64,000 nucleotides of DNA from Ricordea florida. Lineage: Eukaryota; Cnidaria; Anthozoa; Corallimorpharia; Ricordeidae. Every line of letters begins with the position of its first letter. The first letter of the stretch is position 1. The notes beneath the pieces are model-generated. The model worked only from the letters and a program-made list of their open reading frames with translations, did not search any database and was not told where the DNA came from. The position numbers and the translations under genes are program-made. The DNA is taken from NCBI GenBank assembly GCA_949710005.1, contig OX453272.1, positions 18,024,262 to 18,088,261 of the forward strand, read 5' to 3'. Positions 1 through 64,000 of the stretch are shown one piece after another.

Positions 1-6
1 TAAACG

Positions 7-14
7 CGCATGCG
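7..14. repeat. 8 bp palindrome CGCATGCG at the phase start (representative copy)
   Basis: CGCATGCG lies in the most CG-rich stretch of an otherwise AT-rich monomer, at positions 7-14. In D monomers 11T is C, which destroys this palindrome and creates ACGCGT at positions 10-15, for example at 5365-5370. All 19 D monomers in the window have the change and I found it in no other type. Confidence 0.75.
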
Positions 15-150
15 TAGTAGCAAAAAGTCTAAGCCTTAAGAATTACATTGAAATTAAATCGTTCTAATCAAAATTTTATTCGAAACTTAAAACTTATGGT
101 AAAATGTGCTATTACAACTAAAGAGAACATTAAAAATGCTTACATAACTT

Positions 151-158
151 ACTTACCT
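151..158 (-). other. Consensus 5' splice-donor match on the minus strand (representative copy)
   Basis: On the minus strand this reads AGGTAAGT, a full match to the core of the eukaryotic splice-donor consensus, and it recurs in essentially every monomer. One hybrid monomer (34503) alters the flanking base. With no exon, promoter or acceptor identified, this is a sequence match only. Confidence 0.2.
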
Positions 159-410
159 AGAAGACGGTCGTCCTGCCCATACAATCTATTATAATGCACT
201 TTGACCAAAATCTGTGAGGCTGAGTTTCTTGACAGCCAGCTGCATGTATCGTATCTCAGCGTCTAGAATGAGTATAAACACGAGATAAAGTACGTTACAA
301 AGTACATATTAAATGCTACAACACGGTGAAAGCGGCATATTAATCGGCAATCTGTGTAATAAGCACTCGTTTGATAAAGTTTAGTACTGTGTGAGCAGTC
401 TTCTTTACAA

Positions 411-443
411 TTAGCTGACTTAAGTAAATATATGCACAGCTAA
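411..443. repeat. Inverted repeat with 7 bp arms (representative copy)
   Basis: TTAGCTG at 411-417 pairs with CAGCTAA at 437-443 across a 19-base AT-rich loop. The loop itself contains the 8 bp palindrome ACTTAAGT. The element is in every monomer at positions 411-443; only loop base 434 varies (G or C) and both arms are kept. It could form a hairpin or cruciform or bind a dimeric protein, but nothing in the sequence shows that it does. Confidence 0.7.
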
Positions 444-507
444 ACTACAATATAATCACGAATCACAATCAATCTAATTTTATTCTTAAGTATTGCCTTT
501 TGCGGTA

Positions 508-595
508 TAGCATAAGTCGGCAAAGTGTCAGAATTGCAAAGATTCTGCAAAATAGGATAAAATGACCTTTATTCCAAGGGGGTAGGTTCGTGTCT
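508..595 (+). promoter_or_regulatory. Weak RNA polymerase III A-box and B-box-like pair (representative copy)
   Basis: TAGCATAAGTCGG at 508-520 resembles the tRNA A box, and GGTTCGTGTCT at 585-595 resembles the B box consensus GGTTCGANNCC with one clear mismatch. The spacing of about 64 bases is longer than in an ordinary tRNA gene but is tolerated in some tRNA-derived elements. Both motifs repeat in the same place in the array. Several types change the A-box-like part (509G, 513A, 517A), while the B-box-like part is nearly constant. No tRNA cloverleaf can be drawn, so this may be chance or a trace of a tRNA-derived ancestor. Confidence 0.15.
529..547. repeat. Inverted repeat with 6 bp arms (representative copy)
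   Basis: CAGAAT at 529-534 pairs with ATTCTG at 542-547 across 7 bases. Most monomers keep it. D monomers usually have 543C, which breaks one pair, and the three tagged B monomers have caaatattctg, which changes only the loop. The loss in D is regular and coincides with the amplified D-E arrays. Confidence 0.6.
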
Positions 596-1190
596 TAAAC
601 GCGCATGCGTAGTGGCAAAAAGTCTAAGCCTTAAGAATTACATTGAAATTAAATCGTTCTAATCAAAATTTAATTCGAAACTTAAAACGTATGGTAAAAT
701 GTGCTATTACAACTAAAGAGAACATTAAAAATGCTTCATAACTTACTTACCTAGAAGACGGTCGTCCTGCCCATACAAATCTCTTATAATGCATTTTGAC
801 CAAAATCTGTGAGGCTGAGTTTCTTGACAGCCAGCTGCATGTATCGTATCTCAGCGTCTAGAATGAGTATAAACACGAGATAAAGTGCGTTACAAAGTAC
901 ATATTAAATGCTACAACACGGTGAAAGCGGCATATTGATCGGCCTTTTGTGTAATAAGCACTCGTTTGATAAAGTTTAGTACTGTGTGAGCAGTCTTCTT
1001 TACAATTAGCTGACTTAAGTAAATATATCCACAGCTAAACTACAATATAATCACGAATCACAATCAATCTAATTTTATTCTTAAGTATTGCCTTTTGCGG
1101 TATGGCATAAGACGGAAAAGTGTCAGAATTGCAAAGATTCTGCAAAATAGGATAAAATGACCTTTATTCCAAGGGGGTAGGTTCGTGTCT
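596..1190 (+). repeat. E-type monomer with compensating one-base insertion
   Basis: This is an E-type monomer: it has the one-base loss at monomer position 142 (atgcttcataac instead of atgcttacataac). It also has one extra A in ccatacaaatctc, so its length is back to 595 bp. It carries a private T-to-A change in the AT tract near position 77. It sits before an A monomer, as do the E monomers at 21416 and 51157, so the E-to-A junction is a recurring one. Confidence 0.85.
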
Positions 1191-4100
1191 TAAACGCGCA
1201 TGCGTAGTGGCAAAAGGTCTAAGCCTTAAGAATTACATTGAAATTAAATCGTTCTAATCAAAATTTTATTCGAAACTTTAAACGTATGGTAAAATGTGCT
1301 ATTACAACTAAAGAGAACATTAAAAATGCTTACATAACTTACTTACCTAGAAGACGGTCGTCCTGCCCATACAATCTCTTATAATGCATTTTGACCAAAA
1401 TCTGTGAGGCTGAGTTTCTTGACAGCCAGCTGCATGTATCGTATCTCAGCGTCTAGAATGAGTATAAACACGAGATAAAGTGCGTTACAAAGTAAATATT
1501 AAATGCCACAACACGGTGAAAGCGGCATATTGATCGGCCTTTTGTTTAATAAGCACTCGTTTGATAAAGTTTAGTACTGTGTGAGCAGTCTTCTTTACAA
1601 TTAGCTGACTTAAGTAAATATATCCACAGCTAAACTACAATATAATCACGAATCACAATCAATCTAATTTTATTCTTAAATATTGCCTTTTGCGGTATAG
1701 CAAAAATCGGCAAAGTGTCAGAATTGCAAAGATTCTGCAAAATAGGATAAAATGACCTTTATTTCAAGGGGGTAGGTTCGTGTCTTAAACGCGCATGCGT
1801 AGTAGCAAAAAGTCTAAGCCTTAAGAATTACATTGAAATTAAATCGTTCTAATCAAAATTTTATTCGAAACTTAAAACTTATGGTAAAATGTGCTATTAC
1901 AACTAAAGAGAACATTAAAAATGCTTACATAACTTACTTACCTAGAAGACGGTCGTCCTGCCCATACAATCTCTTATAATGCATTTTGACCAAAATCTGT
2001 GAGGCTGAGTTTCTTGACAGCCAGCTGCATGTATCGTATCTCAGCGTCTAGAATGAGTATAAACACGAGATAAAGTGCGTTACAAAGTAAATATTAAATG
2101 CCACAACACGGTGAAAGCGGCATATTGATCGGCCTTTTGTTTAATAAGCACTCGTTTGATAAAGTTTAGTACTGTGTGAGCAGTCTTCTTTACAATTAGC
2201 TGACTTAAGTAAATATATCCACAGCTAAACTACAATATAATCACGAATCACAATCAATCTAATTTTATTCTTAAATATTGCCTTTTGCGGTATAGCATAA
2301 GTCGGCAAAGTGTCAGAATTGCAAAGATTCTGCAAAATAGGATAAAATGACCTTTATTTCAAGGGCGTAGGTTCGTGTCTTAAACGCGCATGCGTAGTAG
2401 CAAAAAGTCTAAGCCTTAAGAATTACATTGAAATTAAATCGTTCTAATCAAAATTTTATTCGAAACTTAAAACTTATGGTAAAATGTGCTATTACAACTA
2501 AAGAGAACATTAAAAATGCTTACATAACTTACTTACCTAGAAGACGGTCTTCCTGCCCATACAATCTATTATAATGCACTTTGACCAAAATCTGTGAGGC
2601 TGAGTTTCTTGACAGCCAGCTGCATGTATCGTATCTCAGCGTCTAGAATGAGTATAAACACGAGATAAAGTACGTTACAAAGTACATATTAAATGCTACA
2701 ACACGGTGAAAGCGGCATATTAATCGGCAATCTGTGTAATAAGCACTCGTTTGATAAAGTTTAGTACTGTGTGAGCAGTCTTCTTTACAATTAGCTGACT
2801 TAAGTAAATATATGCACAGCTAAACTACAATATAATCACGAATCACAATCAATCTAATTTTATTCTTAAGTATTGCCTTTTGCGGTATGGCATAAGACGG
2901 AAAAGTGTCAGAATTGCAAAGATTCTGCAAAATAGGATAAAATGACCTTTATTCCAAGGGGGTAGGTTCGTGTCTTAAACGCGCATGCGTAGTGGCAAAA
3001 GGTCTAAGCCTTAAGAATTACATTGAAATTAAATCGTTCTAATCAAAATTTTATTCGAAACTTTAAACGTATGGTAAAATGTGCTATTACAACTAAAGAG
3101 AACATTAAAAATGCTTACATAACTTACTTACCTAGAAGACGGTCGTCCTGCCCATACAATCTCTTATAATGCATTTTGACCAAAATCTGTGAGGCTGAGT
3201 TTCTTGACAGCCAGCTGCATGTATCGTATCTCAGCGTCTAGAATGAGTATAAACACGAGATAAAGTGCGTTACAAAGTAAATATTAAATGCCACAACACG
3301 GTGAAAGCGGCATATTGATCGGCCTTTTGTTTAATAAGCACTCGTTTGATAAAGTTTAGTACTGTGTGAGCAGTCTTCTTTACAATTAGCTGACTTAAGT
3401 AAATATATCCACAGCTAAACTACAATATAATCACGAATCACAATCAATCTAATTTTATTCTTAAATATTGCCTTTTGCGGTATAGCAAAAATCGGCAAAG
3501 TGTCAGAATTGCAAAGATTCTGCAAAATAGGATAAAATGACCTTTATTTCAAGGGGGTAGGTTCGTGTCTTAAACGCGCATGCGTAGTAGCAAAAAGTCT
3601 AAGCCTTAAGAATTACATTGAAATTAAATCGTTCTAATCAAAATTTTATTCGAAACTTAAAACTTATGGTAAAATGTGCTATTACAACTAAAGAGAACAT
3701 TAAAAATGCTTACATAACTTACTTACCTAGAAGACGGTCGTCCTGCCCATACAATCTCTTATAATGCATTTTGACCAAAATCTGTGAGGCTGAGTTTCTT
3801 GACAGCCAGCTGCATGTATCGTATCTCAGCGTCTAGAATGAGTATAAACACGAGATAAAGTGCGTTACAAAGTAAATATTAAATGCCACAACACGGTGAA
3901 AGCGGCATATTGATCGGCCTTTTGTTTAATAAGCACTCGTTTGATAAAGTTTAGTACTGTGTGAGCAGTCTTCTTTACAATTAGCTGACTTAAGTAAATA
4001 TATCCACAGCTAAACTACAATATAATCACGAATCACAATCAATCTAATTTTATTCTTAAATATTGCCTTTTGCGGTATAGCAAAAATCGGCAAAGTGTCA

Positions 4101-4760
4101 GAATTGCAAAGATTCTGCAAAATAGGATAAAATGACCTTTATTTCAAGGGGGTAGGTTCGTGTCTTAAACGCGCATGCGTAGTAGCAAAAAGTCTAAGCC
4201 TTAAGAATTACATTGAAATTAAATCGTTCTAATCAAAATTTTATTCGAAACTTAAAACTTATGGTAAAATGTGCTATTACAACTAAAGAGAACATTAAAA
4301 ATGCTTACATAACTTACTTACCTAGAAGACGGTCGTCCTGCCCATACAATCTCTTATAATGCATTTTGACCAAAATCTGTGAGGCTGAGTTTCTTGACAG
4401 CCAGCTGCATGTATCGTATCTCAGCGTCTAGAATGAGTATAAACACGAGATAAAGTGCGTTACAAAGTAAATATTAAATGCCACAACACGGTGAAAGCGG
4501 CATATTGATCGGCCTTTTGTTTAATAAGCACTCGTTTGATAAAGTTTAGTACTGTGTGAGCAGTCTTCTTTACAATTAGCTGACTTAAGTAAATATATCC
4601 ACAGCTAAACTACAATATAATCACGAATCACAATCAATCTAATTTTATTCTTAAATATTGCCTTTTGCGGTATAGCATAAGTCGGCAAAGTGTCAGAATT
4701 GCAAAGATTCTGCAAAATAGGATAAAATGACCTTTATTTCAAGGGGGTAGGTTCGTGTCT
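1191..4760 (+). repeat. Six-monomer lead-in block, copy 1 (A B C A B B)
   Basis: Monomers start at 1191 (A), 1786 (B with 581C), 2381 (C), 2976 (A), 3571 (B head with an A-like 513A/516A tail) and 4166 (B). The C monomer has a private change that turns ggtcgtcc into ggtcttcc. The same six monomers in the same order, with the same private change, recur at 35098-38667, immediately before a 9-mer unit in both places. This is therefore the left part of a long segmental duplication. Confidence 0.88.
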
Positions 4761-7700
4761 TAAACGCGCATGCGTAGTAGCAAAAAGTCTAAGCCTTAAG
4801 AATTACATTGAAATTAAATCGTTCTAATCAAAATTTTATTCGAAACTTAAAACTTATGGTAAAATGTGCTATTACAACTAAAGAGAACATTAAAAATGCT
4901 TACATAACTTACTTACCTAGAAGACGGTCGTCCTGCCCATACAATCTATTATAATGCACTTTGACCAAAATCTGTGAGGCTGAGTTTCTTGACAGCCAGC
5001 TGCATGTATCGTATCTCAGCGTCTAGAATGAGTATAAACACGAGATAAAGTACGTTACAAAGTACATATTAAATGCTACAACACGGTGAAAGCGGCATAT
5101 TAATCGGCAATCTGTGTAATAAGCACTCGTTTGATAAAGTTTAGTACTGTGTGAGCAGTCTTCTTTACAATTAGCTGACTTAAGTAAATATATGCACAGC
5201 TAAACTACAATATAATCACGAATCACAATCAATCTAATTTTATTCTTAAGTATTGCCTTTTGCGGTATGGCATAAGACGGAAAAGTGTCAGAATTGCAAA
5301 GATTCTGCAAAATAGGATAAAATGACCCTTATTCCAAGGGGGTAGGTTCGTGTCTTAAACGCGCACGCGTAGTGGCAAAAGGTCTAAGCCTTAAGAATTA
5401 CATTGAAATTAAATCGTTCTAATCAAAATTTTATTCGAAACTTTAAACGTATGGTAAAATGTGCTATTACAACTAAAGAGAACATTAAAAATGCTTACAT
5501 AACTTACTTACCTAGAAGACGGTCGTCCTGCCCATACAATCTCTTATAATGCATTTTGACCAAAATCTGTGAGGCTGAGTTTCTTGACAGCCAGCTGCAT
5601 GTATCGTATCTCAGCGTCTAGAATGAGTATAAACACGAGATAAAGTACGTTACAAAGTACATATTAAATGCTACAACACGGTGAAAGCGGCATATTAATC
5701 GGCAATCTGTGTAATAAGCACTCGTTTGATAAAGTTTAGTACTGTGTGAGCAGTCTTCTTTACAATTAGCTGACTTAAGTAAATATATGCACAGCTAAAC
5801 TACAATATAATCACGAATCACAATCAATCTAATTTTATTCTTAAGTATTGCCTTTTGCGGTATAGCATAAGTCGGAAAAGTGTCAGAATTGCAAAGACTC
5901 TGCAAAATAGGATAAAATGACCTTTATTCCAAGGGGGTAGGTTCGTGTCTTAAACGCGCATGCGTAGTGGCAAAAAGTCTAAGCCTTAAGAATTACATTG
6001 AAATTAAATCGTTCTAATCAAAATTTTATTCGAAACTTAAAACGTATGGTAAAATGTGCTATTACAACTAAAGAGAACATTAAAAATGCTTCATAACTTA
6101 CTTACCTAGAAGACGGTCGTCCTGCCCATACAATCTCTTATAATGCATTTTGACCAAAATCTGTGAGGCTGAGTTTCTTGACAGCCAGCTGCATGTATCG
6201 TATCTCAGCGTCTAGAATGAGTATAAACACGAGATAAAGTGCGTTACAAAGTACATATTAAATGCTACAACACGGTGAAAGCGGCATATTGATCGGCCTT
6301 TTGTGTAATAAGCACTCGTTTGATAAAGTTTAGTACTGTGTGAGCAGTCTTCTTTACAATTAGCTGACTTAAGTAAATATATCCACAGCTAAACTACAAT
6401 ATAATCACGAATCACAATCAATCTAATTTTATTCTTAAGTATTGCCTTTTGCGGTATGGCATAAGACGGAAAAGTGTCAGAATTGCAAAGATTCTGCAAA
6501 ATAGGATAAAATGACCTTTATTCCAAGGGGGTAGGTTCGTGTCTTAAACGCGCATGCGTAGTGGCAAAAGGTCTAAGCCTTAAGAATTACATTGAAATTA
6601 AATCGTTCTAATCAAAATTTTATTCGAAACTTAAAACTTATGGTAAAATGTGCTATTACAACTAAAGAGAACATTAAAAATGCTTACATAACTTACTTAC
6701 CTAGAAGACGGTCGTCCTGCCCATACAATCTCTTATAATGCACTTTGACCAAAATCTGTGAGGCTGAGTTTCTTGACAGCCAGCTGCATGTATCGTATCT
6801 CAGCGTCTAGAATGAGTATAAACACGAGATAAAGTACGTTACAAAGTACATATTAAATGCTACAACACGGTGAAAGCGGCATATTAATCGGCAATCTGTG
6901 TAATAAGCACTCGTTTGATAAAGTTTAGTACTGTGTGAGCAGTCTTCTTTACAATTAGCTGACTTAAGTAAATATATCCACAGCTAAACTACAATATAAT
7001 CACGAATCACAATCAATCTAATTTTATTCTTAAGTATTGCCTTTTGCGGTATGGCATAAGACGGAAAAGTGTCAGAATTGCAAAGATTCTGCAAAATAGG
7101 ATAAAATGACCTTTATTCCAAGGGGGTAGGTTCGTGTCTTAAACGCGCATGCGTAGTGGCAAAAGGTCTAAGCCTTAAGAATTACATTGAAATTAAATCG
7201 TTCTAATCAAAATTTTATTCGAAACTTTAAACGTATGGTAAAATGTGCTATTACAACTAAAGAGAACATTAAAAATGCTTACATAACTTACTTACCTAGA
7301 AGACGGTCGTCCTGCCCATACAATCTCTTATAATGCATTTTGACCAAAATCTGTGAGGCTGAGTTTCTTGACAGCCAGCTGCATGTATCGTATCTCAGCG
7401 TCTAGAATGAGTATAAACACGAGATAAAGTGCGTTACAAAGTAAATATTAAATGCCACAACACGGTGAAAGCGGCATATTGATCGGCCTTTTGTTTAATA
7501 AGCACTCGTTTGATAAAGTTTAGTACTGTGTGAGCAGTCTTCTTTACAATTAGCTGACTTAAGTAAATATATCCACAGCTAAACTACAATATAATCACGA
7601 ATCACAATCAATCTAATTTTATTCTTAAATATTGCCTTTTGCGGTATAGCAAAAATCGGCAAAGTGTCAGAATTGCAAAGATTCTGCAAAATAGGATAAA

Positions 7701-10114
7701 ATGACCTTTATTTCAAGGGGGTAGGTTCGTGTCTTAAACGCGCATGCGTAGTAGCAAAAAGTCTAAGCCTTAAGAATTACATTGAAATTAAATCGTTCTA
7801 ATCAAAATTTTATTCGAAACTTAAAACTTATGGTAAAATGTGCTATTACAACTAAAGAGAACATTAAAAATGCTTACATAACTTACTTACCTAGAAGACG
7901 GTCGTCCTGCCCATACAATCTCTTATAATGCATTTTGACCAAAATCTGTGAGGCTGAGTTTCTTGACAGCCAGCTGCATGTATCGTATCTCAGCGTCTAG
8001 AATGAGTATAAACACGAGATAAAGTGCGTTACAAAGTAAATATTAAATGCCACAACACGGTGAAAGCGGCATATTGATCGGCCTTTTGTTTAATAAGCAC
8101 TCGTTTGATAAAGTTTAGTACTGTGTGAGCAGTCTTCTTTACAATTAGCTGACTTAAGTAAATATATCCACAGCTAAACTACAATATAATCACGAATCAC
8201 AATCAATCTAATTTTATTCTTAAATATTGCCTTTTGCGGTATAGCATAAGTCGGCAAAGTGTCAGAATTGCAAAGATTCTGCAAAATAGGATAAAATGAC
8301 CTTTATTTCAAGGGCGTAGGTTCGTGTCTTAAACGCGCATGCGTAGTAGCAAAAAGTCTAAGCCTTAAGAATTACATTGAAATTAAATCGTTCTAATCAA
8401 AATTTTATTCGAAACTTAAAACTTATGGTAAAATGTGCTATTACAACTAAAGAGAACATTAAAAATGCTTACATAACTTACTTACCTAGAAGACGGTCGT
8501 CCTGCCCATACAATCTATTATAATGCACTTTGACCAAAATCTGTGAGGCTGAGTTTCTTGACAGCCAGCTGCATGTATCGTATCTCAGCGTCTAGAATGA
8601 GTATAAACACGAGATAAAGTACGTTACAAAGTACATATTAAATGCTACAACACGGTGAAAGCGGCATATTAATCGGCAATCTGTGTAATAAGCACTCGTT
8701 TGATAAAGTTTAGTACTGTGTGAGCAGTCTTCTTTACAATTAGCTGACTTAAGTAAATATATGCACAGCTAAACTACAATATAATCACGAATCACAATCA
8801 ATCTAATTTTATTCTTAAGTATTGCCTTTTGCGGTATGGCATAAGACGGAAAAGTGTCAGAATTGCAAAGATTCTGCAAAATAGGATAAAATGACCTTTA
8901 TTCCAAGGGGGTAGGTTCGTGTCTTAAACGCGCATGCGTAGTGGCAAAAGGTCTAAGCCTTAAGAATTACATTGAAATTAAATCGTTCTAATCAAAATTT
9001 TATTCGAAACTTTAAACGTATGGTAAAATGTGCTATTACAACTAAAGAGAACATTAAAAATGCTTACATAACTTACTTACCTAGAAGACGGTCGTCCTGC
9101 CCATACAATCTCTTATAATGCATTTTGACCAAAATCTGTGAGGCTGAGTTTCTTGACAGCCAGCTGCATGTATCGTATCTCAGCGTCTAGAATGAGTATA
9201 AACACGAGATAAAGTGCGTTACAAAGTAAATATTAAATGCCACAACACGGTGAAAGCGGCATATTGATCGGCCTTTTGTTTAATAAGCACTCGTTTGATA
9301 AAGTTTAGTACTGTGTGAGCAGTCTTCTTTACAATTAGCTGACTTAAGTAAATATATCCACAGCTAAACTACAATATAATCACGAATCACAATCAATCTA
9401 ATTTTATTCTTAAATATTGCCTTTTGCGGTATAGCAAAAATCGGCAAAGTGTCAGAATTGCAAAGATTCTGCAAAATAGGATAAAATGACCTTTATTTCA
9501 AGGGGGTAGGTTCGTGTCTTAAACGCGCATGCGTAGTAGCAAAAAGTCTAAGCCTTAAGAATTACATTGAAATTAAATCGTTCTAATCAAAATTTTATTC
9601 GAAACTTAAAACTTATGGTAAAATGTGCTATTACAACTAAAGAGAACATTAAAAATGCTTACATAACTTACTTACCTAGAAGACGGTCGTCCTGCCCATA
9701 CAATCTCTTATAATGCATTTTGACCAAAATCTGTGAGGCTGAGTTTCTTGACAGCCAGCTGCATGTATCGTATCTCAGCGTCTAGAATGAGTATAAACAC
9801 GAGATAAAGTGCGTTACAAAGTAAATATTAAATGCCACAACACGGTGAAAGCGGCATATTGATCGGCCTTTTGTTTAATAAGCACTCGTTTGATAAAGTT
9901 TAGTACTGTGTGAGCAGTCTTCTTTACAATTAGCTGACTTAAGTAAATATATCCACAGCTAAACTACAATATAATCACGAATCACAATCAATCTAATTTT
10001 ATTCTTAAATATTGCCTTTTGCGGTATAGCATAAGTCGGCAAAGTGTCAGAATTGCAAAGATTCTGCAAAATAGGATAAAATGACCTTTATTTCAAGGGG
10101 GTAGGTTCGTGTCT
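4761..10114 (+). repeat. 9-monomer higher-order repeat, copy 1 (5354 bp)
   Basis: Nine monomers in the order C D E F A B C A B start at 4761, 5356, 5951, 6545, 7140, 7735, 8330, 8925 and 9520. Eight are 595 bp and the E monomer is 594 bp, giving 5354 bp. Diagnostic marks are 568C in the first C, 11C in D, the base-142 deletion in E and 581C in the first B only. The next copy starts at 10115 with the same marks in the same places. At this level the two copies appear identical; I checked diagnostic sites, not a full alignment. Confidence 0.9.
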
Positions 10115-13100
10115 TAAACGCGCATGCGTAGTAGCAAAAAGTCTAAGCCTTAAGAATTACATTGAAATTAAATCGTTCTAATCAAAATTTTATTCGAAAC
10201 TTAAAACTTATGGTAAAATGTGCTATTACAACTAAAGAGAACATTAAAAATGCTTACATAACTTACTTACCTAGAAGACGGTCGTCCTGCCCATACAATC
10301 TATTATAATGCACTTTGACCAAAATCTGTGAGGCTGAGTTTCTTGACAGCCAGCTGCATGTATCGTATCTCAGCGTCTAGAATGAGTATAAACACGAGAT
10401 AAAGTACGTTACAAAGTACATATTAAATGCTACAACACGGTGAAAGCGGCATATTAATCGGCAATCTGTGTAATAAGCACTCGTTTGATAAAGTTTAGTA
10501 CTGTGTGAGCAGTCTTCTTTACAATTAGCTGACTTAAGTAAATATATGCACAGCTAAACTACAATATAATCACGAATCACAATCAATCTAATTTTATTCT
10601 TAAGTATTGCCTTTTGCGGTATGGCATAAGACGGAAAAGTGTCAGAATTGCAAAGATTCTGCAAAATAGGATAAAATGACCCTTATTCCAAGGGGGTAGG
10701 TTCGTGTCTTAAACGCGCACGCGTAGTGGCAAAAGGTCTAAGCCTTAAGAATTACATTGAAATTAAATCGTTCTAATCAAAATTTTATTCGAAACTTTAA
10801 ACGTATGGTAAAATGTGCTATTACAACTAAAGAGAACATTAAAAATGCTTACATAACTTACTTACCTAGAAGACGGTCGTCCTGCCCATACAATCTCTTA
10901 TAATGCATTTTGACCAAAATCTGTGAGGCTGAGTTTCTTGACAGCCAGCTGCATGTATCGTATCTCAGCGTCTAGAATGAGTATAAACACGAGATAAAGT
11001 ACGTTACAAAGTACATATTAAATGCTACAACACGGTGAAAGCGGCATATTAATCGGCAATCTGTGTAATAAGCACTCGTTTGATAAAGTTTAGTACTGTG
11101 TGAGCAGTCTTCTTTACAATTAGCTGACTTAAGTAAATATATGCACAGCTAAACTACAATATAATCACGAATCACAATCAATCTAATTTTATTCTTAAGT
11201 ATTGCCTTTTGCGGTATAGCATAAGTCGGAAAAGTGTCAGAATTGCAAAGACTCTGCAAAATAGGATAAAATGACCTTTATTCCAAGGGGGTAGGTTCGT
11301 GTCTTAAACGCGCATGCGTAGTGGCAAAAAGTCTAAGCCTTAAGAATTACATTGAAATTAAATCGTTCTAATCAAAATTTTATTCGAAACTTAAAACGTA
11401 TGGTAAAATGTGCTATTACAACTAAAGAGAACATTAAAAATGCTTCATAACTTACTTACCTAGAAGACGGTCGTCCTGCCCATACAATCTCTTATAATGC
11501 ATTTTGACCAAAATCTGTGAGGCTGAGTTTCTTGACAGCCAGCTGCATGTATCGTATCTCAGCGTCTAGAATGAGTATAAACACGAGATAAAGTGCGTTA
11601 CAAAGTACATATTAAATGCTACAACACGGTGAAAGCGGCATATTGATCGGCCTTTTGTGTAATAAGCACTCGTTTGATAAAGTTTAGTACTGTGTGAGCA
11701 GTCTTCTTTACAATTAGCTGACTTAAGTAAATATATCCACAGCTAAACTACAATATAATCACGAATCACAATCAATCTAATTTTATTCTTAAGTATTGCC
11801 TTTTGCGGTATGGCATAAGACGGAAAAGTGTCAGAATTGCAAAGATTCTGCAAAATAGGATAAAATGACCTTTATTCCAAGGGGGTAGGTTCGTGTCTTA
11901 AACGCGCATGCGTAGTGGCAAAAGGTCTAAGCCTTAAGAATTACATTGAAATTAAATCGTTCTAATCAAAATTTTATTCGAAACTTAAAACTTATGGTAA
12001 AATGTGCTATTACAACTAAAGAGAACATTAAAAATGCTTACATAACTTACTTACCTAGAAGACGGTCGTCCTGCCCATACAATCTCTTATAATGCACTTT
12101 GACCAAAATCTGTGAGGCTGAGTTTCTTGACAGCCAGCTGCATGTATCGTATCTCAGCGTCTAGAATGAGTATAAACACGAGATAAAGTACGTTACAAAG
12201 TACATATTAAATGCTACAACACGGTGAAAGCGGCATATTAATCGGCAATCTGTGTAATAAGCACTCGTTTGATAAAGTTTAGTACTGTGTGAGCAGTCTT
12301 CTTTACAATTAGCTGACTTAAGTAAATATATCCACAGCTAAACTACAATATAATCACGAATCACAATCAATCTAATTTTATTCTTAAGTATTGCCTTTTG
12401 CGGTATGGCATAAGACGGAAAAGTGTCAGAATTGCAAAGATTCTGCAAAATAGGATAAAATGACCTTTATTCCAAGGGGGTAGGTTCGTGTCTTAAACGC
12501 GCATGCGTAGTGGCAAAAGGTCTAAGCCTTAAGAATTACATTGAAATTAAATCGTTCTAATCAAAATTTTATTCGAAACTTTAAACGTATGGTAAAATGT
12601 GCTATTACAACTAAAGAGAACATTAAAAATGCTTACATAACTTACTTACCTAGAAGACGGTCGTCCTGCCCATACAATCTCTTATAATGCATTTTGACCA
12701 AAATCTGTGAGGCTGAGTTTCTTGACAGCCAGCTGCATGTATCGTATCTCAGCGTCTAGAATGAGTATAAACACGAGATAAAGTGCGTTACAAAGTAAAT
12801 ATTAAATGCCACAACACGGTGAAAGCGGCATATTGATCGGCCTTTTGTTTAATAAGCACTCGTTTGATAAAGTTTAGTACTGTGTGAGCAGTCTTCTTTA
12901 CAATTAGCTGACTTAAGTAAATATATCCACAGCTAAACTACAATATAATCACGAATCACAATCAATCTAATTTTATTCTTAAATATTGCCTTTTGCGGTA
13001 TAGCAAAAATCGGCAAAGTGTCAGAATTGCAAAGATTCTGCAAAATAGGATAAAATGACCTTTATTTCAAGGGGGTAGGTTCGTGTCTTAAACGCGCATG

Positions 13101-15468
13101 CGTAGTAGCAAAAAGTCTAAGCCTTAAGAATTACATTGAAATTAAATCGTTCTAATCAAAATTTTATTCGAAACTTAAAACTTATGGTAAAATGTGCTAT
13201 TACAACTAAAGAGAACATTAAAAATGCTTACATAACTTACTTACCTAGAAGACGGTCGTCCTGCCCATACAATCTCTTATAATGCATTTTGACCAAAATC
13301 TGTGAGGCTGAGTTTCTTGACAGCCAGCTGCATGTATCGTATCTCAGCGTCTAGAATGAGTATAAACACGAGATAAAGTGCGTTACAAAGTAAATATTAA
13401 ATGCCACAACACGGTGAAAGCGGCATATTGATCGGCCTTTTGTTTAATAAGCACTCGTTTGATAAAGTTTAGTACTGTGTGAGCAGTCTTCTTTACAATT
13501 AGCTGACTTAAGTAAATATATCCACAGCTAAACTACAATATAATCACGAATCACAATCAATCTAATTTTATTCTTAAATATTGCCTTTTGCGGTATAGCA
13601 TAAGTCGGCAAAGTGTCAGAATTGCAAAGATTCTGCAAAATAGGATAAAATGACCTTTATTTCAAGGGCGTAGGTTCGTGTCTTAAACGCGCATGCGTAG
13701 TAGCAAAAAGTCTAAGCCTTAAGAATTACATTGAAATTAAATCGTTCTAATCAAAATTTTATTCGAAACTTAAAACTTATGGTAAAATGTGCTATTACAA
13801 CTAAAGAGAACATTAAAAATGCTTACATAACTTACTTACCTAGAAGACGGTCGTCCTGCCCATACAATCTATTATAATGCACTTTGACCAAAATCTGTGA
13901 GGCTGAGTTTCTTGACAGCCAGCTGCATGTATCGTATCTCAGCGTCTAGAATGAGTATAAACACGAGATAAAGTACGTTACAAAGTACATATTAAATGCT
14001 ACAACACGGTGAAAGCGGCATATTAATCGGCAATCTGTGTAATAAGCACTCGTTTGATAAAGTTTAGTACTGTGTGAGCAGTCTTCTTTACAATTAGCTG
14101 ACTTAAGTAAATATATGCACAGCTAAACTACAATATAATCACGAATCACAATCAATCTAATTTTATTCTTAAGTATTGCCTTTTGCGGTATGGCATAAGA
14201 CGGAAAAGTGTCAGAATTGCAAAGATTCTGCAAAATAGGATAAAATGACCTTTATTCCAAGGGGGTAGGTTCGTGTCTTAAACGCGCATGCGTAGTGGCA
14301 AAAGGTCTAAGCCTTAAGAATTACATTGAAATTAAATCGTTCTAATCAAAATTTTATTCGAAACTTTAAACGTATGGTAAAATGTGCTATTACAACTAAA
14401 GAGAACATTAAAAATGCTTACATAACTTACTTACCTAGAAGACGGTCGTCCTGCCCATACAATCTCTTATAATGCATTTTGACCAAAATCTGTGAGGCTG
14501 AGTTTCTTGACAGCCAGCTGCATGTATCGTATCTCAGCGTCTAGAATGAGTATAAACACGAGATAAAGTGCGTTACAAAGTAAATATTAAATGCCACAAC
14601 ACGGTGAAAGCGGCATATTGATCGGCCTTTTGTTTAATAAGCACTCGTTTGATAAAGTTTAGTACTGTGTGAGCAGTCTTCTTTACAATTAGCTGACTTA
14701 AGTAAATATATCCACAGCTAAACTACAATATAATCACGAATCACAATCAATCTAATTTTATTCTTAAATATTGCCTTTTGCGGTATAGCAAAAATCGGCA
14801 AAGTGTCAGAATTGCAAAGATTCTGCAAAATAGGATAAAATGACCTTTATTTCAAGGGGGTAGGTTCGTGTCTTAAACGCGCATGCGTAGTAGCAAAAAG
14901 TCTAAGCCTTAAGAATTACATTGAAATTAAATCGTTCTAATCAAAATTTTATTCGAAACTTAAAACTTATGGTAAAATGTGCTATTACAACTAAAGAGAA
15001 CATTAAAAATGCTTACATAACTTACTTACCTAGAAGACGGTCGTCCTGCCCATACAATCTCTTATAATGCATTTTGACCAAAATCTGTGAGGCTGAGTTT
15101 CTTGACAGCCAGCTGCATGTATCGTATCTCAGCGTCTAGAATGAGTATAAACACGAGATAAAGTGCGTTACAAAGTAAATATTAAATGCCACAACACGGT
15201 GAAAGCGGCATATTGATCGGCCTTTTGTTTAATAAGCACTCGTTTGATAAAGTTTAGTACTGTGTGAGCAGTCTTCTTTACAATTAGCTGACTTAAGTAA
15301 ATATATCCACAGCTAAACTACAATATAATCACGAATCACAATCAATCTAATTTTATTCTTAAATATTGCCTTTTGCGGTATAGCATAAGTCGGCAAAGTG
15401 TCAGAATTGCAAAGATTCTGCAAAATAGGATAAAATGACCTTTATTTCAAGGGGGTAGGTTCGTGTCT
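10115..15468 (+). repeat. 9-monomer higher-order repeat, copy 2 (5354 bp)
   Basis: Tandem second copy of C D E F A B C A B, with monomers at 10115, 10710, 11305, 11899, 12494, 13089, 13684, 14279 and 14874. Length and every diagnostic mark match the copy at 4761. The array then starts a third copy with C D E at 15469 but switches to D-E dimers instead of continuing with F. Confidence 0.9.
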
Positions 15469-16063
15469 TAAACGCGCATGCGTAGTAGCAAAAAGTCTAA
15501 GCCTTAAGAATTACATTGAAATTAAATCGTTCTAATCAAAATTTTATTCGAAACTTAAAACTTATGGTAAAATGTGCTATTACAACTAAAGAGAACATTA
15601 AAAATGCTTACATAACTTACTTACCTAGAAGACGGTCGTCCTGCCCATACAATCTATTATAATGCACTTTGACCAAAATCTGTGAGGCTGAGTTTCTTGA
15701 CAGCCAGCTGCATGTATCGTATCTCAGCGTCTAGAATGAGTATAAACACGAGATAAAGTACGTTACAAAGTACATATTAAATGCTACAACACGGTGAAAG
15801 CGGCATATTAATCGGCAATCTGTGTAATAAGCACTCGTTTGATAAAGTTTAGTACTGTGTGAGCAGTCTTCTTTACAATTAGCTGACTTAAGTAAATATA
15901 TGCACAGCTAAACTACAATATAATCACGAATCACAATCAATCTAATTTTATTCTTAAGTATTGCCTTTTGCGGTATGGCATAAGACGGAAAAGTGTCAGA
16001 ATTGCAAAGATTCTGCAAAATAGGATAAAATGACCCTTATTCCAAGGGGGTAGGTTCGTGTCT
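15469..16063 (+). repeat. C-type monomer opening a truncated third 9-mer
   Basis: C monomer with 568C, the version that opens each 9-mer unit. It is followed by D and E as expected, but F, A, B, C, A and B do not follow. The D-E pair is repeated instead. The corresponding monomer at 44022 does the same. Confidence 0.88.
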
Positions 16064-19000
16064 TAAACGCGCACGCGTAGTGGCAAAAGGTCTAAGCCTT
16101 AAGAATTACATTGAAATTAAATCGTTCTAATCAAAATTTTATTCGAAACTTTAAACGTATGGTAAAATGTGCTATTACAACTAAAGAGAACATTAAAAAT
16201 GCTTACATAACTTACTTACCTAGAAGACGGTCGTCCTGCCCATACAATCTCTTATAATGCATTTTGACCAAAATCTGTGAGGCTGAGTTTCTTGACAGCC
16301 AGCTGCATGTATCGTATCTCAGCGTCTAGAATGAGTATAAACACGAGATAAAGTACGTTACAAAGTACATATTAAATGCTACAACACGGTGAAAGCGGCA
16401 TATTAATCGGCAATCTGTGTAATAAGCACTCGTTTGATAAAGTTTAGTACTGTGTGAGCAGTCTTCTTTACAATTAGCTGACTTAAGTAAATATATGCAC
16501 AGCTAAACTACAATATAATCACGAATCACAATCAATCTAATTTTATTCTTAAGTATTGCCTTTTGCGGTATAGCATAAGTCGGAAAAGTGTCAGAATTGC
16601 AAAGACTCTGCAAAATAGGATAAAATGACCTTTATTCCAAGGGGGTAGGTTCGTGTCTTAAACGCGCATGCGTAGTGGCAAAAAGTCTAAGCCTTAAGAA
16701 TTACATTGAAATTAAATCGTTCTAATCAAAATTTTATTCGAAACTTAAAACGTATGGTAAAATGTGCTATTACAACTAAAGAGAACATTAAAAATGCTTC
16801 ATAACTTACTTACCTAGAAGACGGTCGTCCTGCCCATACAATCTCTTATAATGCATTTTGACCAAAATCTGTGAGGCTGAGTTTCTTGACAGCCAGCTGC
16901 ATGTATCGTATCTCAGCGTCTAGAATGAGTATAAACACGAGATAAAGTGCGTTACAAAGTACATATTAAATGCTACAACACGGTGAAAGCGGCATATTGA
17001 TCGGCCTTTTGTGTAATAAGCACTCGTTTGATAAAGTTTAGTACTGTGTGAGCAGTCTTCTTTACAATTAGCTGACTTAAGTAAATATATCCACAGCTAA
17101 ACTACAATATAATCACGAATCACAATCAATCTAATTTTATTCTTAAGTATTGCCTTTTGCGGTATGGCATAAGACGGAAAAGTGTCAGAATTGCAAAGAT
17201 TCTGCAAAATAGGATAAAATGACCTTTATTCCAAGGGGGTAGGTTCGTGTCTTAAACGCGCACGCGTAGTGGCAAAAGGTCTAAGCCTTAAGAATTACAT
17301 TGAAATTAAATCGTTCTAATCAAAATTTTATTCGAAACTTTAAACGTATGGTAAAATGTGCTATTACAACTAAAGAGAACATTAAAAATGCTTACATAAC
17401 TTACTTACCTAGAAGACGGTCGTCCTGCCCATACAATCTCTTATAATGCATTTTGACCAAAATCTGTGAGGCTGAGTTTCTTGACAGCCAGCTGCATGTA
17501 TCGTATCTCAGCGTCTAGAATGAGTATAAACACGAGATAAAGTACGTTACAAAGTACATATTAAATGCTACAACACGGTGAAAGCGGCATATTAATCGGC
17601 AATCTGTGTAATAAGCACTCGTTTGATAAAGTTTAGTACTGTGTGAGCAGTCTTCTTTACAATTAGCTGACTTAAGTAAATATATGCACAGCTAAACTAC
17701 AATATAATCACGAATCACAATCAATCTAATTTTATTCTTAAGTATTGCCTTTTGCGGTATAGCATAAGTCGGAAAAGTGTCAGAATTGCAAAGACTCTGC
17801 AAAATAGGATAAAATGACCTTTATTCCAAGGGGGTAGGTTCGTGTCTTAAACGCGCATGCGTAGTGGCAAAAAGTCTAAGCCTTAAGAATTACATTGAAA
17901 TTAAATCGTTCTAATCAAAATTTTATTCGAAACTTAAAACGTATGGTAAAATGTGCTATTACAACTAAAGAGAACATTAAAAATGCTTCATAACTTACTT
18001 ACCTAGAAGACGGTCGTCCTGCCCATACAATCTCTTATAATGCATTTTGACCAAAATCTGTGAGGCTGAGTTTCTTGACAGCCAGCTGCATGTATCGTAT
18101 CTCAGCGTCTAGAATGAGTATAAACACGAGATAAAGTGCGTTACAAAGTACATATTAAATGCTACAACACGGTGAAAGCGGCATATTGATCGGCCTTTTG
18201 TGTAATAAGCACTCGTTTAATAAAGTTTAGTACTGTGTGAGCAGTCTTCTTTACAATTAGCTGACTTAAGTAAATATATCCACAGCTAAACTACAATATA
18301 ATCACGAATCACAATCAATCTAATTTTATTCTTAAGTATTGCCTTTTGCGGTATGGCATAAGACGGAAAAGTGTCAGAATTGCAAAGATTCTGCAAAATA
18401 GGATAAAATGACCTTTATTCCAAGGGGGTAGGTTCGTGTCTTAAACGCGCACGCGTAGTGGCAAAAGGTCTAAGCCTTAAGAATTACATTGAAATTAAAT
18501 CGTTCTAATCAAAATTTTATTCGAAACTTTAAACGTATGGTAAAATGTGCTATTACAACTAAAGAGAACATTAAAAATGCTTACATAACTTACTTACCTA
18601 GAAGACGGTCGTCCTGCCCATACAATCTCTTATAATGCATTTTGACCAAAATCTGTGAGGCTGAGTTTCTTGACAGCCAGCTGCATGTATCGTATCTCAG
18701 CGTCTAGAATGAGTATAAACACGAGATAAAGTACGTTACAAAGTACATATTAAATGCTACAACACGGTGAAAGCGGCATATTAATCGGCAATCTGTGTAA
18801 TAAGCACTCGTTTGATAAAGTTTAGTACTGTGTGAGCAGTCTTCTTTACAATTAGCTGACTTAAGTAAATATATGCACAGCTAAACTACAATATAATCAC
18901 GAATCACAATCAATCTAATTTTATTCTTAAGTATTGCCTTTTGCGGTATAGCATAAGTCGGAAAAGTGTCAGAATTGCAAAGACTCTGCAAAATAGGATA

Positions 19001-20820
19001 AAATGACCTTTATTCCAAGGGGGTAGGTTCGTGTCTTAAACGCGCATGCGTAGTGGCAAAAAGTCTAAGCCTTAAGAATTACATTGAAATTAAATCGTTC
19101 TAATCAAAATTTTATTCGAAACTTAAAACGTATGGTAAAATGTGCTATTACAACTAAAGAGAACATTAAAAATGCTTCATAACTTACTTACCTAGAAGAC
19201 GGTCGTCCTGCCCATACAATCTCTTATAATGCATTTTGACCAAAATCTGTGAGGCTGAGTTTCTTGACAGCCAGCTGCATGTATCGTATCTCAGCGTCTA
19301 GAATGAGTATAAACACGAGATAAAGTGCGTTACAAAGTACATATTAAATGCTACAACACGGTGAAAGCGGCATATTGATCGGCCTTTTGTGTAATAAGCA
19401 CTCGTTTAATAAAGTTTAGTACTGTGTGAGCAGTCTTCTTTACAATTAGCTGACTTAAGTAAATATATCCACAGCTAAACTACAATATAATCACGAATCA
19501 CAATCAATCTAATTTTATTCTTAAGTATTGCCTTTTGCGGTATGGCATAAGACGGAAAAGTGTCAGAATTGCAAAGATTCTGCAAAATAGGATAAAATGA
19601 CCTTTATTCCAAGGGGGTAGGTTCGTGTCTTAAACGCGCACGCGTAGTGGCAAAAGGTCTAAGCCTTAAGAATTACATTGAAATTAAATCGTTCTAATCA
19701 AAATTTTATTCGAAACTTTAAACGTATGGTAAAATGTGCTATTACAACTAAAGAGAACATTAAAAATGCTTACATAACTTACTTACCTAGAAGACGGTCG
19801 TCCTGCCCATACAATCTCTTATAATGCATTTTGACCAAAATCTGTGAGGCTGAGTTTCTTGACAGCCAGCTGCATGTATCGTATCTCAGCGTCTAGAATG
19901 AGTATAAACACGAGATAAAGTACGTTACAAAGTACATATTAAATGCTACAACACGGTGAAAGCGGCATATTAATCGGCAATCTGTGTAATAAGCACTCGT
20001 TTGATAAAGTTTAGTACTGTGTGAGCAGTCTTCTTTACAATTAGCTGACTTAAGTAAATATATGCACAGCTAAACTACAATATAATCACGAATCACAATC
20101 AATCTAATTTTATTCTTAAGTATTGCCTTTTGCGGTATAGCATAAGTCGGAAAAGTGTCAGAATTGCAAAGACTCTGCAAAATAGGATAAAATGACCTTT
20201 ATTCCAAGGGGGTAGGTTCGTGTCTTAAACGCGCATGCGTAGTGGCAAAAAGTCTAAGCCTTAAGAATTACATTGAAATTAAATCGTTCTAATCAAAATT
20301 TTATTCGAAACTTAAAACGTATGGTAAAATGTGCTATTACAACTAAAGAGAACATTAAAAATGCTTACATAACTTACTTACCTAGAAGACGGTCGTCCTG
20401 CCCATACAATCTCTTATAATGCATTTTGACCAAAATCTGTGAGGCTGAGTTTCTTGACAGCCAGCTGCATGTATCGTATCTCAGCGTCTAGAATGAGTAT
20501 AAACACGAGATAAAGTGCGTTACAAAGTACATATTAAATGCTACAACACGGTGAAAGCGGCATATTGATCGGCCTTTTGTGTAATAAGCACTCGTTTGAT
20601 AAAGTTTAGTACTGTGTGAGCAGTCTTCTTTACAATTAGCTGACTTAAGTAAATATATCCACAGCTAAACTACAATATAATCACGAATCACAATCAATCT
20701 AATTTTATTCTTAAGTATTGCCTTTTGCGGTATGGCATAAGACGGAAAAGTGTCAGAATTGCAAAGATTCTGCAAAATAGGATAAAATGACCTTTATTCC
20801 AAGGGGGTAGGTTCGTGTCT
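16064..20820 (+). repeat. D-E dimer array, four dimers
   Basis: D monomers start at 16064, 17253, 18442 and 19631; E monomers start at 16659, 17848, 19037 and 20226. The first three dimers are 1189 bp (595 plus 594). The fourth is 1190 bp because its E-like monomer keeps base 142. The E copies at 17848 and 19037 share a private G-to-A change at monomer position 373 (cgtttaataaag), so one dimer was copied from the other after that change arose. D copies carry 543C (gactctg) and the 11C change. Confidence 0.9.
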
Positions 20821-22009
20821 TAAACGCGCATGCGTAGTGGCAAAAGGTCTAAGCCTTAAGAATTACATTGAAATTAAATCGTTCTAATCAAAATTTTATT
20901 CGAAACTTAAAACTTATGGTAAAATGTGCTATTACAACTAAAGAGAACATTAAAAATGCTTACATAACTTACTTACCTAGAAGACGGTCGTCCTGCCCAT
21001 ACAATCTCTTATAATGCACTTTGACCAAAATCTGTGAGGCTGAGTTTCTTGACAGCCAGCTGCATGTATCGTATCTCAGCGTCTAGAATGAGTATAAACA
21101 CGAGATAAAGTACGTTACAAAGTACATATTAAATGCTACAACACGGTGAAAGCGGCATATTAATCGGCAATCTGTGTAATAAGCACTCGTTTGATAAAGT
21201 TTAGTACTGTGTGAGCAGTCTTCTTTACAATTAGCTGACTTAAGTAAATATATGCACAGCTAAACTACAATATAATCACGAATCACAATCAATCTAATTT
21301 TATTCTTAAGTATTGCCTTTTGCGGTATAGCATAAGTCGGCAAAGTGTCAGAATTGCAAAGATTCTGCAAAATAGGATAAAATGACCTTTATTCCAAGGG
21401 GGTAGGTTCGTGTCTTAAACGCGCATGCGTAGTGGCAAAAAGTCTAAGCCTTAAGAATTACATTGAAATTAAATCGTTCTAATCAAAATTTTATTCGAAA
21501 CTTAAAACGTATGGTAAAATGTGCTATTACAACTAAAGAGAACATTAAAAATGCTTCATAACTTACTTACCTAGAAGACGGTCGTCCTGCCCATACAATC
21601 TCTTATAATGCATTTTGACCAAAATCTGTGAGGCTGAGTTTCTTGACAGCCAGCTGCATGTATCGTATCTCAGCGTCTAGAATGAGTATAAACACGAGAT
21701 AAAGTGCGTTACAAAGTACATATTAAATGCTACAACACGGTGAAAGCGGCATATTGATCGGCCTTTTGTGTAATAAGCACTCGTTTGATAAAGTTTAGTA
21801 CTGTGTGAGCAGTCTTCTTTACAATTAGCTGACTTAAGTAAATATATCCACAGCTAAACTACAATATAATCACGAATCACAATCAATCTAATTTTATTCT
21901 TAAGTATTGCCTTTTGCGGTATGGCATAAGACGGAAAAGTGTCAGAATTGCAAAGATTCTGCAAAATAGGATAAAATGACCTTTATTCCAAGGGGGTAGG
22001 TTCGTGTCT
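20821..22009 (+). repeat. F-like monomer with unusual tail, followed by E
   Basis: The monomer at 20821 has an F head (26G, 94T, 199C) but 434G and a tail of 509A, 517T, 521C and 574C. That tail is seen elsewhere only in the first monomer of the window. An E monomer of 594 bp follows at 21416. Both tail occurrences are followed by E then A, so 1-1190 and 20821-22009 look like diverged copies of one two-monomer segment with different left ends. Confidence 0.8.
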
Positions 22010-24388
22010 TAAACGCGCATGCGTAGTGGCAAAAGGTCTAAGCCTTAAGAATTACATTGAAATTAAATCGTTCTAATCAAAATTTTATTTGAAACTTTAA
22101 ACGTATGGTAAAATGTGCTATTACAACTAAAGAGAACATTAAAAATGCTTACATAACTTACTTACCTAGAAGACGGTCGTCCTGCCCATACAATCTCTTA
22201 TAATGCATTTTGACCAAAATCTGTGAGGCTGAGTTTCTTGACAGCCAGCTGCATGTATCGTATCTCAGCGTCTAGAATGAGTATAAACACGAGATAAAGT
22301 GCGTTACAAAGTAAATATTAAATGCCACAACACGGTGAAAGCGGCATATTGATCGGCCTTTTGTTTAATAAGCACTCGTTTGATAAAGTTTAGTACTGTG
22401 TGAGCAGTCTTCTTTACAATTAGCTGACTTAAGTAAATATATCCACAGCTAAACTACAATATAATCACGAATCACAATCAATCTAATTTTATTCTTAAAT
22501 ATTGCCTTTTGCGGTATAGCAAAAATCGGCAAAGTGTCAGAATTGCAAAGATTCTGCAAAATAGGATAAAATGACCTTTATTTCAAGGGGGTAGGTTCGT
22601 GTCTTAAACGCGCATGCGTAGTAGCAAAAAGTCTAAGCCTTAAGAATTACATTGAAATTAAATCGTTCTAATCAAAATTTTATTCGAAACTTAAAACTTA
22701 TGGTAAAATGTGCTATTACAACTAAAGAGAACATTAAAAATGCTTACATAACTTACTTACCTAGAAGACGGTCGTCCTGCCCATACAATCTCTTATAATG
22801 CATTTTGACCAAAATCTGTGAGGCTGAGTTTCTTGACAGCCAGCTGCATGTATCGTATCTCAGCGTCTAGAATGAGTATAAACACGAGATAAAGTGCGTT
22901 ACAAAGTAAATATTAAATGCCACAACACGGTGAAAGCGGCATATTGATCGGCCTTTTGTTTAATAAGCACTCGTTTGATAAAGTTTAGTACTGTGTGAGC
23001 AGTCTTCTTTACAATTAGCTGACTTAAGTAAATATATCCACAGCTAAACTACAATATAATCACGAATCACAATCAATCTAATTTTATTCTTAAATATTGC
23101 CTTTTGCGGTATAGCATAAGTCGGCAAAGTGTCAGAATTGCAAATATTCTGCAAAATAGGATAAAATGACCTTTATTTCAAGGGGGTAGGTTCGTGTCTT
23201 AAACGCGCATGCGTAGTAGCAAAAAGTCTAAGCCTTAAGAATTACATTGAAATTAAATCGTTCTAATCAAAATTTTATTCGAAACTTAAAACTTATGGTA
23301 AAATGTGCTATTACAACTAAAGAGAACATTAAAAATGCTTACATAACTTACTTACCTAGAAGACGGTCGTCCTGCCCATACAATCTATTATAATGCACTT
23401 TGACCAAAATCTGTGAGGCTGAGTTTCTTGACAGCCAGCTGCATGTATCGTATCTCAGCGTCTAGAATGAGTATAAACACGAGATAAAGTACGTTACAAA
23501 GTACATATTAAATGCTAGAACACGGTGAAAGCGGCATATTAATCGGCAATCTGTGTAATAAGCACTCGTTTGATAAAGTTTAGTACTGTGTGAGCAGTCT
23601 TCTTTACAATTAGCTGACTTAAGTAAATATATGCACAGCTAAACTACAATATAATCACGAATCACAATCAATCTAATTTTATTCTTAAGTATTGCCTTTT
23701 GCGGTATGGCATAAGACGGAAAAGTGTCAGAATTGCAAAGATTCTGCAAAATAGGATAAAATGACCTTTATTCCAAGGGGGTAGGTTCGTGTCTTAAACG
23801 CGCATGCGTAGTGGCAAAAAGTCTAAGCCTTAAGAATTACATTGAAATTAAATCGTTCTAATCAAAATTTTATTCGAAACTTAAAACGTATGGTAAAATG
23901 TGCTATTACAACTAAAGAGAACATTAAAAATGCTTCATAACTTACTTACCTAGAAGACGGTCGTCCTGCCCATACAATCTCTTATAATGCATTTTGACCA
24001 AAATCTGTGAGGCTGAGTTTCTTGACAGCCAGCTGCATGTATCGTATCTCAGCGTCTAGAATGAGTATAAACACGAGATAAAGTGCGTTACAAAGTACAT
24101 ATTAAATGCTACAACACGGTGAAAGCGGCATATTGATCGGCCTTTTGTGTAATAAGCACTCGTTTGATAAAGTTTAGTACTGTGTGAGCAGTCTTCTTTA
24201 CAATTAGCTGACTTAAGTAAATATATCCACAGCTAAACTACAATATAATCACGAATCACAATCAATCTAATTTTATTCTTAAGTATTGCCTTTTGCGGTA
24301 TGGCATAAGACGGAAAAGTGTCAGAATTGCAAAGATTCTGCAAAATAGGATAAAATGACCTTTATTCCAAGGGTGTAGGTTCGTGTCT
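22010..24388 (+). repeat. A B C E block with private markers
   Basis: Monomers start at 22010 (A with ttatttgaaac), 22605 (B with caaatattctg), 23200 (C with gctagaac) and 23795 (E, 594 bp, ending gggtgt). The first three private changes recur together at 51751, 52346 and 52941, and again at 61861, 62456 and 63051. They therefore tag a segment present three times in the window. The E monomer is complete only here; at the other two sites it is fused to an A-type tail. Confidence 0.88.
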
Positions 24389-24983
24389 TAAACGCGCATG
24401 CGTAGTGGCAAAAGGTCTAAGCCTTAAGAATTACATTGAAATTAAATCGTTCTAATCAAAATTTTATTCGAAACTTTAAACGTATGGTAAAATGTGCTAT
24501 TACAACTAAAGAGAACATTAAAAATGCTTACATAACTTACTTACCTAGAAGACGGTCGTCCTGCCCATACAATCTCTTATAATGCATTTTGACCAAAATC
24601 TGTGAGGCTGAGTTTCTTGACAGCCAGCTGCATGTATCGTATCTCAGCGTCTAGAATGAGTATAAACACGAGATAAAGTGCGTTACAAAGTAAATATTAA
24701 ATGCCACAACACGGTGAAAGCGGCATATTGATCGGCCTTTTGTTTAATAAGCACTCGTTTGATAAAGTTTAGTACTGTGTGAGCAGTCTTCTTTACAATT
24801 AGCTGACTTAAGTAAATATATCCACAGCTAAACTACAATATAATCACGAATCACAATCAATCTAATTTTATTCTTAAATATTGCCTTTTGCGGTATAGCA
24901 AAAATCGGCAAAGTGTCAGAATTGCAAAGATTCTGCAAAATAGGATAAAATGACCTTTATTTCAAGGGGGTAGGTTCGTGTCT
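24389..24983 (+). repeat. A-type monomer
   Basis: Standard A monomer (26G, 89T, 94G, 305A, 356T, 513A, 516A, 574T) between the E monomer at 23795 and the B monomer at 24984. The hybrid at 53536 looks like this E and this A collapsed into one monomer. Confidence 0.88.
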
Positions 24984-25030
24984 TAAACGCGCATGCGTAG
25001 TAGCAAAAAGTCTAAGCCTTAAGAATTACA

Positions 25031-25249
25031 TTGAAATTAAATCGTTCTAATCAAAATTTTATTCGAAACTTAAAACTTATGGTAAAATGTGCTATTACAA
25101 CTAAAGAGAACATTAAAAATGCTTACATAACTTACTTACCTAGAAGACGGTCGTCCTGCCCATACAATCTCTTATATTGCATTTTGACCAAAATCTGTGA
25201 GGCTGAGTTTCTTGACAGCCAGCTGCATGTATCGTATCTCAGCGTCTAG
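25031..25249 (+). other. 72-codon open frame in a satellite monomer, not a gene
   Basis: This frame opens at a TTG, with no ATG in that place, at monomer position 48. It stays open because the B monomer at 24984 has 194T, which changes the in-frame TAA at positions 192-194 to TAT. All other monomer types stop there. The predicted peptide is basic and has no motif, signal or membrane segment that I can recognise. The frame starts and stops inside satellite sequence, and neighbouring monomers lack it. I regard it as a chance frame and as a useful marker of this B subtype. Confidence 0.9.
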
Positions 25250-28200
25250 AATGAGTATAAACACGAGATAAAGTGCGTTACAAAGTAAATATTAAATGCC
25301 ACAACACGGTGAAAGCGGCATATTGATCGGCCTTTTGTTTAATAAGCACTCGTTTGATAAAGTTTAGTACTGTGTGAGCAGTCTTCTTTACAATTAGCTG
25401 ACTTAAGTAAATATATCCACAGCTAAACTACAATATAATCACGAATCACAATCAATCTAATTTTATTCTTAAATATTGCCTTTTGCGGTATAGCATAAGT
25501 CGGCAAAGTGTCAGAATTGCAAAGATTCTGCAAAATAGGATAAAATGACCTTTATTTCAAGGGGGTAGGTTCGTGTCTTAAACGCGCATGCGTAGTAGCA
25601 AAAAGTCTAAGCCTTAAGAATTACATTGAAATTAAATCGTTCTAATCAAAATTTTATTCGAAACTTAAAACTTATGGTAAAATGTGCTATTACAACTAAA
25701 GAGAACATTAAAAATGCTTACATAACTTACTTACCTAGAAGACGGTCGTCCTGCCCATACAATCTATTATAATGCACTTTGACCAAAATCTGTGAGGCTG
25801 AGTTTCTTGACAGCCAGCTGCATGTATCGTATCTCAGCGTCTAGAATGAGTATAAACACGAGATAAAGTACGTTACAAAGTACATATTAAATGCTACAAC
25901 ACGGTGAAAGCGGCATATTAATCGGCAATCTGTGTAATAAGCACTCGTTTGATAAAGTTTAGTACTGTGTGAGCAGTCTTCTTTACAATTAGCTGACTTA
26001 AGTAAATATATGCACAGCTAAACTACAATATAATCACGAATCACAATCAATCTAATTTTATTCTTAAGTATTGCCTTTTGCGGTATGGCATAAGACGGAA
26101 AAGTGTCAGAATTGCAAAGATTCTGCAAAATAGGATAAAATGACCTTTATTCCAAGGGGGTAGGTTCGTGTCTTAAACGCGCACGCGTAGTGGCAAAAGG
26201 TCTAAGCCTTAAGAATTACATTGAAATTAAATCGTTCTAATCAAAATTTTATTCGAAACTTTAAACGTATGGTAAAATGTGCTATTACAACTAAAGAGAA
26301 CATTAAAAATGCTTACATAACTTACTTACCTAGAAGACGGTCGTCCTGCCCATACAATCTCTTATAATGCATTTTGACCAAAATCTGTGAGGCTGAGTTT
26401 CTTGACAGCCAGCTGCATGTATCGTATCTCAGCGTCTAGAATGAGTATAAACACGAGATAAAGTACGTTACAAAGTACATATTAAATGCTAAAACACGGT
26501 GAAAGCGGCATATTAATCGGCAATCTGTGTAATAAGCACTCGTTTGATAAAGTTTAGTACTGTGTGAGCAGTCTTCTTTACAATTAGCTGACTTAAGTAA
26601 ATATATGCACAGCTAAACTAAAATATAATCACGAATCACAATCAATCTAATTTTATTCTTAAGTATTGCCTTTTGCGGTATAGCATAAGTCGGAAAAGTG
26701 TCAGAATTGCAAAGATTCTGCAAAATAGGATAAAATGACCTTTATTCCAAGGGGGTAGGTTCGTGTCTTAAACGCGCATGCGTAGTGGCAAAAAGGCTAA
26801 GCCTTAAGAATTACATTGAAATTAAATCGTTCTAATCAAAATTTTATTCGAAACTTAAAACGTATGGTAAAATGTGCTATTACAACTAAAGAGAACATTA
26901 AAAATGCTTACATAACTTACTTACCTAGAAGACGGTCGTCCTGCCCATACAATCTCTTATAATGCACTTTGACCAAAATCTGTGAGGCTAAGTTTCTTGA
27001 CAGCCAGCTGCATGTATCGTATCTCAGCGTCTAGAATGAGTATAAACACGAGATAAAGTACGTTACAAAGTACATATTAAATGCTACAACACGGTGAAAG
27101 CGGCATATTGATCGGCCTTTTGTGTAATAAGCACTCGTTTGATAAAGTTTAGTACTGTGTGAGCAGTCTTCTTTACAATTAGCTGACTTAAGTAAATATA
27201 TCCACAGCTAAACTACAATATAATCACGAATAACAATCAATCTAATTTTATTCTTAAGTATTGCCTTTTGCGGTATGGCATAAGACGGAAAAGTGTCAGA
27301 ATTGCAAAGATTCTGCAAAATAGGATAAAATGACCTTTATTCCAAGGGGGTAGGTTCGTGTCTTAAACGCGCATGCGTAGTGGCAAAAAGTCTAGGCCTT
27401 AAGAATTACATTGAAATTAAATCGTTCTAATCAAAATTTTATTCGAAACTTTAAACGTATGGTAAAATGTGCTATTACAACTAAAGAGAACATTAAAAAT
27501 GCTTACATAACTTACTTACCTAGAAGACGGTCGTCCTGCCCATACAATCTCTTATAATGCATTTTGACCAAAATCTGTGAGGCTGAGTTTCTTGACAGCC
27601 AGCTGCATGTATCGTATCTCAGCGTCTAGAATGAGTATAAACACGAGATAAAGTGCGTTACAAAGTACATATTAAATGCCACAACACGGTGAAAGCGGCA
27701 TATTGATCGGCCTTTTGTTTAATAAGCACTCGTTTGATAAAGTTTAGTACTGTGTGAGCAGTCTTCTTTACAATTAGCTGACTTAAGTAAATATATCCAC
27801 AGCTAAACTACAATATAATCACGAATCACAATCAATCTAATTTTATTCTTAAATATTGCCTTTTGCGGTATAGCATAAATCGGCAAAGTGTCAGAATTGC
27901 AAAGATTCTGCAAAATAGGATAAAATGACCTTTATTCCAAGGGGGTAGGTTCGTGTCTTAAACGCGCATGCGTAGTGGCAAAAAGTCTAGGCCTTAAGAA
28001 TTACATTGAAATTAAATCGTTCTAATCAAAATTTTATTCGAAACTTAAAACGTATGGTAAAATGTGGTATTACAACTAAAGAGAACATTAAAAATGCTTA
28101 CATAACTTACTTACCTAGAAGACGGTCGTCCTGCCCATACAATCTCTTATAATGCATTTTGACCAAAATCTGTGAGGCTGAGTTTCTTGACAGCCAGCTG

Positions 28201-28553
28201 CTTGTATCGTATTTCAGCGTCTAGAATGAGTATAAACACGAGATAAAGTGCGTTACAAAGTACATATTAAATGCTACAACACGGTGAAAGCGGCATATTA
28301 ATCGGCAATCTGTGTAATAAGCACTCGTTTCATAAAGTTTAGTACTGTGTGAGCAGTCTTCTTTACAATTAGCTGACTTAAGTAAATATATGCACAGCTA
28401 AACTACAATATAATCACGAATCACAATCAATCTAATTTTATTCTTAAGTATTGCCTTTTGCGGTATAGCATAAGTCGGAAAAGTGTCAGAATTGCAAAGA
28501 TTCTGCAAAATAGGATAAAATGACCTTTATTCCAAGGGGGTAGGTTAGTGTCT

Positions 28554-29148
28554 TAAACGCGCATGCGTAGTGGCAAAAAGTCTAAGCCTTAAGAATTACA
28601 TTGAAATTAAATCGTTCTAATCAAAATTTTATTCGAAACTTAAAACGTATGGTAAAATGTGCTATTACAACTAAAGAGAACATTAAAAATGCTTACATAA
28701 CTTACTTACCTAGAAGACGGTCGTCCTGCCCATACAATCTCTTATAATGCATTTTGACCAAAATCTGTGAGGCTGAGTTTCTTGACAGCCAGCTGCATGT
28801 ATCGTATCTCAGCGTCTAGAATGAGTATAAACACGAGATAAAGTGCGTTACAAAGTAAATATTAAATGCCACAACACGGTGAAAGCGGCATATTGATCGG
28901 CCTTTTGTTTAATAAGCACTCGTTTGATAAAGTTTAGTACTGTGTGAGCAGTCTTCTTTACAATTAGCTGACTTAAGTAAATATATCCACAGCTAAACTA
29001 CAATATAATCACGAATCACAATCAATCTAATTTTATTCTTAAATATTGCCTTTTGCGGTATAGCAAAAATCGGCAAAGTGTCAGAATTGCAAAGATTCTG
29101 CAAAATAGGATAAAATGACCTTTATTTCAAGGGGGTAGGTTCGTGTCT
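28554..29148 (+). repeat. Hybrid monomer, E-like head and A tail
   Basis: The first part matches the E lineage (19G, 26A, 89A, 94G) but keeps base 142. From position 292 on it matches A (292G, 305A, 317C, 356T, 490A, 513A, 516A, 574T). The switch lies between about positions 94 and 305. It resembles the product of exchange between two monomers in register. Confidence 0.75.
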
Positions 29149-30932
29149 TAAACGCGCATGCGTAGTAGCAAAAAGTCTAAGCCTTAAGAATTACATTGAA
29201 ATTAAATCGTTCTAATCAAAATTTTATTCGAAACTTAAAACTTATGGTAAAATGTGCTATTACAACTAAAGAGAACATTAAAAATGCTTACATAACTTAC
29301 TTACCTAGAAGACGGTCGTCCTGCCCATACAATCTATTATAATGCACTTTGACCAAAATCTGTGAGGCTGAGTTTCTTGACAGCCAGCTGCATGTATCGT
29401 ATCTCAGCGTCTAGAATGAGTATAAACACGAGATAAAGTACGTTACAAAGTACATATTAAATGCTACAACACGGTGAAAGCGGCATATTAATCGGCAATC
29501 TGTGTAATAAGCACTCGTTTGATAAAGTTTAGTACTGTGTGAGCAGTCTTCTTTACAATTAGCTGACTTAAGTAAATATATGCACAGCTAAACTACAATA
29601 TAATCACGAATCACAATCAATCTAATTTTATTCTTAAGTATTGCCTTTTGCGGTATGGCATAAGACGGAAAAGTGTCAGAATTGCAAAGATTCTGCAAAA
29701 TAGGATAAAATGACCTTTATTCCAAGGGGGTAGGTTCGTGTCTTAAACGCGCATGCGTAGTGGCAAAAAGTCTAAGCCTTAAGAATTACATTGAAATTAA
29801 ATCGTTCTAATCAAAATTTTATTCGAAACTTAAAACGTATGGTAAAATGTGCTATTACAACTAAAGAGAACATTAAAAATGCTTCATAACTTACTTACCT
29901 AGAAGACGGTCGTCCTGCCCATACAATCTCTTATAATGCATTTTGACCAAAATCTGTGAGGCTGAGTTTCTTGACAGCCAGCTGCATGTATCGTATCTCA
30001 GCGTCTAGAATGAGTATAAACACGAGATAAAGTGCGTTACAAAGTACATATTAAATGCTACAACACGGTGAAAGCGGCATATTGATCGGCCTTTTGTGTA
30101 ATAAGCACTCGTTTGATAAAGTTTAGTACTGTGTGAGCAGTCTTCTTTACAATTAGCTGACTTAAGTAAATATATCCACAGCTAAACTACAATATAATCA
30201 CGAATCACAATCAATCTAATTTTATTCTTAAGTATTGCCTTTTGCGGTATGGCATAAGACGGAAAAGTGTCAGAATTGCAAAGATTCTGCAAAATAGGAT
30301 AAAATGACCTTTATTCCAAGGGGGTAGGTTCGTGTCTTAAACGCGCATGCGTAGTGGCAAAAGGTCTAAGCCTTAAGAATTACATTGAAATTAAATCGTT
30401 CTAATCAAAATTTTATTCGAAACTTTAAACGTATGGTAAAATGTGCTATTACAACTAAAGAGAACATTAAAAATGCTTACATAACTTACTTACCTAGAAG
30501 ACGGTCGTCCTGCCCATACAATCTCTTATAATGCATTTTGACCAAAATCTGTGAGGCTGAGTTTCTTGACAGCCAGCTGCATGTATCGTATCTCAGCGTC
30601 TAGAATGAGTATAAACACGAGATAAAGTGCGTTACAAAGTAAATATTAAATGCCACAACACGGTGAAAGCGGCATATTGATCGGCCTTTTGTTTAATAAG
30701 CACTCGTTTGATAAAGTTTAGTACTGTGTGAGCAGTCTTCTTTACAATTAGCTGACTTAAGTAAATATATCCACAGCTAAACTACAATATAATCACGAAT
30801 CACAATCAATCTAATTTTATTCTTAAATATTGCCTTTTGCGGTATAGCAAAAATCGGCAAAGTGTCAGAATTGCAAAGATTCTGCAAAATAGGATAAAAT
30901 GACCTTTATTTCAAGGGCGTAGGTTCGTGTCT

Positions 30933-33907
30933 TAAACGCGCATGCGTAGTAGCAAAAAGTCTAAGCCTTAAGAATTACATTGAAATTAAATCGTTCTAAT
31001 CAAAATTTTATTCGAAACTTAAAACTTATGGTAAAATGTGCTATTACAACTAAAGAGAACATTAAAAATGCTTACATAACTTACTTACCTAGAAGACGGT
31101 CGTCCTGCCCATACAATCTCTTATATTGCATTTTGACCAAAATCTGTGAGGCTGAGTTTCTTGACAGCCAGCTGCATGTATCGTATCTCAGCGTCTAGAA
31201 TGAGTATAAACACGAGATAAAGTGCGTTACAAAGTAAATATTAAATGCCACAACACGGTGAAAGCGGCATATTGATCGGCCTTTTGTTTAATAAGCACTC
31301 GTTTGATAAAGTTTAGTACTGTGTGAGCAGTCTTCTTTACAATTAGCTGACTTAAGTAAATATATCCACAGCTAAACTACAATATAATCACGAATCACAA
31401 TCAATCTAATTTTATTCTTAAATATTGCCTTTTGCGGTATAGCATAAGTCGGCAAAGTGTCAGAATTGCAAAGATTCTTCAAAATAGGATAAAATGACCT
31501 TTATTTCAAGGGGGTAGGTTCGTGTCTTAAACGCGCATGCGTAGTAGCAAAAAGTCTAAGCCTTAAGAATTACATTGAAATTAAATCGTTCTAATCAAAA
31601 TTTTATTCGAAACTTAAAACTTATGGTAAAATGTGCTATTACAACTAAAGAGAACATTAAAAATGCTTACATAACTTACTTACCTAGAAGACGGTCGTCC
31701 TGCCCATACAATCTATTATAATGCACTTTGACCAAAATCTGTGAGGCTGAGTTTCTTGACAGCCAGCTGCATGTATCGTATCTCAGCGTCTAGAATGAGT
31801 ATAAACACGAGATAAAGTACGTTACAAAGTACATATTAAATGCTACAACACGGTGAAAGCGGCATATTAATCGGCAATCTGTGTAATAAGCACTCGTTTG
31901 ATAAAGTTTAGTACTGTGTGAGCAGTCTTCTTTACAATTAGCTGACTTAAGTAAATATATGCACAGCTAAACTACAATATAATCACGAATCACAATCAAT
32001 CTAATTTTATTCTTAAGTATTGCCTTTTGCGGTATGGCATAAGACGGAAAAGTGTCAGAATTGCAAAGATTCTGCAAAATAGGATAAAATGACCTTTATT
32101 CCAAGGGGGTAGGTTCGTGTCTTAAACGCGCACGCGTAGTGGCAAAAGGTCTAAGCCTTAAGAATTACATTGAAATTAAATCGTTCTAATCAAAATTTTA
32201 TTCGAAACTTTAAACGTATGGTAAAATGTGCTATTACAACTAAAGAGAACATTAAAAATGCTTACATAACTTACTTACCTAGAAGACGGTCGTCCTGCCC
32301 ATACAATCTCTTATAATGCATTTTGACCAAAATCTGTGAGGCTGAGTTTCTTGACAGCCAGCTGCATGTATCGTATCTCAGCGTCTAGAATGAGTATAAA
32401 CACGAGATAAAGTACGTTACAAAGTACATATTAAATGCTAAAACACGGTGAAAGCGGCATATTAATCGGCAATCTGTGTAATAAGCACTCGTTTGATAAA
32501 GTTTAGTACTGTGTGAGCAGTCTTCTTTACAATTAGCTGACTTAAGTAAATATATGCACAGCTAAACTACAATATAATCACGAATCACAATCAATCTAAT
32601 TTTATTCTTAAGTATTGCCTTTTGCGGTATAGCATAAGTCGGAAAAGTGTCAGAATTGCAAAGATTCTGCAAAATAGGATAAAATGACCTTTATTCCAAG
32701 GGGGTAGGTTCGTGTCTTAAACGCGCATGCGTAGTGGCAAAAAGGCTAAGCCTTAAGAATTACATTGAAATTAAATCGTTCTAATCAAAATTTTATTCGA
32801 AACTTAAAACGTATGGTAAAATGTGCTATTACAACTAAAGAGAACATTAAAAATGCTTACATAACTTACTTACCTAGAAGACGGTCGTCCTGCCCATACA
32901 ATCTCTTATAATGCACTTTGACCAAAATCTGTGAGGCTAAGTTTCTTGACAGCCAGCTGCATGTATCGTATCTCAGCGTCTAGAATGAGTATAAACACGA
33001 GATAAAGTACGTTACAAAGTACATATTAAATGCTACAACACGGTGAAAGCGGCATATTGATCGGCCTTTTGTGTAATAAGCACTCGTTTGATAAAGTTTA
33101 GTACTGTGTGAGCAGTCTTCTTTACAATTAGCTGACTTAAGTAAATATATCCACAGCTAAACTACAATATAATCACGAATAACAATCAATCTAATTTTAT
33201 TCTTAAGTATTGCCTTTTGCGGTATGGCATAAGACGGAAAAGTGTCAGAATTGCAAAGATTCTGCAAAATAGGATAAAATGACCTTTATTCCAAGGGGGT
33301 AGGTTCGTGTCTTAAACGCGCATGCGTAGTGGCAAAAAGTCTAGGCCTTAAGAATTACATTGAAATTAAATCGTTCTAATCAAAATTTTATTCGAAACTT
33401 TAAACGTATGGTAAAATGTGCTATTACAACTAAAGAGAACATTAAAAATGCTTACATAACTTACTTACCTAGAAGACGGTCGTCCTGCCCATACAATCTC
33501 TTATAATGCATTTTGACCAAAATCTGTGAGGCTGAGTTTCTTGACAGCCAGCTGCATGTATCGTATCTCAGCGTCTAGAATGAGTATAAACACGAGATAA
33601 AGTGCGTTACAAAGTACATATTAAATGCCACAACACGGTGAAAGCGGCATATTGATCGGCCTTTTGTTTAATAAGCACTCGTTTGATAAAGTTTAGTACT
33701 GTGTGAGCAGTCTTCTTTACAATTAGCTGACTTAAGTAAATATATCCACAGCTAAACTACAATATAATCACGAATCACAATCAATCTAATTTTATTCTTA
33801 AATATTGCCTTTTGCGGTATAGCATAAATCGGCAAAGTGTCAGAATTGCAAAGATTCTGCAAAATAGGATAAAATGACCTTTATTCCAAGGGGGTAGGTT
33901 CGTGTCT
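30933..33907 (+). repeat. Truncated second copy of the 10-mer, first five monomers
   Basis: Monomers start at 30933 (B with 194T), 31528 (C), 32123 (D with gctaaaac), 32718 (G) and 33313 (H). Order and private marks match 24984-27958. The B copy has one extra change, gattcttc. The unit is cut short in the next monomer, an I type that switches to an A tail. Confidence 0.87.
30980..31198 (+). other. 72-codon open frame, second copy, not a gene
   Basis: Identical frame in the B monomer at 30933, exactly 5949 bp after the first, which is the 10-mer period. The same TAA-to-TAT change keeps it open. Its recurrence follows from HOR duplication and does not suggest selection for a protein. Confidence 0.9.
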
Positions 33908-34502
33908 TAAACGCGCATGCGTAGTGGCAAAAAGTCTAGGCCTTAAGAATTACATTGAAATTAAATCGTTCTAATCAAAATTTTATTCGAAACTTAAAAC
34001 GTATGGTAAAATGTGGTATTACAACTAAAGAGAACATTAAAAATGCTTACATAACTTACTTACCTAGAAGACGGTCGTCCTGCCCATACAATCTCTTATA
34101 ATGCATTTTGACCAAAATCTGTGAGGCTGAGTTTCTTGACAGCCAGCTGCTTGTATCGTATTTCAGCGTCTAGAATGAGTATAAACACGAGATAAAGTGC
34201 GTTACAAAGTACATATTAAATGCTACAACACGGTGAAAGCGGCATATTAATCGGCAATCTGTGTAATAAGCACTCGTTTGATAAAGTTTAGTACTGTGTG
34301 AGCAGTCTTCTTTACAATTAGCTGACTTAAGTAAATATATGCACAGCTAAACTACAATATAATCACGAATCACAATCAATCTAATTTTATTCTTAAATAT
34401 TGCCTTTTGCGGTATAGCAAAAATCGGCAAAGTGTCAGAATTGCAAAGATTCTGCAAAATAGGATAAAATGACCTTTATTTCAAGGGGGTAGGTTCGTGT
34501 CT
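33908..34502 (+). repeat. Hybrid monomer, I head and A tail
   Basis: The I-type private changes 32G, 109G, 244T and 255T are present, followed by 342A and 434G as in I. From position 490 the sequence becomes A-like (490A, 513A, 516A, 521C, 574T). The switch lies between 434 and 490. This monomer closes the second 10-mer copy early. Confidence 0.8.
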
Positions 34503-35097
34503 TAAACGCGCATGCGTAGTAGCAAAAAGTCTAAGCCTTAAGAATTACATTGAAATTAAATCGTTCTAATCAAAATTTTATTCGAAACTTAAAACTTATG
34601 GTAAAATGTGCTATTACAACTAAAGAGAACATTAAAAATGCTTACATAACTTACTTACCAAGAAGACGGTCGTCCTGCCCATACAATCTCTTATAATGCA
34701 TTTTGACCAAAATCTGTGAGGCTGAGTTTCTTGACAGCCAGCTGCATGTATCGTATCTCAGCGTCTAGAATGAGTATAAACACGAGATAAAGTGCGTTAC
34801 AAAGTACATATTAAATGCTACAACACGGTGAAAGCGGCATATTGATCGGCCTTTTGTGTAATAAGCACTCGTTTGATAAAGTTTAGTACTGTGTGAGCAG
34901 TCTTCTTTACAATTAGCTGACTTAAGTAAATATATCCACAGCTAAACTACAATATAATCACGAATCACAATCAATCTAATTTTATTCTTAAGTATTGCCT
35001 TTTGCGGTATGGCATAAGACGGAAAAGTGTCAGAATTGCAAAGATTCTGCAAAATAGGATAAAATGACCTTTATTCCAAGGGGGTAGGTTCGTGTCT
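34503..35097 (+). repeat. Hybrid monomer, B head and E tail
   Basis: The start is B-like (19A, 89A, 94T, base 142 present), with a private change giving ttaccaag in place of ttacctag. From position 305 it is E-like (305C, 317T, 342G, 356G, 490G, 509G, 574C), matching the tail of the monomer at 596. The large duplication that follows at 35098 therefore probably begins inside this monomer, between about positions 160 and 305. Confidence 0.8.
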
Positions 35098-38000
35098 TAA
35101 ACGCGCATGCGTAGTGGCAAAAGGTCTAAGCCTTAAGAATTACATTGAAATTAAATCGTTCTAATCAAAATTTTATTCGAAACTTTAAACGTATGGTAAA
35201 ATGTGCTATTACAACTAAAGAGAACATTAAAAATGCTTACATAACTTACTTACCTAGAAGACGGTCGTCCTGCCCATACAATCTCTTATAATGCATTTTG
35301 ACCAAAATCTGTGAGGCTGAGTTTCTTGACAGCCAGCTGCATGTATCGTATCTCAGCGTCTAGAATGAGTATAAACACGAGATAAAGTGCGTTACAAAGT
35401 AAATATTAAATGCCACAACACGGTGAAAGCGGCATATTGATCGGCCTTTTGTTTAATAAGCACTCGTTTGATAAAGTTTAGTACTGTGTGAGCAGTCTTC
35501 TTTACAATTAGCTGACTTAAGTAAATATATCCACAGCTAAACTACAATATAATCACGAATCACAATCAATCTAATTTTATTCTTAAATATTGCCTTTTGC
35601 GGTATAGCAAAAATCGGCAAAGTGTCAGAATTGCAAAGATTCTGCAAAATAGGATAAAATGACCTTTATTTCAAGGGGGTAGGTTCGTGTCTTAAACGCG
35701 CATGCGTAGTAGCAAAAAGTCTAAGCCTTAAGAATTACATTGAAATTAAATCGTTCTAATCAAAATTTTATTCGAAACTTAAAACTTATGGTAAAATGTG
35801 CTATTACAACTAAAGAGAACATTAAAAATGCTTACATAACTTACTTACCTAGAAGACGGTCGTCCTGCCCATACAATCTCTTATAATGCATTTTGACCAA
35901 AATCTGTGAGGCTGAGTTTCTTGACAGCCAGCTGCATGTATCGTATCTCAGCGTCTAGAATGAGTATAAACACGAGATAAAGTGCGTTACAAAGTAAATA
36001 TTAAATGCCACAACACGGTGAAAGCGGCATATTGATCGGCCTTTTGTTTAATAAGCACTCGTTTGATAAAGTTTAGTACTGTGTGAGCAGTCTTCTTTAC
36101 AATTAGCTGACTTAAGTAAATATATCCACAGCTAAACTACAATATAATCACGAATCACAATCAATCTAATTTTATTCTTAAATATTGCCTTTTGCGGTAT
36201 AGCATAAGTCGGCAAAGTGTCAGAATTGCAAAGATTCTGCAAAATAGGATAAAATGACCTTTATTTCAAGGGCGTAGGTTCGTGTCTTAAACGCGCATGC
36301 GTAGTAGCAAAAAGTCTAAGCCTTAAGAATTACATTGAAATTAAATCGTTCTAATCAAAATTTTATTCGAAACTTAAAACTTATGGTAAAATGTGCTATT
36401 ACAACTAAAGAGAACATTAAAAATGCTTACATAACTTACTTACCTAGAAGACGGTCTTCCTGCCCATACAATCTATTATAATGCACTTTGACCAAAATCT
36501 GTGAGGCTGAGTTTCTTGACAGCCAGCTGCATGTATCGTATCTCAGCGTCTAGAATGAGTATAAACACGAGATAAAGTACGTTACAAAGTACATATTAAA
36601 TGCTACAACACGGTGAAAGCGGCATATTAATCGGCAATCTGTGTAATAAGCACTCGTTTGATAAAGTTTAGTACTGTGTGAGCAGTCTTCTTTACAATTA
36701 GCTGACTTAAGTAAATATATGCACAGCTAAACTACAATATAATCACGAATCACAATCAATCTAATTTTATTCTTAAGTATTGCCTTTTGCGGTATGGCAT
36801 AAGACGGAAAAGTGTCAGAATTGCAAAGATTCTGCAAAATAGGATAAAATGACCTTTATTCCAAGGGGGTAGGTTCGTGTCTTAAACGCGCATGCGTAGT
36901 GGCAAAAGGTCTAAGCCTTAAGAATTACATTGAAATTAAATCGTTCTAATCAAAATTTTATTCGAAACTTTAAACGTATGGTAAAATGTGCTATTACAAC
37001 TAAAGAGAACATTAAAAATGCTTACATAACTTACTTACCTAGAAGACGGTCGTCCTGCCCATACAATCTCTTATAATGCATTTTGACCAAAATCTGTGAG
37101 GCTGAGTTTCTTGACAGCCAGCTGCATGTATCGTATCTCAGCGTCTAGAATGAGTATAAACACGAGATAAAGTGCGTTACAAAGTAAATATTAAATGCCA
37201 CAACACGGTGAAAGCGGCATATTGATCGGCCTTTTGTTTAATAAGCACTCGTTTGATAAAGTTTAGTACTGTGTGAGCAGTCTTCTTTACAATTAGCTGA
37301 CTTAAGTAAATATATCCACAGCTAAACTACAATATAATCACGAATCACAATCAATCTAATTTTATTCTTAAATATTGCCTTTTGCGGTATAGCAAAAATC
37401 GGCAAAGTGTCAGAATTGCAAAGATTCTGCAAAATAGGATAAAATGACCTTTATTTCAAGGGGGTAGGTTCGTGTCTTAAACGCGCATGCGTAGTAGCAA
37501 AAAGTCTAAGCCTTAAGAATTACATTGAAATTAAATCGTTCTAATCAAAATTTTATTCGAAACTTAAAACTTATGGTAAAATGTGCTATTACAACTAAAG
37601 AGAACATTAAAAATGCTTACATAACTTACTTACCTAGAAGACGGTCGTCCTGCCCATACAATCTCTTATAATGCATTTTGACCAAAATCTGTGAGGCTGA
37701 GTTTCTTGACAGCCAGCTGCATGTATCGTATCTCAGCGTCTAGAATGAGTATAAACACGAGATAAAGTGCGTTACAAAGTAAATATTAAATGCCACAACA
37801 CGGTGAAAGCGGCATATTGATCGGCCTTTTGTTTAATAAGCACTCGTTTGATAAAGTTTAGTACTGTGTGAGCAGTCTTCTTTACAATTAGCTGACTTAA
37901 GTAAATATATCCACAGCTAAACTACAATATAATCACGAATCACAATCAATCTAATTTTATTCTTAAATATTGCCTTTTGCGGTATAGCAAAAATCGGCAA

Positions 38001-38667
38001 AGTGTCAGAATTGCAAAGATTCTGCAAAATAGGATAAAATGACCTTTATTTCAAGGGGGTAGGTTCGTGTCTTAAACGCGCATGCGTAGTAGCAAAAAGT
38101 CTAAGCCTTAAGAATTACATTGAAATTAAATCGTTCTAATCAAAATTTTATTCGAAACTTAAAACTTATGGTAAAATGTGCTATTACAACTAAAGAGAAC
38201 ATTAAAAATGCTTACATAACTTACTTACCTAGAAGACGGTCGTCCTGCCCATACAATCTCTTATAATGCATTTTGACCAAAATCTGTGAGGCTGAGTTTC
38301 TTGACAGCCAGCTGCATGTATCGTATCTCAGCGTCTAGAATGAGTATAAACACGAGATAAAGTGCGTTACAAAGTAAATATTAAATGCCACAACACGGTG
38401 AAAGCGGCATATTGATCGGCCTTTTGTTTAATAAGCACTCGTTTGATAAAGTTTAGTACTGTGTGAGCAGTCTTCTTTACAATTAGCTGACTTAAGTAAA
38501 TATATCCACAGCTAAACTACAATATAATCACGAATCACAATCAATCTAATTTTATTCTTAAATATTGCCTTTTGCGGTATAGCATAAGTCGGCAAAGTGT
38601 CAGAATTGCAAAGATTCTGCAAAATAGGATAAAATGACCTTTATTTCAAGGGGGTAGGTTCGTGTCT
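35098..38667 (+). repeat. Six-monomer lead-in block, copy 2 (A B C A B B)
   Basis: Monomers start at 35098, 35693, 36288, 36883, 37478 and 38073, with the same types and marks as 1191-4760. These include the private ggtcttcc in the C monomer and the 513A/516A tail of the first of the two adjacent B monomers. The offset from copy 1 is 33907 bp throughout. Confidence 0.88.
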
Positions 38668-41600
38668 TAAACGCGCATGCGTAGTAGCAAAAAGTCTAAG
38701 CCTTAAGAATTACATTGAAATTAAATCGTTCTAATCAAAATTTTATTCGAAACTTAAAACTTATGGTAAAATGTGCTATTACAACTAAAGAGAACATTAA
38801 AAATGCTTACATAACTTACTTACCTAGAAGACGGTCGTCCTGCCCATACAATCTATTATAATGCACTTTGACCAAAATCTGTGAGGCTGAGTTTCTTGAC
38901 AGCCAGCTGCATGTATCGTATCTCAGCGTCTAGAATGAGTATAAACACGAGATAAAGTACGTTACAAAGTACATATTAAATGCTACAACACGGTGAAAGC
39001 GGCATATTAATCGGCAATCTGTGTAATAAGCACTCGTTTGATAAAGTTTAGTACTGTGTGAGCAGTCTTCTTTACAATTAGCTGACTTAAGTAAATATAT
39101 GCACAGCTAAACTACAATATAATCACGAATCACAATCAATCTAATTTTATTCTTAAGTATTGCCTTTTGCGGTATGGCATAAGACGGAAAAGTGTCAGAA
39201 TTGCAAAGATTCTGCAAAATAGGATAAAATGACCCTTATTCCAAGGGGGTAGGTTCGTGTCTTAAACGCGCACGCGTAGTGGCAAAAGGTCTAAGCCTTA
39301 AGAATTACATTGAAATTAAATCGTTCTAATCAAAATTTTATTCGAAACTTTAAACGTATGGTAAAATGTGCTATTACAACTAAAGAGAACATTAAAAATG
39401 CTTACATAACTTACTTACCTAGAAGACGGTCGTCCTGCCCATACAATCTCTTATAATGCATTTTGACCAAAATCTGTGAGGCTGAGTTTCTTGACAGCCA
39501 GCTGCATGTATCGTATCTCAGCGTCTAGAATGAGTATAAACACGAGATAAAGTACGTTACAAAGTACATATTAAATGCTACAACACGGTGAAAGCGGCAT
39601 ATTAATCGGCAATCTGTGTAATAAGCACTCGTTTGATAAAGTTTAGTACTGTGTGAGCAGTCTTCTTTACAATTAGCTGACTTAAGTAAATATATGCACA
39701 GCTAAACTACAATATAATCACGAATCACAATCAATCTAATTTTATTCTTAAGTATTGCCTTTTGCGGTATAGCATAAGTCGGAAAAGTGTCAGAATTGCA
39801 AAGACTCTGCAAAATAGGATAAAATGACCTTTATTCCAAGGGGGTAGGTTCGTGTCTTAAACGCGCATGCGTAGTGGCAAAAAGTCTAAGCCTTAAGAAT
39901 TACATTGAAATTAAATCGTTCTAATCAAAATTTTATTCGAAACTTAAAACGTATGGTAAAATGTGCTATTACAACTAAAGAGAACATTAAAAATGCTTCA
40001 TAACTTACTTACCTAGAAGACGGTCGTCCTGCCCATACAATCTCTTATAATGCATTTTGACCAAAATCTGTGAGGCTGAGTTTCTTGACAGCCAGCTGCA
40101 TGTATCGTATCTCAGCGTCTAGAATGAGTATAAACACGAGATAAAGTGCGTTACAAAGTACATATTAAATGCTACAACACGGTGAAAGCGGCATATTGAT
40201 CGGCCTTTTGTGTAATAAGCACTCGTTTGATAAAGTTTAGTACTGTGTGAGCAGTCTTCTTTACAATTAGCTGACTTAAGTAAATATATCCACAGCTAAA
40301 CTACAATATAATCACGAATCACAATCAATCTAATTTTATTCTTAAGTATTGCCTTTTGCGGTATGGCATAAGACGGAAAAGTGTCAGAATTGCAAAGATT
40401 CTGCAAAATAGGATAAAATGACCTTTATTCCAAGGGGGTAGGTTCGTGTCTTAAACGCGCATGCGTAGTGGCAAAAGGTCTAAGCCTTAAGAATTACATT
40501 GAAATTAAATCGTTCTAATCAAAATTTTATTCGAAACTTAAAACTTATGGTAAAATGTGCTATTACAACTAAAGAGAACATTAAAAATGCTTACATAACT
40601 TACTTACCTAGAAGACGGTCGTCCTGCCCATACAATCTCTTATAATGCACTTTGACCAAAATCTGTGAGGCTGAGTTTCTTGACAGCCAGCTGCATGTAT
40701 CGTATCTCAGCGTCTAGAATGAGTATAAACACGAGATAAAGTACGTTACAAAGTACATATTAAATGCTACAACACGGTGAAAGCGGCATATTAATCGGCA
40801 ATCTGTGTAATAAGCACTCGTTTGATAAAGTTTAGTACTGTGTGAGCAGTCTTCTTTACAATTAGCTGACTTAAGTAAATATATCCACAGCTAAACTACA
40901 ATATAATCACGAATCACAATCAATCTAATTTTATTCTTAAGTATTGCCTTTTGCGGTATGGCATAAGACGGAAAAGTGTCAGAATTGCAAAGATTCTGCA
41001 AAATAGGATAAAATGACCTTTATTCCAAGGGGGTAGGTTCGTGTCTTAAACGCGCATGCGTAGTGGCAAAAGGTCTAAGCCTTAAGAATTACATTGAAAT
41101 TAAATCGTTCTAATCAAAATTTTATTCGAAACTTTAAACGTATGGTAAAATGTGCTATTACAACTAAAGAGAACATTAAAAATGCTTACATAACTTACTT
41201 ACCTAGAAGACGGTCGTCCTGCCCATACAATCTCTTATAATGCATTTTGACCAAAATCTGTGAGGCTGAGTTTCTTGACAGCCAGCTGCATGTATCGTAT
41301 CTCAGCGTCTAGAATGAGTATAAACACGAGATAAAGTGCGTTACAAAGTAAATATTAAATGCCACAACACGGTGAAAGCGGCATATTGATCGGCCTTTTG
41401 TTTAATAAGCACTCGTTTGATAAAGTTTAGTACTGTGTGAGCAGTCTTCTTTACAATTAGCTGACTTAAGTAAATATATCCACAGCTAAACTACAATATA
41501 ATCACGAATCACAATCAATCTAATTTTATTCTTAAATATTGCCTTTTGCGGTATAGCAAAAATCGGCAAAGTGTCAGAATTGCAAAGATTCTGCAAAATA

Positions 41601-44021
41601 GGATAAAATGACCTTTATTTCAAGGGGGTAGGTTCGTGTCTTAAACGCGCATGCGTAGTAGCAAAAAGTCTAAGCCTTAAGAATTACATTGAAATTAAAT
41701 CGTTCTAATCAAAATTTTATTCGAAACTTAAAACTTATGGTAAAATGTGCTATTACAACTAAAGAGAACATTAAAAATGCTTACATAACTTACTTACCTA
41801 GAAGACGGTCGTCCTGCCCATACAATCTCTTATAATGCATTTTGACCAAAATCTGTGAGGCTGAGTTTCTTGACAGCCAGCTGCATGTATCGTATCTCAG
41901 CGTCTAGAATGAGTATAAACACGAGATAAAGTGCGTTACAAAGTAAATATTAAATGCCACAACACGGTGAAAGCGGCATATTGATCGGCCTTTTGTTTAA
42001 TAAGCACTCGTTTGATAAAGTTTAGTACTGTGTGAGCAGTCTTCTTTACAATTAGCTGACTTAAGTAAATATATCCACAGCTAAACTACAATATAATCAC
42101 GAATCACAATCAATCTAATTTTATTCTTAAATATTGCCTTTTGCGGTATAGCATAAGTCGGCAAAGTGTCAGAATTGCAAAGATTCTGCAAAATAGGATA
42201 AAATGACCTTTATTTCAAGGGCGTAGGTTCGTGTCTTAAACGCGCATGCGTAGTAGCAAAAAGTCTAAGCCTTAAGAATTACATTGAAATTAAATCGTTC
42301 TAATCAAAATTTTATTCGAAACTTAAAACTTATGGTAAAATGTGCTATTACAACTAAAGAGAACATTAAAAATGCTTACATAACTTACTTACCTAGAAGA
42401 CGGTCGTCCTGCCCATACAATCTATTATAATGCACTTTGACCAAAATCTGTGAGGCTGAGTTTCTTGACAGCCAGCTGCATGTATCGTATCTCAGCGTCT
42501 AGAATGAGTATAAACACGAGATAAAGTACGTTACAAAGTACATATTAAATGCTACAACACGGTGAAAGCGGCATATTAATCGGCAATCTGTGTAATAAGC
42601 ACTCGTTTGATAAAGTTTAGTACTGTGTGAGCAGTCTTCTTTACAATTAGCTGACTTAAGTAAATATATGCACAGCTAAACTACAATATAATCACGAATC
42701 ACAATCAATCTAATTTTATTCTTAAGTATTGCCTTTTGCGGTATGGCATAAGACGGAAAAGTGTCAGAATTGCAAAGATTCTGCAAAATAGGATAAAATG
42801 ACCTTTATTCCAAGGGGGTAGGTTCGTGTCTTAAACGCGCATGCGTAGTGGCAAAAGGTCTAAGCCTTAAGAATTACATTGAAATTAAATCGTTCTAATC
42901 AAAATTTTATTCGAAACTTTAAACGTATGGTAAAATGTGCTATTACAACTAAAGAGAACATTAAAAATGCTTACATAACTTACTTACCTAGAAGACGGTC
43001 GTCCTGCCCATACAATCTCTTATAATGCATTTTGACCAAAATCTGTGAGGCTGAGTTTCTTGACAGCCAGCTGCATGTATCGTATCTCAGCGTCTAGAAT
43101 GAGTATAAACACGAGATAAAGTGCGTTACAAAGTAAATATTAAATGCCACAACACGGTGAAAGCGGCATATTGATCGGCCTTTTGTTTAATAAGCACTCG
43201 TTTGATAAAGTTTAGTACTGTGTGAGCAGTCTTCTTTACAATTAGCTGACTTAAGTAAATATATCCACAGCTAAACTACAATATAATCACGAATCACAAT
43301 CAATCTAATTTTATTCTTAAATATTGCCTTTTGCGGTATAGCAAAAATCGGCAAAGTGTCAGAATTGCAAAGATTCTGCAAAATAGGATAAAATGACCTT
43401 TATTTCAAGGGGGTAGGTTCGTGTCTTAAACGCGCATGCGTAGTAGCAAAAAGTCTAAGCCTTAAGAATTACATTGAAATTAAATCGTTCTAATCAAAAT
43501 TTTATTCGAAACTTAAAACTTATGGTAAAATGTGCTATTACAACTAAAGAGAACATTAAAAATGCTTACATAACTTACTTACCTAGAAGACGGTCGTCCT
43601 GCCCATACAATCTCTTATAATGCATTTTGACCAAAATCTGTGAGGCTGAGTTTCTTGACAGCCAGCTGCATGTATCGTATCTCAGCGTCTAGAATGAGTA
43701 TAAACACGAGATAAAGTGCGTTACAAAGTAAATATTAAATGCCACAACACGGTGAAAGCGGCATATTGATCGGCCTTTTGTTTAATAAGCACTCGTTTGA
43801 TAAAGTTTAGTACTGTGTGAGCAGTCTTCTTTACAATTAGCTGACTTAAGTAAATATATCCACAGCTAAACTACAATATAATCACGAATCACAATCAATC
43901 TAATTTTATTCTTAAATATTGCCTTTTGCGGTATAGCATAAGTCGGCAAAGTGTCAGAATTGCAAAGATTCTGCAAAATAGGATAAAATGACCTTTATTT
44001 CAAGGGGGTAGGTTCGTGTCT
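38668..44021 (+). repeat. 9-monomer higher-order repeat, copy 3 (5354 bp)
   Basis: C D E F A B C A B, with monomers at 38668, 39263, 39858, 40452, 41047, 41642, 42237, 42832 and 43427. Length and all diagnostic sites match the copies at 4761 and 10115. Only one full copy is present here, against two in the left half of the window, so the 9-mer has changed in number since the segment was duplicated. Confidence 0.9.
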
Positions 44022-44616
44022 TAAACGCGCATGCGTAGTAGCAAAAAGTCTAAGCCTTAAGAATTACATTGAAATTAAATCGTTCTAATCAAAATTTTAT
44101 TCGAAACTTAAAACTTATGGTAAAATGTGCTATTACAACTAAAGAGAACATTAAAAATGCTTACATAACTTACTTACCTAGAAGACGGTCGTCCTGCCCA
44201 TACAATCTATTATAATGCACTTTGACCAAAATCTGTGAGGCTGAGTTTCTTGACAGCCAGCTGCATGTATCGTATCTCAGCGTCTAGAATGAGTATAAAC
44301 ACGAGATAAAGTACGTTACAAAGTACATATTAAATGCTACAACACGGTGAAAGCGGCATATTAATCGGCAATCTGTGTAATAAGCACTCGTTTGATAAAG
44401 TTTAGTACTGTGTGAGCAGTCTTCTTTACAATTAGCTGACTTAAGTAAATATATGCACAGCTAAACTACAATATAATCACGAATCACAATCAATCTAATT
44501 TTATTCTTAAGTATTGCCTTTTGCGGTATGGCATAAGACGGAAAAGTGTCAGAATTGCAAAGATTCTGCAAAATAGGATAAAATGACCCTTATTCCAAGG
44601 GGGTAGGTTCGTGTCT
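44022..44616 (+). repeat. C-type monomer opening a truncated 9-mer
   Basis: C monomer with 568C, followed by D and E and then more D-E dimers rather than F. It is the equivalent of 15469-16063. Confidence 0.88.
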
Positions 44617-47600
44617 TAAACGCGCACGCGTAGTGGCAAAAGGTCTAAGCCTTAAGAATTACATTGAAATTAAATCGTTCTAATCAAAATTTTATTCGAA
44701 ACTTTAAACGTATGGTAAAATGTGCTATTACAACTAAAGAGAACATTAAAAATGCTTACATAACTTACTTACCTAGAAGACGGTCGTCCTGCCCATACAA
44801 TCTCTTATAATGCATTTTGACCAAAATCTGTGAGGCTGAGTTTCTTGACAGCCAGCTGCATGTATCGTATCTCAGCGTCTAGAATGAGTATAAACACGAG
44901 ATAAAGTACGTTACAAAGTACATATTAAATGCTACAACACGGTGAAAGCGGCATATTAATCGGCAATCTGTGTAATAAGCACTCGTTTGATAAAGTTTAG
45001 TACTGTGTGAGCAGTCTTCTTTACAATTAGCTGACTTAAGTAAATATATGCACAGCTAAACTACAATATAATCACGAATCACAATCAATCTAATTTTATT
45101 CTTAAGTATTGCCTTTTGCGGTATAGCATAAGTCGGAAAAGTGTCAGAATTGCAAAGACTCTGCAAAATAGGATAAAATGACCTTTATTCCAAGGGGGTA
45201 GGTTCGTGTCTTAAACGCGCATGCGTAGTGGCAAAAAGTCTAAGCCTTAAGAATTACATTGAAATTAAATCGTTCTAATCAAAATTTTATTCGAAACTTA
45301 AAACGTATGGTAAAATGTGCTATTACAACTAAAGAGAACATTAAAAATGCTTCATAACTTACTTACCTAGAAGACGGTCGTCCTGCCCATACAATCTCTT
45401 ATAATGCATTTTGACCAAAATCTGTGAGGCTGAGTTTCTTGACAGCCAGCTGCATGTATCGTATCTCAGCGTCTAGAATGAGTATAAACACGAGATAAAG
45501 TGCGTTACAAAGTACATATTAAATGCTACAACACGGTGAAAGCGGCATATTGATCGGCCTTTTGTGTAATAAGCACTCGTTTGATAAAGTTTAGTACTGT
45601 GTGAGCAGTCTTCTTTACAATTAGCTGACTTAAGTAAATATATCCACAGCTAAACTACAATATAATCACGAATCACAATCAATCTAATTTTATTCTTAAG
45701 TATTGCCTTTTGCGGTATGGCATAAGACGGAAAAGTGTCAGAATTGCAAAGATTCTGCAAAATAGGATAAAATGACCTTTATTCCAAGGGGGTAGGTTCG
45801 TGTCTTAAACGCGCACGCGTAGTGGCAAAAGGTCTAAGCCTTAAGAATTACATTGAAATTAAATCGTTCTAATCAAAATTTTATTCGAAACTTTAAACGT
45901 ATGGTAAAATGTGCTATTACAACTAAAGAGAACATTAAAAATGCTTACATAACTTACTTACCTAGAAGACGGTCGTCCTGCCCATACAATCTCTTATAAT
46001 GCATTTTGACCAAAATCTGTGAGGCTGAGTTTCTTGACAGCCAGCTGCATGTATCGTATCTCAGCGTCTAGAATGAGTATAAACACGAGATAAAGTACGT
46101 TACAAAGTACATATTAAATGCTACAACACGGTGAAAGCGGCATATTAATCGGCAATCTGTGTAATAAGCACTCGTTTGATAAAGTTTAGTACTGTGTGAG
46201 CAGTCTTCTTTACAATTAGCTGACTTAAGTAAATATATGCACAGCTAAACTACAATATAATCACGAATCACAATCAATCTAATTTTATTCTTAAGTATTG
46301 CCTTTTGCGGTATAGCATAAGTCGGAAAAGTGTCAGAATTGCAAAGACTCTGCAAAATAGGATAAAATGACCTTTATTCCAAGGGGGTAGGTTCGTGTCT
46401 TAAACGCGCATGCGTAGTGGCAAAAAGTCTAAGCCTTAAGAATTACATTGAAATTAAATCGTTCTAATCAAAATTTTATTCGAAACTTAAAACGTATGGT
46501 AAAATGTGCTATTACAACTAAAGAGAACATTAAAAATGCTTCATAACTTACTTACCTAGAAGACGGTCGTCCTGCCCATACAATCTCTTATAATGCATTT
46601 TGACCAAAATCTGTGAGGCTGAGTTTCTTGACAGCCAGCTGCATGTATCGTATCTCAGCGTCTAGAATGAGTATAAACACGAGATAAAGTGCGTTACAAA
46701 GTACATATTAAATGCTACAACACGGTGAAAGCGGCATATTGATCGGCCTTTTGTGTAATAAGCACTCGTTTGATAAAGTTTAGTACTGTGTGAGCAGTCT
46801 TCTTTACAATTAGCTGACTTAAGTAAATATATCCACAGCTAAACTACAATATAATCACGAATCACAATCAATCTAATTTTATTCTTAAGTATTGCCTTTT
46901 GCGGTATGGCATAAGACGGAAAAGTGTCAGAATTGCAAAGATTCTGCAAAATAGGATAAAATGACCTTTATTCCAAGGGGGTAGGTTCGTGTCTTAAACG
47001 CGCACGCGTAGTGGCAAAAGGTCTAAGCCTTAAGAATTACATTGAAATTAAATCGTTCTAATCAAAATTTTATTCGAAACTTTAAACGTATGGTAAAATG
47101 TGCTATTACAACTAAAGAGAACATTAAAAATGCTTACATAACTTACTTACCTAGAAGACGGTCGTCCTGCCCATACAATCTCTTATAATGCATTTTGACC
47201 AAAATCTGTGAGGCTGAGTTTCTTGACAGCCAGCTGCATGTATCGTATCTCAGCGTCTAGAATGAGTATAAACACGAGATAAAGTACGTTACAAAGTACA
47301 TATTAAATGCTACAACACGGTGAAAGCGGCATATTAATCGGCAATCTGTGTAATAAGCACTCGTTTGATAAAGTTTAGTACTGTGTGAGCAGTCTTCTTT
47401 ACAATTAGCTGACTTAAGTAAATATATGCACAGCTAAACTACAATATAATCACGAATCACAATCAATCTAATTTTATTCTTAAGTATTGCCTTTTGCGGT
47501 ATAGCATAAGTCGGAAAAGTGTCAGAATTGCAAAGACTCTGCAAAATAGGATAAAATGACCTTTATTCCAAGGGGGTAGGTTCGTGTCTTAAACGCGCAT

Positions 47601-50600
47601 GCGTAGTGGCAAAAAGTCTAAGCCTTAAGAATTACATTGAAATTAAATCGTTCTAATCAAAATTTTATTCGAAACTTAAAACGTATGGTAAAATGTGCTA
47701 TTACAACTAAAGAGAACATTAAAAATGCTTCATAACTTACTTACCTAGAAGACGGTCGTCCTGCCCATACAATCTCTTATAATGCATTTTGACCAAAATC
47801 TGTGAGGCTGAGTTTCTTGACAGCCAGCTGCATGTATCGTATCTCAGCGTCTAGAATGAGTATAAACACGAGATAAAGTGCGTTACAAAGTACATATTAA
47901 ATGCTACAACACGGTGAAAGCGGCATATTGATCGGCCTTTTGTGTAATAAGCACTCGTTTGATAAAGTTTAGTACTGTGTGAGCAGTCTTCTTTACAATT
48001 AGCTGACTTAAGTAAATATATCCACAGCTAAACTACAATATAATCACGAATCACAATCAATCTAATTTTATTCTTAAGTATTGCCTTTTGCGGTATGGCA
48101 TAAGACGGAAAAGTGTCAGAATTGCAAAGATTCTGCAAAATAGGATAAAATGACCTTTATTCCAAGGGGGTAGGTTCGTGTCTTAAACGCGCACGCGTAG
48201 TGGCAAAAGGTCTAAGCCTTAAGAATTACATTGAAATTAAATCGTTCTAATCAAAATTTTATTCGAAACTTTAAACGTATGGTAAAATGTGCTATTACAA
48301 CTAAAGAGAACATTAAAAATGCTTACATAACTTACTTACCTAGAAGACGGTCGTCCTGCCCATACAATCTCTTATAATGCATTTTGACCAAAATCTGTGA
48401 GGCTGAGTTTCTTGACAGCCAGCTGCATGTATCGTATCTCAGCGTCTAGAATGAGTATAAACACGAGATAAAGTACGTTACAAAGTACATATTAAATGCT
48501 ACAACACGGTGAAAGCGGCATATTAATCGGCAATCTGTGTAATAAGCACTCGTTTGATAAAGTTTAGTACTGTGTGAGCAGTCTTCTTTACAATTAGCTG
48601 ACTTAAGTAAATATATGCACAGCTAAACTACAATATAATCACGAATCACAATCAATCTAATTTTATTCTTAAGTATTGCCTTTTGCGGTATAGCATAAGT
48701 CGGAAAAGTGTCAGAATTGCAAAGACTCTGCAAAATAGGATAAAATGACCTTTATTCCAAGGGGGTAGGTTCGTGTCTTAAACGCGCATGCGTAGTGGCA
48801 AAAAGTCTAAGCCTTAAGAATTACATTGAAATTAAATCGTTCTAATCAAAATTTTATTCGAAACTTAAAACGTATGGTAAAATGTGCTATTACAACTAAA
48901 GAGAACATTAAAAATGCTTCATAACTTACTTACCTAGAAGACGGTCGTCCTGCCCATACAATCTCTTATAATGCATTTTGACCAAAATCTGTGAGGCTGA
49001 GTTTCTTGACAGCCAGCTGCATGTATCGTATCTCAGCGTCTAGAATGAGTATAAACACGAGATAAAGTGCGTTACAAAGTACATATTAAATGCTACAACA
49101 CGGTGAAAGCGGCATATTGATCGGCCTTTTGTGTAATAAGCACTCGTTTGATAAAGTTTAGTACTGTGTGAGCAGTCTTCTTTACAATTAGCTGACTTAA
49201 GTAAATATATCCACAGCTAAACTACAATATAATCACGAATCACAATCAATCTAATTTTATTCTTAAGTATTGCCTTTTGCGGTATGGCATAAGACGGAAA
49301 AGTGTCAGAATTGCAAAGATTCTGCAAAATAGGATAAAATGACCTTTATTCCAAGGGGGTAGGTTCGTGTCTTAAACGCGCACGCGTAGTGGCAAAAGGT
49401 CTAAGCCTTAAGAATTACATTGAAATTAAATCGTTCTAATCAAAATTTTATTCGAAACTTTAAACGTATGGTAAAATGTGCTATTACAACTAAAGAGAAC
49501 ATTAAAAATGCTTACATAACTTACTTACCTAGAAGACGGTCGTCCTGCCCATACAATCTCTTATAATGCATTTTGACCAAAATCTGTGAGGCTGAGTTTC
49601 TTGACAGCCAGCTGCATGTATCGTATCTCAGCGTCTAGAATGAGTATAAACACGAGATAAAGTACGTTACAAAGTACATATTAAATGCTACAACACGGTG
49701 AAAGCGGCATATTAATCGGCAATCTGTGTAATAAGCACTCGTTTGATAAAGTTTAGTACTGTGTGAGCAGTCTTCTTTACAATTAGCTGACTTAAGTAAA
49801 TATATGCACAGCTAAACTACAATATAATCACGAATCACAATCAATCTAATTTTATTCTTAAGTATTGCCTTTTGCGGTATAGCATAAGTCGGAAAAGTGT
49901 CAGAATTGCAAAGACTCTGCAAAATAGGATAAAATGACCTTTATTCCAAGGGGGTAGGTTCGTGTCTTAAACGCGCATGCGTAGTGGCAAAAAGTCTAAG
50001 CCTTAAGAATTACATTGAAATTAAATCGTTCTAATCAAAATTTTATTCGAAACTTAAAACGTATGGTAAAATGTGCTATTACAACTAAAGAGAACATTAA
50101 AAATGCTTCATAACTTACTTACCTAGAAGACGGTCGTCCTGCCCATACAATCTCTTATAATGCATTTTGACCAAAATCTGTGAGGCTGAGTTTCTTGACA
50201 GCCAGCTGCATGTATCGTATCTCAGCGTCTAGAATGAGTATAAACACGAGATAAAGTGCGTTACAAAGTACATATTAAATGCTACAACACGGTGAAAGCG
50301 GCATATTGATCGGCCTTTTGTGTAATAAGCACTCGTTTGATAAAGTTTAGTACTGTGTGAGCAGTCTTCTTTACAATTAGCTGACTTAAGTAAATATATC
50401 CACAGCTAAACTACAATATAATCACGAATCACAATCAATCTAATTTTATTCTTAAGTATTGCCTTTTGCGGTATGGCATAAGACGGAAAAGTGTCAGAAT
50501 TGCAAAGATTCTGCAAAATAGGATAAAATGACCTTTATTCCAAGGGGGTAGGTTCGTGTCTTAAACGCGCACGCGTAGTGGCAAAAGGTCTAAGCCTTAA

Positions 50601-51750
50601 GAATTACATTGAAATTAAATCGTTCTAATCAAAATTTTATTCGAAACTTTAAACGTATGGTAAAATGTGCTATTACAACTAAAGAGAACATTAAAAATGC
50701 TTACATAACTTACTTACCTAGAAGACGGTCGTCCTGCCCATACAATCTCTTATAATGCATTTTGACCAAAATCTGTGAGGCTGAGTTTCTTGACAGCCAG
50801 CTGCATGTATCGTATCTCAGCGTCTAGAATGAGTATAAACACGAGATAAAGTACGTTACAAAGTACATATTAAATGCTACAACACGGTGAAAGCGGCATA
50901 TTAATCGGCAATCTGTGTAATAAGCACTCGTTTGATAAAGTTTAGTACTGTGTGAGCAGTCTTCTTTACAATTAGCTGACTTAAGTAAATATATGCACAG
51001 CTAAACTACAATATAATCACGAATCACAATCAATCTAATTTTATTCTTAAGTATTGCCTTTTGCGGTATAGCATAAGTCGGAAAAGTGTCAGAATTGCAA
51101 AGACTCTGCAAAATAGGATAAAATGACCTTTATTCCAAGGGGGTAGGTTCGTGTCTTAAACGCGCATGCGTAGTGGCAAAAAGTCTAAGCCTTAAGAATT
51201 ACATTGAAATTAAATCGTTCTAATCAAAATTTTATTCGAAACTTAAAACGTATGGTAAAATGTGCTATTACAACTAAAGAGAACATTAAAAATGCTTCAT
51301 AACTTACTTACCTAGAAGACGGTCGTCCTGCCCATACAATCTCTTATAATGCATTTTGACCAAAATCTGTGAGGCTGAGTTTCTTGACAGCCAGCTGCAT
51401 GTATCGTATCTCAGCGTCTAGAATGAGTATAAACACGAGATAAAGTGCGTTACAAAGTACATATTAAATGCTACAACACGGTGAAAGCGGCATATTGATC
51501 GGCCTTTTGTGTAATAAGCACTCGTTTGATAAAGTTTAGTACTGTGTGAGCAGTCTTCTTTACAATTAGCTGACTTAAGTAAATATATCCACAGCTAAAC
51601 TACAATATAATCACGAATCACAATCAATCTAATTTTATTCTTAAGTATTGCCTTTTGCGGTATGGCATAAGACGGAAAAGTGTCAGAATTGCAAAGATTC
51701 TGCAAAATAGGATAAAATGACCTTTATTCCAAGGGGGTAGGTTCGTGTCT
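44617..51750 (+). repeat. D-E dimer array, six dimers
   Basis: D monomers start at 44617, 45806, 46995, 48184, 49373 and 50562; E monomers start at 45212, 46401, 47590, 48779, 49968 and 51157. All six dimers are 1189 bp, so the block is exactly 7134 bp. I see no change between these dimers at the diagnostic sites, which points to recent amplification. None carries the 373A change found in two dimers of the left array. Confidence 0.92.
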
Positions 51751-53535
51751 TAAACGCGCATGCGTAGTGGCAAAAGGTCTAAGCCTTAAGAATTACATTG
51801 AAATTAAATCGTTCTAATCAAAATTTTATTTGAAACTTTAAACGTATGGTAAAATGTGCTATTACAACTAAAGAGAACATTAAAAATGCTTACATAACTT
51901 ACTTACCTAGAAGACGGTCGTCCTGCCCATACAATCTCTTATAATGCATTTTGACCAAAATCTGTGAGGCTGAGTTTCTTGACAGCCAGCTGCATGTATC
52001 GTATCTCAGCGTCTAGAATGAGTATAAACACGAGATAAAGTGCGTTACAAAGTAAATATTAAATGCCACAACACGGTGAAAGCGGCATATTGATCGGCCT
52101 TTTGTTTAATAAGCACTCGTTTGATAAAGTTTAGTACTGTGTGAGCAGTCTTCTTTACAATTAGCTGACTTAAGTAAATATATCCACAGCTAAACTACAA
52201 TATAATCACGAATCACAATCAATCTAATTTTATTCTTAAATATTGCCTTTTGCGGTATAGCAAAAATCGGCAAAGTGTCAGAATTGCAAAGATTCTGCAA
52301 AATAGGATAAAATGACCTTTATTTCAAGGGGGTAGGTTCGTGTCTTAAACGCGCATGCGTAGTAGCAAAAAGTCTAAGCCTTAAGAATTACATTGAAATT
52401 AAATCGTTCTAATCAAAATTTTATTCGAAACTTAAAACTTATGGTAAAATGTGCTATTACAACTAAAGAGAACATTAAAAATGCTTACATAACTTACTTA
52501 CCTAGAAGACGGTCGTCCTGCCCATACAATCTCTTATAATGCATTTTGACCAAAATCTGTGAGGCTGAGTTTCTTGACAGCCAGCTGCATGTATCGTATC
52601 TCAGCGTCTAGAATGAGTATAAACACGAGATAAAGTGCGTTACAAAGTAAATATTAAATGCCACAACACGGTGAAAGCGGCATATTGATCGGCCTTTTGT
52701 TTAATAAGCACTCGTTTGATAAAGTTTAGTACTGTGTGAGCAGTCTTCTTTACAATTAGCTGACTTAAGTAAATATATCCACAGCTAAACTACAATATAA
52801 TCACGAATCACAATCAATCTAATTTTATTCTTAAATATTGCCTTTTGCGGTATAGCATAAGTCGGCAAAGTGTCAGAATTGCAAATATTCTGCAAAATAG
52901 GATAAAATGACCTTTATTTCAAGGGGGTAGGTTCGTGTCTTAAACGCGCATGCGTAGTAGCAAAAAGTCTAAGCCTTAAGAATTACATTGAAATTAAATC
53001 GTTCTAATCAAAATTTTATTCGAAACTTAAAACTTATGGTAAAATGTGCTATTACAACTAAAGAGAACATTAAAAATGCTTACATAACTTACTTACCTAG
53101 AAGACGGTCGTCCTGCCCATACAATCTATTATAATGCACTTTGACCAAAATCTGTGAGGCTGAGTTTCTTGACAGCCAGCTGCATGTATCGTATCTCAGC
53201 GTCTAGAATGAGTATAAACACGAGATAAAGTACGTTACAAAGTACATATTAAATGCTAGAACACGGTGAAAGCGGCATATTAATCGGCAATCTGTGTAAT
53301 AAGCACTCGTTTGATAAAGTTTAGTACTGTGTGAGCAGTCTTCTTTACAATTAGCTGACTTAAGTAAATATATGCACAGCTAAACTACAATATAATCACG
53401 AATCACAATCAATCTAATTTTATTCTTAAGTATTGCCTTTTGCGGTATGGCATAAGACGGAAAAGTGTCAGAATTGCAAAGATTCTGCAAAATAGGATAA
53501 AATGACCTTTATTCCAAGGGGGTAGGTTCGTGTCT

Positions 53536-54129
53536 TAAACGCGCATGCGTAGTGGCAAAAAGTCTAAGCCTTAAGAATTACATTGAAATTAAATCGTTCT
53601 AATCAAAATTTTATTCGAAACTTAAAACGTATGGTAAAATGTGCTATTACAACTAAAGAGAACATTAAAAATGCTTCATAACTTACTTACCTAGAAGACG
53701 GTCGTCCTGCCCATACAATCTCTTATAATGCATTTTGACCAAAATCTGTGAGGCTGAGTTTCTTGACAGCCAGCTGCATGTATCGTATCTCAGCGTCTAG
53801 AATGAGTATAAACACGAGATAAAGTGCGTTACAAAGTAAATATTAAATGCCACAACACGGTGAAAGCGGCATATTGATCGGCCTTTTGTTTAATAAGCAC
53901 TCGTTTGATAAAGTTTAGTACTGTGTGAGCAGTCTTCTTTACAATTAGCTGACTTAAGTAAATATATCCACAGCTAAACTACAATATAATCACGAATCAC
54001 AATCAATCTAATTTTATTCTTAAATATTGCCTTTTGCGGTATAGCAAAAATCGGCAAAGTGTCAGAATTGCAAAGATTCTGCAAAATAGGATAAAATGAC
54101 CTTTATTTCAAGGGGGTAGGTTCGTGTCT
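53536..54129 (+). repeat. Hybrid monomer, E head and A tail (594 bp)
   Basis: The head is E (19G, 26A, 94G, base 142 deleted). The rest is A (305A, 317C, 356T, 490A, 513A, 516A, 574T). In the related segment at 23795-24983 the E and A monomers are separate and complete. This copy therefore looks like a deletion of exactly one monomer length by exchange between E and A. The partial monomer at 63646 has the same structure. Confidence 0.82.
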
Positions 54130-54176
54130 TAAACGCGCATGCGTAGTAGCAAAAAGTCTAAGCCTTAAGAATTACA

Positions 54177-54395
54177 TTGAAATTAAATCGTTCTAATCAA
54201 AATTTTATTCGAAACTTAAAACTTATGGTAAAATGTGCTATTACAACTAAAGAGAACATTAAAAATGCTTACATAACTTACTTACCTAGAAGACGGTCGT
54301 CCTGCCCATACAATCTCTTATATTGCATTTTGACCAAAATCTGTGAGGCTGAGTTTCTTGACAGCCAGCTGCATGTATCGTATCTCAGCGTCTAG
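54177..54395 (+). other. 72-codon open frame, third copy, not a gene
   Basis: Identical frame in the B monomer at 54130, within the 17-mer. It shows that this B subtype and its neighbours C, D, G and H were carried together into the 17-mer from the same source as the 10-mer. Confidence 0.9.
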
Positions 54396-57104
54396 AATGA
54401 GTATAAACACGAGATAAAGTGCGTTACAAAGTAAATATTAAATGCCACAACACGGTGAAAGCGGCATATTGATCGGCCTTTTGTTTAATAAGCACTCGTT
54501 TGATAAAGTTTAGTACTGTGTGAGCAGTCTTCTTTACAATTAGCTGACTTAAGTAAATATATCCACAGCTAAACTACAATATAATCACGAATCACAATCA
54601 ATCTAATTTTATTCTTAAATATTGCCTTTTGCGGTATAGCATAAGTCGGCAAAGTGTCAGAATTGCAAAGATTCTGCAAAATAGGATAAAATGACCTTTA
54701 TTTCAAGGGGGTAGGTTCGTGTCTTAAACGCGCATGCGTAGTAGCAAAAAGTCTAAGCCTTAAGAATTACATTGAAATTAAATCGTTCTAATCAAAATTT
54801 TATTCGAAACTTAAAACTTATGGTAAAATGTGCTATTACAACTAAAGAGAACATTAAAAATGCTTACATAACTTACTTACCTAGAAGACGGTCGTCCTGC
54901 CCATACAATCTATTATAATGCACTTTGACCAAAATCTGTGAGGCTGAGTTTCTTGACAGCCAGCTGCATGTATCGTATCTCAGCGTCTAGAATGAGTATA
55001 AACACGAGATAAAGTACGTTACAAAGTACATATTAAATGCTACAACACGGTGAAAGCGGCATATTAATCGGCAATCTGTGTAATAAGCACTCGTTTGATA
55101 AAGTTTAGTACTGTGTGAGCAGTCTTCTTTACAATTAGCTGACTTAAGTAAATATATGCACAGCTAAACTACAATATAATCACGAATCACAATCAATCTA
55201 ATTTTATTCTTAAGTATTGCCTTTTGCGGTATGGCATAAGACGGAAAAGTGTCAGAATTGCAAAGATTCTGCAAAATAGGATAAAATGACCTTTATTCCA
55301 AGGGGGTAGGTTCGTGTCTTAAACGCGCACGCGTAGTGGCAAAAGGTCTAAGCCTTAAGAATTACATTGAAATTAAATCGTTCTAATCAAAATTTTATTC
55401 GAAACTTTAAACGTATGGTAAAATGTGCTATTACAACTAAAGAGAACATTAAAAATGCTTACATAACTTACTTACCTAGAAGACGGTCGTCCTGCCCATA
55501 CAATCTCTTATAATGCATTTTGACCAAAATCTGTGAGGCTGAGTTTCTTGACAGCCAGCTGCATGTATCGTATCTCAGCGTCTAGAATGAGTATAAACAC
55601 GAGATAAAGTACGTTACAAAGTACATATTAAATGCTAAAACACGGTGAAAGCGGCATATTAATCGGCAATCTGTGTAATAAGCACTCGTTTGATAAAGTT
55701 TAGTACTGTGTGAGCAGTCTTCTTTACAATTAGCTGACTTAAGTAAATATATGCACAGCTAAACTACAATATAATCACGAATCACAATCAATCTAATTTT
55801 ATTCTTAAGTATTGCCTTTTGCGGTATAGCATAAGTCGGAAAAGTGTCAGAATTGCAAAGATTCTGCAAAATAGGATAAAATGACCTTTATTCCAAGGGG
55901 GTAGGTTCGTGTCTTAAACGCGCATGCGTAGTGGCAAAAAGGCTAAGCCTTAAGAATTACATTGAAATTAAATCGTTCTAATCAAAATTTTATTCGAAAC
56001 TTAAAACGTATGGTAAAATGTGCTATTACAACTAAAGAGAACATTAAAAATGCTTACATAACTTACTTACCTAGAAGACGGTCGTCCTGCCCATACAATC
56101 TCTTATAATGCACTTTGACCAAAATCTGTGAGGCTAAGTTTCTTGACAGCCAGCTGCATGTATCGTATCTCAGCGTCTAGAATGAGTATAAACACGAGAT
56201 AAAGTACGTTACAAAGTACATATTAAATGCTACAACACGGTGAAAGCGGCATATTGATCGGCCTTTTGTGTAATAAGCACTCGTTTGATAAAGTTTAGTA
56301 CTGTGTGAGCAGTCTTCTTTACAATTAGCTGACTTAAGTAAATATATCCACAGCTAAACTACAATATAATCACGAATAACAATCAATCTAATTTTATTCT
56401 TAAGTATTGCCTTTTGCGGTATGGCATAAGACGGAAAAGTGTCAGAATTGCAAAGATTCTGCAAAATAGGATAAAATGACCTTTATTCCAAGGGGGTAGG
56501 TTCGTGTCTTAAACGCGCATGCGTAGTGGCAAAAAGTCTAGGCCTTAAGAATTACATTGAAATTAAATCGTTCTAATCAAAATTTTATTCGAAACTTTAA
56601 ACGTATGGTAAAATGTGCTATTACAACTAAAGAGAACATTAAAAATGCTTACATAACTTACTTACCTAGAAGACGGTCGTCCTGCCCATACAATCTCTTA
56701 TAATGCATTTTGACCAAAATCTGTGAGGCTGAGTTTCTTGACAGCCAGCTGCATGTATCGTATCTCAGCGTCTAGAATGAGTATAAACACGAGATAAAGT
56801 GCGTTACAAAGTACATATTAAATGCCACAACACGGTGAAAGCGGCATATTGATCGGCCTTTTGTTTAATAAGCACTCGTTTGATAAAGTTTAGTACTGTG
56901 TGAGCAGTCTTCTTTACAATTAGCTGACTTAAGTAAATATATCCACAGCTAAACTACAATATAATCACGAATCACAATCAATCTAATTTTATTCTTAAAT
57001 ATTGCCTTTTGCGGTATAGCATAAATCGGCAAAGTGTCAGAATTGCAAAGATTCTGCAAAATAGGATAAAATGACCTTTATTCCAAGGGGGTAGGTTCGT
57101 GTCT

Positions 57105-57699
57105 TAAACGCGCATGCGTAGTGGCAAAAAGTCTAGGCCTTAAGAATTACATTGAAATTAAATCGTTCTAATCAAAATTTTATTCGAAACTTAAAACGTA
57201 TGGTAAAATGTGGTATTACAACTAAAGAGAACATTAAAAATGCTTACATAACTTACTTACCTAGAAGACGGTCGTCCTGCCCATACAATCTCTTATAATG
57301 CATTTTGACCAAAATCTGTGAGGCTGAGTTTCTTGACAGCCAGCTGCTTGTATCGTATTTCAGCGTCTAGAATGAGTATAAACACGAGATAAAGTGCGTT
57401 ACAAAGTACATATTAAATGCTACAACACGGTGAAAGCGGCATATTAATCGGCAATCTGTGTAATAAGCACTCGTTTGATAAAGTTTAGTACTGTGTGAGC
57501 AGTCTTCTTTACAATTAGCTGACTTAAGTAAATATATGCACAGCTAAACTACAATATAATCACGAATCACAATCAATCTAATTTTATTCTTAAGTATTGC
57601 CTTTTGCGGTATAGCATAAGTCGGAAAAGTGTCAGAATTGCAAAGACTCTGCAAAATAGGATAAAATGACCTTTATTCCAAGGGGGTAGGTTCGTGTCT
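57105..57699 (+). repeat. Hybrid monomer, I head and D tail
   Basis: The I changes 32G, 109G, 244T and 255T are followed by a tail with 509A, 517T, 521A and 543C (gactctg), the last being typical of D. The I copy at 27959 has 543T. The next monomer is E and then D-E dimers follow, so this looks like the point where a G-H-I segment was joined in register to a D-E array. Confidence 0.75.
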
Positions 57700-58293
57700 T
57701 AAACGCGCATGCGTAGTGGCAAAAAGTCTAAGCCTTAAGAATTACATTGAAATTAAATCGTTCTAATCAAAATTTTATTCGAAACTTAAAACGTATGGTA
57801 AAATGTGCTATTACAACTAAAGAGAACATTAAAAATGCTTCATAACTTACTTACCTAGAAGACGGTCGTCCTGCCCATACAATCTCTTATAATGCATTTT
57901 GACCAAAATCTGTGAGGCTGAGTTTCTTGACAGCCAGCTGCATGTATCGTATCTCAGCGTCTAGAATGAGTATAAACACGAGATAAAGTGCGTTACAAAG
58001 TACATATTAAATGCTACAACACGGTGAAAGCGGCATATTGATCGGCCTTTTGTGTAATAAGCACTCGTTTGATAAAGTTTAGTACTGTGTGAGCAGTCTT
58101 CTTTACAATTAGCTGACTTAAGTAAATATATCCACAGCTAAACTACAATATAATCACGAATCACAATCAATCTAATTTTATTCTTAAGTATTGCCTTTTG
58201 CGGTATGGCATAAGACGGAAAAGTGTCAGAATTGCAAAGATTCTGCAAAATAGGATAAAATGACCTTTATTCCAAGGGGGTAGGTTCGTGTCT

Positions 58294-61200
58294 TAAACGC
58301 GCACGCGTAGTGGCAAAAGGTCTAAGCCTTAAGAATTACATTGAAATTAAATCGTTCTAATCAAAATTTTATTCGAAACTTTAAACGTATGGTAAAATGT
58401 GCTATTACAACTAAAGAGAACATTAAAAATGCTTACATAACTTACTTACCTAGAAGACGGTCGTCCTGCCCATACAATCTCTTATAATGCATTTTGACCA
58501 AAATCTGTGAGGCTGAGTTTCTTGACAGCCAGCTGCATGTATCGTATCTCAGCGTCTAGAATGAGTATAAACACGAGATAAAGTACGTTACAAAGTACAT
58601 ATTAAATGCTACAACACGGTGAAAGCGGCATATTAATCGGCAATCTGTGTAATAAGCACTCGTTTGATAAAGTTTAGTACTGTGTGAGCAGTCTTCTTTA
58701 CAATTAGCTGACTTAAGTAAATATATGCACAGCTAAACTACAATATAATCACGAATCACAATCAATCTAATTTTATTCTTAAGTATTGCCTTTTGCGGTA
58801 TAGCATAAGTCGGAAAAGTGTCAGAATTGCAAAGACTCTGCAAAATAGGATAAAATGACCTTTATTCCAAGGGGGTAGGTTCGTGTCTTAAACGCGCATG
58901 CGTAGTGGCAAAAAGTCTAAGCCTTAAGAATTACATTGAAATTAAATCGTTCTAATCAAAATTTTATTCGAAACTTAAAACGTATGGTAAAATGTGCTAT
59001 TACAACTAAAGAGAACATTAAAAATGCTTCATAACTTACTTACCTAGAAGACGGTCGTCCTGCCCATACAATCTCTTATAATGCATTTTGACCAAAATCT
59101 GTGAGGCTGAGTTTCTTGACAGCCAGCTGCATGTATCGTATCTCAGCGTCTAGAATGAGTATAAACACGAGATAAAGTGCGTTACAAAGTACATATTAAA
59201 TGCTACAACACGGTGAAAGCGGCATATTGATCGGCCTTTTGTGTAATAAGCACTCGTTTGATAAAGTTTAGTACTGTGTGAGCAGTCTTCTTTACAATTA
59301 GCTGACTTAAGTAAATATATCCACAGCTAAACTACAATATAATCACGAATCACAATCAATCTAATTTTATTCTTAAGTATTGCCTTTTGCGGTATGGCAT
59401 AAGACGGAAAAGTGTCAGAATTGCAAAGATTCTGCAAAATAGGATAAAATGACCTTTATTCCAAGGGGGTAGGTTCGTGTCTTAAACGCGCACGCGTAGT
59501 GGCAAAAGGTCTAAGCCTTAAGAATTACATTGAAATTAAATCGTTCTAATCAAAATTTTATTCGAAACTTTAAACGTATGGTAAAATGTGCTATTACAAC
59601 TAAAGAGAACATTAAAAATGCTTACATAACTTACTTACCTAGAAGACGGTCGTCCTGCCCATACAATCTCTTATAATGCATTTTGACCAAAATCTGTGAG
59701 GCTGAGTTTCTTGACAGCCAGCTGCATGTATCGTATCTCAGCGTCTAGAATGAGTATAAACACGAGATAAAGTACGTTACAAAGTACATATTAAATGCTA
59801 CAACACGGTGAAAGCGGCATATTAATCGGCAATCTGTGTAATAAGCACTCGTTTGATAAAGTTTAGTACTGTGTGAGCAGTCTTCTTTACAATTAGCTGA
59901 CTTAAGTAAATATATGCACAGCTAAACTACAATATAATCACGAATCACAATCAATCTAATTTTATTCTTAAGTATTGCCTTTTGCGGTATAGCATAAGTC
60001 GGAAAAGTGTCAGAATTGCAAAGACTCTGCAAAATAGGATAAAATGACCTTTATTCCAAGGGGGTAGGTTCGTGTCTTAAACGCGCATGCGTAGTGGCAA
60101 AAAGTCTAAGCCTTAAGAATTACATTGAAATTAAATCGTTCTAATCAAAATTTTATTCGAAACTTAAAACGTATGGTAAAATGTGCTATTACAACTAAAG
60201 AGAACATTAAAAATGCTTCATAACTTACTTACCTAGAAGACGGTCGTCCTGCCCATACAATCTCTTATAATGCATTTTGACCAAAATCTGTGAGGCTGAG
60301 TTTCTTGACAGCCAGCTGCATGTATCGTATCTCAGCGTCTAGAATGAGTATAAACACGAGATAAAGTGCGTTACAAAGTACATATTAAATGCTACAACAC
60401 GGTGAAAGCGGCATATTGATCGGCCTTTTGTGTAATAAGCACTCGTTTGATAAAGTTTAGTACTGTGTGAGCAGTCTTCTTTACAATTAGCTGACTTAAG
60501 TAAATATATCCACAGCTAAACTACAATATAATCACGAATCACAATCAATCTAATTTTATTCTTAAGTATTGCCTTTTGCGGTATGGCATAAGACGGAAAA
60601 GTGTCAGAATTGCAAAGATTCTGCAAAATAGGATAAAATGACCTTTATTCCAAGGGGGTAGGTTCGTGTCTTAAACGCGCACGCGTAGTGGCAAAAGGTC
60701 TAAGCCTTAAGAATTACATTGAAATTAAATCGTTCTAATCAAAATTTTATTCGAAACTTTAAACGTATGGTAAAATGTGCTATTACAACTAAAGAGAACA
60801 TTAAAAATGCTTACATAACTTACTTACCTAGAAGACGGTCGTCCTGCCCATACAATCTCTTATAATGCATTTTGACCAAAATCTGTGAGGCTGAGTTTCT
60901 TGACAGCCAGCTGCATGTATCGTATCTCAGCGTCTAGAATGAGTATAAACACGAGATAAAGTACGTTACAAAGTACATATTAAATGCTACAACACGGTGA
61001 AAGCGGCATATTAATCGGCAATCTGTGTAATAAGCACTCGTTTGATAAAGTTTAGTACTGTGTGAGCAGTCTTCTTTACAATTAGCTGACTTAAGTAAAT
61101 ATATGCACAGCTAAACTACAATATAATCACGAATCACAATCAATCTAATTTTATTCTTAAGTATTGCCTTTTGCGGTATAGCATAAGTCGGAAAAGTGTC

Positions 61201-61860
61201 AGAATTGCAAAGACTCTGCAAAATAGGATAAAATGACCTTTATTCCAAGGGGGTAGGTTCGTGTCTTAAACGCGCATGCGTAGTGGCAAAAAGTCTAAGC
61301 CTTAAGAATTACATTGAAATTAAATCGTTCTAATCAAAATTTTATTCGAAACTTAAAACGTATGGTAAAATGTGCTATTACAACTAAAGAGAACATTAAA
61401 AATGCTTCATAACTTACTTACCTAGAAGACGGTCGTCCTGCCCATACAATCTCTTATAATGCATTTTGACCAAAATCTGTGAGGCTGAGTTTCTTGACAG
61501 CCAGCTGCATGTATCGTATCTCAGCGTCTAGAATGAGTATAAACACGAGATAAAGTGCGTTACAAAGTACATATTAAATGCTACAACACGGTGAAAGCGG
61601 CATATTGATCGGCCTTTTGTGTAATAAGCACTCGTTTGATAAAGTTTAGTACTGTGTGAGCAGTCTTCTTTACAATTAGCTGACTTAAGTAAATATATCC
61701 ACAGCTAAACTACAATATAATCACGAATCACAATCAATCTAATTTTATTCTTAAGTATTGCCTTTTGCGGTATGGCATAAGACGGAAAAGTGTCAGAATT
61801 GCAAAGATTCTGCAAAATAGGATAAAATGACCTTTATTCCAAGGGGGTAGGTTCGTGTCT
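58294..61860 (+). repeat. D-E dimer array, three dimers, inside the 17-mer
   Basis: D monomers start at 58294, 59483 and 60672; E monomers start at 58889, 60078 and 61267. Each dimer is 1189 bp, for a block of 3567 bp. The types are the same as in the six-dimer block at 44617, and an A monomer with ttatttgaaac follows in both cases. Confidence 0.9.
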
Positions 61861-64000
61861 TAAACGCGCATGCGTAGTGGCAAAAGGTCTAAGCCTTAAG
61901 AATTACATTGAAATTAAATCGTTCTAATCAAAATTTTATTTGAAACTTTAAACGTATGGTAAAATGTGCTATTACAACTAAAGAGAACATTAAAAATGCT
62001 TACATAACTTACTTACCTAGAAGACGGTCGTCCTGCCCATACAATCTCTTATAATGCATTTTGACCAAAATCTGTGAGGCTGAGTTTCTTGACAGCCAGC
62101 TGCATGTATCGTATCTCAGCGTCTAGAATGAGTATAAACACGAGATAAAGTGCGTTACAAAGTAAATATTAAATGCCACAACACGGTGAAAGCGGCATAT
62201 TGATCGGCCTTTTGTTTAATAAGCACTCGTTTGATAAAGTTTAGTACTGTGTGAGCAGTCTTCTTTACAATTAGCTGACTTAAGTAAATATATCCACAGC
62301 TAAACTACAATATAATCACGAATCACAATCAATCTAATTTTATTCTTAAATATTGCCTTTTGCGGTATAGCAAAAATCGGCAAAGTGTCAGAATTGCAAA
62401 GATTCTGCAAAATAGGATAAAATGACCTTTATTTCAAGGGGGTAGGTTCGTGTCTTAAACGCGCATGCGTAGTAGCAAAAAGTCTAAGCCTTAAGAATTA
62501 CATTGAAATTAAATCGTTCTAATCAAAATTTTATTCGAAACTTAAAACTTATGGTAAAATGTGCTATTACAACTAAAGAGAACATTAAAAATGCTTACAT
62601 AACTTACTTACCTAGAAGACGGTCGTCCTGCCCATACAATCTCTTATAATGCATTTTGACCAAAATCTGTGAGGCTGAGTTTCTTGACAGCCAGCTGCAT
62701 GTATCGTATCTCAGCGTCTAGAATGAGTATAAACACGAGATAAAGTGCGTTACAAAGTAAATATTAAATGCCACAACACGGTGAAAGCGGCATATTGATC
62801 GGCCTTTTGTTTAATAAGCACTCGTTTGATAAAGTTTAGTACTGTGTGAGCAGTCTTCTTTACAATTAGCTGACTTAAGTAAATATATCCACAGCTAAAC
62901 TACAATATAATCACGAATCACAATCAATCTAATTTTATTCTTAAATATTGCCTTTTGCGGTATAGCATAAGTCGGCAAAGTGTCAGAATTGCAAATATTC
63001 TGCAAAATAGGATAAAATGACCTTTATTTCAAGGGGGTAGGTTCGTGTCTTAAACGCGCATGCGTAGTAGCAAAAAGTCTAAGCCTTAAGAATTACATTG
63101 AAATTAAATCGTTCTAATCAAAATTTTATTCGAAACTTAAAACTTATGGTAAAATGTGCTATTACAACTAAAGAGAACATTAAAAATGCTTACATAACTT
63201 ACTTACCTAGAAGACGGTCGTCCTGCCCATACAATCTATTATAATGCACTTTGACCAAAATCTGTGAGGCTGAGTTTCTTGACAGCCAGCTGCATGTATC
63301 GTATCTCAGCGTCTAGAATGAGTATAAACACGAGATAAAGTACGTTACAAAGTACATATTAAATGCTAGAACACGGTGAAAGCGGCATATTAATCGGCAA
63401 TCTGTGTAATAAGCACTCGTTTGATAAAGTTTAGTACTGTGTGAGCAGTCTTCTTTACAATTAGCTGACTTAAGTAAATATATGCACAGCTAAACTACAA
63501 TATAATCACGAATCACAATCAATCTAATTTTATTCTTAAGTATTGCCTTTTGCGGTATGGCATAAGACGGAAAAGTGTCAGAATTGCAAAGATTCTGCAA
63601 AATAGGATAAAATGACCTTTATTCCAAGGGGGTAGGTTCGTGTCTTAAACGCGCATGCGTAGTGGCAAAAAGTCTAAGCCTTAAGAATTACATTGAAATT
63701 AAATCGTTCTAATCAAAATTTTATTCGAAACTTAAAACGTATGGTAAAATGTGCTATTACAACTAAAGAGAACATTAAAAATGCTTCATAACTTACTTAC
63801 CTAGAAGACGGTCGTCCTGCCCATACAATCTCTTATAATGCATTTTGACCAAAATCTGTGAGGCTGAGTTTCTTGACAGCCAGCTGCATGTATCGTATCT
63901 CAGCGTCTAGAATGAGTATAAACACGAGATAAAGTGCGTTACAAAGTAAATATTAAATGCCACAACACGGTGAAAGCGGCATATTGATCGGCCTTTTGTT
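61861..64000 (+). repeat. Start of a second 17-mer copy, cut by the window edge
   Basis: Monomers start at 61861 (A, ttatttgaaac), 62456 (B, caaatattctg), 63051 (C, gctagaac) and 63646 (E/A hybrid, first 355 bases only). All four match the start of the unit at 51751. The array continues beyond the window. Confidence 0.88.

What the first reader, a model, noticed from the sequence alone, without database searches (positions are those of the whole stretch)
1..64000. 64 kb of pure 595 bp satellite with multi-level higher-order structure
Every base belongs to one satellite family in one orientation, with no inserted element. Monomer types recur in ordered units of 2, 9, 10 and 17 monomers. Higher-order repeats are best known from primate alpha satellite; an array with several unit sizes side by side is informative about how such arrays evolve and may mark a centromere. 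I do not recognise the family, so it may be undescribed.
Basis: partly seen in the sequence, partly recalled or inferred. Interest (0 to 1): 0.8.

Follow-up and report, generated by a model that had tools for sequence, protein, structure and literature searches.

The report
595-bp satellite with higher-order repeats
The whole stretch is a non-coding 595-letter satellite repeated head to tail about 108 times, with repeat variants arranged in recurring ordered blocks, most likely left by recent unequal recombination; this is a clean example of a widespread kind of eukaryotic DNA, and a role at a centromere is untested.

Summary
108 head-to-tail monomers of 594-595 bp tile the window on one strand without insert or gap. 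The 106 complete monomers are 96.0-100% identical and fall into 31 exact types. Their order is far from random: 56 of 102 five-monomer words recur, against at most 2 in 1,000 shuffles. Units of 2, 9, 10 and 17 monomers are present, and one 11,131-bp stretch recurs unchanged 33.9 kb away. Two qualifications: the 10-mer is a 9-mer variant, and the 17-mer is complete only once. Some monomers at changes of unit length are exact hybrids of two other types, as unequal crossing-over predicts. No gene, RNA family or CENP-B box was found. CpG is not depleted, a hint of an unmethylated genome. Host, chromosome and centromere role cannot be decided here. Higher-order repeats are not a primate peculiarity: clear cases in 76 of 171 species in one survey (PMC4053949). 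New member of a known kind; low to moderate interest.

The parts
1..63999 (+). 108 head-to-tail monomers of the 595-bp satellite (106 complete); strand label arbitrary
   Evidence: tiling; alignment; lengths
594..6542 (+). 10-mer, copy 1 (m2-m11; types 0 1 2 3 1 4 5 6 7 8 in the numbering)
6543..11896 (+). 9-mer, copy 1 (m12-m20; types 9 1 2 10 1 5 6 7 8)
11897..17250 (+). 9-mer, copy 2 (m21-m29), same types in the same order as copy 1
17251..20818 (+). three dimers (m30-m35; types 7-11, 7-11, 7-12)
22008..34500 (+). stretch m38-m58 rich in singleton types, with two related blocks 10 monomers apart (types 18-10-19-20-21-22 and 25-10-26-20-21-27)
   Evidence: singletons
34501..40449 (+). 10-mer, copy 2 (m59-m68; first monomer type 28, the rest as copy 1)
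40450..45803 (+). 9-mer, copy 3 (m69-m77)
44615..51748 (+). six dimers of types 7-8 (m76-m87; the first is also the end of 9-mer copy 3)
51749..61858 (+). 17-mer (m88-m104): types 14 15 16 29 18 10 26 20 21 30 8, then three dimers 7-8
61859..64000 (+). start of a second 17-mer copy, cut by the window edge
   Evidence: exact match of 57,397-64,000 to 47,287-53,890
778..11908 (+). 11,131-bp stretch identical to 34,685-45,815
3569..4163 (+). hybrid monomer type 4 (m7; again at m64), the extra monomer of the 10-mer; equals left of type 5 (or 10) plus right of type 1; 43 parent pairs fit
53534..54127 (+). hybrid monomer type 29 (m91): left of type 17 plus right of type 1 (or 8 plus 14); in the sister block types 17 and 1 are separate neighbours (m41, m42)
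57103..57697 (+). hybrid monomer type 30 (m97): left of type 22 or 27, right of type 7, at the switch to dimers
33906..34500 (+). hybrid monomer type 27 (m58): left as type 30, right as type 1 (other right parents fit too), at the border to 10-mer copy 2

Best explanation
This is a piece of a eukaryotic satellite DNA array, non-coding, most likely heterochromatic, that grows, shrinks and homogenises by in-register unequal exchange between misaligned copies (unequal crossing-over between sister chromatids or homologues, with or without conversion). An older array whose monomers had diverged by about 2% was re-amplified recently, in blocks of 2 to about 19 monomers and with few new mutations, which left several unit sizes side by side. 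Shown: the tiling, the ordered units, the perfect long duplications, hybrid monomers at several changes of unit length, no recognisable gene. Inferred: that the host is a eukaryote, that crossing-over rather than rolling-circle re-insertion made most blocks, that the burst was recent, and the heterochromatic location. A centromere or pericentromere I put at about one in three; nothing here tests it.
For: Ordered recurrence far above shuffles. Perfect repeats up to 11,131 bp. 10 of 31 types are exact single-crossover hybrids of two others with at least two diagnostic sites on each side; 0 types in each of 100 controls with alleles shuffled by column. Over 24 common sites in the 31 types, linkage falls with distance round the monomer (mean r2 0.53 below 20 bp, 0.14 at 200-300 bp) and 150 of 276 site pairs show all four combinations. 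Type 29 is what fusing neighbours 17 and 1 would leave, type 9 what fusing 13 and 8 would leave, type 4 what duplicating across 1 and 5 would leave. Recombinants of adjacent types exist in 14 of 92 cases against 74 of 930 for all ordered pairs (adjacent against non-adjacent, one-sided Fisher p 0.0098). No neighbours are identical (0 of 105; order-shuffled mean 7.0, P 0.0005) and neighbours differ more than random pairs (13.3 against 11.8, P 0.0045), as amplification in multi-monomer units gives. A toy model of unequal exchange gave windows like this one in 48 of 393 with a late low-mutation burst and 6 of 374 without. No Rfam match, no tRNA, no Pfam match in six frames of the consensus, longest stop-free run 77 aa.
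Against: The control that shuffles alleles by column removes all linkage, so its 0 is a weak yardstick; gene conversion would make hybrids too; and a hybrid relation can be read either way, so some of the 10 types may be parents. Parents are often not unique (43 solutions for type 4). By a stricter rule only 4 of 31 types are better explained as mosaics by three or more sites. Of the 14 adjacent cases 10 concern type 4. The model is crude, I set its likeness criteria, they leave out the neighbour-difference ratio (mean at most 1.09 in any setting, observed 1.12), and windows of a run are not independent. None of the 12 settings had mean values fitting all observed ones. An assembly error in a 98%-identical array could mimic or hide block duplications; no reads were available.
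Confidence: 0.82

Rival explanations
1. The array is the functional centromere DNA of its chromosome: CENP-A (CenH3) nucleosomes sit on it and the higher-order homogenisation reflects centromere-linked recombination or drive. (This can hold together with the best explanation.)
For: [quoted passage not shown] 595 is close to three times 198, a plausible nucleosome spacing (arithmetic; the WW spectrum has a line at 198.3 bp, fifth among its peaks, no control made).
Against: No CENP-B box with up to 3 mismatches. No excess of secondary structure in the one monomer folded: z -0.83 as DNA, -0.13 and -0.49 as RNA. Variable sites are spread evenly, largest gap 61 bp, P 0.25, so no protected box is visible. 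The 9.8-10.7-bp WW band is 2.4-3.9 times the spectral mean; the top line is at 11.0 bp, 6.9 times. Satellites also lie in pericentric, subtelomeric, sex- or B-chromosome heterochromatin (recalled).
Confidence: 0.33
2. Blocks arose by excision of circles, rolling-circle replication and re-insertion, with crossing-over secondary.
For: Runs of identical dimers (six at 44,615-51,748) and two identical 9-mers in tandem are what a small circle would yield. The review PMC8122249 (passages) names this route.
Against: Several changes of unit length coincide with hybrid monomers joined in register, which misaligned exchange explains without circles; no run is longer than six units here. Neither point excludes circles.
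Confidence: 0.2
3. Part of the higher-order pattern is an assembly artefact.
For: Perfect repeats up to 11.1 kb in a 98%-identical array; no read support could be examined.
Against: Every 12-kb stretch of the window is unique within it and 95.8% of 10-kb stretches are, so long accurate reads could resolve it if the array outside the window holds no further copies; several block borders carry specific hybrid monomers.
Confidence: 0.12
4. A tandem gene or spacer cluster (snRNA, spliced-leader RNA, 5S, histone, rDNA spacer repeats).
For: The minus strand carries a splice-donor-like CTAGGTAAGT in 107 of 108 monomers and the consensus has three AATAAA on that strand.
Against: No Rfam family, rRNA included, at gathering scores in 64 kb; in bases 597-1900 the sub-threshold hits are three snoRNA-model matches at E 2.3-3; no tRNA; no Pfam match.
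Confidence: 0.04

Closest known systems
Primate alpha-satellite higher-order repeat arrays
   Same: Ordered monomer types repeated as multi-monomer units, unit copies 97-100% identical (PMC8122249 passages); one orientation and hybrid monomers at unit-length changes (recalled)
   Different: Monomer 595 bp instead of 171; monomers inside a unit are 96-100% alike here against about 70% in alpha satellite; no CENP-B box; no direct sequence comparison was made, no eukaryotic library being held
Drosophila ananassae-subgroup pericentromeric satellites (PMC11917152, passages)
   Same: Long complex-satellite arrays with higher-order structure, rarely interrupted by transposons
   Different: Monomers of 99-411 bp; sequence not compared
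Tribolium satellites (PMC13081366, passages)
   Same: Some long monomers (692, 704, 1264 bp), higher-order origin, likely (peri)centromeric, non-primate
   Different: Those arrays flip orientation in macro-dyads; this window has one orientation throughout. TmSat1 and TmSat2 go back to a unit of about 110 bp; no clear internal sub-repeat is seen here. Sequence not compared

Membership tests
Satellite DNA with higher-order repeats | Long head-to-tail array of a non-coding unit | tested here: met
   108 abutting monomers; no coding or RNA match; longest stop-free run 77 aa
Satellite DNA with higher-order repeats | Multi-monomer units more alike than the monomers inside them | tested here: met
   Monomers at lags 2, 9 and 57 identical in 19 of 104, 17 of 97 and 18 of 49 comparisons; adjacent ones in 0 of 105, with 13.3 differences on average; exact unit copies
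Satellite DNA with higher-order repeats | High genomic abundance and heterochromatic location | not testable with these tools
   No genome held for the window
Alpha satellite | About 171-bp monomer | tested here: not met
   Monomer 595 bp; no internal lag beyond shuffles (best 0.318, mean shuffle maximum 0.324)
Alpha satellite | CENP-B box in a subset of monomers | tested here: not met
   0 matches with up to 3 mismatches, 0.20 expected by chance
Centromeric satellite (functional) | CENP-A (CenH3) occupancy | not testable with these tools
   needs ChIP or CUT&RUN and FISH
Tribolium-type macro-dyad satellites | Inverted subarrays | tested here: not met
   all 108 monomers on one strand; within this window only
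rDNA, 5S or snRNA tandem clusters | A match to the RNA family in each unit | tested here: not met
   0 Rfam matches at gathering scores

The most novel reading that the evidence does not exclude
An undescribed satellite family, probably of an invertebrate, that underlies an active centromere and is caught in the middle of turnover: monomers only about 2% apart already carry a nested order of 2-, 9-, 10- and 17-mers, so that single exchange events can be read off site by site, a stage that alpha satellite passed long ago.
Probability: 0.25. Interest if true: 0.55.

Novelty: new member of a known kind. Interest (0 to 1): 0.3.

Why it matters
The array is unusually legible: with 46 variable columns and 31 types in 64 kb, gains and losses of single monomers leave hybrids whose possible parents can be listed, and a perfect 11-kb copy shows that blocks of about 19 monomers move as one. 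With read support and a second individual, rates and step sizes of unequal exchange could be measured directly. As a kind of object it is ordinary.

Tried and rejected
Identity of the host: no genome is held for the window. A 1,190-base query has no match in phages or plasmids (blastn, E up to 1). A conserved 22-mer has no exact match in viral or prokaryotic contigs, nor a 19-mer in viral contigs, nor a 20-mer in prokaryotic contigs. A 16-mer around the palindromic CGCATGCG found 7 viral stretches; the match there is 16-19 bases long, besides three stray matches of 12-14 bases, about what chance gives for a 16-mer in so large a collection (my estimate), so dropped.

Literature: five searches by monomer length gave 8 different papers holding '595 bp'; I looked at that passage in each. 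The Rosa paper has a 595-bp clone of three units of about 160 bp; the others are a read N50, a coding sequence (51), a plasmid size (52), a promoter distance (53), a coding exon (54), a human palindrome (55) and a plasmid flank (56). Searches listed higher-order-repeat papers (30 of 42 and 10 of 59 shown); of these I saw passages of five and one section of one of them.

Sub-structure: monomer built from a shorter repeat, rejected (one 25-nt pair at 72%). Conserved box, rejected (even spread of variable sites; site clustering P 0.41 and 0.71). Strong folding, rejected for the one monomer tried (1,189-1,783). Spliced-leader RNA gene on the minus strand, considered because of the donor-like CTAGGTAAGT; no Rfam support, not pursued.

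Models: steady-state unequal exchange with and without a mismatch penalty (12 settings) did not give few types and high divergence together; offsets of 1-5 monomers made neighbours too similar.
Full report
WHAT IS THERE. The window is one block of a 595-bp tandem repeat. One monomer used as a BLASTN query returns 108 abutting hits, all plus strand, from base 1 to 63,999, at 96.8-100% identity. There is no N and little change of composition (34.3-35.9% GC in 2-kb bins). Aligned, the monomers give 596 columns with 46 variable ones. m1 lacks its first two bases and m108 is cut at 356 bases, so 106 complete monomers were used for types; they are 595 or 594 bp long. Pairwise identity is 98.0% on average, 96.0% at the least. 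The 106 fall into 31 exact types; the two commonest occur 16 times each and 13 occur once. Type numbers here are those; numbers differently.

ORDER OF TYPES. From m2 the order is: 10-mer (0 1 2 3 1 4 5 6 7 8), 9-mer (9 1 2 10 1 5 6 7 8) twice, three dimers (7 11, 7 11, 7 12), 13 8, a stretch m38-m58 that holds 7 of the 13 singleton types, the 10-mer again with type 28 in first place, the 9-mer a third time, dimers 7-8 (six counting the end of that 9-mer), a 17-mer (14 15 16 29 18 10 26 20 21 30 8 and three dimers) and the start of its next copy. The 10-mer is the 9-mer plus one monomer, with a different first monomer and type 3 for type 10. The 17-mer is complete once; its second copy is cut by the window. 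1,000 shuffles of the monomer order never approach the observed recurrence of words of three or more. The longest perfect copies are 11,131 bp (778-11,908 and 34,685-45,815), 9,200, 8,244 and 6,604 bp.

HOW IT WORKS. Three signs point to in-register unequal exchange. First, linkage decays along the monomer and 150 of 276 pairs of common sites show all four combinations, so types are recombinants. Second, 10 of 31 types are exact two-parent hybrids, though parents are often not unique, some of the ten may themselves be parents, and the shuffled control is lenient; by a stricter rule 4 of 31 (types 9, 13, 27, 30) are better explained as mosaics by at least three sites, type 13 with one mismatch left. 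Third, hybrids sit at several changes of unit length: type 4 is the extra monomer of the 10-mer and equals the duplication product of neighbours 1 and 5 (break between columns 96 and 516); type 29 equals the deletion product of neighbours 17 and 1 (break between 144 and 308), which still stand apart as m41 and m42 in the sister block; type 30 joins the block before it to dimers; type 9, the first monomer of the 9-mer, equals the deletion product of 13 and 8, neighbours at m36 and m37. Recombinants of neighbours are about twice as common as those of type pairs overall (14 of 92 against 74 of 930; p 0.0098), a modest effect in which type 4 makes 10 of the 14.

TEMPO. No two neighbours are identical (0 of 105; shuffled mean 7.0) and neighbours differ more than random pairs (13.3 against 11.8), so recent growth was mostly by units of two or more. 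Few types at 2% divergence and perfect 11-kb copies suggest an older, diverged array followed by a recent burst. In a toy model, windows meeting four loose criteria that I set arose in 48 of 393 with a late low-mutation burst and in 6 of 374 without (40 settings, two seeds each; windows of a run are not independent; the neighbour-difference ratio was not a criterion and stayed below the observed 1.12 in every setting's mean). One search had shown that steady exchange alone, over 12 settings, misses the combination on average. This is support, not proof. No age can be given without a mutation rate.

WHAT IT IS NOT. No RNA family in 64 kb, nothing convincing below threshold in 597-1900, no tRNA, no Pfam domain in six frames of the consensus, longest stop-free run 77 aa. 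No CENP-B box. No clear internal sub-repeat, no excess folding in the one monomer tried, no invariant box beyond chance. CpG is present at 1.09 of expectation (20 sites), unusual for repeats of heavily CpG-methylated genomes (recalled); I take it as a hint of an unmethylated, perhaps invertebrate, host, no more.

WHERE IT COMES FROM. Unknown. No genome is held; nothing related was found in phages and plasmids by blastn or in viral and prokaryotic contigs by exact words (the 7 stretches match over 16-19 bases only). Those collections would not be expected to hold a eukaryotic satellite, so novelty of the family cannot be judged. Eight papers of an open-access library hold '595 bp' with the terms used; none means a satellite monomer. 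A search by length alone is weak.

COMPARISON. Higher-order repeats are common: clear cases in 76 of 171 species with Sanger data in PMC4053949 (section 11 read). Drosophila ananassae-group arrays (PMC11917152, passages) and Tribolium satellites (PMC13081366, passages) are non-primate parallels. Unequal crossover and saltatory amplification are named for human arrays (PMC9859433, passages; models in PMC8122249, passages). What stands out is the low divergence between monomers of a unit (about 2% against about 30% in alpha satellite), which makes single events legible.

VERDICT. Observation confirmed, with two qualifications on the 10- and 17-mers. Interpretation partly supported: satellite with higher-order structure yes; primate-like rarity no; centromere undecided (I give about 0.33). 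New member of a known kind; interest 0.3.

Noticed in passing
minus strand, 107 of 108 monomers, e.g. 745-754: A splice-donor-like CTAGGTAAGT occurs once in each monomer but m59; no RNA family supports a gene.
   Followed up: partly
alignment column 144 (e.g. m11, 5949-6542): A 1-bp deletion makes the 594-bp monomers and marks one class of types; it alternates in the dimers and is carried by hybrid type 29.
   Followed up: yes
alignment columns 345, 352, 353, 355: Four fully linked differences within 11 bp split the 107 monomers that reach there into 63 and 44; perhaps one multi-base event or a conversion from an unseen relative. Site clustering as a whole is not beyond chance.
   Followed up: partly
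each monomer, consensus positions 4-16, e.g. 597-609: A GC-rich AAACGCGCATGCG with a palindromic core, exact in 89 places, in a monomer of 35% GC whose CpG is kept at 1.09 of expectation.
   Followed up: partly
22008-34500: This stretch (m38-m58) holds 7 of the 13 singleton types, so it may be older than the flanking blocks.
   Followed up: no
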